Positions 1-64,000 of a stretch of DNA of 64,000 bases are shown here, one piece after another. Below the pieces are notes generated by a model. It had not been told where the DNA came from and did no database searches. It saw only the letters and a list, made by a program, of their open reading frames with translations. The stretch comes from Halomonas salipaludis (GTDB lineage: Bacteria > Pseudomonadota > Gammaproteobacteria > Pseudomonadales > Halomonadaceae). Within the stretch, counting starts at the first letter, position 1. Each line of letters begins with the position of its first letter. The stretch lies in assembly GCF_002286975.1 (NCBI RefSeq), contig NZ_NSKB01000005.1:124001-188000 (forward strand), written 5' to 3'. The position numbers and the translations under genes are program-made.

Positions 1-13
1 GCAGCAGCCTCAT
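1..13 (-). CDS. ubiB: Start of UbiB (ubiquinone biosynthesis kinase-like), partial
   Basis: Only the first four codons (M-R-L-L) are inside the window. The ATG overlaps the ubiJ TGA in an ATGA arrangement, so the two genes are translationally coupled. The identity rests on context: ubiE-ubiJ-ubiB is a standard order in gammaproteobacteria, and Pseudomonas UbiB begins with a similar M-K-L-L. UbiB is an atypical kinase/ATPase needed for coenzyme Q synthesis. The rest of the gene lies beyond the left edge. Confidence 0.5.
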
Positions 14-636
14 GGCGTGCCCCCGCGCCGCGCGGCCAGGCGTCGTTCGAGGCGCGCAACCCGTGCCGCCAGCCGGTCGCTGCCAAGCTCGAGCTCGGTG
101 AGCAGGTCGCGGGCCACTTCCTGTTGGCCGCGGCCGGTAAATAGGCGCGCCTCTTCGAACATGTACTCGCTGAGGTCAGCGTGCAGCTGGCGTGCGCTGC
201 GCGCGCCGAAACGCCCTAGCCTGCGGCTGCCCTCGGCCAGCCGATGGGCCGGCTGGTCGCCCAGCAGGCGGGCCAGTTCGCCCTCCCAGTCGGCGTCGAG
301 GTCGAGTAGCAGATCGCGCAGTGCTTCGAGCAGGGCCGGATTGCCGCGCACGCAGAGGCGGCCCCGAAACATCAGGCGCTCGATGGATTCGCCGCTGAGC
401 AGGGCACCGAGGCTCTCGGCGTCGAGGTCGACCCGCGCGTCGGCATCGGCTGCATCGTCGTGGTCGGCACGCTGCAGGTGCAGCCCCTGCGGATGCACCT
501 GCAGCAGCAGGCTGAGTTGCGGGGTGGCCAGGTTGACCACCAGCCGCTTGCCGGCCAGCGCCTCGAGCCGCGCCGGGGCCGCGGGGTCGCGGGCCAGCAG
601 GGCATTGAGGGTCGCTTCGAGGCCGGCTAGCAGCAT
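10..636 (-). CDS. ubiJ: UbiJ, SCP2-domain ubiquinone biosynthesis accessory factor
   Basis: Encodes 208 residues starting [14 protein letters not shown]. The first half, about residues 10-110, resembles the SCP2 sterol-carrier fold typical of UbiJ. The second half is charged and helical, probably a coiled coil. UbiJ binds the UbiK partner and lipid-like quinone intermediates and organises the soluble Ubi complex. The start is set by its neighbour: the ubiE stop and the ubiJ ATG share one base (TGATG), so coupled translation is likely. The same frame runs open far upstream, antisense-like, through ubiE, but that extension is not plausible coding. Length is usual for the family (about 200 residues). 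Confidence 0.9.
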   Translation of the reverse strand: MLLAGLEATLNALLARDPAAPARLEALAGKRLVVNLATPQLSLLLQVHPQGLHLQRADHDDAADADARVDLDAESLGALLSGESIERLMFRGRLCVRGNPALLEALRDLLLDLDADWEGELARLLGDQPAHRLAEGSRRLGRFGARSARQLHADLSEYMFEEARLFTGRGQQEVARDLLTELELGSDRLAARVARLERRLAARRGGTP

Positions 637-1382
637 CACAGCTTGATGCCGCGGTGCAGGGCGACGATGCCGCCGGTGAGGTTGGTGTACTCGACCCGCT
701 CGAGGCCGGCGGTTTCCATCATTCCTTTGAGGGTCTCCTGATCCGGATGCATGCGGATCGACTCGGCCAGATAGCGGTAGCTGTCGGCGTCGTTGGCGAC
801 CAGCTCGCCCATCTTGGGCAGCAGGCGGAAGGAGTATTCGTCGTAGACCTTGGACAGCAGCGCGCTGGGCGGCTTGGAGAACTCCAGCACCAGTAGCCGG
901 CCGCCGGGCTTGAGGACTCGCGTCATGGAGCGCAGCGCGGCGTCCTTGTCGGTGACGTTGCGCAGGCCGAAGGCGATGGTGATGCAGTCGAAGCTGTTGT
1001 CGGGGAACGGCAGGCGCTCGGCGTTGGCCTGGACGTACTCGACGTTGCCGCCGACGCCCTGGTCGAGCAGCTTGTCGCGGCCCACGCGCAGCATCGATTC
1101 GTTGATATCGGCCAGCACCACGCGGCCACGCGGGCCGACCAGCCGTGAGAACTTGAGCGTCAGGTCGCCGGTGCCGCCGGCGATGTCGAGTACGCTGTGC
1201 CCGGGGCGTACGCCAGCGCGCTCGATGGTCAGGCGCTTCCAGATGCGGTGGATGCCCAGCGACATCAGGTCGTTCATGACGTCGTAGCGGGCCGCCACCG
1301 AGTGGAAGACGTCGGCGACGCGGGAGGCTTTCTCCTCGAGGGGGACTTCCTGATAGCCGAAATGGGTGGTGCGCTTGTCCAT
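636..1382 (-). CDS. ubiE: UbiE, demethylmenaquinone / 2-polyprenyl-6-methoxybenzoquinol C-methyltransferase
   Basis: Encodes 248 residues (E. coli UbiE has 251). It is an SAM-dependent C-methyltransferase of ubiquinone (and menaquinone) synthesis. The family signature [17 protein letters not shown] is at 33-49 and the SAM-binding glycine motif DIAGGTGD at 66-73. The C-terminal [12 protein letters not shown] is also typical. I chose the ATG at 1382 ([13 protein letters not shown]) because the upstream in-frame extension reads through the palindromic repeat and has no family similarity. It heads the ubiE-ubiJ-ubiB operon. The 365-bp gap behind it, up to the DUF971 gene, holds repeat copy 1. Confidence 0.97.
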
Positions 1383-1520
1383 GGATGGCCCCTGGCTGGA
1401 TTCGTCGCGCCAACGCGCCGGGCGCGTCGGCAAATGGCGATATTGTAGCGCCCCGCCTGGGGTGTTGTCCTGCGCGGTGGGGTCGCGGGCAGGGTTATTC
1501 GAGATAGCCTCGTCGCTCGG

Positions 1521-1714
1521 GACTGATCCGGCGGCAGGCCTGCGAGGAGGCGCTGTGAACCTCTCCCTGGGCGCTACCTTGCGCCCTGCTGCGCTCTCGC
1601 ATCCTGCTCCGCTTGCAGGACCGGGGCTGGCCATCCATGGCCAGCCCGTTCGGAGCGGTGCTCCTCACCCATGGCGCAAACCTCCTCTTCGACCTGCCCC
1701 CGGCGTCCCTCGCT
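1521..1714. repeat. Palindromic intergenic repeat, copy 1 (apically extended)
   Basis: First of five related palindromic repeats in the window. Outer stem: GGCAGG (1533-1538) and GAGGAGG (1544-1550) pair with CCTCCTC (1681-1687) and CCTGCC (1693-1698). The apical hairpin (TTGCGCC...ATGGCGCAA in other copies) is here interrupted by about 85 bp. That insert carries its own palindrome, GGCTGGCCA-TCCA-TGGCCAGCC, around 1624-1646. The copy therefore looks like an elongated cruciform. It lies between two minus-strand genes, ubiE and the DUF971 gene, and fills most of the gap at 1383-1747. Confidence 0.85.
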
Positions 1715-1747
1715 AGCAGCAACTGAGGTGGCTCAGGCGCCAAGGCC

Positions 1748-2137
1748 TCAAAGCTGCTTGAACTGGATGGTCTGGGCTTCCCGGGAGGCGCCGGCCTCGT
1801 CCAGGCGGCGTAGGTAGTCGGCCCAGTTGGTGTCGTGATCGACGGCGATGGCGTAGAGGTAGTCCCAGCTGTAGAGGCCGCTGTCGTGGCCATCGTCGAA
1901 GTGCAGCTTGAGCGCGTAGTTGCCGGCCTGGGTGATGTTCTGCAGGCCGACGTCCTTCTTGCCGACCTGCAGCACGGCGGTATCGGGGCCGTGGCCGCGG
2001 ACCTCGGCAGAGGGCGAGAAGACCCGCAGGTACTCGACGCTGAGCAGGAAGCGCTGGCCGTTGGGGTACTCCAGCTCCAGCTCGCGGGCCTTCTTGTGGT
2101 AGTGCACCTTGGAGGGGATCGGGGTGTCCATGTTCAT
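1748..2137 (-). CDS. DUF971 / gamma-butyrobetaine hydroxylase-like N-terminal domain protein
   Basis: Encodes 129 residues starting MNMDTPIPSKVHYHKKARELELEY. The pattern PNGQRF..SVEYLRVFSPSAEVRGHG, followed by a GNYALKLHFDDGHDSGLYSWDYLY block, is the DUF971 domain, also found at the N terminus of gamma-butyrobetaine hydroxylases. Stand-alone copies are widespread next to hslVU in Pseudomonas-type genomes, as here. Function is not established. Roles in metal or Fe-S handling have been suggested for the domain, but nothing in this sequence proves one. A start three codons later (MDTP) is also possible. It is flanked on both sides by palindromic repeats. Confidence 0.88.
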   Translation of the reverse strand: MNMDTPIPSKVHYHKKARELELEYPNGQRFLLSVEYLRVFSPSAEVRGHGPDTAVLQVGKKDVGLQNITQAGNYALKLHFDDGHDSGLYSWDYLYAIAVDHDTNWADYLRRLDEAGASREAQTIQFKQL

Positions 2138-2219
2138 GGCTCCGGGGTTGAGGCCTTAGGAGTGCAGCTGTCGACTCTGCCCGAGCGATAGGGCCAGCGT
2201 CGAGAAGGCGCGGCATAAG

Positions 2220-2318
2220 CCGACGACAGGGCTCCGCGGAGGCGCTGTGAACCCCTCCCTGCGCTACCTACGCCATCCCTGGCGTAGAACCTCCGCTTCG
2301 ACCTGTCCTCGGCGCCGC
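2220..2318. repeat. Palindromic intergenic repeat, copy 2
   Basis: Same family as copy 1, in the 216-bp gap between hslU and the DUF971 gene. Outer stem: GACAGG (2225-2230) and GCGGAGG (2236-2242) pair with CCTCCGC (2290-2296) and CCTGTC (2302-2307). Apical hairpin: CTACGCCA (2268-2275), TCCC loop, TGGCGTAG (2280-2287). Compared with the other copies, both arms of both stems have changed together, so base pairing is preserved. Confidence 0.88.
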
Positions 2319-2353
2319 GCCGCCTGCCACTATTCTGATGCTAGCCGCTGCGG

Positions 2354-3673
2354 TTAGAGAATATACCGCGACAGGTCCTCATCCATGGCCAGTTCGCCGA
2401 GCTGCGAGTTGACATAGTCGGCGTCGATGACCAGCGGGCTGCCCAGGTCGCCGCCCTTGAACGAGGCTTCCTCGAGCAGGCGCTCCATCACCGTGTGCAG
2501 GCGCCGCGCGCCGATGTTCTCGGTGCCTTCGTTGACCTGCCAAGCGATCTCGGCGATGCGCTGGATACCGTCCTCGGTGAAGGATATCTCCAGGCCGTCG
2601 GTGGCCAGCAGCGCCTCGTACTGCTTGGTCAGCGCCGCCGAAGGTTCGGTGAGGATGCGCTGGAAGTCGTTGGGCGTCAGCGCCTCGAGCTCGACGCGGA
2701 TCGGCAGACGACCCTGCAGTTCGGGAATCAGGTCCGAGGGCTTGGAGAGGTGGAAGGCCCCTGAAGCGATGAACAGGATATGGTCGGACTTGACCATGCC
2801 GTGCTTGGTCGACACCGTCGAGCCCTCGATCAGCGGCAGCAGGTCGCGCTGTACGCCTTCGCGGGAGACTTCGCCGCCGCTCGACTGCTGGCCCTTGGTG
2901 ACCTTGTCGATCTCGTCGAGGAAGACGATGCCGTTCTGCTCCACCGCCTCGATGGCGCGGCGCTTGATCTCCTCCTCGTTGACCAGCTTGGCGGCTTCTT
3001 CGTCGCGCAGCAGCTGCCAGGCATCCTTGACCGCGACGCGCTTGGTCTCGCTCTTCTGCTTGCCCATGTTGGCGAACATGCTCTGCAGCTGGTTGGTCAT
3101 CTCCTCCATGCCCGGCGGGGTCATGATGTCGATGCCCGGCCCCTGGGGCGTGACCTGGATGTCGATCTCCTTGTCGTCGAGCTGGCCTTCGCGGAGCTTC
3201 TTGCGGAACAGCTGGCGGGTCGAACTATCGCTGCGCGGCGCTTCTTCCTGGCCACGCGGCGGCGGCAGCAGGGCATCGAGGATGCGATCCTCTGCGGCGT
3301 CCTCGGCCTTGTGGCGCACCTCTTCCTTGGCCTGCTCGCGGGTCAGCTTGATCGAGGCCTCGGTGAGATCGCGAATGATCGACTCGACGTCGCGGCCGAC
3401 ATAGCCGACCTCGGTGAACTTGGTGGCCTCGACCTTGATGAAGGGGGCGTTGGCGAGCTTGGCCAGGCGCCGGGCGATCTCGGTCTTGCCGACCCCGGTG
3501 GGGCCGATCATCAGAATATTCTTGGGCGTCACTTCACCACGCAGCGAATCGTCGAGCTGCATGCGCCGCCAGCGGTTGCGCAGGGCGATGGCCACGGCGC
3601 GCTTGGCATCCTGCTGGCCGATGATGAACTGGTCGAGGGCGTGAACGATTTCACGGGGTGTCATCTGGGTCAT
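2354..3673 (-). CDS. hslU: HslU, ATPase subunit of the HslVU (ClpQY) protease
   Basis: Encodes 439 residues. It is an AAA+ unfoldase that feeds proteins into the HslV peptidase in the cytoplasm. Visible features: the N-terminal [20 protein letters not shown] typical of HslU, Walker A GPTGVGKT at 57-64, the Walker B block FLDEIDK in the second half, an acidic/charged I-domain in between, and the conserved C-terminal tail LSRYIL, which activates HslV. The start at 3673 matches the E. coli protein (MSEMTPREIV); the longer upstream frame overlaps hslV. The HslV stop lies 10 bp upstream, so the pair is one operon. Confidence 0.98.
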
Positions 3674-3683
3674 GGGGCGGCCT

Positions 3684-4202
3684 TCAGAGCTCTTCGAGGG
3701 TGACGTTGTGGTTGGTGAACACGCAGATATCGCCGGCGATCTCGAGGGACTTCTCGGTGATCTCGCGGGCCGACAGTTCGGTGTTTTCCAGCAGTGCGCG
3801 GGCCGAAGCCAGGGCGAAGTTGCCGCCCGAGCCGATGGCGATGATGCCGCGCTCGGGCTCCACCACGTCACCGTTGCCGGTGATGATCAGCGAGGCGTCC
3901 TTGTTGGCGACGGCCAGCAGCGCTTCCAGACGGCGCAGCGCGCGGTCGGTGCGCCAGTCCTTGGCCAGCTCCACGGCGGCTTTGACCAGGTGCCCCTGGT
4001 ACTTTTCCAGCTGCGACTCGAAGCGCTCGAACAGCGTGAAGGCGTCGGCGGTGCCGCCGGCAAAGCCGGCCAGCACCTGACCGCGATACAGCCGGCGCAC
4101 CTTGCTGGCGTTGCCCTTCATCACCGTATTGCCGAGTGATACCTGGCCGTCGCCGGCCAGCGCTACCTTGCCCTCGCGGCGCACGGATACGATCGTGGTC
4201 AT
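3684..4202 (-). CDS. hslV: HslV, threonine peptidase subunit of HslVU
   Basis: Encodes 172 residues, the normal length. It forms the double-hexamer peptidase core. The catalytic nucleophile is Thr2, exposed when the initiator Met of MTTIVSVRR is removed. The [14 protein letters not shown] and [18 protein letters not shown] blocks match E. coli HslV closely, as does the Ser-Gly-Gly segment [17 protein letters not shown]. It sits directly upstream of hslU in the same operon. In many proteobacteria hslVU is heat-shock induced; I could not identify a sigma-32 promoter in the 92 bp upstream. Confidence 0.98.
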
Positions 4203-4294
4203 GTGATGCTTGCTCCCAAAAAGACGTGCAGTAGGAGATGCGGGCGCGACGCGCTGAAATCAACCGCCCGAGCGCGCCTGGCGGACGCGCTTGC

Positions 4295-4996
4295 TCAGTT
4301 CTGCAGGCGGATCATCAGCGGCTCGATACCCTGGGTCAGCATCAGGTCCTGGGCACGGTTGAGCTCGCGGTTATCGTCGTAGGGGCCGACCTGGACGCGG
4401 TGCCAGGTCTGGTTGTCGCCGGACTGCACCTCGCTGATCTGCGCCTGGAGGCCGAAGTTGCGCAGCCGGCCGGCGAGCTGTTCGGCATCGCCCGGCTCGC
4501 GGAACGACGCCGCCTGCAGCATGTAGCGGCTGTTGGCTGCGGGCTGGTTGGTCGCTTCAGCGGCGGCCTGCTCGGCCGCTGCCTCGTCGGCGGCGGTGGT
4601 ACGGGCGATCTGCTCGGCAATCGGGTCCAGCGCCTCGTCGCTGGGCGGCTCGGCGGCGGCGGTGTCCTCGCTGGGCGTGGGCGGCTGCGGCGGCACCACC
4701 ACCTCGGAGCGCGGCGCGACCACTTCGGATTCCGGCAGCAGGGTGTAGAACTCGAAGGTCGGCATGCGCGGCTCGTCGGCGCTGTCCGCTTCGCCCTCGG
4801 CGGGGCTGCTCGAGGGCGGCTTGGGCAGTACCGTGGCCAGTGGCGTGGGGGCGCTCTCCTGCACGTACTGGGCGAGGAAGAAACCGGCCACCAGGCCGGC
4901 CACGCCCCATAGCCAACCAGGCACGCCGCGGCGCTGGGCGGGGGCACGGCGGCGCGGTGCGGCGCCGCGTTTCTTGGGCGCGGGGCGGCGGGCCAT
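4295..4996 (-). CDS. SPOR-domain inner-membrane protein (FtsN-like)
   Basis: Encodes 233 residues. The basic cytoplasmic N terminus (residues 1-27) is followed by one transmembrane segment (about 28-45, WLWGVAGLVAGFFLAQYV). Then comes a long Pro/Glu/Ala-rich periplasmic linker and a C-terminal SPOR domain (about 158-233, YMLQAASFREPGDAEQLAGRL...WHRVQVGPY). SPOR domains bind glycan strands stripped of stem peptides at the septum. Topology and position between argS and hslV match the FtsN-type protein of Pseudomonas-like genomes. Whether it is the essential FtsN cannot be shown from sequence. Its ATG overlaps the argS TAA by one base (TAATG), indicating coupled translation. Confidence 0.88.
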   Translation of the reverse strand: MARRPAPKKRGAAPRRRAPAQRRGVPGWLWGVAGLVAGFFLAQYVQESAPTPLATVLPKPPSSSPAEGEADSADEPRMPTFEFYTLLPESEVVAPRSEVVVPPQPPTPSEDTAAAEPPSDEALDPIAEQIARTTAADEAAAEQAAAEATNQPAANSRYMLQAASFREPGDAEQLAGRLRNFGLQAQISEVQSGDNQTWHRVQVGPYDDNRELNRAQDLMLTQGIEPLMIRLQN

Positions 4997-6681
4997 TACA
5001 TCTCCTCGGGGGCGCTCACGCCCAACAGGTCGAGGCCGTTGCGAATCACCTGGCGGGTGGCGAGCCCCAGCGCCAGGCGGGCGTTGCGCTGGGCGTCGTC
5101 ATCGACCATGACCTTGACTGCGTTGTAGCAGGTGTGGAAATCGGCGGCCAGGTCCTGGAGGTACTGGGCGACCTGCTGCGGCTCGCGATTGCCGGCGGCG
5201 TGCTCGACGACCTCGGGGAAGCGCGCCAGGCGATTCATCAGCGCCTTCTCCTGGTCGGCCTCGAGCTGGGCCAGGCTGGCCACGGCCAGGGCGTGGTCGA
5301 AGGGCTTGCCGTCGGCCTCGGCGCGGCGGAGCACGCTGCACACCCGGGCGTGGGCATACTGCACGTAGTAGACCGGGTTGTCGTTGGACTGCGAGCGAGC
5401 CAGGTCGATGTCGAAGGTCAGCTGCGAGTCGGCGCGGCGCGCGGCCAGGAAGTAGCGGGTGGCGTCGCGGCCGACCTCGTCGATCAGGTCGCGCAGGGTG
5501 ACATAGCTGCCGGCGCGCTTGGAGAGCTTGACCTCGACCCCGGAGCGGGTGACCAGCACCATCTGGTGCAGCACGTAGTCGGGCCAGCCCTGGGGGATGC
5601 CGGTTTCCAGCGCCTGCAGCCCGGCGCGCACGCGGGTCACCGTGGAGTGGTGGTCGGCGCCCTGCTCGTTGATCACCTGGCCAAAGCCACGCTGCCACTT
5701 GTCGAAGTGGTAGGCGACGTCGGGCAGGAAGTAGGTATAGCCGCCGTCGCGCTTGCGCATTACGCGATCCTTGTCGTCACCGAAATCGGTGGTGCGCAGC
5801 CACAGGGCGCCGTCCTCTTCATAGGTATGGCCGCCGTCGATCAGCTTGGCCACGGTGGCCTCGACCTTGCCGTCGTCGTACAGCGACGACTCCAGGAAGT
5901 AGACGTCGAACTCGACACCGAAGGCCTTGAGGTCGAGATCCTGCTCGCGGCGCAGGTAGGCCACGGCGAACTCGCGAATGGCATCGAGGTCGTCGGCATC
6001 GGCCTTGGCGGTGACGTGGCGGTCATCGGCGTCGACTGTCTCGCCGGCTAGGTAGCTGGCGGCGACGTCCTCGATGTAGCCGCCGCGGTAGCCATCTTCC
6101 GGCCAGCTGGGGTCGTCGGGGCCGAGGCCCTTGGCGCGGGCCTGCACCGAGCGCGCCAGGTTGCTGATCTGGGCGCCGGCGTCGTTGTAGTAGAACTCGC
6201 GGGTGACATCGTAGCCGGTGGCCGCGAGCAGCCGGCAGATCGAGTCGCCGATCGCCGCGCCGCGGCCGTGGCCGACGTGCAGCGGCCCGGTGGGGTTGGC
6301 CGACACGAACTCGACCTGCACCTTCTGGCCCTGGCCGATCAGGCTGCGACCGAAGGTGTCGCCGGCGTCGAGCACCTGCTGTACCACCTGGGCGATGGCG
6401 TCGGTGGCGGCGAAGAAGTTGATGAAGCCGGGCCCGGCGATCTCGGTGCTGCTCACCGCTGGAGACTCGGGCAGGGCGGCAACCAGGGCTTCGGCCAGGT
6501 CGCGCGGTTTCTTGCCGGCGGGCTTGGCCAGCATCAGCGCCAGGTTGGTGGCGTAGTCGCCGTGGGCCTTGTCCTTGGTGGGGTCGACCTTGATGGTCGG
6601 CGCGACGTCGGCGGGTAGCACGCCCTGCTGCTTGAGGGCGGCGAGTGCCTCGTCGAGCAGCGCGATGATGGTCTCTTTCAT
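4996..6681 (-). CDS. argS: Arginyl-tRNA synthetase
   Basis: Encodes 561 residues (E. coli 577). This class I synthetase charges tRNA-Arg. It carries the Arg-specific N-terminal additional domain, then the HIGH-type motif in [15 protein letters not shown], the KMSKS-equivalent region around [20 protein letters not shown], and a C-terminal DALR anticodon-binding domain ending [11 protein letters not shown] chose the ATG at 6681 ([13 protein letters not shown]), which matches family starts; upstream in-frame residues read into the promoter region. It is the first gene of an argS-SPOR-hslV-hslU run. Two of its cognate tRNA-Arg(ACG) genes are elsewhere in this window. Confidence 0.97.
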
Positions 6682-6802
6682 GAGTGGTCTGGTGTCCTGT
6701 GGCGCGTGGCGTGGCAACGGCCGAAACGGCTTGGTCGCCCATTATCGGCAATTGCGGGGCGGCTTTAAACCCTGTGGGGGAAAGCAGGTGCGAACGCCAA
6801 CC

Positions 6803-9058
6803 TCAACTCAGCGTCTGCGGATCGATATCCAGCGACCATCTGACCCGGCGCGCATCGCGGCTGGCTTCGAGCCAGGCCACCAGCCAGGCGCTGGCCTCGT
6901 GGAGCTTGCTGCGCTGTGCGCCGCTCAGCATCAGCTGGACGTGGTAGCGGTTCTGGCGGCGCTCCATGGGTGCCGGTACCGGCCCCAGGCAGTGCACCTC
7001 CAGGCTGCCGGCGAGCCACTCGCGCAGCGCCTGGCCGGCGCCTGAGGCCAGCGCCGTGGCGTCGGCCTCGCGGGGGCTCTCGAAGCGCGCCAGTGCCATG
7101 AAGCGGTAAGGTGGCAGGCCGGCGGCGCGGCGCTCGGCGAGCAGCTGCTCGGCCAGCGCATCATAGCCGTTATCGGCCAGTTGGCGCAGCTGAGGGTCAT
7201 CGCTGTGCAGGGTCTGCACCAGCACCCGGCCGGGGTGCTCGGCGCGACCGGCGCGGCCTGCCACCTGCACCAGCAGCTGGGCGTTCTGCTCCAGGGCGCG
7301 GAAGTCGCTGGCGTAGAGGCCGGCGTCGGCATTGACCACCACCACCAGGGTGACGTGGGGCAGGTGATGGCCCTTGGCCAGCATCTGGGTGCCGACCAGC
7401 AGGCAGGGCTCGCCGCGCCTGACCTCGCCGAGCATGTTCTCGAGGGCGTCCTTGCGCCGCGTGCTGTCGCGGTCGATGCGGTGTACCGGCACCTCGGGGA
7501 ACAGCTCGGCGAGGGTCTCCTCGGTGCGTTCGGTACCGGCGCCGAGGGGTCTCAGGTCGGCGCTGCCACACGTTGGGCAGGCATCGGGCAGCGCCTGCTT
7601 GTGGTCGCAGTGGTGGCAGGCCAGGTGGTGGGGTTGGCGGTGCAGCGTCAGGCGCGCGTCGCAGTGATCGCACTCGGCCATCCAGCCGCAGGCGTGGCAG
7701 GCCAGGGTCGGGGCGAAGCCGCGACGGTTGATGAACACCAGCACCTGATGGCCAGCGGCCAGGGTGGCGCGGATGGCCTCGGTCACTGGCGGCACCAGGC
7801 CACCGCGGCGCGGTCGGCCGCGCAGGTCGATGAGCTCCATGCGTGCTGGGGCATGGCGGCTGGCGCGATTCATCAGGCGCAGGTGGCGGTAGCGGCCGCT
7901 GCGCGCCTGGGCCAGTGTCTCCAGCGATGGCGTGGCGCTGCCCAGCACCAGTGGGATAGCGTCGCGGTGGGCGCGCGCTACAGCCAGGTCGCGGGCGTGG
8001 TAGCGCAACCCGTCCTGCTGCTTGAGCGAGCCGTCGTGCTCCTCGTCGACGATGATTGCCCCAGGGCTCGCCAGGGGCGTGAACACCGCCGAGCGGGTGC
8101 CAATCACGATCGGCGCGCGGCCGCTGGCGGCGGCCAGCCAGGCGTCGAGACGCTCGCCGTCGGAGAGCCCCGAGTGCAGGGCGACGACCGGTACCCGGAA
8201 GCGCTTGCGAAAGCGTTGCAGGGTCTGTGGGGTGAGGCCGATCTCGGGCACCAGCACCAGCGCCTGGCGGCCGCGCGCCACCACCGCCTCGATCAACTGC
8301 AGGTAGACCTCGGTCTTGCCGCTACCGGTGACGCCGTGCAGCAGGCAGGGGTGGAAGCGGTCGAGCCCTTCATGCATGGCCGCCAGTGCCTCGGCCTGCT
8401 CGCGTTTGAGCGGCAGGCTGGGCTCGGACAGCAGCTGGTTGGCGGCCGGCGTTGGGGCGGCGATCAGTGGCTCGCTGCTGGCCTCGGCGAGTCCTTTCTC
8501 CAGCAGTCCATCGAGCTGCGCGCGGCCGAAGCCCTGGGCGGTGATGACGTTGACGGCCAGGCCGCGGGGGTGCTGTTGCAGCAGTTCGAGCAGCTCGGCC
8601 TGGCGGCGTGCGCGCCCCAGGTCGTCGCGGCTGGCGCCACGGCCCCTCGCGGTCAGTTGCCAGCGTTCGCGGGTGCGCGCCTCCAGCGGCCGGCCTTGAC
8701 GCAGCAGCACCGGCAGCGACTGGTGCAGGGTGTCGCCCAGCGAGTGCTGGTAGTAGCGTGCGGCGAAGCGGCACAGCCACAGCCAGTCGTCGGGCAGCGG
8801 GTCGCTGTCGAGCCAGGCGCTGACAGGCTTGAGATCGGCAAGCGGGAACTCGCTGTGCGTCCGGCACTCGACGACGATGCCGATCACTTCGCGACGCCCG
8901 AACGGCACCTGCACCCGCAGTCCTGGGCGCCAGCCGTTGGGTGGCGGCGTGGCGCAGGGGCGGTAGTCGAACAGTCGCCGCAGGGGGGTGGGCACGGCGA
9001 CTGCCAGGACGGATGAAGCGCTTGATGCAGCGGGCGTGGTAAAAGGAGTGGCGGGCAA
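6803..9058 (-). CDS. priA: PriA, primosomal replication restart helicase
   Basis: Encodes about 751 residues. It is a 3'-to-5' DNA helicase that recognises stalled forks and reloads the replisome. Visible: N-terminal 3'-DNA-binding domain (VLAVAVPTPLRRLFDY), Walker A GVTGSGKTEVYL near 241-250, a DEEH box near 337, the zinc-binding region of paired cysteines near 450-500 (CHACGWMAECDHCD...CPTCGS), and the helicase C-terminal motifs (QMLAKGHH, QVAGRAGR). No ATG lies at the expected position. I propose the TTG at 9058, which has GGAGG 4 bases upstream and gives a length close to E. coli PriA (732). An upstream ATG at 9214 would run into the divergent rpmE promoter and leader. Confidence 0.93.
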   Translation of the reverse strand: MPATPFTTPAASSASSVLAVAVPTPLRRLFDYRPCATPPPNGWRPGLRVQVPFGRREVIGIVVECRTHSEFPLADLKPVSAWLDSDPLPDDWLWLCRFAARYYQHSLGDTLHQSLPVLLRQGRPLEARTRERWQLTARGRGASRDDLGRARRQAELLELLQQHPRGLAVNVITAQGFGRAQLDGLLEKGLAEASSEPLIAAPTPAANQLLSEPSLPLKREQAEALAAMHEGLDRFHPCLLHGVTGSGKTEVYLQLIEAVVARGRQALVLVPEIGLTPQTLQRFRKRFRVPVVALHSGLSDGERLDAWLAAASGRAPIVIGTRSAVFTPLASPGAIIVDEEHDGSLKQQDGLRYHARDLAVARAHRDAIPLVLGSATPSLETLAQARSGRYRHLRLMNRASRHAPARMELIDLRGRPRRGGLVPPVTEAIRATLAAGHQVLVFINRRGFAPTLACHACGWMAECDHCDARLTLHRQPHHLACHHCDHKQALPDACPTCGSADLRPLGAGTERTEETLAELFPEVPVHRIDRDSTRRKDALENMLGEVRRGEPCLLVGTQMLAKGHHLPHVTLVVVVNADAGLYASDFRALEQNAQLLVQVAGRAGRAEHPGRVLVQTLHSDDPQLRQLADNGYDALAEQLLAERRAAGLPPYRFMALARFESPREADATALASGAGQALREWLAGSLEVHCLGPVPAPMERRQNRYHVQLMLSGAQRSKLHEASAWLVAWLEASRDARRVRWSLDIDPQTLS

Positions 9059-9087
9059 TTGGCCTCCGCGGCTGGCTCTGCTAAGAT
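9059..9087 (+). promoter_or_regulatory. Candidate sigma-70 promoter of rpmE
   Basis: TTGGCC (9059-9064), a 17-bp spacer and TAAGAT (9082-9087) give a reasonable sigma-70 promoter about 150 bp before rpmE. The -35 abuts the proposed TTG start codon of the divergent priA gene. The leader between this promoter and rpmE contains a small GTGG...CCAC hairpin near 9118-9133. Confidence 0.5.
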
Positions 9088-9235
9088 ACGTGCCCTTCGG
9101 GCTCGGGGCGCGACCTCGTGGCTTCGAAACCACCCGGTCTGTCGTTGCGCTGAATGGCATGACAACTGTATGACAACCGTATGCGGTGCCTGGCAAATGA
9201 TCAGGTGGCGGCATACAGCATCATGAGGCTTCAAG

Positions 9236-9451
9236 ATGAAACAAGGTATCCACCCCGATTACAAGAAGGTCAGCGCTACCTGCAGCTGCGGCGCTACCTT
9301 CGAGGTCGGCTCGACTTCGGGTCACGACTTCAACCTGGACGTCTGCTCACAGTGCCATCCGTTCTATACCGGTAAGCAGAAGCAGGCGACCACCGGTGGC
9401 CGCGTCGAGCGCTTCAACAAGCGTTTCGGTGCCGCCGTCAAGCGCGGCTGA
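9236..9451 (+). CDS. rpmE: Ribosomal protein bL31 (zinc-binding type)
   Basis: Encodes 71 residues, the usual size. Large-subunit protein bL31 helps bridge the two ribosomal subunits. The four zinc ligands are Cys16, Cys18, Cys37 and Cys40, so this is the zinc-containing (C+) form, the one usually replaced by a cysteine-less paralogue under zinc starvation. The [11 protein letters not shown] block matches E. coli L31. It is a single-gene unit, divergent from priA and followed by a strong intrinsic terminator. Confidence 0.98.
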
Positions 9452-9471
9452 TAGCTCGCTGTCGGTTCGTG

Positions 9472-9498
9472 AAAAACCCGCCGCCCGGCGGGTTTTTT
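9472..9498 (+). terminator. Rho-independent terminator of rpmE
   Basis: Inverted repeat AAAACCCGCC / GGCGGGTTTT with a short CGCC-type loop, ending in a run of six T. It lies 20 bp after the rpmE stop codon. Confidence 0.93.
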
Positions 9499-9701
9499 GT
9501 GGCTGCTCGCCTGGCCTGTGGCAATAAGCTCGACGTTATGCCTGAGGGGTTGACCATAAGTTGCGCTAAATATCTGGAAATAGCTTCAAACATCCGATTA
9601 AAAGCCTTGAATGACAGCAACTTGGCTCAAGTTGTGGGGCTGAGCGTTTTTCTATATTCTGATTTGACTCTCTCGTTGAAGACGACTGGACAACTACGCA
9701 T

Positions 9702-10973
<1,272 letters not shown>

Positions 10974-10999
10974 GTCCGGACGCTCTGAAGCAGCACACG

Positions 11000-11026
11000 A
11001 TGCCGGCCCCATGGGGCCGGCATTTT
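11000..11026 (+). terminator. Rho-independent terminator after malic enzyme
   Basis: ATGCCGGCCCC / GGGGCCGGCAT hairpin followed by TTTTT. It lies between the malic enzyme gene and the convergent DUF481 gene, and the stem may also serve the opposite strand. Confidence 0.92.
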
Positions 11027-11036
11027 TGTTACCCGC

Positions 11037-11789
11037 TTACCAGCTGTAGACCAGCGAGGCGCTGGTGGTCATGTCGCTGCGGGCGGTGGCGGTCTCGGGA
11101 GGCTGCGAGTTGCGGCGGATCTCGTGGGACAGGCGCAGCGCCATGCGCGAATTGATGCGTGCAGTCAGCGCCGAGTAGGAGCGTGAGGTGGTGTTGTCGC
11201 GGGTCGCCTCGAGCGACAGCTCCTGGGAGAAAGAGGCGTTGTCGGTGACCTCCCAGTCGTAGGCCAGTGCGCCATAGCCGACGCTGAAGCTTTCGCTCTC
11301 CTCGTCGCGCACGTCGTCGAAGCGGTAGCCGGGCCCGGCTTCCAGCGACAGGCGATGGGTGTCGCTGTCGAGAATCTGGCGGCCATAGCCGGCAATCGCC
11401 GTGACCTGCTGGTCGTAGCCGCTGAAGCGGTCTTTCTCCCAGCGTGCGAAGCCGAACAGATAGTGGTCACCATCGAAATCGTAGCGTTCGCGCCAGGCGG
11501 CCAGATACTGCTCGGCGCTGGTGGTGTCATCGCGGGCCACGTTGCGGACCTCACCGCGCAGGCTGTGGGTCCAGTTGTCGGTCAGCCAGGTGAGCCTGCC
11601 TTTGCCGAGCAGGGTGCGGCTGTCGGTATTGCCGGAGAGTTGGGTGAAGCCGAACTCCAGGTCGCCAGCGAAAACGTCATCCTCTTCGTCGGGCGGGGGC
11701 GGCGCATAGAATGGGCTCGCCTGGGCGCCAAGTGGCAGCGCCAGTAGGATAGTGGCTACGCCGCAGAGGCCGAGCCGTTGACGTCGCAT
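11037..11789 (-). CDS. DUF481 (YdiY-like) outer-membrane beta-barrel protein
   Basis: Encodes 250 residues. Residues 1-24 form a signal peptide (MRRQRLGLCGVATILLALPLGAQA). A short acidic, proline-rich segment follows, then alternating aromatic/polar strands typical of a DUF481 barrel (FGFTQLSGNTDSRTL near the start), ending in a C-terminal Trp (SLVYSW) as expected for BAM substrates. The family includes E. coli YdiY, whose function is unknown. It is a single-gene unit. The 119-bp gap on its upstream side, before mrcA ends, contains no recognisable gene. Confidence 0.85.
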   Translation of the reverse strand: MRRQRLGLCGVATILLALPLGAQASPFYAPPPPDEEDDVFAGDLEFGFTQLSGNTDSRTLLGKGRLTWLTDNWTHSLRGEVRNVARDDTTSAEQYLAAWRERYDFDGDHYLFGFARWEKDRFSGYDQQVTAIAGYGRQILDSDTHRLSLEAGPGYRFDDVRDEESESFSVGYGALAYDWEVTDNASFSQELSLEATRDNTTSRSYSALTARINSRMALRLSHEIRRNSQPPETATARSDMTTSASLVYSW

Positions 11790-11908
11790 GCTGTAACTCC
11801 CTGTCGCTGCATGGGTGTCAGCCTACCGAGGGTAGGCGCTGGGTGCCAGGTTGCGAAGTGATAGTGGGCGGCGTCCGTGCCGCCCGCGCTGGCTGTCGAG
11901 CCCAACTG

Positions 11909-14437
11909 CTAGAAAATCGCCTCGTAGGAGCCGGTGCCCTGGGAGCCGCTGCTGTCCTCGATCTCGCGGCCCACGCTGCGCGGCTGGTAGTCGGGCAGAT
12001 GGTCGCCGTGGAACAGCTCGCTGATGCCGCCGGACTGGTCGTCGTGGAGGCGGCGACCGGTGTCGGCGTCGACGCGCAAGCGCACGATATTGGCTGGCGC
12101 CTCGGGCATCGCTTCAGGGCGGCCGTTGAGGGCATTGCCCATGAAGTCGATCCACACCGGCAGAGCAGCGCGACCGCCGTACTCGCCGGTGGTCTCGTTG
12201 TTGTCCTTGCCGATCCATACGCTGGTGACGAGATCGCCGTTATAGCCGGCGAACCAGGCGTCGCGCTGCTCGTTGGTGGTGCCGGTCTTGCCGACGATGT
12301 CCTGACGGCCGAGCTCGAGGGCGGCGCGGCCGGTGCCGTTGTCGATCACGTCGCGCAGCATGTCGCGCAGAATGTAGACGGAGGTGGGGTCGGCGACGCG
12401 CTCGGCGAGCGGATACACGCGGCCGTCGATTTCCACCTCGGTGGCGCCGTTGTCGCACTCGCGGCAGGCGACCCGCGGCAGCGCCTCGTCGATGACGTTG
12501 TCGTCGTCGCCGCGGGTCACGCGCTCGACGAACCACGGCGAGACCTGGAAGCCGCCGTTGGCGAGTACTGCATAGGCGTTGGTCATCTCCAGCGGCGTCA
12601 GCGAGGCGCTGCCCAGCGCCAGCGACAGGCCGCGCGGCAGGCGGCTCTCGGCGAAGCCGAAGCCCTCGAGAAACTCGATGGCGTTCTCGACGCCGAGGCT
12701 CTGCAGTACGCGCACCGTGACCAGGTTGCGCGATTGCGCCAGCGCCACCCGCAGGCGGGTGGGGCCGAGGAAGTTGCCGCCGGCATTGACCGGCCGCCAC
12801 AGGTCGTTGCTGCCGTCCTGCATCACCACCGGGGCATCGTTGACCACGGTGGCGGCGTTCATGTTGCCGTCCTGAAGTGCGGCAAGGAACACGAACGGCT
12901 TGAAAATCGAGCCCGACTGTCGCTGGGCCTGGGTGGCACGATTGAACTTGCTGGCATTGAAGCTGAAGCCGCCCTGCAGGGCCAGGATCGCCCCGGTGTC
13001 GGGATCGAGCACTACGATCGAGCCCTCGGCGTCGGGGCGCTGGGAGAGCCGGAAGCTACCGTCGTCGCGCTCGAGGATGCGCACCAGGTCGCCGCGGCTG
13101 GCAATCTGGGCCGCCGAGCTCGGCTCGGGGCCGCGGGCGAAAGCACTACGGTATTCACGCGCCCAGCTCAGGCCGTCCCACTCGAGGGTCACCAGTTCGC
13201 CGCGGCGATCGAGGACGGTCATTTCGCGGCCTTCGCTCTCGACCACGATGGCCGGCTGCAGCGGGCCGAAGCCCGGGGTGCGTTCGAGCACGCGCAGCCA
13301 GTTGCTGACGTCGCCCTCGACCCCCTCGACCCGGCTCTGGCTGCTTTCGGCGGCCTGGCGGGCGGTCTCCATGACCTCCGGTGACTCGCCAAGTTCCTCT
13401 TCCAGGCCGCGACGCTCGGCGCGCTCCTGGGCCTCGACCAGGCTCGAGGGAATGCCGCTCTCTTCGACCCCGCGCCAGCCGTGACGGGTGTCGTAGTCGA
13501 TCAGGCCGCGGGTCAGGGCGTCGCGGGCGAAGGGCTGCAGCTCGCTGTCGAGAGTGGTGTGAATGCGATAGCCGCCGGTATAGGCATCGTCGCCGTAGCG
13601 CTCGATGGCGAACTGACGAGCCATCTCGGCGACATAGGGGGCGTCGACCTCGACCTGGGCGGTGAAGCGCTGGGCGGTGATCGGTGCCTGCACGGCTTCG
13701 TCGTAGGCGACCTGGTCGATATAGCCGAGGTCGCGCATGCGATACAGGATCCAGTTGCGGCGGATCAGCGAGCGCTCTGGGTTGGCCAGCGGGTTGAACG
13801 ACGACGGTGCCTTGGGCAGGCCGGCGATCATTGCCTTTTGGGCCAGGGTCAGTTCCGAAAGAGGAAGCTGATAGTAGGTCTCGGCGGCGGCGGCGACGCC
13901 GTAGGCGCGGTTGCCGAGGAAGATCTTGTTGATGTAGAGCTCGAAGATCTCCTCCTTGCTCAACACCTGCTCCATCTGCAGCGCCAGCAGGATCTCGCGA
14001 ATCTTGCGGGTGAAGGTGCGGTCGAGGGTCAGCAGGTAGTTACGCGCCACCTGCATGGTGATGGTGGAGCCGCCGGTCTGGATGGTGCCGCCGCTGGAGA
14101 CCAGTTCATAGGCGGCGCGCGCCAGGCCGCGCGGGTCGACCCCGGGGTGATCGAAGTAGTTGGCATCCTCGGCGGCCAGCAGCGCCTGCACCAGGTCTTC
14201 GGGCACTTCGTCGAAATCGATGGCCATGCGTCGCTCTTCGCCGAACTCGCCGATCAGCTTGCCGTCGCGACTGAAAATGCGCAGCGGGGCATGCAGTTCG
14301 AAGTCCTGTAGCTGGCGCACGTCGGGCAGGCCCGGGGCGAAGTACAGCGCCGCGCCGATCACGGCCAGTACGCTGGCGGTACCCAGCGAAAGAGTGAGCC
14401 AGAGCAGCGAGATGACGGAGGTTTTGAGCAACTTCAT
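11909..14437 (-). CDS. mrcA: Penicillin-binding protein 1A (bifunctional glycosyltransferase/transpeptidase)
   Basis: Encodes 842 residues. It polymerises lipid II and cross-links peptidoglycan in the periplasm. It has an N-terminal membrane anchor (about 8-33), a GT51 domain with catalytic Glu in EDANYFDHPG near 90 and the GGSTITMQVARN block, a central OB-like insertion, and a transpeptidase domain with SxxK Ser510 in GSIFKPF, SRN (in AQSRNLVT) and KTGTTNEQRD near 716. The start MKLLKTSVISLLW at 14437 gives the normal anchor; a 17-residue upstream extension is unlikely. It is divergent from pilM, the classic mrcA-pilMNOPQ arrangement. Confidence 0.96.
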   Translation of the reverse strand: MKLLKTSVISLLWLTLSLGTASVLAVIGAALYFAPGLPDVRQLQDFELHAPLRIFSRDGKLIGEFGEERRMAIDFDEVPEDLVQALLAAEDANYFDHPGVDPRGLARAAYELVSSGGTIQTGGSTITMQVARNYLLTLDRTFTRKIREILLALQMEQVLSKEEIFELYINKIFLGNRAYGVAAAAETYYQLPLSELTLAQKAMIAGLPKAPSSFNPLANPERSLIRRNWILYRMRDLGYIDQVAYDEAVQAPITAQRFTAQVEVDAPYVAEMARQFAIERYGDDAYTGGYRIHTTLDSELQPFARDALTRGLIDYDTRHGWRGVEESGIPSSLVEAQERAERRGLEEELGESPEVMETARQAAESSQSRVEGVEGDVSNWLRVLERTPGFGPLQPAIVVESEGREMTVLDRRGELVTLEWDGLSWAREYRSAFARGPEPSSAAQIASRGDLVRILERDDGSFRLSQRPDAEGSIVVLDPDTGAILALQGGFSFNASKFNRATQAQRQSGSIFKPFVFLAALQDGNMNAATVVNDAPVVMQDGSNDLWRPVNAGGNFLGPTRLRVALAQSRNLVTVRVLQSLGVENAIEFLEGFGFAESRLPRGLSLALGSASLTPLEMTNAYAVLANGGFQVSPWFVERVTRGDDDNVIDEALPRVACRECDNGATEVEIDGRVYPLAERVADPTSVYILRDMLRDVIDNGTGRAALELGRQDIVGKTGTTNEQRDAWFAGYNGDLVTSVWIGKDNNETTGEYGGRAALPVWIDFMGNALNGRPEAMPEAPANIVRLRVDADTGRRLHDDQSGGISELFHGDHLPDYQPRSVGREIEDSSGSQGTGSYEAIF

Positions 14438-14504
14438 GAAGAGGCGGTACCTGTGGTGCGTGCAAGCGGTGGAAGTGCTTGGTATCAATTAGAGCCGACC
14501 ATTC

Positions 14505-14510
14505 ATTATA
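14505..14510 (-). promoter_or_regulatory. Candidate -10 element of mrcA
   Basis: A perfect TATAAT on the minus strand, about 68 bp upstream of the mrcA ATG, in an AT-rich stretch. No convincing -35 is present. The rest of the 236-bp mrcA-pilM gap holds no gene. Confidence 0.4.
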
Positions 14511-14673
14511 TTAACCCAGGCTCTAGGCCACCAGCGTTGATGCGAGTTTTCACTGTTGCTACGCGATTTGGGGCGAAATAGGCGGCATATACAGCAATTT
14601 TCAGCTCAAGGCGCCATCTGTCATTGCCGATAATCCTGTTAGTGGCTCGTTACCCTCAAGCGTGGAGAAGTGC

Positions 14674-15741
14674 GTGGCGCGACTTAGACGTCCTGGCAAG
14701 GCACTGGTTGGGATAGACATCGGTTCGACGACGGTCAAGTTGCTCGAGCTCAAGTCTAGGCCCGGCCATTACCAGGTCGATAGCTATGCGATGCATCCAC
14801 TACGCGAGGGTGCTGTGGTGGAGCGGCGAATCCGCCATATGCAGGATGTCGTCACGGCACTACGAGCCGCGGTCGAACAGGCGCAACTGCATACTCGCCG
14901 TGCCTGCGTCGCGGTGCCCGCCGGCGCGGCGATCACCAAGACGCTGACGTTTCCCGCTTCGCTCAACGATGATGAGATCGAGGCGCGCATTCAGCTCGAG
15001 TCAGACAAGCATATTCCGTTTCCGTTCGCTGAAGTGGCCTTCGATTTTCAGCGCCTGGGGCCGAATGCGCGCTACGACGGCCAGCAGGACGTGCTGTTGG
15101 TCGCCTGCCGCCAGCAGGATGTCAGCCAGTTGACCGAGGCGTTGCTACAGGCGGGGCTTGAGCCCGATGCGCTAGACGTCGAGACCTTCGCCATGGAGCG
15201 CATCTTCGGCGAGTTGCGTCATCAGTTGCAGCCGCCGCAGGCGGCGGAGGATGATTGCGTGGCACTGGTCGATATCGGCGCGACCATGAACTCGTTTCAC
15301 GTGCTGCGCCAGGGGCGCGTGATCTACAGCCGCGATACCGTATTCGGCGGCCGCCAGCTCACCGAGGAGATCTGTAGCCGCTACGCTCTGAGCCTCGAGG
15401 AGGCCGGCCTGGCCAAGAAGCGCGGTGGCCTCCCCGACGATTATTCTCGCGAGGTGTTGGAGCCGTTTCTCGATGCGCTGGTCCAGCAGATCGGTCGCTC
15501 GCTGCAGCTCTACTACACCGCGGGTCGCCAGCTCGAGGTAAAGCGCCTGATGGTCGCCGGTGGCTCCAGCGTGGTGCCGGGGCTCAGCGAGCGGCTGGCC
15601 CAGGGCAGTGGCATGGAGGTGGCCATCGCCAACCCCTTTCTGCGCATGAAGATCAACTCGCGCATCGATCTTCACACCCTGGCCGGGGAGGCACCGGCCA
15701 TGCTCACCGCCTGTGGTCTGGCCATGAGGGCGCGTCGATGA
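14674..15741 (+). CDS. pilM: PilM, actin-like type IV pilus inner-membrane platform protein
   Basis: Encodes 355 residues from a GTG start (P. aeruginosa PilM is 354). It is a cytoplasmic FtsA-like ATP-binding protein that docks the N terminus of PilN and links the pilus motor to the alignment subcomplex. The phosphate-1 motif GIDIGSTTVKLLEL lies close to the N terminus, with VDIGATMN and AGGSSVVPGL later. I chose GTG at 14674 because GGAGAAG sits 3-4 bases before it and the length matches the family; a GTG four codons upstream is also in frame. It is the first gene of pilMNOPQ and overlaps pilN by four bases (ATGA). Confidence 0.94.
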   Translation: MARLRRPGKALVGIDIGSTTVKLLELKSRPGHYQVDSYAMHPLREGAVVERRIRHMQDVVTALRAAVEQAQLHTRRACVAVPAGAAITKTLTFPASLNDDEIEARIQLESDKHIPFPFAEVAFDFQRLGPNARYDGQQDVLLVACRQQDVSQLTEALLQAGLEPDALDVETFAMERIFGELRHQLQPPQAAEDDCVALVDIGATMNSFHVLRQGRVIYSRDTVFGGRQLTEEICSRYALSLEEAGLAKKRGGLPDDYSREVLEPFLDALVQQIGRSLQLYYTAGRQLEVKRLMVAGGSSVVPGLSERLAQGSGMEVAIANPFLRMKINSRIDLHTLAGEAPAMLTACGLAMRARR

Positions 15742-16337
15742 CCATTGAGATCAATCTGCTAGCGTGGCGCGACCGCGCACGCGAACGGCGTAGCCGACGC
15801 TTCCACGCGGCGTTGATACTGGTCGCGGCGATTGGCCTGGGCAGCGGGGCCAGCATGACCTTCTTCTATCAGCAGCGGCTCGAGGTGCAGCAGCAGCGCA
15901 ACGCTCACGTGGAGGCCCAGGCCGCGCAGCTCGAGCGCGATATCCGCTCGCTCAGCGAATACGAGGCGGCGCGGGCGCAGATGCTCGAGCAGATCGAGGT
16001 CTTCGGCCGCCTGCGGGTAGGGCGGCCGCAGACCGTGCACGTCTTCAATCAACTGGTCGAGAGTCTCGAGGAGGGCGTGCACTATACGCGCCTGTCGCGG
16101 CAGGGCGATTCGCTGCACTTGCGCGGCCTGGCCGACAGCAACCGCCAGGTGTTCGACCAGCTGCGTGCCTTGGCGGCGGCCAGCGCGCTCGATGTGCCGG
16201 TGCTCTCCGAGGTCGAGTCGGAGGACGGTGCGGCGCGGCGTCGTTTCAGCCTGAGCGTCAACCAGCGGATGTCCGAAGGCGCTGAGCAGCACGATGACAC
16301 GGCGCCTGAGCCGGGTGCCGAGGAGGTGTCGTCATGA
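15738..16337 (+). CDS. pilN: PilN, type IV pilus alignment subcomplex protein
   Basis: Encodes 199 residues. The short cytoplasmic N terminus MTIEINLLAWRDRARERR contains the INLLxWR motif that binds PilM. One transmembrane helix (about 22-45) and a periplasmic coiled coil plus ferredoxin-like domain follow; the latter pairs with PilO. Overlaps with pilM upstream and pilO downstream are both ATGA-type, so the operon is tightly coupled. The C terminus has an acidic tail rich in Glu and Pro. Confidence 0.94.
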   Translation: MTIEINLLAWRDRARERRSRRFHAALILVAAIGLGSGASMTFFYQQRLEVQQQRNAHVEAQAAQLERDIRSLSEYEAARAQMLEQIEVFGRLRVGRPQTVHVFNQLVESLEEGVHYTRLSRQGDSLHLRGLADSNRQVFDQLRALAAASALDVPVLSEVESEDGAARRRFSLSVNQRMSEGAEQHDDTAPEPGAEEVSS

Positions 16338-16954
16338 GCCTGGCGGGGGAGTGGCGGCGGCTGCGCGAGCTGGAGTGGCGCGAGCTGGATATCAAGGAGT
16401 CGGGCAGCTGGCCCTGGTCGCTGCAGCTGGTCTGCTGCCTACTAACGCTGGGGCTGACCTTCGCTGGTATGCACTGGTACCTGGCGGCGCCCAAGGCCGA
16501 GGAGCTGGCCGCGGCCCAGCGCCAGGAGCAGAGCCTGCTGCGCGACTACCAAAGCAAGGCGATGCAGGCGGCCAACCTGCCGGCGATGCGCGCCCAGTCG
16601 GATGAGCTGGAAGAGCGTCTCGACGCGCTGCTCGGGATGTTGCCCAGCGATGCCGAGATTCCCTCGCTGATCGACAATATTAGCGAAACGGCCATCGACA
16701 ACCAGCTGTCGATCGACTTCATCCGGCTGCGCACTCCGGAGCAGCGCGAGTTCTACGTCGAGCAGCCGTTCGACATCCAGGTACAGGGCGACTATCACCG
16801 CATTGCCGCTTTCCTGGCCGGGGTGGCCGGCCTGCCACGCATCGTCACCCAGCATGACTTCAGCCTGGAGCCGGTGGAGGGCGACGGTCAGCTGCGCCTG
16901 TCGATGCTGGCGCGCACCTACAGCTACCGCAGCGATGTCGAGGAGGCGCCATGA
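16334..16954 (+). CDS. pilO: PilO, type IV pilus alignment subcomplex protein
   Basis: Encodes 206 residues, with a cytoplasmic N terminus, a transmembrane helix at about 30-48 (SLQLVCCLLTLGLTFAGMHWYL), a coiled coil, and a periplasmic ferredoxin-like domain containing the characteristic FDIQVQGDYHRIAAFLAGVAGLPRIV segment. It heterodimerises with PilN in the inner membrane and periplasm. Four-base overlaps with both neighbours show that it belongs to the pilMNOPQ operon. Confidence 0.94.
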   Translation: MSLAGEWRRLRELEWRELDIKESGSWPWSLQLVCCLLTLGLTFAGMHWYLAAPKAEELAAAQRQEQSLLRDYQSKAMQAANLPAMRAQSDELEERLDALLGMLPSDAEIPSLIDNISETAIDNQLSIDFIRLRTPEQREFYVEQPFDIQVQGDYHRIAAFLAGVAGLPRIVTQHDFSLEPVEGDGQLRLSMLARTYSYRSDVEEAP

Positions 16955-17457
16955 AATCGTCGACGTTCGCCGTGGCGGTGAGCCTGCTGCTGGTCGGCTG
17001 TGCCGACCCCGACCTGGCCGGTCTCGATCGCGAGCTCGAGGCCCTCAAGCGTGATCCCGGCGAGCTCTCGGTCGAGCCACTGCCCGAGGTGCCGCGCTAC
17101 CGCGCGCCGGGCTATGAGCAGGCCAATGCACGCAGCCCGTTCCTGGCGCGCCTGCCGGAAGACGCCGCCGCGCCGCAGGGCGAGCGCGCGCCGGATCCCG
17201 AGCGGCCCCGCGAACCGCTAGAGCGCTACGCGCTGAGCGAGCTCGAACTGGTCGGCACCCTGACCGTCAATGCCCAGCCCTCGGCGCTGCTGCGTGCGCC
17301 GCAAGGGCAGGTGCATCGGCTGCGGGTCGGCAACTACCTGGGGGCCGATGATGGCCGCATCGTGAGCATTACCGGAGCGTCGATCGTGCTGGTGGAGACC
17401 GTGCGCGAGCGCGACGCCTGGGTCGGGAGAACGCGAGAAATGACGCTGCCCAACTAG
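16951..17457 (+). CDS. pilP: PilP, type IV pilus lipoprotein
   Basis: Encodes 168 residues. It has a lipoprotein signal with lipobox LLVGC (Cys17), a disordered proline-rich linker (EPLPEVPRYRAPGYEQANARSPF), and a C-terminal beta domain (LSELELVGTLTVNAQPSALLRAPQGQVHRLRVGNYLG). PilP links the PilNO dimer in the inner membrane to the PilQ secretin. The residue after Cys is Ala, which favours outer-membrane sorting by the usual +2 rule, although PilP is often considered inner-membrane associated. The start overlaps the pilO stop. Confidence 0.92.
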   Translation: MKSSTFAVAVSLLLVGCADPDLAGLDRELEALKRDPGELSVEPLPEVPRYRAPGYEQANARSPFLARLPEDAAAPQGERAPDPERPREPLERYALSELELVGTLTVNAQPSALLRAPQGQVHRLRVGNYLGADDGRIVSITGASIVLVETVRERDAWVGRTREMTLPN

Positions 17458-17518
17458 GGCGAACAGGATATGCCGCTAAGCCGGGAGGGTCGGCGGCGTG
17501 GTGCAGGGGAATAGTATA

Positions 17519-19303
17519 ATGGCAACTATCAGGCGTCTGACCGCAGCCCTCGCCATGGTGTTGCTGAGCCTGCCGACGCTGGCGGCGTCGACACTCGACG
17601 ACCTTACCTATCGCCAGGCGGCGGACGGCGCCCAGCAGGCGGCGCCACCACAGGCCGAACCGGCTGGTGCGCAGCCCGCCGCAGCACCGGTAAGCCGCGA
17701 GCCGCGTATCGAGGAGATCGACTTCCGCCGCGGCGGCGACGGCGCCGGCCGGCTGATCGTTACCTTCGACCGCTCGGGCGTCGACTCCCGCGTCCGCGAG
17801 AGTGGCAGCCGGGTTATCGCCGAGCTGCGCCGGGTGGCGCTGCCGGCAGAGCTCGATCAGGTGCTCGACGTGACCGACTTCGGCACCCCGCTGCGGCGCA
17901 TCAGCCCCCAGCCGGGGAGCGACGGGGTGACCCTCGAGCTCGAGGCCAGCGGCGACTATGCCATGCTCTCGATCCACAGCGGCCGCCAGCTGGTGATCGA
18001 GATTCAGCCGCTGTCCCAGGCCGAGCGCGTGACCCGCGAACGCGAGCGCCTCGCCTATACCGGCGAGCGCATTACCCTCAACTTCCAGGATATCGAGGTG
18101 CGCTCGGTGCTGGCGATCATCGCCGACTTTACCGGCCTCAACCTGGTCGCCAGCGACAGCGTTACCGGCAACGTGACCCTTAATCTCGAGGACGTGCCCT
18201 GGGACCAGGCGCTCGACCTGGTGCTCAAGAGCCACGGCCTGGCCAGTCGTCAGGAGGGCAACGTGATCGTCGTCGCGCCGGCCTCGGAGCTGGCCAATAT
18301 CGAGCGCCAGGAGCTCGAGTCCCGCGAGCAGCTGGAGACCCTCTCGCCGCTGACCACCGAGATGCTCCAGGTGCGCTATGCGCGGGCCTCGGACCTGGCC
18401 GCCCTGCTGCGCGGCGAGGGTGGTTTCGGGCTGCTTACCGAGCGCGGCCGGGTCAGCGTCGACCAGCGCACCAATACCCTGCTGATCCAGGATACCGCCG
18501 GCCAGATCCAGAGCATCCTGCGTACCCTGGACCAACTCGACGTGGCGGTGCGCCAGGTGCAGATCGAAGCGCGTATCGTGATCGCCCGCGACAGCGCCAC
18601 CCGCGAGCTTGGCGTGCGCTGGGGGTTGTCGCAGCGACAGGGAGTCGTCTTTGACGATAGCGGCATTGGCAGCGTTGTTGATCGCAATCCGGGCGGTGCG
18701 AGTCGTGCATCGGCTGGCCTGGCGGTGGATATGGGCAGCGCTACCAACCCGTCGACCACCTTCGCCTTCGGCTATCTGTCGGGGGATATCCTGCTCGACC
18801 TCGAACTGCGCGCCCTGGAGAGCGAAGGCAAGAGCCAGACCATCTCCCAGCCGCGGGTGATTACCGCCAACCGGCGCACCGCGGTGATCAAGCAGGGCAC
18901 CGAGATACCCTATCAGGAGGCCACCTCCAGTGGTGCCACCAGCACCGAGTTCAAGGAGGCGGTGCTGTCGCTGGAGGTCACCCCGCAGATTACCCCGGAC
19001 AACCGCATCATCATGGACCTGGTGATCAATAATGATACGGTATCCGAGCAAAGCTTCGAGGGAGCGCCCGCGATCAATACCAATCAGATCGAGACCCAGG
19101 TGTTGGTCAATAACGGCGAGACCGTGGTACTGGGCGGTATTCTCACCACCGAGCAGATCCGCAGCCTGTTCAAGACGCCCTTCTTCGGCGACCTGCCGCT
19201 GATCGGCAATCTGTTCCGCTATACCCAAGACTCGAGCGAAAAGGTAGAGTTGCTGGTATTCATCACCCCGAGAATCATCGAGGACGGACTGGCAATTCGC
19301 TGA
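17519..19303 (+). CDS. pilQ: PilQ, type IV pilus outer-membrane secretin
   Basis: Encodes 594 residues. Signal peptide [24 protein letters not shown], then one AMIN peptidoglycan-binding domain (about 60-165), N0/N1 domains ([26 protein letters not shown]) and the C-terminal secretin channel ([35 protein letters not shown]). P. aeruginosa PilQ is about 714 residues and typically has two AMIN domains, so this is a shorter version with one visible AMIN repeat. I chose the ATG at 17519, which begins a normal signal peptide; a GTG at 17498 preceded by GGGAGGG would add seven residues. Its TGA overlaps the aroK ATG by one base. Confidence 0.93.
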
Positions 19304-19845
19304 TGCAGGATTTACCCAACCTTTTTTTGATCGGCCCCATGGGGGCCGGCAAGAGCACCATCGGCCGCCTGTTGGCGGCCGAGCTGTCGCGCGACTTCTT
19401 CGATAGCGACCACGAGATCCAGGGTCGCTGCGGCGCGGATATTCCGTGGATCTTCGAAATCGAGGGCGAGGCGGGGTTTCGCGAGCGCGAGGAGGCCATG
19501 ATCGATGAGCTAACCCAGCGCCACGGCGTGGTGGTGGCCACCGGCGGCGGTGCGGTGATGCGCGAGAGCAACCGCCGGGCGCTGCGCGAGCGCGGCACGG
19601 TAATCTATCTCTACACCACCGTCGAGCAGCAGCTGCGGCGCACCGCCAAGGATCGCAATCGACCACTGCTACAGAACGGCAACCCCGAAGAGATCCTGCG
19701 CGGCATGTTTGCCAAGCGCGATCCGCTCTACCGCGCCACTGCCGACCTGATCGTGCGCACCGATCGCCGCGGTCCGCGCTCGGTGGTCAGCGAAATCGTG
19801 CGCCGCGTGACGCGCCTCGTCGATCCACTGCAATGCAAGGCCTGA
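19303..19845 (+). CDS. aroK: Shikimate kinase
   Basis: Encodes 180 residues. It phosphorylates shikimate to shikimate-3-phosphate with ATP in the aromatic amino-acid pathway. Walker [10 protein letters not shown] at 11-19, the shikimate-binding DSDHEI segment, the GGG motif VVATGGGAV, and the LID region [10 protein letters not shown] are all present. The start codon overlaps the pilQ stop (TGATG), so aroK is coupled to the pilus operon, as in Pseudomonas. aroB follows 1 bp after the stop. Confidence 0.97.
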
Positions 19846-19846
19846 C

Positions 19847-20953
19847 ATGACTCCACACACACCGTCACCGGTGACGCTCAATGTCGAACTCGGCGAGCGC
19901 AGCTACCCCATTCATATCGGCGCCGGCCTGCTCGGCGGGCCCCAGTGGCTAACGCCCTACCTGGCCGGGCGCCAGGTCATGGTGGTCACCAACGAGGTGG
20001 TGGCACCGCACTACCTCGAGCGCTTCAAGGCCGGCCTGCCCGCCGACCTGGAGGTGCGCGAGCTGGTACTGCCCGATGGCGAAGCCACCAAGACCCTCGA
20101 GCATGTCAGCCGCATTTGGGATGCCCTGCTCGAAGCCGGCTTCAATCGCCGCTGCACCCTGGTCGCGCTGGGCGGCGGGGTGATCGGCGACATGGTCGGC
20201 TTCGCTGCGGCCGGCTATCAGCGCGGGGTGGCCTTCCTCCAGGTGCCCACCACGCTGCTCTCTCAGGTCGACTCCTCGGTGGGCGGCAAGACCGGCGTCA
20301 ACCACCCGCTGGGCAAGAACATGATCGGCGCCTTCTGGCAGCCCCGCGCGGTGCTGATCGATACCGACACTCTGGTCACGCTGCCACCCCGCGAGCTGTC
20401 GGCGGGGCTCGCCGAAGTGATCAAGTACGGATTGATCCGCGATGCCGACTTCCTGGCCTGGCTGGAGGCCAACATGGCGGCGCTGCGCGCGCTGGACCAG
20501 GCGGCGCTGCGCGAGGCGATCCGCCGCAGCTGTGCCCTCAAGGCCGAGATCGTCGCCGCCGACGAGACCGAGCAGGGCGTGCGCGCGCTGCTCAATCTCG
20601 GCCACACCTTCGGCCATGCCATCGAGGCGCATCAGGGCTACGGCAACTGGCTGCACGGCGAAGCCGTTGGCACCGGCATGCTGATGGCCGCCGAGCTGTC
20701 GCGGCGGCTGGGCTGGCTGAGCGAGGCGGATGTTGCCCGCAGCCGGCGCATCGTCGCTGCCGCCGGCCTGCCCGAGGCGGCTCCGGCGGCCATGGGCGTC
20801 GATGACTTCCTGAGCCGCATGCGCCTCGACAAGAAGAACATTGATGCCAGGTTGCGCTTGATCCTGCTGCGTGGGCTGGGCGATGCCTGCTTGGACGACC
20901 AGACCCCGCCGTCGCTGCTCGAGGCACTGCTGCGCGACTATCCGCGCAGCTGA
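19847..20953 (+). CDS. aroB: 3-dehydroquinate synthase
   Basis: Encodes 368 residues. It converts DAHP to 3-dehydroquinate using NAD+ and a divalent metal. The [13 protein letters not shown] motif near 108-120, the [20 protein letters not shown] block, and the metal-binding Glu and histidines ([33 protein letters not shown]) are intact. It is the last gene of the pilMNOPQ-aroKB operon and is closed by a strong terminator. The damX-like SPOR gene that often follows aroB in related genomes is absent here. Confidence 0.97.
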
Positions 20954-20988
20954 TTTCGCTGCTTTTACCCTGCGCTGCAACAAGATCA

Positions 20989-21018
20989 CGGCGCCTGCGC
21001 TCAGCAGGCGCCGTTTTT
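20989..21018 (+). terminator. Rho-independent terminator after aroB
   Basis: CGGCGCCTGC, a short loop, GCAGGCGCCG, then TTTTT. It closes the pil-aro operon. The following stretch to gltB (21019-21387) is AT-rich and contains a candidate promoter TTGACG (21093-21098), 17 bp, TCTAAC (21116-21121). I see no gene in it. Confidence 0.93.
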
Positions 21019-21387
21019 GCTGTTGCCCGCTCGGAGCAGAGGGTGGTGCTGTGCTATGAATTCGCATGCCTTATGCACAACTCGCATGGCCTTTGACGTA
21101 AGATTAAGACCAAAGTCTAACGATGATGGGCCGGGCGGAGTGAGGGTACAAGTCATTGACCTGCCACGTGTTTTTTATTGAATGGTGCGCTAACTAGCCG
21201 ATTTCTGGCGATTTTTCAGGTCGGAGACGAGGCGGGGAATTGCGTGTCACAGGGTAGCTGGCTATGCTGTACGGCCTTTTTCACGCCAGACAACGACCGC
21301 TCAACGGTAATGTAAATAAAATAAAACATTAAAATATAGCACTGAGCGCTTCTGGATACAAGACATCGATTTCAGTGAGGCACGCCC

Positions 21388-24300
21388 ATGAGACAGGGTC
21401 TTCATCAGCCGGGTGAGTTCCGGGACAACTGCGGCTTCGGCCTGATCGCGCACATGGAGGGCCAGGCCAGCCATGCGCTGCTCAAGACCGCCATCGAGTC
21501 GCTGACCTGCATGACCCACCGCGGCGGCATCGCCGCCGACGGCAAGACCGGCGACGGCTGTGGCTTGCTGCTCAAGATGCCCAGCGACTTCATGCGTGCC
21601 GTGGCGAGGGAGTCGCTGGGCGTCGAGCTGGGGCGTAGCTTCGCCGTGGGCAGCCTGTTCCTGCCCGACGACGACGCCCGCGAAGCCCATGCCCGTGAGG
21701 TGCTGGAGGCCGAGCTGGCCGCCCGCAACCTCACCGTGCACGGCTGGCGTGAGGTACCCACCGACGCCAGCGTGTGTGGGCCGATGGCGCTCGACTGCCT
21801 GCCGCGTATCCGTCAGCTGTTCGTCGAGGCTCCCGACGAGCGCCTCGATGCCCAGCTGGCGGTGGACCTGTTCATGGCGCGTCGCCGCGCCGAGCAGCGC
21901 CTGCGCGACGAACAAGACTTCTATATCTGCTCGCTGTCGGCCAAGGTGGTCTCCTACAAGGGCCTGATGATGCCCGTCGACCTGCCGACCTTCTATCATG
22001 ACCTCGGCGACCAGCGCCTGGAGACCGCCATCTGCGTCTTCCACCAGCGCTTTTCTACCAATACCGCGCCGCGCTGGCCGCTGGCCCAGCCGTTTCGTTT
22101 CCTGGCCCACAATGGCGAGATCAATACCATCGAGGCCAACCGCGGCTGGGCCAACTCGCGCAAGGAGAATTTCGTCAGCGAGCTGCTGCCCGACATCGCC
22201 GAGCTCGACGAGATCGTCAACACCGTGGGCTCCGACTCCTCGAGCATGGACAACATGCTCGAGGTGCTGATGACCGGCGGCATGGATATCTACAACGCCA
22301 TCCGCATGATGGTGCCGCCGGCTTGGCAGAACGTCGAGACCATGGACGGCGACCTGCGCGCCTTCTATGAGTACAACTCCATGCATATGGAGCCGTGGGA
22401 CGGCCCCGCCGGCATGGTCATGACCGACGGCCGCCACGCGGTGTGCATGCTCGACCGCAACGGCCTGCGCCCGGCGCGCTGGGTGATCACCAAGAATGGC
22501 TTCATCACCCTGGCCTCGGAGATCGGCACCTACGACTACGCCCCCGAGGACGTGGTCGCCAAGGGCCGCGTGGGGCCCGGTCAGGTGCTGGGTATCGACA
22601 CCGAGACTGGCGAGGTACTGCACACCCAGGACATCGACCAGCGCCTCAAGTCGGCCTTCCCCTACAAGCGCTGGCTGAAGGATCGCGCCCACTATCTGGA
22701 GTCGGCGCTCACCGAGCTGGCGCGCTTCCAGCCGATGGACACCAACGAGCTGAATGTCTACCAGAAGATGTTCCAGATCAGCTTCGAGGAGCGTGACCAG
22801 CTGCTGCGGCCGCTGGCCGAGAGCGGCCAGGAGGCGGTGGGCTCGATGGGCGACGATACGCCGATGGCGGTGCTGTCGCGCCAGAATCGGGTGCTCACCG
22901 ACCACTTCCGCCAGAAGTTCGCCCAGGTCACCAATCCGCCCATCGACCCGCTGCGCGAAGCGATCGTGATGTCGCTGGAGACTTGCATCGGCGCCGAGCT
23001 CAACGTCTTCGAAGCGACGCCGGATCACGCCCACCGCATCATCCTGACCACGCCGATCCTCTCGCCGCGCAAGTTCACTGCCCTGGTCAATAACGAGGAT
23101 CCCGCCTTCGCCAGCCACACGCTGTCGCTGGCCTACGACCCCGAGCGGCAGGGCCTCAAGCAGGCGCTGCTGGCGCTGTGCCAGGCTGCCGAGGCGGCGG
23201 CGAAGGATGGCAAGGTGATCCTGGTGCTGAGCGATGCCGGCCTCGGGAAGGGCCAGCTGCCGATTCATGCGGCACTCGCTACCGGTGCCATCCACCACCA
23301 TCTGGGTCGCCTGGCGCTGCGTCCGCGGGTCAATATCGTGGTCGAGACCGGTTACGCCCGCGACGCCCACCAGATGGCGGTGCTGTTCGGCGTCGGCGCC
23401 ACTGCGGTCTATCCCTATCTGGCCTACCAGGTGCTGGCCGATATGCACCGCACCGGCGAGCTTACCGGCAACCCGGCGGATGCCCGCGAGAACTACCGCA
23501 AGGGCATGCAGAAAGGGCTCTACAAGATCCTCTCCAAGATGGGCATCTCGACCCTGGCCTCCTACCGCGGCTCGCAGCTGTTCGAGGCGGTGGGGCTACA
23601 CTCCGAGGTGATGGAAATGTGCTTCACCGGCATGGCTTCGCGCATCGAGGGTGCCGGCTTCGCCGAGATCCAGATGCAGCAGTCGCTGCAGGCCCGCGAT
23701 GCCTGGCTGCCGCGCAAGGGCATCAGCCAGGGTGGCCTGGTCAAGTACGTCCACGGCAAGGAGTACCACGCCTACAATCCCGACGTGGTGATGACGCTGC
23801 AGGAGGCGGTGCAGCAGGGCGACTACCAGAAGTGGAAGAAATTCGCGCGGCTGGTCAACGAGCGCCCGGTGGCGACCATTCGCGACCTGCTGGCTCTCAA
23901 GCCGGCCGCCGAGCCGCTGCCGCTGGATGAGGTGGAGCCGGTAGAGAGCATGCTGCCGCGCTTCGATAGCGCCGGCATGTCGCTGGGCGCGCTGTCGCCG
24001 GAGGCCCACGAGGCGCTGGCCCAGGCCATGAATGAGGCCGGCGGGCGCTCCAACTCCGGCGAGGGCGGCGAGGATCCGGCCCGCTACGGCACCATTCGCA
24101 GCTCCAAGATCAAGCAGATCGCCTCCGGGCGCTTCGGCGTCACCCCGGCCTACCTGGTCAACGCCGAGGTGCTGCAGATCAAGGTCGCCCAGGGCGCCAA
24201 GCCCGGCGAGGGCGGCCAGCTGCCCGGCGGCAAGGTCAACGAGCTGATCGCGCGGCTGCGCTACTCGGTACCCGGCGTGACGCTGATTTCGCCGCCGCCG

Positions 24301-25839
24301 CACCACGATATCTACTCCATCGAGGACCTGGCGCAGCTGATCTTCGACCTCAAGCAGGTCAATCCGGACGCCCAGGTCTCGGTCAAGCTGGTCTCCGAGC
24401 CGGGGATCGGCACCATTGCCACCGGCGTGGCCAAGGCCTACGCCGACCTGATCACCGTGTCGGGCTACGACGGCGGCACCGCGGCCAGCCCGCTGACCTC
24501 GATCAAGCACGCCGGCAGCCCCTGGGAGCTGGGCCTGCCCGAGGTGCACCAGGCGCTGCGCATCAACGGCCTGCGCGACAAGATCCGCCTGCAGACCGAC
24601 GGTGGCCTGAAGACCGGTCTCGACGTGGTCAAGGCGGCGATTCTCGGCGCCGAGAGCTTCGGCTTCGGCACCGCGCCGATGGTCGCGCTGGGCTGCAAGT
24701 ACCTGCGCATCTGCCACCTCAACAACTGCGCCACCGGCGTCGCCACCCAGCACCAGTACCTGCGCGACGAGCACTTCCGCGGCACCGTCGACATGGTCAA
24801 GCACTACTTCCGCTTCATCGCCGAGGAAGTGCGCGAGCTGATGGCGCTGCTCGGCGTGCGCAAGCTCACCGACCTGATCGGCCGCACCGACCTGCTCGAG
24901 GTGATCGAGGGACAGACCAACGCCCAGCGCCGGCTCGACCTGACGCCGCTGCTGGAGAACGACCACGTGCCGGCGGACGCCCCGCAGTTCTGCCAGGTGG
25001 AGCGCAACGTACCCCACGACCCGGGCGCCAAGAACCGCGAAGTGCTCGATGCGCTGAGCGATGCCATCGAGGCCAGGTCCGGCGGTGAGTTCTCGTTTAC
25101 CATCACCAACTGCGACCGCAGCGTGGCGGCGCTGACCTCGGGTGCCATCGCCAAGCGCTACGGCGAAGAGGGGCTAGAGGAGGCGCCGATCACCGCGCGC
25201 TTCATCGGCGTGGCTGGGCAGAGCTTCGGGGTGTGGAACGCCCGCGGCCTGCACCTGCACCTCGAGGGCGACGCCAACGACTACGTCGGCAAGGGCATGA
25301 ACGGTGGCTCGATCACCATTGTGCCGCCGCGTGCCAGCACCTTCGAGAGCCACAAGACAGCGATCGTCGGCAACACCTGCCTGTATGGTGCCACTGGCGG
25401 CAAGCTGTTCGCCGCCGGCCAGGCCGGCGAGCGCTTCGCGGTGCGCAACTCCGGCGCCCGTGCGGTCATCGAGGGTGCCGGTGACCACTGCTGCGAATAC
25501 ATGACCGGCGGCCTGGTCGCGGTGCTCGGCGAGACCGGCGTCAACTTCGGTGCCGGCATGACCGGCGGCTTCGCCTACGTGCTCGACGAGGACCGCACCT
25601 TCGTCGACAAGTACAACCACGAGCTGGTCGAGATTCATCGGATCAACACCGAGGCCATGGAGGCCTACCGGCGTCACCTGCGGGAAGTCATCGAGGAGTA
25701 TGTCGCGGCCACCGATTCGGCCCGCGGCCACGCGATCCTCGAGGACTTCAGCGACTTCATCCGCCACTTCTGGCTGGTCAAGCCCAAGGCGGCAAGCCTC
25801 AATGGCCTGCTCGCTGAATCCCGCCGGCGGCCCGAGTAA
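21388..25839 (+). CDS. gltB: Glutamate synthase, large (alpha) subunit
   Basis: Encodes 1483 residues. It makes two glutamates from glutamine and 2-oxoglutarate with NADPH supplied through GltD. A 14-residue propeptide precedes the nucleophile Cys15 ([11 protein letters not shown]), the usual autocleaved N terminus of this class II amidotransferase. The central domain, FMN-binding synthase barrel ([33 protein letters not shown]) and Fe-S cysteines ([13 protein letters not shown]) follow, then the C-terminal GXGXG beta-helix repeats ([34 protein letters not shown]-type). It forms an operon with gltD 33 bp downstream. Confidence 0.98.
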
Positions 25840-27291
<1,452 letters not shown>

Positions 27292-27343
27292 GGCCTGCCT
27301 CCGGGAAGCTGCGCGCACCAGGTACGGGCTCGCCTTACCACCG

Positions 27344-27453
27344 CGGCTGATCTGGCGGCAGGCTCTCGCGAAGACGCTGTAAACCCGTCCATGGGCGCTC
27401 CATTCTTCATCCCTGAAGAATGAGCTTCGCTCATGCCTGCCCCCAGCGCCGCT
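27344..27453. repeat. Palindromic intergenic repeat, copy 3
   Basis: Same family as copies 1, 2, 4 and 5, in the same plus-strand orientation, but between plus-strand genes gltD and pyrG. Outer stem: GGCAGGC (27357-27363) and GCGAAG (27368-27373) pair with CTTCGC (27425-27430) and GCCTGCC (27435-27441). Apical hairpin: CATTCTTCA (27401-27409), TCCC, TGAAGAATG (27414-27422). The apical stem sequence is unrelated to the other copies but pairs perfectly over 9 bp. Confidence 0.87.
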
Positions 27454-27481
27454 AGGTTGGGCGTGGAATTCCGCGACCCAA

Positions 27482-27666
27482 GCCTCCTGGAGGCGCAGCG
27501 GCGTGACTTCCCAAGGGCGCTGGCCAGTAGCGCAGCGGCACGCGGCGATCGACATGGATGTCGATCGAGGGGCAAGCGGGAGGGACCCCGGTTTGCCCCG
27601 ACGCGTAGCCGCCAGTGAATGGCCAGGGTTTCGCCCTTGGGGTCACGTGTCTCGCCTTCAGGAGGC
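27482..27666 (+). repeat. Structured palindromic element with GGA-loop hairpins
   Basis: A 185-bp inverted-repeat element distinct from the five-copy family. Outer arms are near-complementary: CCTGGAGGCG, GTGAC and CCCAAGGGCG at the left mirror CGCCCTTGGGGTCAC and CGCCTTCAGG at the right. Inside, CGATCGACAT-GG-ATGTCGATCG (27546-27567) is a perfect palindrome. GGGGCAA (27569-27575) pairs with TTGCCCC (27593-27599), enclosing CGGG-AGGGAC-CCCG (27577-27590). It contains no plausible gene. It may be a transcribed RNA structure in the gltD-pyrG interval or a mobile, MITE-like repeat. Only one copy is in this window. Confidence 0.7.
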
Positions 27667-27713
27667 GCCGGATGCACCGGTCTATTGATGCCACGCCGTT
27701 AGCCTCGCCAAAA

Positions 27714-27742
27714 TTGAGCCGATTCGCTGAATCTGCTACTCT
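27714..27742 (+). promoter_or_regulatory. Candidate sigma-70 promoter of pyrG
   Basis: TTGAGC (27714-27719), a 17-bp spacer and TACTCT (27737-27742), about 60 bp upstream of the pyrG ATG and just after the two repeats. The match is moderate. Confidence 0.45.
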
Positions 27743-27782
27743 GTCGTCCCATCCTGGCGCGGTTTCCTGCGGCGCCTTCTGA

Positions 27783-30332
<2,550 letters not shown>

Positions 30333-30359
30333 GCGGAGCCGTGACCCTCTCTCAAGCTA

Positions 30360-30501
30360 GGAAGTGCTGAACAAATCGGCGAGCGGGATGAAGCACAAGG
30401 CGCACGGCGCACAGAAACCGGAGCCTATGTGGTATAGGTGAGGATTTTGAGCACCGCGCAACGCAGTGATTCGCCCGCGCAGACATTTGTGCAGTGTTTC
30501 C
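30360..30501. mobile_element. MITE-like element with IS5-type terminal inverted repeats
   Basis: A 142-bp non-coding element between kdsA and eno. Its ends are imperfect inverted repeats: GGAAGTGCTGAACAAAT at the left, and GGAAACACTGCACAAAT reading inward from the right. These resemble the ends of IS5 (GGAAGGTGCGAACAAG, recalled from the IS5 literature). It is flanked by a 3-bp direct repeat CTA (30357-30359 and 30502-30504), close to the YTAR targets of IS5-group elements. It encodes no transposase and so is probably mobilised in trans. It sits directly in front of eno and could carry or displace the eno promoter. Confidence 0.7.
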
Positions 30502-30505
30502 CTAG

Positions 30506-31831
<1,326 letters not shown>

Positions 31832-31887
31832 TCGGCTCAGGGCTTTCTACTTAGTGCCGTCAGCGTAGTGCTTTCGGCATCGTGTCA

Positions 31888-31917
31888 GGCGGGGCGCCAG
31901 TCGGCCCCGCCTTTTTT
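31888..31917 (+). terminator. Rho-independent terminator of eno
   Basis: AGGCGGGGC, loop, GCCCCGCC followed by TTTTTT. It lies about 55 bp after the eno stop and separates eno from the small-RNA promoter region. Confidence 0.95.
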
Positions 31918-31962
31918 ATGCCCATTCGGGGGAGTGGGAGTGTCGGCAATCTCTCCATTTCT

Positions 31963-31980
31963 TGTAAGACATATCGTACA
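31963..31980 (+). promoter_or_regulatory. GacA-binding upstream activating sequence
   Basis: TGTAAG-ACATAT-CGTACA. The published GacA box upstream of Pseudomonas rsm RNA genes is TGTAAG-N6-CTTACA. This site matches 11 of the 12 defined positions with exactly 6 bp between half-sites. It stands roughly 100-120 bp upstream of the likely start of the GGA-rich RNA. An AT-rich stretch with possible -10 elements (TATATT near 32040, TAAAGT near 32060) follows it. Confidence 0.85.
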
Positions 31981-32069
31981 TTTTACCTGCGAACTTCGCT
32001 CTGAATCGCCGCGAAAGTGCTTTCATGTCTTTTTTCTTGTATATTAAGATTTTGATTTTAAAGTAGTTT

Positions 32070-32328
32070 TATTTTTTTCTTTGCTCGCGGGAGCTCGCTG
32101 GGTGTTGCGGAGACCGGCTTGTGATGCCGGCGAGAACTGCCACAATGTTCTCGGGATATGGAGAAGCGGGGAGTGCTTTTCCGGCAGGATGCAACGGGAT
32201 GCTAGTCGTGGTGCGCCGGGTACGACAGGAAGCCGTCTCCTGGCATGGATGTCACCATTAGGACGTGGGCATAGGGACATGCCCAAGGGATTCGGCTTGG
32301 AACGGGCGACCTTCGGGTCGCCTTTTCT
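32070..32328 (+). ncRNA. rsmZ: CsrB/RsmZ-family CsrA-sequestering small RNA
   Basis: A roughly 250-nt transcript is predicted; the 5' end is approximate. I count 13 GGA motifs between 32090 and 32301, many in loops. Examples: GGGCAT-AGGGAC-ATGCCC (32268-32285) and CCAAG...CTTGG enclosing GGATTCGG (32283-32300), plus GGCATGGATGTC and GCAACGGGATGC. It ends in an intrinsic terminator, GGCGACC-TTCG-GGTCGCC-TTTT (32305-32328). A GacA box lies upstream. In P. aeruginosa rsmZ sits beside fdxA in the same way. Such RNAs titrate the CsrA/Rsm translational repressor, whose gene is also in this window. No ORF with coding character is present. Whether it is closer to RsmZ, RsmY or CsrB is open. Confidence 0.82.
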
Positions 32329-32342
32329 ATGCATGCACGATG

Positions 32343-32379
32343 AAAAACGCCGCTGGTCAGTGACCGGCGGCGTTTTTTT
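32343..32379. terminator. Bidirectional terminator between the small RNA and fdxA
   Basis: AAAAACGCCGC, TGGTCA-GTGACC, GCGGCGTTTTTTT. The T-runs on both strands mean it can terminate fdxA on the minus strand and any read-through from the small RNA on the plus strand. Confidence 0.9.
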
Positions 32380-32406
32380 GTCTAGTGGCTCGCGGAGATG
32401 CGATGC

Positions 32407-32730
32407 TCAGCGCTCTAGCTGGGCCAGTTTGTCCGGCTTGCCATCCCACTCTTCGGCGTCGGGCAGCGGGTCCTTCTTCTCGGCGATGTTCGGCCACACC
32501 TCGGCGAGCTCGGCGTTGAGTTCGATGAACTCCTCCTGGCCCTCGGGTAGCTCATCCTCGGCAAAGATCGCCTCGGCGGGGCACTCCGGCTCACACAGCG
32601 CGCAGTCGATGCACTCGTCGGGATGGATGACGAGGAAATTGGGTCCCTCGTAGAAGCAGTCCACCGGGCAGACCTCGACACAGTCGGTGTACTTGCACTT
32701 GATGCAGTTCTCGGTGACGACGAATGTCAT
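32407..32730 (-). CDS. fdxA: Seven-iron ferredoxin FdxA
   Basis: Encodes 107 residues. It is a low-potential electron carrier with one 3Fe-4S and one 4Fe-4S cluster. Cysteines at 9, 12, 17, 21, 25 and 40, 43, 46, 50 follow the 7Fe-ferredoxin pattern ([19 protein letters not shown]...[11 protein letters not shown]). The acidic C-terminal extension is typical of this Pseudomonas/Azotobacter type. The start at 32730 has GGGAG seven bases upstream; a longer frame starting twelve codons earlier lacks family similarity. It is adjacent to mutS and the RsmZ-like RNA, the same neighbourhood as in Pseudomonas. Confidence 0.96.
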
Positions 32731-32916
32731 GCCAGTCTCCCTTCCTCTGGCCGGTCGTTCGGCCACGATGATGGTTGGTAAAAAAGTTATAAGAGCCGAT
32801 GTTTTTATGCTGGTGCGGCGGGGAATCTGACCATTCTAGTCGTGCCCCCATAGCGTCGCAAGCGGTGGTGGCTGTCGCCTTGGGCTAATTGGCCGGACCC
32901 AAGCGCCGCGGACTCG

Positions 32917-33030
32917 GGGCTGATCCGCAGGCAGGCCTACGAGGGGGCGCTGTAAACCCATCCCTGGGCGCTACCTTGCGCCATCCATGGCGCAAACCCC
33001 CTCTTCGACCTGCCTCCGGCGCCCCTCAGC
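32917..33030. repeat. Palindromic intergenic repeat, copy 4 (canonical)
   Basis: Cleanest copy of the family, in the 333-bp gap between mutS and fdxA, both on the minus strand. Outer stem: GGCAGG (32930-32935) and GAGGGGG (32941-32947) pair with CCCCCTC (32997-33003) and CCTGCC (33009-33014). Two inner hairpins: CCCA-TCCC-TGGG (32957-32968) and TTGCGCCA-TCCA-TGGCGCAA (32976-32995). Read on the minus strand, the loops are GGGA and TGGA. The rest of the gap holds only the fdxA upstream region. Confidence 0.9.
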
Positions 33031-33063
33031 AATGCCTAGCAGTCCTTACAGCTCAGCAATGGC

Positions 33064-35640
33064 CTACAGCGCCTCTCGCCAGCGGTAGAGCAGCTCCAGC
33101 GCCTGACGCGGGCTCAGCTCGTCGAGGGCCAGGCCGCCGAGCTCGTCGATCAGCGGATGCGGCGCGCTGGCGAACAGATCGTTTTGCTGGGGTGCCGGTT
33201 CGCCGCCGGCGGCAAGCGAGGGACGGCTGCCCTGGTCGACCTCGTGCTGCTCGAGCTGGGCGAGTTTCTCGCGTGCCCGGGCGATCACGCCCTGGGGTAC
33301 GCCGGCGAGCTGTGCGACCTGCAGGCCGTAGCTCTGGCTTGCCGGGCCCTCCTCGACGCGGTGCATGAAGACGATGCCCTCGCGGTGCTCGGCGGCGGTG
33401 AGGTGGACGTTGGCCACGCCGGGTGCTTGCTCGCTCAGGGCGGTCATCTCGAAGTAGTGGGTGGCGAACAGCGTGAAGGCCCGCGAGCGGGTCAGGTGCT
33501 CGGCGCTGGCCCAGGCCAGCGACAAGCCATCGAAGGTGCTGGTACCGCGGCCGATCTCGTCCATCAAGACCAGGCTGTGGTCGCTGGCGTTGTGCAGGAT
33601 ATTGGCGGTTTCGGTCATCTCGACCATGAAGGTCGAGCGCCCGCCGGCCAGATCGTCGGAGGAGCCGATGCGGGTAAAGATACGATCAACCGGGCCGATC
33701 TCGGCATCGTCGGCGGGCACGAAGCAGCCGGTGTGGGCGAGCAGCACGATCAGCGCCGCCTGGCGCATGTAGGTCGATTTGCCGCCCATGTTGGGGCCGG
33801 TGATCACCAGCATGCGCCGCGCGTCGTCCATCTCCAGGTCGTTGGGCACGAAGGGGTGCTCGCTGACGTTCTCGACCACCGGGTGGCGGCCGCCGCGAAT
33901 GCGGATGCCGGGCGCGTCGGCGAGCCGCGGGCGCACCAGGCTCAGCGCCTCGGCACGTTCGGCAAAGGTGGCCAGCACATCGAGGCTGGCGAGGGCCTGG
34001 GCGCTGGCCTGCAGCGGCCCCAGCTCGGCGTTGAGGGCATCGAGCAGGCTCTCGTAGAGCAGCTTCTCGCGGGCCAGGGCGCGGGACTTGGCGGACAGCG
34101 CCTTGTCCTCGAACTCCTTGAGCTCGGGAATGATGAAGCGCTCGGCGTTCTTCAGGGTCTGGCGACGAATGTAGTCCGCCGGCGCGTCGCGGGCCTGGCC
34201 GCGGGGGATCTCGATGTAGTAGCCGTGGACGCGGTTATAGCCGACCTTGAGGTTGGCCAGCCCGGTGCGCTCGCGCTCCCGGCGCTCCAGCTCGATCAGG
34301 TAGTCGCCGGCGTGCTCGGCCAGGCCGCGGTATTCGTCGAGCTCGTCGTCGAAACCGTCGGCGATCACGCCGCCGTCGCGAATCACCACCGGTGGGTTGT
34401 CGATGAGTGCCCGGCTCAGGGTGTAGGCGAGCTCCGGGTAGGGGCGGATATGCCGCCTGAGGTCGTCCAGGGCGCTGCCCTCGGCGTAGCCGCGCAGCGC
34501 GTCCTGTAGTTCGGGCAGGGCGTTGAGGGCATCGCGTAGCCGCGCCAGGTCGCGGGGGCGGGCGCTGCGCAGTGCCACCCGCGCCAGGATGCGCTCGACG
34601 TCGCCGATCGCCTTGAGCTCCTCGCGCAGCGCCAGGTAACCCTCCTGGTCGAGCAGCAGGGTCACCGCGGTCTGGCGTGCGCCGATCAGCGCGCGGTCGC
34701 GCAGCGGGCGGTTGAGCCAGCGCTTGAGCAGGCGAGCGCCCATCGCCGTGGCGGTGGTGTCGAGTACGCTGGCCAGGGTGTTGTCGCCGCTGCCGCCGAG
34801 GTTGGTATCGATCTCCAGGTTGCGACGGCTGGCGGCGTCGATGACCACCGCGTCGTCGCGGTTCTCGACGCCGATGGCGGTGACGTGGGGCAGCCGCGAG
34901 CGCTGGGTATCGCGGGCATAGTCGACCAGCACCCCGGCGGCGATGATCGCCGCCTCCAGGTGGGCACAGCCGAAGCCACGCAAGTCCTGGACCTGGAACT
35001 GGTCGCATAGCAGGCGCAGCGCGCTGTCGTGGTCGAACAGCCAGTCGCTCTGGCGCTTGAGACTGGCCCGCCCGTGGAGCGTCGGCGGCAGCTCGAGGCC
35101 GTCGGCGACGAGCAGCTCGGCCGGTGCCAGGCGCTGCACTTCGGCGAGCATCTCGGCGTCGTCGTCGACCTCGAGCACGCTGAAGCGGCCGCTGGAGAGC
35201 TCCAGCCAGGCCAGCCCCCAGCGCCCGCCCTGGTTGTGCAGGGCCAGCAGCAGATTGTCGCGCTGGGCGTCGAGCAGCGCCTCGTCGTGCAGGGTGCCGG
35301 GGGTGACGATGCGCACCACCCGGCGCTCCACTGGCCCCTTGGCCAGCGCCGGGTCGCCGATCTGCTCGCAGATCGCCACCGACTCGCCGGCCTGGACCAG
35401 GCGCGCCAGGTAGCCCTCGGCACTATGATAGGGTACCCCGGCCATGGGGATCGGCTTGCCCGCCGACTGGCCGCGCTGGGTGAGGGTGATGTCGAGCAGC
35501 TTGGCGGCGCGCTTGGCGTCGTCGAAGAACAGCTCATAGAAGTCGCCCATGCGATAGAACAACAGCACGTCGGGATGCTCGCGCTTGATCTTCAGGAACT
35601 GCTGCATCATCGGGGTATGCGAGGGGCTGGCCTGGCTCAT
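33064..35640 (-). CDS. mutS: DNA mismatch repair protein MutS
   Basis: Encodes 858 residues (E. coli 853). It recognises mismatches and small loops and starts methyl-directed or nick-directed repair. The N-terminal mismatch-binding Phe-x-Glu is visible in the segment [17 protein letters not shown]. The ATPase domain has Walker [14 protein letters not shown] near residue 615, followed by a Walker B/ABC signature region ([32 protein letters not shown]). The C-terminal tail ends [17 protein letters not shown], the tetramerisation region. It is a single gene, divergent from pncC-recA. Confidence 0.98.
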
Positions 35641-35745
35641 GGGGTTCCTTGACTCCTTGGATGGGACCTAGCGTCGACGACTCTGCATTCGCGACCAAAA
35701 GGCAGTATTCTACGCGCAAGCCAGCGCCACGTCAGGAGACCCGGC

Positions 35746-36255
35746 ATGCCAGCATCCCCCCAGCGCCTCAGCAATCTCGATCTCGCCACCCTCGCCGAGC
35801 GGCTCGGCCGGCTGTGCCGCCAGCAGGGGCGGCAGGTGACCTGCGCCGAGTCGTGCACCGGCGGCGGCGTGGCTAGCGCCATCACCGCGGTGGCGGGCAG
35901 CTCCGACTACTTCGAGACCGGCTACGTGACCTACTCCAACGCCGCCAAGTCACGTCTGCTCGGCGTCGACCCAGCGCTGCTCGAGGCACACGGTGCGGTG
36001 AGCCGCGAGGTGGTCGAGGCGATGGTCGCCGGCGCCTGTCGCGACAGCGGCGCCACGCTGGGCGTGGCGATTAGCGGCGTGGCGGGGCCCGGTGGCGGCT
36101 CGGACGCCAAGCCGGTGGGCACGGTGTGGCTGGCGTGGGGCGACGCCGGCACCCAACAAGCCGAGCACTACCATTTCCCCGGCGACCGCCGTGCGGTGCG
36201 CGAGCAGGCCGTGCGCGCCGCACTGGTGGGACTGATCCAGCGCCTCGACGCCTGA
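35746..36255 (+). CDS. pncC: PncC, NMN amidohydrolase (CinA C-terminal domain family)
   Basis: Encodes 169 residues. It deamidates nicotinamide mononucleotide to nicotinic acid mononucleotide in pyridine-nucleotide salvage. It consists solely of the CinA C-terminal domain, with the conserved TCAESCTGGGVASAITAVAGSSDYF block and GVAISGVAGPGGGSDAKPVGTVWLAW. The N-terminal CinA domain is absent, the normal single-domain form next to recA in gammaproteobacteria. It sits upstream of recA but is separated from it by the LexA box, so it is probably not SOS-controlled from that site. Confidence 0.95.
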   Translation: MPASPQRLSNLDLATLAERLGRLCRQQGRQVTCAESCTGGGVASAITAVAGSSDYFETGYVTYSNAAKSRLLGVDPALLEAHGAVSREVVEAMVAGACRDSGATLGVAISGVAGPGGGSDAKPVGTVWLAWGDAGTQQAEHYHFPGDRRAVREQAVRAALVGLIQRLDA

Positions 36256-36308
36256 GGCACAGAAATTTACCGACTGAGAGTAGGCGCGCGAGGAATTTTT
36301 CGCCATAC

Positions 36309-36328
36309 TACTGTGCAGTCATACAGTA
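36309..36328 (+). promoter_or_regulatory. LexA (SOS) box of recA
   Basis: TA-CTGT-GCAGTCAT-ACAG-TA, a perfect CTGT-N8-ACAG with the flanking TA/TA of the gammaproteobacterial consensus. It lies 56 bp upstream of the recA ATG. Confidence 0.95.
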
Positions 36329-36383
36329 TTCGATCCCGAGCTCGTGATCGACGTTATATCCGCAATCGCTTAGGAGATCTCCC

Positions 36384-37457
<1,074 letters not shown>

Positions 37458-37460
37458 GCC

Positions 37461-37937
37461 ATGCAGCGCAAGCCCGACGCTGACGCCCCGTCGCCGCGCG
37501 ATGACGCCATTCGGCTGCTGGCGCGGCGCGAGTACTCCCGCGCCGAGCTGCACAGCCGGCTAGCGGCGAAGGGGCACGAGGTCGCGGCCATCGAGGCGTG
37601 CCTCGATGGCCTGGCCGAGCAGAACCTGCAGTGCGATGCGCGCTTCGCCGAGAGTTTCGTGCGTTCGCGCATCGCCCGCGGCCAGGGCCCACTCAAGATT
37701 CGCGCCGAGCTTGGCCAGCGCGGCATCGACCGCGACGGCATCCAGCAGGCCATGAGCGAGAGCGAGGATCGCGGCGAGGCCGACTGGTTCGCGCTGGCCG
37801 CCGAGGTGCTGGCCAAGCGCTTCACCGGCCCCGGTGAGTCGCCGCGCGAGCGCGCCCGTCGCGAGCGTTTCCTGGCCTCGCGGGGCTTCGACTTCGAGCA
37901 AGTGCGCCACGCCATGCAGCACGCCTGGCCGACCTGA
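37461..37937 (+). CDS. recX: RecX, regulator of RecA
   Basis: Encodes 158 residues, mostly helical, with tandem three-helix repeats. The signature AIRLLARREYSRAELHSRLAAKG near the N terminus, followed by RFAESFVRSRIARGQGPLKIRAELGQRGI, is diagnostic. RecX inhibits RecA filament extension in the cytoplasm. It starts 3 bp after recA and shares its SOS promoter. The following 203 bp hold the alaS promoter region, a run of nine C, and a GCCCCG-CT-CGGGGC hairpin without a T-run. Confidence 0.94.
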   Translation: MQRKPDADAPSPRDDAIRLLARREYSRAELHSRLAAKGHEVAAIEACLDGLAEQNLQCDARFAESFVRSRIARGQGPLKIRAELGQRGIDRDGIQQAMSESEDRGEADWFALAAEVLAKRFTGPGESPRERARRERFLASRGFDFEQVRHAMQHAWPT

Positions 37938-38021
37938 GCTGCACCAACTACCCCCCCCCTCACGGTGCCCCGCTCGGGGCGATCACAGTTACCCCGAAGC
38001 GAGGACGCCGGGTGCCCCACT

Positions 38022-38048
38022 GTCGTCGCTTGACGACTGCGTTATACT
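38022..38048 (+). promoter_or_regulatory. alaS promoter region with a palindrome
   Basis: A -10 hexamer TATACT at 38043-38048 lies about 93 bp before alaS. Just upstream, GTCGTC-GCTT-GACGAC (38022-38037) is a perfect 6-bp dyad covering the spacer and -35 zone. E. coli AlaRS is reported to repress its own gene by binding a palindrome at the promoter, so an operator role is possible. The dyad may also be chance. Confidence 0.4.
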
Positions 38049-38140
38049 AGTGCCCCTTTGAGCGACCCAGATCGTGCCCTGTGCGGCGCGGTGCGCCGGC
38101 TCGCCCGCCAGGTCAACACGCTTATCGTCACGGACACCCT

Positions 38141-40747
<2,607 letters not shown>

Positions 40748-40751
40748 TAGG

Positions 40752-40781
40752 AGGAGGGCCGGTCCGCTGGACGGCCCTCCT
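40752..40781. terminator. Hairpin after alaS
   Basis: AGGAGGGCC, GTCC-GCT-GGAC, GGCCCTCCT makes a strong stem just after the alaS stop. Only GCGTTTAT follows, so termination may be partial and lysC could receive read-through. A second dyad, CGATCA-CTCCA-TGATCG (40793-40809), overlaps the likely lysC promoter (TATAAA at 40814-40819). Confidence 0.55.
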
Positions 40782-40858
40782 AGCGTTTATGGCGATCACT
40801 CCATGATCGGCAGTATAAAAGGACCATGACTTTCCACTGACAACCAGGACAATCGCAT

Positions 40859-42109
40859 ATGGCGTTATACGTACAGAAATTCGGTGGCACCTCGGTGGGC
40901 TCGGTGGAGCGCATCAAGGCGGTGGCGGAGAAGGTCAAGCGCTTCCGCGACGAGGGCCACCAGATCGTGGTGGTGGTGTCGGCGATGAGCGGTGAAACCA
41001 ACCGCCTGATCGGCCTGGCCAGCGAAATCAATGACGAGCCGACGCCACGCGAAATGGACATGCTGGTATCAACCGGTGAGCAGGTAACGATCTCGCTGCT
41101 GGCCATGGCGCTGCACAAGCTGGGCGTGCCGGCCACCTCCTACACCGGCGCCCAGGTCGGCATCCGCACCGACAGCGCCCACACCAAGGCGCGCATCCAG
41201 GGCATCGAGACCAACGACATGCGTGAGGATCTCGATGACGGCCAGGTAGTGGTGGTCGCCGGTTTCCAGGGCGTCGATGACGAAGGCAACATCACCACCC
41301 TGGGGCGCGGCGGGTCTGATACCACCGGGGTGGCGCTGGCCGCGGCGCTCAAGGCCGACGAGTGCCAGATCTACACCGATGTCGATGGCGTCTACACCAC
41401 CGACCCGCGGGTCTGCTCCAAGGCCAAGCGCCTCGAGACCATCACCGTCGAGGAGATGCTCGAGCTGGCCAGCTTAGGCTCCAAGGTGCTGCAGATTCGT
41501 GCCGTGGAGTTCGCCGGCAAATACAACGTGCCGCTGCGCGTGCTGTCCAGTTTCGAGGATGGCCCCGGCACCCTGATCATCGCTGACACAGATGAAGAAG
41601 AGGACTCCATGGAAGAACCGCTGATCTCCGGTATCGCCTTCACCGCCAACGAGGCCAAGCTGACCCTGCTCAATACCCCCGACGTACCGGGCGTGGCGTC
41701 GCGGATTCTCGGCCCGATCGCCGATGCCAATATCGAAGTCGACATGATCGTGCAGAACGTGGCGCCGGTGGGCGACTATACCGATTTCACCTTCACCGTA
41801 GCCAAGGGCGACTTCAAGCAGACCAAGCGCATCATCGAGGAGAACGTGATCCCGGACCTCGGCGGTGGCGAACTGCGCGGTGACGACAATATCGCCAAGG
41901 TTTCGCTGGTCGGGGTGGGCATGCGCTCCCATGCCGGGGTGGCGTCGAAGATGTTCCGCGTGCTGGCGGATGAAAACATCAATATCCGCATGGTCTCGAC
42001 CTCCGAGATCAAGATCTCGGTAGTGATCGATGAGAAGCACATGGAGCTCGCGGTCAAGGCGCTGCACAAGGCGTTCGGCCTCGACAAGAGCGATATCGAG
42101 AGCGAATGA
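40859..42109 (+). CDS. lysC: Aspartokinase (monofunctional, ACT-regulated)
   Basis: Encodes 416 residues. It phosphorylates aspartate, the first step to lysine, threonine, methionine and, in halophiles, the ectoine precursor aspartate semialdehyde. The kinase domain begins with [22 protein letters not shown]. Two ACT-type regulatory units occupy about 265-416. An in-frame ATG at codon 251 (41609), with AAGAGG 5 bases upstream, could start a separate 166-residue beta subunit containing only the ACT region, as known for alpha2beta2 aspartokinases. No lysine riboswitch fits the short leader. It lies upstream of csrA, the usual alaS-lysC-csrA order. Confidence 0.96.
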
Positions 42110-42232
42110 GGAACACGCCAAACACCGATGCGTTCTACGCTTAGAGGAGAAAGGACGCCGATGCACTCCGGCGGTGCTTTCATTCAACGCCAATTTCGCG
42201 TGTGATGGTGGGGTATGAAGGCAGTGTCGGGT

Positions 42233-42261
42233 TTGGCCTAGCGTGACGAATGGCGCATAAT
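42233..42261 (+). promoter_or_regulatory. Candidate csrA promoter
   Basis: TTGGCC (42233-42238), a 17-bp spacer and CATAAT (42256-42261) form a good sigma-70 promoter about 65 bp upstream of csrA. A CTGTC...GACAG stem follows in the leader. Confidence 0.55.
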
Positions 42262-42325
42262 CTGTCAGCGCTTAGCGACAGGCGTAGTGCATCCCGTAGT
42301 CGTAAGTCTGAGAAGGAGATCAGTC

Positions 42326-42523
42326 ATGCTCATCCTAACCCGCCGCGTCGGCGAGACGCTGATGATCGGTGATGACATCACCGTCACAGTGCTCGGCGTC
42401 AAGGGTAACCAAGTTCGCATCGGGGTCAACGCTCCCAAGGATGTGGCCGTGCACCGTGAAGAGATCTATCAGCGTATCCAGCGCGAGAAGTCGGATGGAA
42501 ACGATGGTGAGTCTCAGGCCTGA
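42326..42523 (+). CDS. csrA: CsrA/RsmA post-transcriptional regulator
   Basis: Encodes 65 residues. This dimeric RNA-binding protein recognises GGA in hairpin loops, usually at ribosome-binding sites. [51 protein letters not shown] contains the conserved strand-1 (L4, R6/R7) and strand-5 (VHREE, Arg near 44) RNA contacts. The start is the ATG at 42326 behind AAGGAG; the upstream in-frame extension is not family-like. The leader itself contains AAGGAGAT at the ribosome-binding site, compatible with autoregulation. It is functionally tied to the GGA-rich RNA at 32.1-32.3 kb. Confidence 0.98.
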
Positions 42524-42707
42524 CGAACGACCTGACGGTCGGGTTGTCAGGCGCACGCTCGGGCCGGCAGAGTCACGCGCTTTGCCGGCTTTTGCGCATC
42601 TTGCGCTCGTCTCAGGGGGGGGTGTCCCGACGGCGCGACAGGTGGTGCTGAGTGTCATGTCGGCGAGTCTGGGTCAGGCCGTGAGGGGAAGAAAGTTGTT
42701 GAAGGCA

Positions 42708-42737
42708 TTGGACAATGACCTTCAGAAACGGTAACAT
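42708..42737 (+). promoter_or_regulatory. Candidate promoter of the tRNA cluster
   Basis: TTGGAC (42708-42713), an 18-bp spacer and TAACAT (42732-42737), ending 18 bp before the tRNA-Ser gene. The 230-bp csrA-tRNA gap otherwise holds no gene; a CCTGAC...GTCAGG stem near 42531-42551 may end csrA. Confidence 0.5.
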
Positions 42738-42755
42738 ACGCGCCGTGTTGATGAG

Positions 42756-42850
<95 letters not shown>

Positions 42851-42913
42851 TACGCCGTGTTCCTCGCTGCGTAATCACATCAATACACGCATGCTCGGCA
42901 TGCACTGGAAGTT

Positions 42914-42990
42914 GCGCCCGTAGCTCAGCTGGATAGAGTACCTGACTACGAATCAGGTGGTCGGAGGTTCGAATCCTCCCGGGCGCGCCA
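42914..42990 (+). tRNA. tRNA-Arg(ACG), copy 1
   Basis: A 77-nt tRNA. Acceptor GCGCCCG pairs with CGGGCGC, discriminator G, encoded CCA. Anticodon loop CTACGAA gives ACG (inosine-modified, reading CGU/CGC/CGA). T-arm GGAGGTTCGAATCCTCC. It is identical in sequence to the next tRNA. Confidence 0.97.
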
Positions 42991-43071
42991 ACTTCCTCCC
43001 ACGATATTCAAGCATCCTCTCGATGTCGGTGATTTTCGTGGTGCCGGTCCAACTGTCGATTTGGCAGTCAC

Positions 43072-43148
43072 GCGCCCGTAGCTCAGCTGGATAGAGTACC
43101 TGACTACGAATCAGGTGGTCGGAGGTTCGAATCCTCCCGGGCGCGCCA
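43072..43148 (+). tRNA. tRNA-Arg(ACG), copy 2
   Basis: Tandem duplicate, identical over all 77 nt to the copy 81 bp upstream; the spacers are unrelated. The Ser-Arg-Arg cluster after csrA is likely a single transcript ending at the terminator just downstream. Confidence 0.97.
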
Positions 43149-43155
43149 TATTCTG

Positions 43156-43185
43156 ACCCGTCCTTGTTCTGCAAGGGCGGGTTTT
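43156..43185 (+). terminator. Rho-independent terminator of the tRNA cluster
   Basis: ACCCGTCCTTG, TTCTG loop, CAAGGGCGGG followed by TTTTG. It lies 8 bp after the last tRNA. Confidence 0.88.
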
Positions 43186-43204
43186 GTGTTTTAGCACGAT
43201 CGTG

Positions 43205-44254
43205 TCAGGCGCCCTCGCAGCTCGCGAGCGGCGCCTTCTTTTTGTCTACTTCGCCGAGGGGCTCGGTCAGCAGGCCCGTCAGCAGGGTGTCGAGGTCGGT
43301 GATGCGCTTGAGGGTAGCGAAGCGCCGTGCCGCCTCGGGGTCGCGGGCGCGCATCTGATTGAGCCACTGCTTGAGCAGCGATACCACGACACGCGCGGGA
43401 AGTGTGCTACGCTGCAGTGCGGCATAGTCGCTCAGGATGGTTGCGCGGCTCGTCCAGGCGGTCTCGGCGAGGCGCTCTCCGGTGTGCTGCCAGTGGCGAA
43501 TGCGCGCGGCCAGCCAGGGGGCGGCCAGGGCGCCGCGGCCTAGCATCACGTCGCTGCAGCCGGACAGCGTGCGCGCCTGCCAGTAGTCTTCGAGGGACCA
43601 GATATCGCCGTTGGCTACCACCGGGATTGCCAGGTGACGGCGAATGCGCCCGATCCACTCCCAGTGGGCCGGCGGCCGGTAGCCCTCGTTGCGGGTGCGG
43701 GCGTGGACCACCAGCTGCGCCGCGCCGCCCTGCTCGGCGGCGCGGGCACAGTCGAGCGCCAGGCGGCGGTCGGCAAAGCCCAGGCGGACCTTGGCGGTGA
43801 CCGGCACCCGGCCCGCCGCGCGGTGCACGGCGGCGACCGCCCGCTCGACCCGCTGTGGGTCGCGTAGCAGCGAGGCGCCACCGTCGTGGCGATTGACCAG
43901 CTTGGCCGGACAGCCGAAGTTGAGATCCAGGCTGGTGGCGCCGAGGCGTATCGCCTGCTCGGCGTTGGCGGCCAGGGCGTCGGGATCCGAGCCGAGCAGC
44001 TGGAGGTGCACCGCCACGCCGCTGGGCGTGGCCACCGGCTCGCCCTGGGCATGCCTGGCCAGTTCCGGGCAGTGCTTGAGGAATACCCGCGGCGGCAGGC
44101 GCGCATCGACCACGCGCACGAACTCGGTCACCGTCCAGTCGAAGCCGGGGCCAGCGGTGAGCAGCGCACGGGTGTGCGCATCGATCACGCCCTCCATGGG
44201 CGCTAGGCCGATGCGGCCCTTATGTAGTAAATTAACAACGTGCGGCTCAACCAT
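43205..44254 (-). CDS. dusC: tRNA-dihydrouridine(16) synthase DusC
   Basis: Encodes 349 residues (E. coli DusC 315). This FMN enzyme reduces uridine in the tRNA D-loop. The N-terminal GRIGLAPMEGVIDAHTRALL, catalytic Cys115 in LDLNFGCPAKLVNRHDGGASLL, the VHARTRNEGYRP segment and GDIWS...CSDVMLGRGALAAPWLA define the family; TEFVRVVDARLPPRVF points to the DusC subfamily. A C-terminal helical domain binds tRNA. It lies beside a tRNA cluster, probably by coincidence, and is divergent from oadG. Confidence 0.93.
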   Translation of the reverse strand: MVEPHVVNLLHKGRIGLAPMEGVIDAHTRALLTAGPGFDWTVTEFVRVVDARLPPRVFLKHCPELARHAQGEPVATPSGVAVHLQLLGSDPDALAANAEQAIRLGATSLDLNFGCPAKLVNRHDGGASLLRDPQRVERAVAAVHRAAGRVPVTAKVRLGFADRRLALDCARAAEQGGAAQLVVHARTRNEGYRPPAHWEWIGRIRRHLAIPVVANGDIWSLEDYWQARTLSGCSDVMLGRGALAAPWLAARIRHWQHTGERLAETAWTSRATILSDYAALQRSTLPARVVVSLLKQWLNQMRARDPEAARRFATLKRITDLDTLLTGLLTEPLGEVDKKKAPLASCEGA

Positions 44255-44376
44255 GGTGTCATTGCAATATTGTGGAATTCAGGCAGGTTATTGTACCAGC
44301 CAAGATGCGCCGCCACGGACCTCAATATGCCGGGCAACGGGCAAGATGTGCCGCGCAAGAGCAAGGGGATGACAAC

Positions 44377-44631
44377 ATGCTGGACACCCAACTGATGCAA
44401 GAGGGCCTCGCCCTGATGGCCTTCGGCATGGGCTTCGTGTTCGTGTTCCTGACCGTGCTGGTGGTCTCGACGACCCTGATGTCACTGCTGGTCAGGCGCC
44501 TGGCGCCGGCGCCTGCCGCCGACGCCGCAGCGCGGCCCTCGGCGCCAGCGACGGCCGACGGCAACAGCGATGAACTCATGGTGGTGATGAGCGCCGCCCT
44601 GCATCGTTACCGTCAGCGCCATCGCCGCTAA
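44377..44631 (+). CDS. oadG: Oxaloacetate decarboxylase gamma subunit (Na+ pump)
   Basis: Encodes 84 residues. It has one N-terminal transmembrane helix (about 12-38, MAFGMGFVFVFLTVLVVSTTLMSLLV), an Ala/Pro linker, and a cytoplasmic tail ending in basic residues with histidine (ALHRYRQRHRR). OadG anchors the alpha subunit to the membrane beta subunit and can bind zinc. The start at 44377 has AGGGGA upstream; a longer in-frame start at 44272 lies in the divergent promoter region. It is the first gene of oadGAB. Confidence 0.9.
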   Translation: MLDTQLMQEGLALMAFGMGFVFVFLTVLVVSTTLMSLLVRRLAPAPAADAAARPSAPATADGNSDELMVVMSAALHRYRQRHRR

Positions 44632-44683
44632 GCGATGCTGCTGGCCAGCCAAGATACGATTTCAGCTACAAGGATAAGGTCAC

Positions 44684-46519
44684 ATGAGTGAGAGCCAACG
44701 CCCGCTGGGCATCACCGATGTGGTGCTGCGCGACGCTCACCAGTCGCTGTTCGCCACCCGCCTGCGCCTCGACGACATGCTACCGATCGCTGCCAAGCTC
44801 GACGAGGTCGGCTTCTGGTCGGTGGAGTCTTGGGGCGGCGCCACCTTCGACGCCTGTATCCGCTATCTCGGCGAAGATCCCTGGGCCCGCATTCGCGCCC
44901 TCAAGGAAGCGATGCCCAATACCCGCCAGCAGATGCTGCTGCGCGCCCAGAACCTGCTCGGCTATCGCCACTACGCCGACGACGTGGTCGATAAGTTCGT
45001 TGAGCGCGCCCGCGCCAATGGCGTCGACGTGTTCCGCGTCTTCGATGCCATGAACGACCCGCGCAACCTGGAACGGGCGATCAAGGCGGTGCGCGACGTC
45101 GAGGGCCACGCCCAGGGCACCATCTCCTATACCGTCAGCCCGGTGCACACCATCGAAGGCTGGGTCGAGCTCTCCGAGCAGATCGAAGCGATGGGCGCCG
45201 ACTCCCTGGCGATCAAGGACATGGCCGGGCTGCTCACCCCCTATACCGCCTTCGATCTGGTCTCGCGGCTCAAGAAGACGCTCAAGATTCCGGTCCAGAT
45301 GCACTGTCATGCCACCACCGGCATGTCCACCGCCACCGCCCTCAAGGCGGTCGAGGCGGGCATCGACAACGTCGACACCGCGATCTCGTCGATGTCGATG
45401 ACCTACGGCCACAGCCCCACCGAGTCGCTGGTGGCGATCCTCGCCGGCACCGAGCGCGACACCGGCCTCGACCTCGAGCTGCTCGAGGAGATCGCCGCCT
45501 ACTTCCGCGAGGTACGCAAGAAGTACGCCGCCTTCGAGGGCTCGCTGCGAGGGATCGACTCGCGGATCCTGGTGGCCCAGGTGCCGGGTGGCATGCTCAC
45601 CAACATGGAAGGCCAGCTCAAGGAGCAGGGCGCCGGCGACAAGCTCGACGACGTGCTCTCCGAGATCCCCAAGGTGCGCGAAGATCTCGGCTTCATCCCC
45701 CTGGTCACGCCCACCTCGCAGATCGTCGGCACCCAGGCGGTGATGAACGTGATGATGGGCGAACGCTACAAGTCGATCTCCAAGGAGGTCCAGGCGCTGC
45801 TCAAGGGCGAGTACGGCGCGGCCCCCGCGCCCTACAACGGGGAGTTGCAGCAGCGCGTGCTGGAGGGCAAGGAGCCGATTACCTGCCGTCCGGCCGACCT
45901 GCTCGAGCCGGAGATGGACCGCCTGCGCGACGAGCTCAAGGCCAAGGCCAAGGACGAAGGCATTCGCCTCGAACAGGGCGAGCGCGAGATCGACGACGTC
46001 CTGACCTACGCGCTGTTCCCCCAGATCGGCCTCAAGTTCCTCAAGAATCGCGACAACCCCGACGCCTTCGAGCCCGTACCCCAGGCGCCGGACGCCGCGG
46101 CGGCCAATCTTCCGGCGACGACCCCCAAGGGCGGGGCCGTGGCCAAGGCGTCGGATACCCAGGCCGCTGCCGGCCCCGAGACCTACACCATCACCGTCAA
46201 CGGCAAGCAGTACGTGGTCGAGGTCGCCGAGGGTGGCGAGATCGGCCAGGTCCAGGAGGGCGCTGCGGCGACCCAGCCCGCGGCAGCGCCGGCTGCCCCG
46301 GCCGCCAGCGGCGAGCCGATCCCCGCGCCGCTGGCCGGCAATATCTTCAAGGTCAACGTCAAGGCTGGTGACAGCGTCGCCGAAGGCGACGTGGTGATCA
46401 TCCTCGAGGCCATGAAGATGGAGACCGAAGTGCGTGCCGCCAGTGCCGGTACGGTATCCGAGGTCAAGGTCAAGGAAGGCGACAGCGTATCGGTAGGCGA
46501 TACGCTGATCGTACTCTAA
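44684..46519 (+). CDS. oadA: Oxaloacetate decarboxylase alpha subunit (biotin-containing)
   Basis: Encodes 611 residues. The N-terminal carboxyltransferase barrel ([24 protein letters not shown], with metal-binding CHATTGM) moves CO2 from oxaloacetate to biotin. A linker domain follows, then an Ala/Pro hinge (about 470-535). The C-terminal biotinyl domain has acceptor Lys578 in EAMKMETE. Pyruvate is released; OadB then uses decarboxylation of carboxybiotin to export Na+. It sits between oadG and oadB. A role as a pyruvate carboxylase B-type subunit is unlikely because oadB is present. Confidence 0.97.
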
Positions 46520-46531
46520 GGGCGGCGGCGC

Positions 46532-47854
46532 ATGGATAACCTGTTGACGCTATGGCACGGCTCGGGACTGTATAACCTGCAGCTGGGCCAGCTGGTGATG
46601 ATCCTGATCGGCCTGGTGCTGCTCTACCTTGCCATCCACAAGAAGTTCGAGCCGCTGCTGCTGGTGCCGATCGGCTTCGGCGGTATCCTTGCCAACATTC
46701 CCGAGGCGGGGCTGGCGCTATCGGCCCTGGACCAGGCCATCGAGGTGGCCCGTCCTGCGGTGCTGCAGCAGATGGCAGCGGCCATGCAGCTGACCCTCGA
46801 CCCGCTGGCCGGCCCCGAGGCGTGGCGAGCCACCCTGTACGCCGAGTATCACAACGGTCTCGATCCCGAGCAGATGCGCGCCGCCGGTGACGTGGCGCGC
46901 GGCGTGGGCTACGGCAACGGCATGCTCTACACCTTCTACCAGGTGGCCATCGCCTCCGGCATCGCGCCGCTGGTGATCTTCATGGGCGTTGGGGCGATGA
47001 CCGACTTCGGTCCGCTGCTGGCCAATCCGCGCACCCTGTTCCTGGGTGCTGCGGCACAGTTCGGCATTTTCGCCACGGTGCTCGGTGCGGTGAGCCTGTC
47101 GGCGCTGGGAGTGATGGACTTCTCGCTCAACCAGGCCGCCGCCATCGGCATCATTGGCGGCGCCGACGGGCCGACCTCGATCTATGTGTCGAGTATCCTG
47201 GCGCCGGAGCTGCTGGGACCGATTGCGGTGGCCGCCTACGCCTACATGGCGCTGGTGCCGCTGATCCAGCCGCCGGTCATGCGCGCCTTGACCACCAAGC
47301 GTGAGCGTCAGATCACCATGACCCAGCTGCGCCCGGTATCGAAGCTCGAGAAGATCGTCTTCCCGCTGGTGCTGCTGATGCTGGTGGCGCTGTTCCTGCC
47401 CGATGCGGCGCCGCTGCTAGGGATGTTCTGCTTCGGCAACCTGATGCGCGAGTGCGGCGTGGTCGAGCGCCTCTCCGATACCGCCCAGAACGCGCTGATC
47501 AATATCGTCACCATCTTCCTCGGCCTGGCAGTGGGCTCCAAGCTGGTCGCCAGTCAGTTCCTGGCGATCGAGACGCTGGGCATCATGGGACTGGGCATCG
47601 TGGCCTTCGCCATCGGCACTGCGGCGGGCATCCTGATGGCCAAGCTGATGAATGCCATGAGCAAGATGCCGATCAACCCGCTGATCGGCGCCGCTGGCGT
47701 GTCGGCGGTGCCCATGGCGGCACGAGTCGCCAACAAGGTGGGGCTGGAGTCGAATCCCCACAACTTCCTGCTGATGCACGCCATGGGGCCCAATGTGGCC
47801 GGGGTCATCGGCTCGGCGGTGGCCGCCGGGGTGATGATCAAGTACCTGGGCTAG
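46532..47854 (+). CDS. oadB: Oxaloacetate decarboxylase beta subunit (Na+-pumping membrane protein)
   Basis: Encodes 440 residues. It is a polytopic membrane protein that couples carboxybiotin decarboxylation to Na+ export. The hallmark [24 protein letters not shown] re-entrant region carries the essential Asp, and the C-terminal [29 protein letters not shown] is conserved. An extra hydrophilic stretch (about 63-110) near the N terminus is common in the larger beta subunits. Last gene of oadGAB. Confidence 0.96.
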
Positions 47855-47877
47855 TACGTTCCGGCAATACCCACCAA

Positions 47878-47907
47878 CAACAAGGGGGCCTGATGGCCCC
47901 CTTGTTG
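47878..47907. terminator. Bidirectional hairpin between oadB and tctA
   Basis: CAACAAGGGGGCC-TGAT-GGCCCCCTTGTTG, a perfect 13-bp stem between two convergent genes. There is no long T-run on either strand, but the stem is strong enough to act for both. Confidence 0.75.
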
Positions 47908-47923
47908 CGTGATGCGCTTGCGG

Positions 47924-49429
47924 TCAGTCCAGCGCCAGGTTCTGGCGGCGCTGCTTGAGCCGGTAGCGCAGGGCCAGCACGATCGATAGCGCGGCCAGGG
48001 TCAGCAGCGCCAGCGAGATGGGCCGGGTGAAGAACAGCGTCCAGTCCTCGTTGGTCATCAGCGCGCGGCGCAGGTTGGTCTCGGCGATGGGGCCAAGGAT
48101 CACGCCGAGTACCAGCGGCGCCAGCGGGTAGTCGAGCTTGGCCAGCACATAGCCGAAGACACCGATGCCGAGCAGCAGGTAGATGTCGGTGACGCGGTTG
48201 TTCAGCGCGAAGGCACCGACCATGCAACAGGTCAGCACTACCGGCACGATCACCGACTTGGGTACGCTGGTGACCTTGAGGAACATGCGCATGCTGAGCA
48301 GGCATACCACCAGCATCATGGCACTGGCGAGGAACATCGCCATGAACATGCCGTAGACGGTGTCGGCGTGGTCCATGATCAGGCGTGGGCCGACGCCGAT
48401 GCCGTGCACCATCAGCGAGGCCATCAGTACCGCGTCCACCGCGCTGCCGGGGATGCCCAGGGCAATCATCGGGATCAGGCCGCCGCCGGAGGTCGCCGAG
48501 TTGCCCGACTCCGAGGCGATCACTCCCTCGCTCGAGCCCTTGCCGAAGGCCTCGGGGTGCTTGGAGCCGCGTTTGGCCTGATCGTAGGCCAGCAGGTTGG
48601 CGATGCTGCCACCCGCCCCCGGCACTGCACCGATGAAGACCCCGACCATCGACGAGCGGAACAGATTGAACGGATAGGAGAGTACCTCGCGCATCGCCGC
48701 CCAGGGCTTGAAGCTGATGCGGCTGTCGATCAACTGCTTGCCGGCCTTGACCTCCTCAGCGTCCTCGACCTCGCGCAGCAACTGGCTGACCGCGAAGATG
48801 CCGATCAGCACGATCAGGAAGGGAATGCCCGCCGACAGCATGCGTAGATCGAACGAGAAGCGCGTCACGCCCATCAGCGGGTCTGCGCCCACCGTGGCCA
48901 GGATCAGGCCGATGGCCCCGGCCAGCAGGCCGCGCAGCATCGACTTGCCGACCAGGCTGGCGACGATGGTTAGGGCGAACACCACCAGCGAGAAGTACTC
49001 CCAGGCGCCGAGCTTGACGGCAATCATGGCCAGCGGCGGGGCGGCGATGATGAGTACGATGGAGCTGAGCAGCGTGCCGAAGAATGACGCCCAGATGCCG
49101 ATCGCCAGCGCTCGGCCGGGCTCGCCGCGGCGCGCCATGGGGTAGGCATCGAAGGTGGTGGCCAAGGCCGAGGGCGTACCGGGAATGCCCAGCAGCGCGG
49201 CGCTGATCATGCCGCCGGTATAGCCACCGATATACACCGCCAGCAGGGTGGCGACCCCCTGCAGGGCAGGCATGGTGAAGGTCAGCGGCAGTGCCAGCAC
49301 GATGGCCATGGTGATGGTGAAGCCGGGAATGGCCGCGGTGATCACCCCGGCCACCACCCCCACCAGCATGGTCAGCATGGTGGGCAGGGTAAACAGCTGG
49401 TCGGCCCCTGCCAGAATGGATTCCATCAT
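47924..49429 (-). CDS. tctA: TTT transporter large membrane subunit TctA (system 1)
   Basis: Encodes 501 residues with about 11-12 transmembrane segments. It is the large permease of a tripartite tricarboxylate transporter. The conserved glycine/proline-rich repeats are seen twice: GVVAGVITAAIPGFTITMAIVLALP at the N terminus and GAVPGAGGSIANLLAYDQAKRGSKHPEAFGKGSSEGVIASESGNSATSGGGLIP mid-protein. It is the last gene of the minus-strand cluster starting with the ChrA pair. The substrate is not predictable: TTT systems carry citrate, dicarboxylates, aromatic acids and others, normally Na+- or H+-coupled. Confidence 0.94.
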   Translation of the reverse strand: MMESILAGADQLFTLPTMLTMLVGVVAGVITAAIPGFTITMAIVLALPLTFTMPALQGVATLLAVYIGGYTGGMISAALLGIPGTPSALATTFDAYPMARRGEPGRALAIGIWASFFGTLLSSIVLIIAAPPLAMIAVKLGAWEYFSLVVFALTIVASLVGKSMLRGLLAGAIGLILATVGADPLMGVTRFSFDLRMLSAGIPFLIVLIGIFAVSQLLREVEDAEEVKAGKQLIDSRISFKPWAAMREVLSYPFNLFRSSMVGVFIGAVPGAGGSIANLLAYDQAKRGSKHPEAFGKGSSEGVIASESGNSATSGGGLIPMIALGIPGSAVDAVLMASLMVHGIGVGPRLIMDHADTVYGMFMAMFLASAMMLVVCLLSMRMFLKVTSVPKSVIVPVVLTCCMVGAFALNNRVTDIYLLLGIGVFGYVLAKLDYPLAPLVLGVILGPIAETNLRRALMTNEDWTLFFTRPISLALLTLAALSIVLALRYRLKQRRQNLALD

Positions 49430-49476
49430 GTGCGGATTCCTGGGTCAGCGAATGGAAACATTGAGCACCGCGCGGC

Positions 49477-50016
49477 TTACAGCAGCGAGCCGCGCGGCAG
49501 GGAGATGCTGAACACGTGGCGGAACAGGGCGTCGAGGCCCAGCGACATCAGCAGCGCGATGACCGCGGCGATGGCCAGCTGGCGTGGGCGGCGCGCACCG
49601 AGCAGCACCTGGCAGGCGAGCACGAAGGGCAGCGTGGCCCAGCGGAAGCCGACCAGCGGCATGGCAATGGCGTAGAGAGTGAACAACCCCAGCACACCAA
49701 ACGCCAGGCGGTGTCGCCACAGCCAGGCGCCGACGCTGCCGCTGGGCAGCGCCGCGGTATGCCGCAGCTTGGCCACTTCCTTGATGATCACGATGACATT
49801 GAGCAACGCCAGGATGGCCAGCATCAGACGCGGGAAGCTGCCCGAGCCGATCGGCTCCCAGGCTGACGACGGTAGCCCGCCGGCGTGGATGAACATCACC
49901 ACGGCGATGCCCAGCAGTGCCAGGTTGAAGACGATATGCCCCACCGCCTTGGCGCGCTCGCCGTGAGGGACGGGTTCCCGGTCTTGCGACCGGGAGTCTG
50001 AGGCAGCCCCACTCAT
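49477..50016 (-). CDS. tctB: TTT transporter small membrane subunit TctB (system 1)
   Basis: Encodes 179 residues with four predicted transmembrane helices after a hydrophilic N-terminal segment of about 25 residues. The SSAWEPIGSGSFPRLMLAILALLNV block is typical of TctB (the family's PxxFP region). The start overlaps the tctC stop by four bases, so tctC and tctB of system 1 are coupled. Confidence 0.9.
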   Translation of the reverse strand: MSGAASDSRSQDREPVPHGERAKAVGHIVFNLALLGIAVVMFIHAGGLPSSAWEPIGSGSFPRLMLAILALLNVIVIIKEVAKLRHTAALPSGSVGAWLWRHRLAFGVLGLFTLYAIAMPLVGFRWATLPFVLACQVLLGARRPRQLAIAAVIALLMSLGLDALFRHVFSISLPRGSLL

Positions 50017-51020
50017 TGCTGCAGGTTCCCCGCCAGGCGCTCGATGGTGGCATCGAGTGCTTCGAGGTGGTCACGGTACTCGTCGGTACCCATGAACTGC
50101 ACCTCGGCGCCGGCGTTGTTGACGCGGGTCACGAACTCTTCTTCTGCGGCCATCGCCTCGACCGCAGCGGCGAGCACTTCGATGCGGTCCTCGGGGGTGC
50201 CCTGGGGGGCGATCAGGCCGCGCAGGATCGACAGGTTGAGATTGTCGTAGCCGAGCTCGGCGAAGGTCGGTACGTCCGGGGTCTGCTCCATGCGCTCGGT
50301 GTGGCCGACGGCCAGGAAGCGCAGGTCGTCGTTCTCGACGAACTGCAGGCTGGAGGCAATATCGCCCATCGCCGCGTCGATGTGCCCGCCGACCAGTGAA
50401 CGGATGCGTTCGCCGGTGCCCTCGAAGCCGACATAGCGGAACGACAGGCCCTCGGCCTCTTCGATCATCGCGCCGTGGATGTGCGGCACGCCGCCGAGGG
50501 TCACGCCGAAGCGAATCTCGCCGGGGTTGTCCTGGGCATACTCGACGAACTCCTCGAAGGTCTCCCAGGGGCTGTCGGCACTGACAGTCACGTACTGCGG
50601 CGAGGCGGTGATCGCGGCGATCGGCTCGTAGTCGTCCCAGTTGTATTCGGTCAGACCGGTGTGGTGGGAGACCATGAAGCCGTCGTGGACCTGGCCGATG
50701 GTGTAGCCGTCGTTGTCGCGGTCGGCGAGGTCGGCGAGCCCCGTCGTGCCGCTGACGCCGGGCATGTTGATGACCGGCAGCGGCTGGCCGAGGTGTGGCT
50801 CGATATGGTTGGAGACCAGGCGCATCAACACATCGCTGCCGCCGCCGGGGCCCCAGGGCACGATGAACTCGATCGCGCTGTCGGGATAGTCGTCGGCGTG
50901 GGCGCTGGCGGCCAGGCCGCCAACGGCGAGGCTAGCGCCGGCCAGGGCGGTAGCGGCCAGGGTCCAGCGTTTGGCGAGGGGATGGCGCGAGGCGACATTG
51001 GGGTTGTTGGGTGTCGGCAT
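50013..51020 (-). CDS. tctC: TTT periplasmic substrate-binding protein TctC (system 1)
   Basis: Encodes 335 residues. An N-terminal signal peptide (about 1-43, ending ASAHA) is followed by the TctC/Bug fold: IEFIVPWGPGGGSDVLMRLVSNHIEPHLGQPLPVINMPGVSGTTG. The PWGPGGGSD loop and the ligand-contact segment around TVSADSPW are characteristic. It delivers its ligand to TctAB. It lies between ggt and tctB. It differs clearly from the second TctC at 54769-55749, so the two systems probably bind different ligands. Confidence 0.93.
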   Translation of the reverse strand: MPTPNNPNVASRHPLAKRWTLAATALAGASLAVGGLAASAHADDYPDSAIEFIVPWGPGGGSDVLMRLVSNHIEPHLGQPLPVINMPGVSGTTGLADLADRDNDGYTIGQVHDGFMVSHHTGLTEYNWDDYEPIAAITASPQYVTVSADSPWETFEEFVEYAQDNPGEIRFGVTLGGVPHIHGAMIEEAEGLSFRYVGFEGTGERIRSLVGGHIDAAMGDIASSLQFVENDDLRFLAVGHTERMEQTPDVPTFAELGYDNLNLSILRGLIAPQGTPEDRIEVLAAAVEAMAAEEEFVTRVNNAGAEVQFMGTDEYRDHLEALDATIERLAGNLQQ

Positions 51021-51080
51021 CTTGCTTCTCCGGTTGTGGTCGAGGAGGGCCCGGCAGAGGCCGAGCCCGGAACTGCGGGG

Positions 51081-52688
51081 TTACCAGGGCAGTACGGCCC
51101 CGTCGGTGCGCGGCTCGGTAGCGCCGCTGAGTACGCCGCTGGTGCTGTCACGCAGGATGATCTGGCCGCGGCCGAAGCTGATGGTGTCGGCGGACTTGAC
51201 GATATCGTGGCCGCGCCGCGCCAGGGCCTGGGCGAGGTGGTCGGGGAAGTGCGGCTCGACCTCGACGGTCTTGCCCTGAGTCCACTTCCAGCGCGGCATG
51301 TCCAGCGCTGCCTGAGGGTTGAGATGATCCTCGAGCATGGCGGTGATCACCTGCACGTGGCCCTGGGGCTGCATATAGCCGCCCATCACGCCGAACGGCC
51401 CCACTGCCTGGCCATCCTTGGTAATGAAGCCAGGGATGATGGTGTGGTAGGTGCGTTTGCCCGGGGCCAGGGCGTTGGGGTGCTCGGGATCCAGCGAGAA
51501 CGACCAGCCGCGATTCTGCAGGCTGATGCCGGTACCGGGGATCACGATGCCCGAACCGAAGCCTTTGAAGTTGCTCTGGATGAACGACACCATGTTGCCG
51601 TCGCCATCGGCGGTGGCCAGATAGACGGTACCGCCGCTAAGCGGATTGCCATGAACCGGGTCGACGGCCTGCTCGCCGATCAGCCCGGCGCGCGCCTTGA
51701 GATAGCCGTCGTCGAGCATCTGCTCGACGCTTGGCCGCATGGCGTCGCGCTCGGTGACGTGGGCGAAACCGTCGACATAGGCCAGCTTGGTGGCCTCGAT
51801 ACGGCGGTGCAGGGTCTCCACCGGGTCGCGGCCTTCGGGGCCCATGCGCTCCAGCATGCCCAGCGCCTGCAGCACGATCAGCCCGCTGCCGTTGGGCGGA
51901 ATCTCCCAGATATCGTGGCCCTTGTAGCGCACGCTGATCGGATCGACCCACTCCGGCTCGAAGCGCGCCAGATCCTCCTTGCGCAGCAGTCCGCCGTGCT
52001 CGCGGAAAAAGGCGTCGATCTTGTCGGCCAACTCACCCTCGTAGAAGGCGCGCCCCTTGGTCTCGGCGATGGCACGCAGCGAGCTGGCGTGGCCCGGCGA
52101 CGACCAGCGCTCGCCCGGCTGGGGCGCGCGGCCCTCGGGGGCAAAGGTCTCGAACCACGGCGTGAAGGCGGCATCGTCGTAGGCCGAGTAGCTGTGGAAG
52201 GCCTCGTTCCACATCTGGTGAATGACCGGCGATACCGCATAGCCCTCTTCTGCCAATGCCACGGCGGGTGCCAGCAGGTCGGCGAAGGGCAGTTTGCCGA
52301 AGCGCTCGGAGAGCGCCGCCCAGGCCGCCGGCGCGCCGGGCACGGTGACCGGCAGCAGGCCGTGGTTGGGCACGCGATCGTGGCCCAGCGCTTTCATGGC
52401 CTCGATGCTGGCGGCCTGTGGCGCCGGGCCGCTGGCGTTGAGGCCGTGCAGCTTGCCATCGATCCAGACGATGGCGAAGACGTCGCTGCCCAGGCCGTTG
52501 GAGGTCGGCTCGACCACGGTCAGTGCCGCGGCGCTGGCGATGGCGGCATCCACCGCGTTGCCGCCCTGCTGGAGAATGCTCATGCCGACCTGGGCGGCCA
52601 GCGGCTGGGAGGTGGCGACCATGCCGCGGGTGCCAAAGGCGGCCATACGCCGCGAGGGGCTGGGGTAGTAAAGCGCGTCGTGCTGCAT
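51081..52688 (-). CDS. Cytoplasmic gamma-glutamyltransferase-family Ntn hydrolase (YwrD-like)
   Basis: Encodes 535 residues and begins MQHDALYYPSPSRRM, with no signal peptide, unlike periplasmic Ggt. The autocleavage nucleophile is Thr354 in GGTVYLATADGDGNMVSFIQSNF. LQNRG...SFSLDPEHPNALAPGKRTYHTIIPGF resembles the Bacillus YwrD branch. In E. coli Ggt, Arg114 of the DFREMAP motif holds the gamma-glutamyl carboxylate; here the motif reads LNASGPAP, so that arginine is missing. The enzyme probably hydrolyses some amide other than a standard gamma-glutamyl peptide. It sits between two TTT transporters, which suggests it processes an imported acid or amide. Substrate unknown. Confidence 0.88.
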   Translation of the reverse strand: MQHDALYYPSPSRRMAAFGTRGMVATSQPLAAQVGMSILQQGGNAVDAAIASAAALTVVEPTSNGLGSDVFAIVWIDGKLHGLNASGPAPQAASIEAMKALGHDRVPNHGLLPVTVPGAPAAWAALSERFGKLPFADLLAPAVALAEEGYAVSPVIHQMWNEAFHSYSAYDDAAFTPWFETFAPEGRAPQPGERWSSPGHASSLRAIAETKGRAFYEGELADKIDAFFREHGGLLRKEDLARFEPEWVDPISVRYKGHDIWEIPPNGSGLIVLQALGMLERMGPEGRDPVETLHRRIEATKLAYVDGFAHVTERDAMRPSVEQMLDDGYLKARAGLIGEQAVDPVHGNPLSGGTVYLATADGDGNMVSFIQSNFKGFGSGIVIPGTGISLQNRGWSFSLDPEHPNALAPGKRTYHTIIPGFITKDGQAVGPFGVMGGYMQPQGHVQVITAMLEDHLNPQAALDMPRWKWTQGKTVEVEPHFPDHLAQALARRGHDIVKSADTISFGRGQIILRDSTSGVLSGATEPRTDGAVLPW

Positions 52689-52697
52689 AGGAGCTCC

Positions 52698-54221
52698 TTA
52701 GTCGGCACCGGCGTCGCTGCGCTGGGCCTGTTGTCGATTGCGTTGAATCTTGCGGTCCTGATAGAGCGAGAAGATCACCGAGGCCAGCGCCAGCGCCAGG
52801 AACAGCGCCGAGAGTGGTCGGGTCAGGAAGGTCAGCCAGCTGTCGTTGAGCTCCAGGGCGCGGAACAGCTGGCGCTCGAGGTTGTTGCCCAGCACCACGC
52901 CGAGGATCAGCGGCGTCAGCGGCACCTCGGCCTTCCACAGCAGATAGCCGATCACCCCGAACACGAACAGCACCCAGATATCGAACAGGTTGTTGTTCAG
53001 CGCATAGGAGCCGATGGCGCACAGCATCAGCACCACCGGCACCAGGACCTCCTGGGGGATCAGCGAGATCTTGGCGAACCAGCGCACCAGCAGCAGCTGG
53101 CAGAGCACCATGATCACCGCGCCGATCAGCAGGCTGGCGTAGATGGCGCCGACCAGCACCGGGTTCTGCTCGAACATCAGGGGACCGGGGGTGATGCCGT
53201 GCAGGATCAGCACGCCCATCATGATCGCCATCGGCAGGTCGCCGGGGATACCCAGCGCCAGGGTCGGCACGAAGGCGCCGCCGGCCACCGCACTGTTGGA
53301 GGCCTCGGAGGCGACGATGCCGCTGGGCGTGCCGGTGCCGAAGGTCTCCGGCTGGCGCGAGAACTTCTTGGCCTGGTCGTAGCTGATGAAGTTGGCCACG
53401 GTGCCGCCGGTACCGGGCAGCGCCCCGACCAGGCTGCCGATCAGCGACGAACGCAGGGTGTTGAGCTTCTGGCCGGCCATGTCCTTGAGGATGCGGCGAT
53501 AAGGGATCGAGACATTGGTGTCGACGCCCTTGACCTCGCCCTGGTCGTCGCGCAGCTTCTCGAGGTTGCCCATCAGCTGCGAGAAGGCAAAGATGCCGAT
53601 CATCACCGGCAGGATCTCGAAGCCCGAGCCCAGCGCTGGCAGGCCGAAGTCGAAGCGCAGGTTGCTGTTGCGGTCGTAGCCCACGGTGGTGATCAGCAGC
53701 CCCAGGGCGGCGGCCAGCAGCCCCTTGAGCAGTGCGCCGTTGGAGAGCCCGGCGACCAGCGTCAGGGCGAAGACGATCAGCGCGGTGATCTCCCAGGGGC
53801 GGAAGTTCATGCTGAAGCTGGCGATCAGCGGGCCGAAGAACACCAGCACCGCGACGCTGATCAGGGTGCCGATGAACGAGGCCGCCACGCCGATACCCAG
53901 GGCGCGGCCCGGCTCGCCCCTCTGGGCCATAGGGTAGCCGTCGTAGACGGTAGTGATCGATGACGGCGTGCCGGGGATGCCCAGCATCACGCCGGAGACG
54001 ATGCCGCCGGAGTAGCCGCCGACGAACACCCCGACCATCAGCGACACGCCGCTGACCGGATCCATGGCAAAGGTGAAGGGAAACACCACCAGGATCGCCA
54101 TGGTCACGGTGAAGCCGGGGATGCTGCCACCGATGATGCCAAACAGCACGCCGATCACGATCAGCGCCAGTACCGATGGGCTGCTGACCTGGCCAAGGGC
54201 CTGTAGAAAGAAATCCGCCAT
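52698..54221 (-). CDS. tctA: TTT transporter large membrane subunit TctA (system 2)
   Basis: Encodes 507 residues with about 11-12 transmembrane segments. Conserved TctA repeats: GVLFGIIGGSIPGFTVTMAILVVFPFTF and GALPGTGGTVANFISYDQAKKFSRQPETFGTGTPSGIVASEASNSAVAGGAFVP. It lies 9 bp upstream of ggt on the minus strand, so the two are co-transcribed. It is only moderately similar to system 1, so the two look like independently acquired or long-diverged paralogues. Confidence 0.94.
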   Translation of the reverse strand: MADFFLQALGQVSSPSVLALIVIGVLFGIIGGSIPGFTVTMAILVVFPFTFAMDPVSGVSLMVGVFVGGYSGGIVSGVMLGIPGTPSSITTVYDGYPMAQRGEPGRALGIGVAASFIGTLISVAVLVFFGPLIASFSMNFRPWEITALIVFALTLVAGLSNGALLKGLLAAALGLLITTVGYDRNSNLRFDFGLPALGSGFEILPVMIGIFAFSQLMGNLEKLRDDQGEVKGVDTNVSIPYRRILKDMAGQKLNTLRSSLIGSLVGALPGTGGTVANFISYDQAKKFSRQPETFGTGTPSGIVASEASNSAVAGGAFVPTLALGIPGDLPMAIMMGVLILHGITPGPLMFEQNPVLVGAIYASLLIGAVIMVLCQLLLVRWFAKISLIPQEVLVPVVLMLCAIGSYALNNNLFDIWVLFVFGVIGYLLWKAEVPLTPLILGVVLGNNLERQLFRALELNDSWLTFLTRPLSALFLALALASVIFSLYQDRKIQRNRQQAQRSDAGAD

Positions 54222-54237
54222 GTGTTACTCCCAGGCG

Positions 54238-54708
54238 TTAGGGCAGCCAGACATTGAGGCCGAAGCGGAAGATCACGAACACCAGCGGCACCAGGGTGCA
54301 GCTGACGGCGAGATTGATGATCCACTTGCGGCGGGAATTGATCCCCAGCAGCAGTCCCAGTGAGCTCACCAGGAAGGCCAGGGTGGCGACGATATAGCCG
54401 AGCACCGGCAGCAGCGCGGCGTAGAGGCCGAACAGCGCGAACAGCGAGAAGACCGTGCGGTTGTGGGTCAGCCACTCGGTGAAGCGGCGTCGCGGGGTGG
54501 CTGTCGTGCCGGGACCGGCAATCAGCGAGCGCGCCAGGATCAGCAACGACAGCAGGCCGGTTACCACCAGCAGGATGCGTGGGAACAGCGCCGAGCCGTA
54601 GGGCTGCCAGGAGGTAGGGGGCCGGATATTGCCCGACTCGACCCACATCACAACAACGATCAACAGCAGGACCAGCGCCAGGGCGCGGTCCTTGGTAAGC
54701 GTCAACAT
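54238..54708 (-). CDS. tctB: TTT transporter small membrane subunit TctB (system 2)
   Basis: Encodes 156 residues with four predicted transmembrane helices and little else. PPTSWQPYGSALFPRILLVVTGLLSLLI is the TctB signature. I chose the ATG at 54708 (MLTLTKDRALAL), with GGGAGATATCTCG upstream; a ten-residue longer start is possible. It lies 16 bp before tctA of system 2. Confidence 0.88.
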   Translation of the reverse strand: MLTLTKDRALALVLLLIVVVMWVESGNIRPPTSWQPYGSALFPRILLVVTGLLSLLILARSLIAGPGTTATPRRRFTEWLTHNRTVFSLFALFGLYAALLPVLGYIVATLAFLVSSLGLLLGINSRRKWIINLAVSCTLVPLVFVIFRFGLNVWLP

Positions 54709-54768
54709 CGAGATATCTCCCGACCCTCGTCCCGGCAAAGCGGGGCGAGGATCTCACTCAATTCTGGC

Positions 54769-55749
54769 TCAGTTCTGAAAGTCGATGTTCTCGGCGGCCG
54801 CCGACAGCGCCGCCTCGTTCTCGTCGAGGAACTCGAGGTAGTCATCGCCGGCCAGGAAGCGCACCACCGAGCCGAACTCGTTCTCGATGCGGCTCCTAAC
54901 CTCCTCGTTCTCGAGCGCCTGGCCGTAGGCCTCGGCGATGGTGTCCTGGATCTCCTGCGGCGTGCCCTCGGGCGCAAAGATGCCGCGGCTGGTGGAGTGG
55001 TCCATCGCGATGCCCTGTTCGCGCAGGGTCGCTACGTTGGGCATGCTGTCGAGGCGCTCGGGGTGGGCGATTCCCAGCGGGCGGAAGGTGCCCTCCTCGA
55101 AGAACGAGCCGCCGGACGGCAGGTTGAACATGGCGAAGTCGATCTCCTCGGCGATCAGCGCCGAGACCTGCTCGCCAGTATCCGGATAGCCCACCAGGCG
55201 TACGTCGGCCATGTCGATGCCGGCCTCCTGGAAGAACTGCGCCCAGAAGAAGTGGTCGGTGGAGCTGGGGATCATGCTGAAGCGCACCTGGCCCGGGTTC
55301 TCGCGCACGTAGTCGGCGATCTCGTCGGCGCTCTGCACCTCATGGTTGGCGTGTGCGGTGGGGATATTGATGGTCTGGGTCAGCAGCGCGATCGGCTCGA
55401 AGGCATCGTATGAGTAGTCGACGGTGCCGGCCAGCTTGGACAGCGCGATGGTGTCGTGGCTGCCGAGCAGGGTGTAGCCGTCCGGGTCGGCATCCTTGAC
55501 GTTGCGCGAGCCCAGCGTGGCGCCGGCGCCGGCCATATTGACCGGCACGATCGACTCGCCCAGGTACTGCTCGGCCTCCTGGGAGATCAGCCGGAAGATG
55601 ATGTCGGTGGCGCCGCCCGGCCCATAGGGGATGATCAGCCGGATGTCCTGCTCGGGATAGTCGGCCTGGGCGGTGCCGGTAAAGGCCAGGCTCGAGGCCA
55701 GGCCGATGGCGGCGATGGCGGTGGTGAGACGTAGCTTCGAACGCGTCAT
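54769..55749 (-). CDS. tctC: TTT periplasmic substrate-binding protein TctC (system 2)
   Basis: Encodes 326 residues. Signal peptide MTRSKLRLTTAIAAIGLASSLAFTGTAQA, then DIRLIIPYGPGGATDIIFRLISQEAEQYLGESIVPVNMAGAGATLG, the Bug/TctC binding fold. The start at 55749 was chosen for the complete signal peptide; the upstream open frame belongs to the region between genes. The 110-bp gap upstream, to the ChrA genes, contains a CGCCGG-GCCTG-CCGGCG hairpin (55789-55805) that could attenuate read-through. Confidence 0.92.
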   Translation of the reverse strand: MTRSKLRLTTAIAAIGLASSLAFTGTAQADYPEQDIRLIIPYGPGGATDIIFRLISQEAEQYLGESIVPVNMAGAGATLGSRNVKDADPDGYTLLGSHDTIALSKLAGTVDYSYDAFEPIALLTQTINIPTAHANHEVQSADEIADYVRENPGQVRFSMIPSSTDHFFWAQFFQEAGIDMADVRLVGYPDTGEQVSALIAEEIDFAMFNLPSGGSFFEEGTFRPLGIAHPERLDSMPNVATLREQGIAMDHSTSRGIFAPEGTPQEIQDTIAEAYGQALENEEVRSRIENEFGSVVRFLAGDDYLEFLDENEAALSAAAENIDFQN

Positions 55750-55859
55750 GTTGAACACCTTTTGTATTGTGGTGGTGTGGCTGTGATTCGCCGGGCCTGC
55801 CGGCGGCGAGTGAGCGCGTGATCCCGTTGTCGGGTTATTGTGTCGTTGCGGCGGGCGTC

Positions 55860-56390
55860 TCAGCCCAGGAACACTCCTCCATAAACCAGTGCGCCGAGAA
55901 CCACGAAGGCCGGATGGGCGCGAAACCGCAGCAGCGCCACGGCAGCCACGGCGCCGATCAACAGGGTGTGGAGCAGCCCGGCGCTGTCGATGCCCTCGCT
56001 GAAGAAGCTCCAGGTCAGCCAGGCCATCATCAGCGCGATCACCGGGCGCACCCACTGGCTCATGCGCTTGACCCGCGGCGACTCGCGATGGCGATAGAGC
56101 AGCCCCAAGGCGCCGAGCATCAGCAGCAGTGACGGCACCACGGTGGCGAACACCGCGACGATGGCGCCACCCACGCCGGCCACGTCGTAGCCCACATAGC
56201 CGGCCATCTTGGTGGCGATGGGGCTGGGCAGGGCGTTGCCCAGGGCCAGGGTCTCGGCGAACTCCTGGGCGCCCATCCAGCCGTAGCGGCCGACCACTTC
56301 GGCCTCGATCAGCGGAATGATCGCCGGCCCGCCGCCGTAGCCGATGATGTTGGGAATGAAGAAGGCCAGGAACAGCTCCCAATAGATCAT
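55860..56390 (-). CDS. chrA: Short ChrA-family transporter, second half of a pair
   Basis: Encodes 176 residues, about half the size of classical ChrA (about 400). It corresponds to one CHR domain with five to six transmembrane helices. The motif FFIPNIIGYGGGPAIIPLIEAEVV parallels the FGGGPAMIPL of its partner. Short CHR proteins work as heterodimers with opposite topology. The start overlaps the partner's stop by four bases. The family is named for chromate efflux, but physiological substrates may differ. The cluster context (TTT transporters, Ggt-like enzyme) suggests another anion is possible. Confidence 0.88.
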   Translation of the reverse strand: MIYWELFLAFFIPNIIGYGGGPAIIPLIEAEVVGRYGWMGAQEFAETLALGNALPSPIATKMAGYVGYDVAGVGGAIVAVFATVVPSLLLMLGALGLLYRHRESPRVKRMSQWVRPVIALMMAWLTWSFFSEGIDSAGLLHTLLIGAVAAVALLRFRAHPAFVVLGALVYGGVFLG

Positions 56391-56968
56391 GGGGTGGCCT
56401 CCCGCTTGGGCGTCGGGCGCAGCAGCGCCGCCGCCAGGATGCCGCCGATCACCCAGCCGGGATGCACGCCCAGCCAATAGATCAGCACGCCGGCCACCGC
56501 CGCCATGGCCAGGCTGACCAGCCAGCCCAGCGCCAGCTGCGACTTGTTGAGGAAGTCCCAGGCCAGTTGGCCCATCATCACCATCACCACCGGCACCACG
56601 CCCTGGCCCATGCCTTGGATCCAGGCCACGTCGCGGTAGCGGCTGAATACCCCGAGCAGGGCGATCATGGCGACGATGGTGGGCAGGATCACCGCCAGCA
56701 CAGCGTTGATGCAGCCGGCCACGCCGCCGACGCGGTAGCCGATATAGCCGGGCATCTTGGTGGCGATGGGACCGGGCAGGGTATTGGCGATGGCCAGGAT
56801 ATCGCTGAACTCCTCGTCATCGAGCCAGGCGTGGCGCTTGACCACCTCCTGCTGGACGAGGGGAATCATGGCGGGGCCGCCGCCGAAGCCGAGCAGGCCG
56901 ATACGCAGGAAGGCCATGAACAGGTCGCGCTGGCGGGCTGTGGCCGGGCGGGCTACCGATTTATCCAT
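56387..56968 (-). CDS. chrA: Short ChrA-family transporter, first half of a pair
   Basis: Encodes 193 residues with an N-terminal hydrophilic lead, then AFLRIGLLGFGGGPAMIPLVQQEVVKRHAWLDDEEFSDILAIANTLPGPIATKMPGYIGYRVGG, the diagnostic CHR-domain signature. It is the first gene of the minus-strand cluster, divergent from the GntR regulator. It pairs with the gene overlapping its 3' end. Bacillus ywrA/ywrB are the known short-CHR pair, and there too a Ggt-like gene (ywrD) is nearby. Confidence 0.88.
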   Translation of the reverse strand: MDKSVARPATARQRDLFMAFLRIGLLGFGGGPAMIPLVQQEVVKRHAWLDDEEFSDILAIANTLPGPIATKMPGYIGYRVGGVAGCINAVLAVILPTIVAMIALLGVFSRYRDVAWIQGMGQGVVPVVMVMMGQLAWDFLNKSQLALGWLVSLAMAAVAGVLIYWLGVHPGWVIGGILAAALLRPTPKREATP

Positions 56969-57001
56969 ATACGCTCTCCCGCCAAGCCGGATGATGGATT
57001 T

Positions 57002-57066
57002 CTGTAGTAGAATCGTGGCATTCCATATCGTCTTGTTGTTAAAAAATCGATTATCTGTACTAGAAT
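57002..57066. promoter_or_regulatory. Direct-repeat candidate operator in the chrA-gntR intergenic region
   Basis: CTGTAGTAGAAT (57002-57013) and CTGTACTAGAAT (57055-57066) differ at one base and lie 53 bp apart, about five helical turns. Both contain a TAGAAT that could be a -10 hexamer. They sit in the AT-rich divergent promoter region between the first ChrA gene and the GntR gene, so they are good candidates for regulator binding sites. Confidence 0.5.
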
Positions 57067-57147
57067 ATAGTTTGCTGGCAAAACACGCGTCAAGCAGGGC
57101 AACGACAAGTGACAGATAAAAGCGGCCGGTAACCGCCAGGAGATGCC

Positions 57148-57807
57148 ATGGGTGTTCTACATCGCAAGGAGAGTGCTACCACCGCCAGCCGGGTGTTCGA
57201 CGCCATGCGTCACGACCTGGTCAATGGCCGTTTTGCCGCCGGCGAGAAGGTGGCCATCAATGGCCTCAAGGAGCAGTATCAGGTGGGCTTGAGCCCGCTG
57301 CGCGAAGCGCTCAACCGCCTCGCCGCCTACGGGCTGCTGGTACAGGAGAATCAGCGCGGCTTTCGGGTACCACGGCTGGATCGCCGCGAGCTCGATGACG
57401 TCGCCGGCATGCGCCGCGAGCTGGAAGGCATGGCCCTCGAGCGGGCGATCCTCAACGGTGATGCCGAGTGGGAGTCGGAGTTGCTGGCCGCGGCGCACCG
57501 CCTCAAGCGAGCGGATCTATCGCCGACCAAGGTCGACGAGTGGGAGCAGCTGCACACGCGCTTTCACAGCACTCTGGTGGCCCCCTGCGGCTCGGTGTGG
57601 CTACTGCGTTTCATCGACCAGCTGCACGACCAGTTCGATCGCTATCGGCGCATGGCGCCGGGCGTGCCGGAGGTGCGCAAGGTCCTCGATGCCCAGCACG
57701 GCGAGCTGGTCGAACTGGCGCTGGAGCGCGACGTCAAGGCGGCGCGGGCGCTGCTCGAGGACCATATCGAGCGCTCCTACGAAGTGGCCCTGGGCAGCTG
57801 CAAATAG
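57148..57807 (+). CDS. GntR-family transcriptional regulator with FCD domain
   Basis: Encodes 219 residues. The N-terminal winged helix-turn-helix (about 12-75, LVNGRFAAGEKVAINGLKEQYQVGLSPLREALNRLAAYGLLVQENQRGFRV) is typical of GntR. The C-terminal FCD helical bundle has likely metal/ligand residues in LHTRFHSTLV, AQHGELVELA and LLEDHIERSYE. FCD regulators usually respond to organic acids. It is divergent from the ChrA-TTT-Ggt cluster and is most likely its local regulator. The gene ends 1 bp before the convergent yigZ. Confidence 0.92.
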   Translation: MGVLHRKESATTASRVFDAMRHDLVNGRFAAGEKVAINGLKEQYQVGLSPLREALNRLAAYGLLVQENQRGFRVPRLDRRELDDVAGMRRELEGMALERAILNGDAEWESELLAAAHRLKRADLSPTKVDEWEQLHTRFHSTLVAPCGSVWLLRFIDQLHDQFDRYRRMAPGVPEVRKVLDAQHGELVELALERDVKAARALLEDHIERSYEVALGSCK

Positions 57808-57808
57808 T

Positions 57809-58429
57809 TCAGGCGGTGACGCTGAGCCGGCCCTTGAGCCGTGAGGCCAGCTCATCCAGGTGAGCGCTCTCCTCGCCGGCGGGCCAGCCGACCTGCAGGG
57901 TCACGCCGTGGGCGTGGTAGTCGGCGCTATGTACCGGAACCTGGCGCTCGGCGAGCCAGCTGCGGGCCTCGGCCTCGCTGGCGAAGTCGAGGCCGAGGGC
58001 GAGCGTACGGCGGGGGATGAAGTCGCGGCGGGGCAACTGCTCGAGGCCCTGGGCCACGGCCTGGGAGTAGGCGCGAGCCAGGCCACCGGTGCCCAGCTTG
58101 GTGCCGCCGAAATAGCGCGTGACCACGCAGCCCACCTGGCCGATGCCGGCACCATCCAGCACTTGGAACATCGGCCGTCCGGCGGTGCCGCCGGGCTCAC
58201 CGTCGTCGGAGAAACCGATCGCCTGCTGCTCGCCGGGCGGGCCTGCAATGAAGGCGCTGCAGTGGTGGCTGGCGCCGGGATGTGCAGTACGCGCGGCGGC
58301 CAGCAGCGACTCGAAGGCCTGGACGGTGGGTGCATGACATAGCCAGGCAATGAAGCGGCTCTTCTCGACTTCCAGCTCACTCTCGTGCCACAGGCCCTCC
58401 TCGAGGTCGGGGATCGGATAGCCCATCAC
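57809..58429 (-). CDS. yigZ: YigZ/IMPACT family protein
   Basis: Encodes 206 residues. The N-terminal UPF0029/IMPACT domain has EKSRFIAWLCHAPTVQAFESLLAAAR...ASHHCSAFI, FSDDGEPGGTAGRPM and VVTRYFGGTKLGTGGLARAYSQAV. A smaller C-terminal ferredoxin-like domain follows. The family is linked to translation control in eukaryotes; the bacterial role is not defined. The start overlaps the stop of the S24 gene by four bases, so the two are co-transcribed and yigZ may be SOS-controlled here. Confidence 0.92.
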   Translation of the reverse strand: MMGYPIPDLEEGLWHESELEVEKSRFIAWLCHAPTVQAFESLLAAARTAHPGASHHCSAFIAGPPGEQQAIGFSDDGEPGGTAGRPMFQVLDGAGIGQVGCVVTRYFGGTKLGTGGLARAYSQAVAQGLEQLPRRDFIPRRTLALGLDFASEAEARSWLAERQVPVHSADYHAHGVTLQVGWPAGEESAHLDELASRLKGRLSVTA

Positions 58430-58905
58430 ATCAGCTGAGTCGACTGACGCATCACGCCCATCACCATGCCCAGCACCTTGATGTCGTCGTTCTTGAGGAA
58501 GATTGGCGCCATGCTCTCGTTGGCAGGCTGCAGGCGTACCCCGGCCTTCTCGATATAGAGCTTTTTCAGGGTGACCTCCTGGTCATTGATCATGACCACC
58601 GCCGTCTCGCCGTTCTCGGCGCTCTCCTGGCGTTCGATGATGATCACGTCGCCGTCGAAGATATTGCAGTCGATCATCGAGTCGCCGCACACCCGCAGGG
58701 CGTAGGTGTTGCGGCGCACCATGCTGGTCGGAACGTAGACGCTGGCGGTGTCGGTGCAGGCCTCGATGGGCATGCCCGCCGCCACCTTGCCGAGCAGCGG
58801 GACCTCGACCAGCTCGCCGAGTTCGCTTTCGTCGAGGGCCTGCCAGGCCTCGGCCATGGGCAGGTTGGGCAGGCGATGCAAATAGTGCGGTGCAGACTGA
58901 AGCAT
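58426..58905 (-). CDS. LexA/UmuD-like S24 protein without DNA-binding domain
   Basis: Encodes 159 residues. The C-terminal S24 peptidase fold is complete: cleavage site Ala43-Gly44 in GKVAAGMP, catalytic Ser76 in CGDSMID, and Lys114 in EVTLKKL. The Ser-Lys spacing matches LexA. The N-terminal helix-turn-helix of LexA is absent and only about 35 other residues precede the domain. It is therefore neither a full LexA nor a standard UmuD, and no umuC follows. GGAGGGA gives a good ribosome-binding site. A LexA box about 210 bp upstream indicates SOS control, with repeat copy 5 in between. It is followed by yigZ. Confidence 0.88.
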   Translation of the reverse strand: MLQSAPHYLHRLPNLPMAEAWQALDESELGELVEVPLLGKVAAGMPIEACTDTASVYVPTSMVRRNTYALRVCGDSMIDCNIFDGDVIIIERQESAENGETAVVMINDQEVTLKKLYIEKAGVRLQPANESMAPIFLKNDDIKVLGMVMGVMRQSTQLM

Positions 58906-58961
58906 GGTCTTTCTCCCTCCGGGACGGGGTCAGGACTATCGCAGATAGCGGTACCGCTCGG

Positions 58962-59073
58962 AACTGATTCGTCGGCAGGCCTGTGAGGAGACGCTGTAAA
59001 CCCATCCCTGGGCGCTACTTGCGCCATCCATGGCGCAAACCTCCTCCACGGCCTGCCGCCAACATCCCTCGCT
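58962..59073. repeat. Palindromic intergenic repeat, copy 5
   Basis: Same family, lying in the probable 5' leader of the S24 gene. Outer stem: GGCAGGCC (58974-58981) and GAGGAG (58985-58990) pair with CTCCTC (59041-59046) and GGCCTGCC (59050-59057). Inner hairpins: CCCA-TCCC-TGGG (59001-59012) and TTGCGCCA-TCCA-TGGCGCAA (59019-59038). It accounts for most of the 397-bp gap between the S24 gene and ccmA. Confidence 0.9.
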
Positions 59074-59113
59074 AACAGCAGCTGTGATAACCCTAAGGGC
59101 AGGGTGCCAATAC

Positions 59114-59129
59114 CTGTTATTTTTTACAG
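59114..59129 (-). promoter_or_regulatory. LexA (SOS) box upstream of the S24 gene
   Basis: CTGT-TATTTTTT-ACAG, a perfect CTGT-N8-ACAG. On the minus strand it overlaps a possible promoter with TTGCTA (59148-59143), 16 bp, TAAAAA (59126-59121), so LexA binding would block transcription of the S24-yigZ unit. ccmA on the other strand starts 170 bp away and is a less likely target. Confidence 0.8.
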
Positions 59130-59302
59130 CACTTCTGCATCATAGCAAGGGCGGCGCGGGTAGCAAGTCCTGAGGCGCTTGCGGGGTCTTGATTGAGGTC
59201 AAGGCAAGTCCCGATGCGACCGGCTGACGCACGCCCGGCGCTAGCGGCACTAGGCCATTCCGTGTAGAGTGCCGAGCCAATAATCAATGCTGGGAGACCG
59301 CG

Positions 59303-59974
59303 GTGCAGAGTGCGGCGACAGGGGGCCCGAGCCTCCGCCTGCAAGCCCGCCAACTGGCCTGCGAGCGCGATGATCGCCTGCTGTTTTGCGACCTGGATCT
59401 CGACGTGGGGCCAGGGCAGATCGTGCGTATCGAAGGCCCCAACGGTAGCGGCAAGACCACCCTGCTGAAGATCCTGTCGGGCCAACTTGGCGATTACCAG
59501 GGCGAGCTCTACTGGGACGACGCGCCGATGCACGCCGCGCGCGATGCCTTTCTCGCCAACTTGCTCTACCTGGGGCACGCCCCGGGCATCAAGGGCGCGC
59601 TCACGGCGCTGGAAAACCTCAGCTGGCACCAGGCGCTGGCCGGCGAGGTGGGCGACCATCGGGGGCGTATGACGGCGCTGGCGGAGATCGGCCTGGCGGG
59701 GTTCGAGGACGTGCCCTGTGCCCAGCTCTCGGCCGGCCAGCAGCGGCGCGTGGCGCTGGCCAGGCTGAGCCTGATCCCGCGCCTGCTGTGGGTGCTCGAC
59801 GAGCCCTTCACGGCGATCGATAAGGACGGCGTGGCAGCGCTGGAACGACGGCTGCTGGCCCACGCCGCCCGTGGTGGCAGCGTGATTCTCACCACTCACC
59901 ACGACCTGGCCCCGCTCGGCGATATTCGTCGCGTACGCCTGGGCGAAGGAGGCAGCGCCGATGCAGCACGCTGA
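59303..59974 (+). CDS. ccmA: CcmA, ATPase of the heme exporter/cytochrome c maturation ABC complex
   Basis: Encodes 223 residues from a GTG start with GGGAG seven bases upstream. Walker A GPNGSGKTT is at 45-53, the ABC signature QLSAGQQRRVALARL near 145, Walker B LLWVLDEPFTAID, and the H-loop LTTHHD. With CcmB it drives release of heme-loaded CcmE from CcmC in the inner membrane. First gene of ccmABCDEF; ccmB overlaps its 3' end by 14 bp. Confidence 0.96.
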   Translation: MQSAATGGPSLRLQARQLACERDDRLLFCDLDLDVGPGQIVRIEGPNGSGKTTLLKILSGQLGDYQGELYWDDAPMHAARDAFLANLLYLGHAPGIKGALTALENLSWHQALAGEVGDHRGRMTALAEIGLAGFEDVPCAQLSAGQQRRVALARLSLIPRLLWVLDEPFTAIDKDGVAALERRLLAHAARGGSVILTTHHDLAPLGDIRRVRLGEGGSADAAR

Positions 59975-60677
59975 ACGCCTGGCGGTGACGGAACCCCGCG
60001 GAGGGCTGGGAGTCGCATTAGCGGCAACCCTGCGTCGCGACCTGCTGCTGCTGATGCGGCGACGCAGTGAGGTGATGAACCCGCTGGTGTTCTTCGCCCT
60101 GGTGATCACGCTGTTCCCGCTGGGCATCTCGCCGGACGCCGAGCTGCTCTCCATCGTGGCCCCCGGGCTGCTGTGGGTGGCGGCACTGCTGGCGACGCTG
60201 CTATCGCTGGACTCGCTGTTTCGCGCCGACTTCGAGGACGGCTGCCTCGAGCAGCTGCTGCTGTCGCCCCAGCCGCTGGCACTGCTGGTGATGGCCAAGG
60301 TGGCGGTACACTGGCTGTTGACCGGCCTGCCGCTGGCGCTGATGGCGCCGCTGCTGGGCATCACCCTGGCACTGCCGGCCGGCAGCTACGGCATACTCTC
60401 GCTGTCGCTGGCGCTGGGTACCGCCAGCCTGAGCCTGATCGGTGCCATCGGCGCGGCACTGACGGTGGGCCTGGCCCGCGGTGGCGTGCTGCTGTCGCTG
60501 CTGGTGCTGCCGCTCTACGTGCCGGTGTTGATCTTCGGCACCGGGGCGGTGCAGGCGGCACTGCTGGGCGATGCGCTGGCCGCGCATCTGGCGATCCTTG
60601 GCGCGCTGCTGGCCGGCGCGCTGATGCTGGCGCCCTGGGCCATCGCCGCGTCACTGCGTATCAGTATCAACGGTTGA
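59961..60677 (+). CDS. ccmB: CcmB, membrane subunit of the cytochrome c maturation ABC complex
   Basis: Encodes 238 residues with six predicted transmembrane helices. Typical blocks: [76 protein letters not shown], and [15 protein letters not shown]. It partners with CcmA. The reading frame starts inside the end of ccmA, so translation is coupled. Confidence 0.95.
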
Positions 60678-60690
60678 GAGGTTGAGAGGC

Positions 60691-61431
60691 ATGTGGGCCT
60701 TTATTAACAAGTTGCGCTCCCCCAAGTGGTTCTACGCCATCAGCGCGCGGCTGCAGCCCTGGTTCTGGGCGGCGGCGGCGCTGCTGATTGCTGCGGGTAG
60801 CATCTGGGGCCTGGCCTTTGCGCCGGCCGATTACCAGCAGGGCAACAGCTTCCGGATCATCTACGTCCACGTGCCGGCGGCGTTCCTGGCCCAGTCGATC
60901 TTCGTCAGCCTGGCGGTAGCGGCGGTGGTGTTCATGGTATGGAAGATCAAGATCGCCGACATGGCCGCCGCAGTGATGGCGCCGCTGGGCGCGGCGATGA
61001 CCTTTATCGCGCTGTTCTCGGGCGCGGTGTGGGGCGTACCCACCTGGGGCACCTGGTGGATGTGGGACGCGCGCCTGACCTCGATGCTGATCCTGCTGTT
61101 CCTGTACTTTGGCGTGATCGCCCTGCGCGGTGCCTTCGCCAGCCGCGATAGCGGCTCGCGAGCCGCCTCGGTACTGGCCATGGTGGGGGTAATCAATATC
61201 CCGATCATCAAGTATTCGGTGGAGTGGTGGCATACCCTGCACCAGCCGGCGACCTTCACCGTCACCGGCCGCGCGGCGATGCCGATGGAGATGTGGGCGC
61301 CGCTGCTGCTGATGGTGCTGGGCTTCTACAGCTTCTTCATCGCCCTGACGCTGATGCGCACGCGCAACGAAATTTTGCGCCGCGAGTCGCGCAAGCGCTG
61401 GGTACGTGACCTGGCCGGAGGAGAGCACTGA
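60691..61431 (+). CDS. ccmC: CcmC, heme-handling protein of cytochrome c maturation
   Basis: Encodes 246 residues with six transmembrane helices. The tryptophan-rich WWD motif ([28 protein letters not shown]) binds heme on the periplasmic side, with flanking histidines (IYVHVPAA and [10 protein letters not shown]) as heme ligands. It loads heme onto CcmE. The ATG at 60691 has GAGAGG upstream. Its TGA overlaps the ccmD start by one base. Confidence 0.96.
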
Positions 61432-61643
61432 TGGCGTTCGCCTCACTCCAGGACTTCTTTGCCATGGGTGGCCACGCCCCCTACGTGTGGTCCGCCTGGG
61501 CGGTGACCGCACTGCTGCTGCTGGGGTCGGTAGTGCATGCGCGGGCCGAACGCCGCCAATTGATCCGTGATCTGCAACGACGTGAACGCAGGGAGCGCCG
61601 TGTCGGAAGCGAACCAGCGAGGAACCTAGCCGATGACACCTAA
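61431..61643 (+). CDS. ccmD: CcmD, small membrane protein of cytochrome c maturation
   Basis: Encodes 70 residues. One transmembrane helix (about 17-37) follows the [23 protein letters not shown] start typical of CcmD. A basic cytoplasmic tail rich in Arg follows. It stabilises the CcmABC-CcmE complex and helps release holo-CcmE. It overlaps both ccmC and ccmE. Confidence 0.93.
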   Translation: MAFASLQDFFAMGGHAPYVWSAWAVTALLLLGSVVHARAERRQLIRDLQRRERRERRVGSEPARNLADDT

Positions 61644-62151
61644 ACGCAAGCAGAAGCTCTTCATCATCCTGGGGCTGATGTCGCTGGCGGCGATCGCCGT
61701 CGGCCTGACGCTGTTCGCCCTGCGCAGCAACATCAACCTGTTCTTCAGTCCGGTGCAGATCGCCGCCGGCGACGCCCCCTACGAGCGCACCATTCGTGCC
61801 GGGGGCATGGTTCAGGAGGGTTCGGTGTCGCGCAATGCCGAGAGTCTCGACGTCGAGTTCACCGTGACCGACTATGTCGACGAGGTGCGCGTACACTTCA
61901 ATGGTATCCTGCCCGACCTGTTCCGTGAGGGGCAGGGCGTGGTGGTGGTCGGCGAACTGCAGCCCGACGGCTGGATTCGTGCCAACGAGGTGCTGGCGCG
62001 TCACGACGAGAACTACATGCCGCCGGAAGTCGCCCAGGCGCTGGAAGAAGCAGGTTACTCGCCGGCCGATTTCCAGGCCAAGGCTGCCGAGGTCGGTAAA
62101 CGACTCGAGGCCCAGGGCGAGTACGACGACAACGGCGCTAGCCAGTACTGA
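61633..62151 (+). CDS. ccmE: CcmE, periplasmic heme chaperone
   Basis: Encodes 172 residues. The N-terminal membrane anchor (about 8-30) is followed by an OB-fold periplasmic domain. His124 in VLARHDENYMPPE is the residue that binds heme covalently, and the nearby Tyr is the axial ligand; this is the His-type CcmE. The C-terminal tail is flexible. It overlaps ccmD by 11 bp and lies 12 bp before ccmF. Confidence 0.95.
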   Translation: MTPKRKQKLFIILGLMSLAAIAVGLTLFALRSNINLFFSPVQIAAGDAPYERTIRAGGMVQEGSVSRNAESLDVEFTVTDYVDEVRVHFNGILPDLFREGQGVVVVGELQPDGWIRANEVLARHDENYMPPEVAQALEEAGYSPADFQAKAAEVGKRLEAQGEYDDNGASQY

Positions 62152-62163
62152 TCCGGAGCCGCC

Positions 62164-64000
62164 ATGCTGATCAAGATGATTCCCGAAATCGGCCACTTCG
62201 CGCTGGTGATCGCGCTGCTGTTGGCGATCGTCCAGGGCACCCTGCCGCTGGCCGGGGCCACCACCCGGCGTCCGCTGTGGATGGCCTTCGCGCGGCCCAT
62301 GGCAGCCGGCCAGTTCCTGTTCGTGGCGATTGCCTACGCCTGTCTGACCGCCAGCTACATGCTCGACGACTTCAGCGTCGCCAATGTCGCCAACAACTCC
62401 AACTCGATGCTGCCCTGGTACTACAAGTTCAGCGCGGTATGGGGCAACCATGAGGGGTCGGTGCTGCTGTGGAGCCTGATGTTGGCCGGCTGGGGCTTCG
62501 CCGCCAGTCGCTTCTCCAGGGACCTGCCGGAAGACATGGTGGCGCGGGTGCTGGGGGTAATGGGCCTGGTCTGCGTGGGCTTCCTGCTGTTCATCCTGGC
62601 CACCTCCAACCCCTTCGAGCGGCTGCTGCCCAACATGCCGTCCGACGGCGCCGACCTCAACCCGCTGCTGCAGGACTTCGGCCTGATCATCCACCCGCCG
62701 ATGCTGTACATGGGCTACGTGGGCTTTTCGGTGGTCTTCGCCTTCGCCATCGCCGCGCTGCTCGGCGGGCGCCTGGACGCCGCCTGGACGCGCTGGGCGC
62801 GGCCCTGGACCAACCTGGCCTGGGCCTTCCTCACCGTCGGCATCGCGCTGGGCAGCTGGTGGGCATACTACGAGCTGGGCTGGGGCGGCTGGTGGTTCTG
62901 GGACCCGGTGGAGAACGCCTCGCTGCTGCCGTGGCTGACCGGCACCGCGCTGATGCACTCGCTGGCGGTGACCGAGAAGCGCGGCTCGTTCAAGAGCTGG
63001 ACGGTGCTGCTGGCGATCTTCACCTTCTCGCTGTCGCTGCTCGGCACCTTCCTGGTGCGCTCCGGGGTGCTGACCTCGGTGCACGCCTTCGCCAACGACC
63101 CCTCGCGCGGCTTCTTCATCCTGATGCTGCTCACTGTCACGGTGGGGCTGTCGCTGCTGATCTTCGCCCTGCGCGCGCCGCGGGTGCGCCACACCGTGGG
63201 CTTCAACTGGGTCTCGCGTGACGCCCTGCTGCTGGTCAACAACATCATGCTGGTGATCGTCACCGTCACCGTGCTGCTGGGCACCGTCTACCCGCTGCTG
63301 CTCGATGCCCTGGGCTTCGGCAAGATCAGCGTCGGCCCGCCCTACTTCAACGCCCTGTTCGTGCCGCTGACGGTGCTGATGTGCGTATTCATGGGCCTCG
63401 GTCCAGGGGCGCGCTGGAAGAGCATGTCGGCCCGCGACCTAGGGCGCCGCGTGGCCCTGGCCGGGGTGGCGGCGCTGGTGCTGGGGGCGCTGCTGCCGCT
63501 GATCTTCGCCGAGCAGTGGAACCTGTGGGTGGCGATCGGCCTGATCACTGCGCTGTGGATCGTGCTGCCGATGTTCCGCGACCTCTACGACAAGACGCGC
63601 AATGCCAGCTCGTTCGGCGCCGGACTCAAGAAGCTGTCGCTGGCCTACTGGGGCATGCAGCTCGGCCACCTTGGTGTGGCGGTGACCATCGTCGGCGTGG
63701 CGGTGGTCTCGCACTACAACGTCGAGCGCAGCGTGCGCATGGGGCCGGGTGATAGCGTGCAGGTGGCCGGCTACGAGTTCACCATGACCAACCTGCAGTC
63801 CCGCCGTGGCCCCAACTTCCTGGCCGACACCGCGACCATCGAGGTCAGCCGCGTGGGCAGCGAACGCAGCTTCGAGATGCGCCCCGAGAAGCGCCTCTAC
63901 ATCGCCCGCGGCATGCCGATGACCCAGGTCGCACTGCGGCCCGGCTTCTTCCGCGATCTCTACGTGGCGATGGGCGAGGAACTCGACGGCGGCGACTGGG
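62164..64000 (+). CDS. ccmF: CcmF, cytochrome c heme lyase subunit (3' end outside the window)
   Basis: About 612 of the usual 650 or so residues are present; the gene runs off the right edge. MLIKMIPEIGHFALVIALLLAIVQG starts a polytopic membrane protein. Family features: YYKFSAVWGNHEGSVLLW, LNPLLQDFGLIIHPPMLYMGYVGFSV and the WWD heme-binding motif WGGWWFWDPVENAS. With CcmH/I it attaches heme from CcmE to apocytochrome c CxxCH motifs. ccmG and ccmH genes are expected just beyond the edge. Confidence 0.96.
   Translation, partial: MLIKMIPEIGHFALVIALLLAIVQGTLPLAGATTRRPLWMAFARPMAAGQFLFVAIAYACLTASYMLDDFSVANVANNSNSMLPWYYKFSAVWGNHEGSVLLWSLMLAGWGFAASRFSRDLPEDMVARVLGVMGLVCVGFLLFILATSNPFERLLPNMPSDGADLNPLLQDFGLIIHPPMLYMGYVGFSVVFAFAIAALLGGRLDAAWTRWARPWTNLAWAFLTVGIALGSWWAYYELGWGGWWFWDPVENASLLPWLTGTALMHSLAVTEKRGSFKSWTVLLAIFTFSLSLLGTFLVRSGVLTSVHAFANDPSRGFFILMLLTVTVGLSLLIFALRAPRVRHTVGFNWVSRDALLLVNNIMLVIVTVTVLLGTVYPLLLDALGFGKISVGPPYFNALFVPLTVLMCVFMGLGPGARWKSMSARDLGRRVALAGVAALVLGALLPLIFAEQWNLWVAIGLITALWIVLPMFRDLYDKTRNASSFGAGLKKLSLAYWGMQLGHLGVAVTIVGVAVVSHYNVERSVRMGPGDSVQVAGYEFTMTNLQSRRGPNFLADTATIEVSRVGSERSFEMRPEKRLYIARGMPMTQVALRPGFFRDLYVAMGEELDGGDW

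Follow-up and report, generated by a model that had tools for sequence, protein, structure and literature searches.

What keeps the two arms of a palindromic repeat complementary when the sequence of those arms differs from copy to copy? The question is raised by five repeats in a 64,000-nucleotide window of the Halomonas salipaludis genome. Inspection of the sequences confirmed all five, each assigned here to the minus strand: copy a (1521..1714), copy b (2220..2318), copy c (27344..27453), copy d (32917..33030), and copy e (58962..59073). The lower stems are GAGGAGG, GCGGAGG, GCGAAG, GAGGGGG, and GAGGAG, each with its complement, and the apical stems are TTGCGCCA, CTACGCCA, and CATTCTTCA, again each with its complement, all as the initial annotation had described. 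Copies b, d, and e are short forms; d and e have the apical stem TTGCGCCA, copy c belongs to the CATTCTTCA class, and both minus-strand loops of copy b read CANGGANG. Copy a is a long form that contains arms, P2 (GAGGAGG/CCTCCTC), and an H1 core at 1551-1575. Its apical stem, TTGCGCC/GGCGCAA, is interrupted by a hairpin-bearing insert (about 1586-1669), and this added hairpin, located in the apical loop, is absent from the counterpart of copy a in genome G002 (L086). The motif CGCTGTRAAC occurs five times in the 64 kb, once per copy and always on the plus strand. Folded as minus-strand RNA, copies b to e have z-scores of -4.8 to -6.2 relative to dinucleotide shuffles.

The copies have varied neighbors. 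Copy a is flanked on both sides by Pfam-supported minus-strand ORFs (10-1413 and 1748-2137). The second of these, a GBBH-like_N (DUF971-like) gene, also neighbors copy b, as does an AAA_2 ATPase gene (2354-3871, minus) that we read as HslU-like. Copy c has as neighbors a Fer4_20/Pyr_redox_2 gene (GltD-like; 25873-27291, plus) and a CTP synthase gene (27804-29465, plus); at this locus genomes G001-G003 have another class of element, and G004 has none. Copy d lies 3' of mutS (33064-35640, minus), and copy e adjoins a Peptidase_S24 gene (LexA/UmuD-like; 58426-58905, minus).

Do the arms change together? The window's genome has 62 core sites, or 107 matches to the model, and covariation was measured genome-wide in 41 short-form copies. 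The core rows numbered 65, two of them showing one copy whose loci overlap. Twenty long forms, the duplicate of one short row, and the four odd short rows L019, L024, L055, and L056 were excluded (25 rows in all), and window copy b was added. Paired cells made up 94.4% of the total in the 41 copies and 83.8% in shuffles; 19 pairs and 149 cells were changed on both sides, compared with 11.8 and 42.2 in shuffles, and the covariation score was 0.321 rather than 0.134. For each of these four measures, none of 500 shuffles reached the observed value; a fifth, “further pair types,” was not above shuffles in the same 41 copies (386/500). With the partner shifted by 1-3 columns, 38-57% of cells were paired and the covariation score fell to 0.06-0.13. 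Further outer pairs covary too, namely GGCAGG/CCTGCC and pairs of the GGGGC/GCCCC type. Thus, the correlated arm changes first described for five copies hold across the genome. Arms are broken in some copies (L019, L024, L055, and X_L310); in the first three it is the lower stem, as judged by eye.

In the sets examined, the five repeats belong to a dispersed DNA hairpin family of various gammaproteobacteria. The family is no Halomonas speciality: a scan of named genomes found it in at least 120 stretches, with up to 126 exact-pattern copies in a single genome (G305). The unit is about 110-170 nt long, with a tip of about 73 nt. One Halomonas subfamily has arms in common. Outside Halomonas, the outer arms are mostly locus-specific, yet in 104 of 124 copies their pairing exceeds that of 300 mispaired controls, with no arm above control in the other 20. 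Copies elsewhere thus mostly have paired arms, and neither of the two outcomes that the initial annotation named as refuting it was observed. Two orthologous loci in a different genus have 12/28 and 10/26 arm pairs changed on both sides, and their tip pairs are invariant (orthology of the g43 loci is a by-eye call from flanks in common). The initial annotation had proposed that the fold is kept rather than the sequence. This stands for the arms, genome-wide, at orthologous loci, and in other genera, but not for the tip, which is conserved in sequence across distant genera; hence, the fold is not the only thing kept. The idea that insertion creates an inverted duplication of its target is not supported, as the arms evolve in place at orthologous loci. 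In the single empty-site comparison, at one Halomonas locus where G004 is without the element, the junction was not clean.

Which strand is under the pairing constraint? Among arm mismatches at the named loci, read on the printed strand, A.C outnumbers G.T by 119 to 23 (p = 8e-17); the corresponding counts are 21:2 for the g43 loci and 23:8 for the order/class set. The Halomonas alignment shows a weak asymmetry, with 28:12 cells, or 12:10 when each pair and type is counted once. An excess of A.C on the printed strand is an excess of G.U on its complement, so it is on the complement that pairing is kept, and not on the strand that the initial annotation described. RNA selection on the printed strand is ruled against by the same counts. 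A transcription-driven mutational asymmetry is disfavored because the bias is similar in three gene contexts, ++, --, and convergent (74:16, the value for ++, 46:9, and 37:4). These numbers also bear on the possibility that the family is functionless, with arm complementarity maintained by mutation alone through hairpin-templated copying (quasipalindrome correction). Such copying could account for the joint changes of both arms, and for an orthologous locus at which entire arms differ (X_L318 versus X_L306), but it predicts no direction-independent preference between A.C and G.T, and the conservation of the tip speaks against it as well, making it improbable as the explanation. More generally, the A.C/G.T asymmetry is a simple test for the constrained strand of a genomic hairpin.

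What does the constrained strand carry? On the minus strand, the tip hairpins are mostly of the form C[ANGGAN]G and usually lie 20 nt apart. Because the search patterns fixed the H1 loop, it does not count as independent evidence; the scan pattern left H2 free. Over 127 H2 hairpins from the named loci, representing 72 distinct 16-mers, the minus-strand frequencies are C.87, A.89, N, G.92, G.87, A.89, N, G.88, with the consensus CANGGANG. GGA lies in the loop in 136 of 152 named H2 hairpins (100/152 match C[ANGGAN]G exactly) and is absent from it in 16; the script found no H2 in 18 of 170 named copies. The proportion is 28/29 for the g43 loci and is lower elsewhere (25/31 from 45 order/class copies and 66/82 in Halomonadaceae), partly because long forms are included. 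Of the 116 cases in which the GGA-to-GGA distance could be measured, 112 fall at 19-21 nt. The target of CsrA/RsmA, as described in PMC7652899, is an ANGGAN hexaloop with the SELEX consensus RUACARGGAUGU, and two sites can be bridged over 10-63 nt, best above 18. The family has the corresponding features, GGA in an ANGGAN loop and two sites 10-63 nt apart, and one H1 variant (GUACAGGGAUGU on the minus strand) fits the SELEX consensus. The csrA gene is present in 36/36 genomes; it is also present in seven tested genomes without an element match, so co-occurrence proves nothing. The csrA gene in the window (42326..42481, plus; PF02599 match), which encodes the proposed partner protein, adjoins none of the five copies.

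We favor, tentatively and from sequence, an RNA with a double CsrA site, an explanation that falls somewhat short of probable. The dispersed element would function in folded, single-stranded form, as the complement of the printed strand and most likely as RNA. Its tip presents two adjacent hairpins about 20 nt apart that one CsrA/RsmA dimer could grip. The long stem under the tip is free in sequence as long as pairing is kept, so its arms drift by matched changes. When transcribed, as a 3' UTR or intercistronic RNA in Halomonas, the strand may recruit CsrA locally; alternatively, tens of copies may titrate CsrA. The ++ contexts, where the GGA strand is antisense and the mismatch asymmetry is equally strong, are not accounted for by a simple mRNA model. 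CsrB/CsrC and RsmX/Y/Z are many-site RNAs, each from a single sRNA gene. Their hairpins resemble the tip in having GGA in an ANGGAN hexaloop, free stem sequence, and paired sites within bridging distance (PMC7652899); unlike them, the present family is a repeat, with two putative sites on a long stem and copy numbers up to that of G305.

What would a double CsrA site imply? If it is real, a repeat family joins the network of a global regulator, CsrA availability depends on repeat number, and repetitive DNA is linked to post-transcriptional control. It is possible, if doubtful, that tens to >100 copies in many gammaproteobacterial lineages constitute a repeat-encoded, genome-wide layer at which CsrA is titrated or mRNAs are tagged. 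Such a layer would be easily overlooked because outside the tip only pairing is conserved, not sequence. Even if the CsrA explanation is false, dozens of loci per genome and their orthologues across species provide natural replicates for studying the upkeep of palindrome pairing.

Orientation relative to genes is lineage-dependent. In Halomonas tandem contexts, the GGA strand is sense in 38 cases and antisense in 6; the counts for G002 are 13 and 4, where some loci may be orthologous to those of G000 and are thus not independent. In 14/16 copies in G140, the GGA strand runs antisense to the genes on either side, and named tandem copies have no orientation bias (39 versus 44). Lineage-dependent orientation, like the inverted copy described below, counts against the CsrA-RNA reading. 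Gene calls came from a crude codon-score script; of ten calls tested, nine were backed by a Pfam match on the strand called, and one neighbor of window copy a was miscalled. Convergent spacers are favored: 36 named copies lie in convergent and 13 in divergent spacers, against a background of 71 convergent and 95 divergent when every spacer of these loci that reaches 30 nt is counted. The same placement is reported for REPs in the text of PMC3733652. Together with very stable folds (z to -11.5), this placement would suit a REP/BIME-like 3'-end hairpin, not specifically linked to CsrA, that stabilizes the ends of mRNAs or shapes the structure of the chromosome. We consider that account unlikely, since it leaves the ANGGAN loops, their spacing, and the strand polarity unexplained and since a T-tract follows neither arm, on either strand, in any of 169 copies (background 7/491). 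The lack of T-tracts also means that the element is not a classical intrinsic terminator.

Could the family instead be a REP family mobilized by a cognate RAYT? The palindromes are intergenic and dispersed, 24 of 29 element-bearing genomes have a Y1 match, and in some Halomonas copies GTAG or GGAG lies 5' of H1, read on the minus strand. The initial annotation had pointed to a RAYT or other Y1 transposase, but the one Y1 match in the window's genome (L059) has no core in its locus. A convincing core is missing from all 20 other Y1 loci as well (three loose 3-mismatch matches were read as chance), and L409, L412, and L416 carry other GTAG palindromes. At E up to 0.001, the Y1 match is absent from five element-bearing genomes, one of which, G136, is only 81% complete; at least 61 model matches in G002 and at least 56 in G004 occur in genomes with no Y1 match. 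Mobilization by a RAYT is thus highly improbable. REPs are 20-50 nt long with a conserved tetranucleotide and lie around RAYT genes (PMC8266576 and PMC3686654; see also PMC2817692); GTAG-tagged REP/BIMEs are, like the present family, intergenic dispersed palindromes, mostly 3' of genes and recognized on one strand. The present family differs in its length, its locus-differing arms, the 21 Y1 loci without a convincing core, and the absence of a constant GTAG/GGAG tag: by inspection, Halomonas-type copies have it, and other genera mostly have GAGC in its place (minus strand). CGTC-tagged REP dimers, for example those of H. neapolitanus, likewise have two short hairpins tipping a longer palindrome and no dedicated transposase (PMC3733652). 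They differ in their tag, in how the stem begins (AT), and in their tail (CCA), and their palindrome has a shared consensus, whereas the arms here are mostly locus-specific; the text of PMC3733652 mentions neither Halomonas nor Marinobacter. No published description of the family was found among the titles and abstract openings listed for Halomonas/Marinobacter repeats, CsrA with repeats or transposable elements, dispersed CsrA sites, compensatory intergenic repeats, and REP/RAYT. At gathering score, Rfam matched only tRNA and RNase P in the window and 17 loci, with no match to the family.

Folded single strands are substrates at attC sites and IS200/IS605-type ends. The present element might likewise be a folded ssDNA hairpin, with the minus-strand tip as the substrate of a recombinase or transposase and arm pairing aiding extrusion or processing. 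We regard this as rather unlikely, if less so than a REP/BIME-like role. It would accommodate a strand polarity independent of neighboring transcription, conserved junction bases (CGCYGTRAA and SGCT), an element inverted between related genomes at one orthologous locus, and the common arms of one Halomonas subfamily, which suggest copying as a way in which copies may have spread. Set against this are the lack of a partner enzyme at the Y1 loci and in the genomes without a Y1 match, the covariation of arms at loci fixed in place between genomes, which mobility alone does not require, and the roughly even distribution by strand of exact matches per contig half in G002 (judged by eye, with an origin near position 1 assumed). 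Integron attC sites have a folded bottom strand and a variable, covarying stem, with conserved boxes at the base and a tip that varies. The present family is alike in its folded strand and covarying stem and unlike attC in being conserved at the tip and variable toward the base. Prokaryotic MITEs are similarly short and non-autonomous, with inverted ends and stem-loop transcripts (PMC10969869); unlike MITEs, the family has no parent IS that was found, and its outer arms differ per locus outside some subfamilies. As for the double CsrA site, the conserved junction bases count against it, since binding by CsrA should not require them. Phage or plasmid carriage was also considered and set aside: copy d, used as query, matched no phage record and one Halomonas megaplasmid record (seven places). 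The core pattern is also present in three viral-contig stretches.

The five palindromic copies that the initial annotation described in the window (a, 1521-1714; b, 2220-2318; c, 27344-27453; d, 32917-33030; e, 58962-59073) were recovered at those coordinates and with the stems it gave, and the existence and anatomy of the repeat are secure. By kind, the element is a dispersed palindromic repeat, with unusual, testable features. Its layout on the printed strand, 5' to 3', is an arm, one base (usually A), the core CGCYGTRAA-NN-CATCCMTG-NN-SGCT with hairpin H1 inside it, a linker, hairpin H2 and the complementary arm. Folding of the minus strand gives z = -4.8 to -6.2 for copies b-e. In the H. 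salipaludis genome, 62 sites match a 25-base core pattern with at most two mismatches (32 forward, 30 reverse), and the same pattern read backwards, as a control, matches 0. A covariance model built on 41 short-form copies has at least 107 matches in this genome at E <= 0.01, with 150 of 4160 first-look candidates scored. Here the tip-adjacent arm is the “lower stem” of the initial annotation (GAGGAGG/CCTCCTC and others), followed outward by GGCAGG/CCTGCC and then GGGGC/GCCCC-type pairs. H2 falls into discrete classes (TTGCGCCA, CTACGCCA, CTTTTTCC, CTTTTGCCA, CATTTTTCA, CATTCTTCA, CGACGCCA and others; 45 rows), each paired with its own exact complement; in the other 20 of the 65 rows, H2 contains a longer insert. 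Copy a has this long form; the orthologous locus in genome G002 (L086) is of the short form, which means that the insert has been either gained or lost.

Do the two arms change together, as was first proposed? Within the H. salipaludis genome they do: four of five measures place the covariation well above 500 shuffles, and it likewise stands out from slid partners. This short-form alignment had window copy b added and 25 of 65 core rows excluded (20 long forms, one duplicate and four odd rows, among which the lower stem of L019, L024 and L055 looks broken). Outside the Halomonas subfamily, arms are mostly locus-specific, with arm parts shared in the lineages of G051, G140 and G305. For 124 copies (120 from named genome contigs, four from viral contigs), an outer inverted repeat was sought anywhere within 120 nt to the left and 220 nt to the right; most start 1 nt off the core. 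The median score is 40 versus 15 for mispaired arms, and 104 copies outscore every one of 300 mispaired draws. Among the 82 arms passing a stricter filter, lengths peak at 28-31, and six have a 15-mer in common with another arm. In another genus (g43), BLAST between different loci typically spans only query 478-550, which is the tip without the arms. At g43 locus Y (nine genomes), 12 of 28 arm pairs have changed on both sides, and two pairs have sampled all four Watson-Crick types; the figure for locus X (eight rows, seven distinct) is 10 of 26. These matched double changes indicate that arms evolve in place. H1 and H2 pairs are invariant at both loci, and in one locus X row (X_L310) the arm is largely replaced and pairs poorly. 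Judging from sequence, g43 is probably Marinobacter; over 73 nt, several g43 loci match the tip of a Marinobacter azerbaijanicus copy (L147) at 89-92%. Two further loci, L193 and L213, have composite inverted repeats of 82-98 nt around the core, with the outer sequence CGTTTTCAATGAGGCCAGCAGCCTG common to both and inner arms in common with L114.

The minus-strand hairpins typically show C[ANGGAN]G. In H2, which the scan patterns left free, frequencies over 127 hairpins are C.87, A.89, N, G.92, G.87, A.89, N, G.88. The GGA motifs of H1 and H2 lie 20 nt apart in 90 of 116 measurable cases and 19-21 nt apart in 112, and window copies b-e have CANGGANG in H1 and H2 alike. Among named copies, those from the scan of named genomes, GGA lies within the loop in 136 of 152 H2 hairpins; H2 was not found by script in 18 of 170. 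In the review PMC7652899, the CsrA/RsmA target is an ANGGAN hexaloop (SELEX consensus RUACARGGAUGU, its GGA lying within hairpin loops), and a dimer bridges sites 10-63 nt apart, with an optimum above 18. The window contains csrA at 42326-42481, and the gene is present in all 36 genomes tested, seven of them without element matches. The element-bearing genome G051 has nine csrA-family matches, whereas the remaining 35 have one to three each. Our best guess, a tentative one that may well prove wrong, is that the element functions as a double CsrA site in RNA.

Which strand is under pairing constraint? An A.C mismatch reads as G.T on the opposite strand. Without strand polarity, both types would be expected at the same frequency. 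Counting arms scoring at least 28 and no more than 3 nt from the core, with identical arms counted once, A.C:G.T on the printed strand is 119:23 in 106 named copies, 21:2 in 27 g43 copies, 23:8 in 23 order/class copies and 3:1 in eight Halomonadaceae copies. By named copy, A.C exceeds G.T in 60, G.T exceeds A.C in 10, and 36 are tied. The Halomonas alignment shows a weaker asymmetry (28:12 cells, 12:10 distinct). The A.C excess implies that pairing is kept on the minus strand. In the pooled sets, the bias is similar whichever way neighboring genes run (++ 74:16, -- 46:9, convergent 37:4, divergent 17:3). Because polarity thus ignores neighboring transcription, the main rival to a CsrA site in RNA is a single-stranded DNA substrate.

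Gene context varies among genomes. Of 66 copies counted in H. salipaludis, the GGA strand is sense to the genes in 38 tandem contexts and antisense in six (37:5 once duplicates and the window are removed); nine others are convergent, nine divergent, three without a flank and one inside a gene call. In 46 of 59 cases, the gene flanking on that side is directed toward the element. Tandem copies are 13 sense and four antisense in G002, reversed in G140 (two versus 14), and 39 versus 44 in the named set. Named copies favor convergent over divergent spacers (36 versus 13, compared with 71 versus 95 for all spacers in the same loci). Pfam-supported neighbors include polyphosphate kinase, gyrase B, ZipA, an RNB/S1 exonuclease, a UvrD-type helicase and an M24 peptidase; in the window they include mutS and an HslU-like gene.

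At the site of copy c, G001-G003 carry a different element class in which all stems differ together, and G004 has no element; this is equally compatible with replacement, with independent arrival and with many paired changes. At g43 locus V, an orthologous spacer of related genomes, L305, L309 and L310 carry the element inverted relative to L306-L308. The suggested RAYT/Y1 partner is not supported: no transposase partner was found, and a convincing core is absent from all 21 Y1 loci examined. The only Y1 transposase match in the H. salipaludis genome is at L059:1429-1893 (minus strand). ORFs near it contain a repeated peptide, CRSDFSRD, a hint that its putative partner is a separate REP family. 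A second tip family (~GGGAAAAAYAACTCGCTGCGCTCAGACATYTTTTTCCC) on GGGGTGGGGTACC-type arms fills the spacer in seven g43 loci (L278, L282, L283, L286, L289, L291 and L299, by eye inverted in the last) with the same left-flank gene as L082; L288 and L290 have GGGGTGGGGTACC-type arms without this tip.

Model R1 matches 26 of 58 genomes: 5/5 in the genus, 16/32 in the rest of the family and, with weaker scores, 5/21 in the rest of the order. The spread is patchy, since an exact pattern occurs in 12 of 274 class genomes, including G305 with its 126 copies. A scan of named bacterial and archaeal genomes found at least 120 stretches with the element. The organisms named among the 80 matches listed are all taken to be gammaproteobacteria and include Rheinheimera, Microbulbifer, Shewanella, Stenotrophomonas, Xanthomonas, Marinobacter, Alteromonas, Zobellella, Methylotuvimicrobium and Sodalis; one MAG among the 80 is labeled Proteobacteria only. 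The core is also present in three viral contig stretches (L242, L243 and L244). Cores in opposite orientation ~190-250 bp apart occur at L154, L186, L195, L197, G046:C12:65309/65514, G136:C43 and G136:C71, as if they were two elements or two ends of something.
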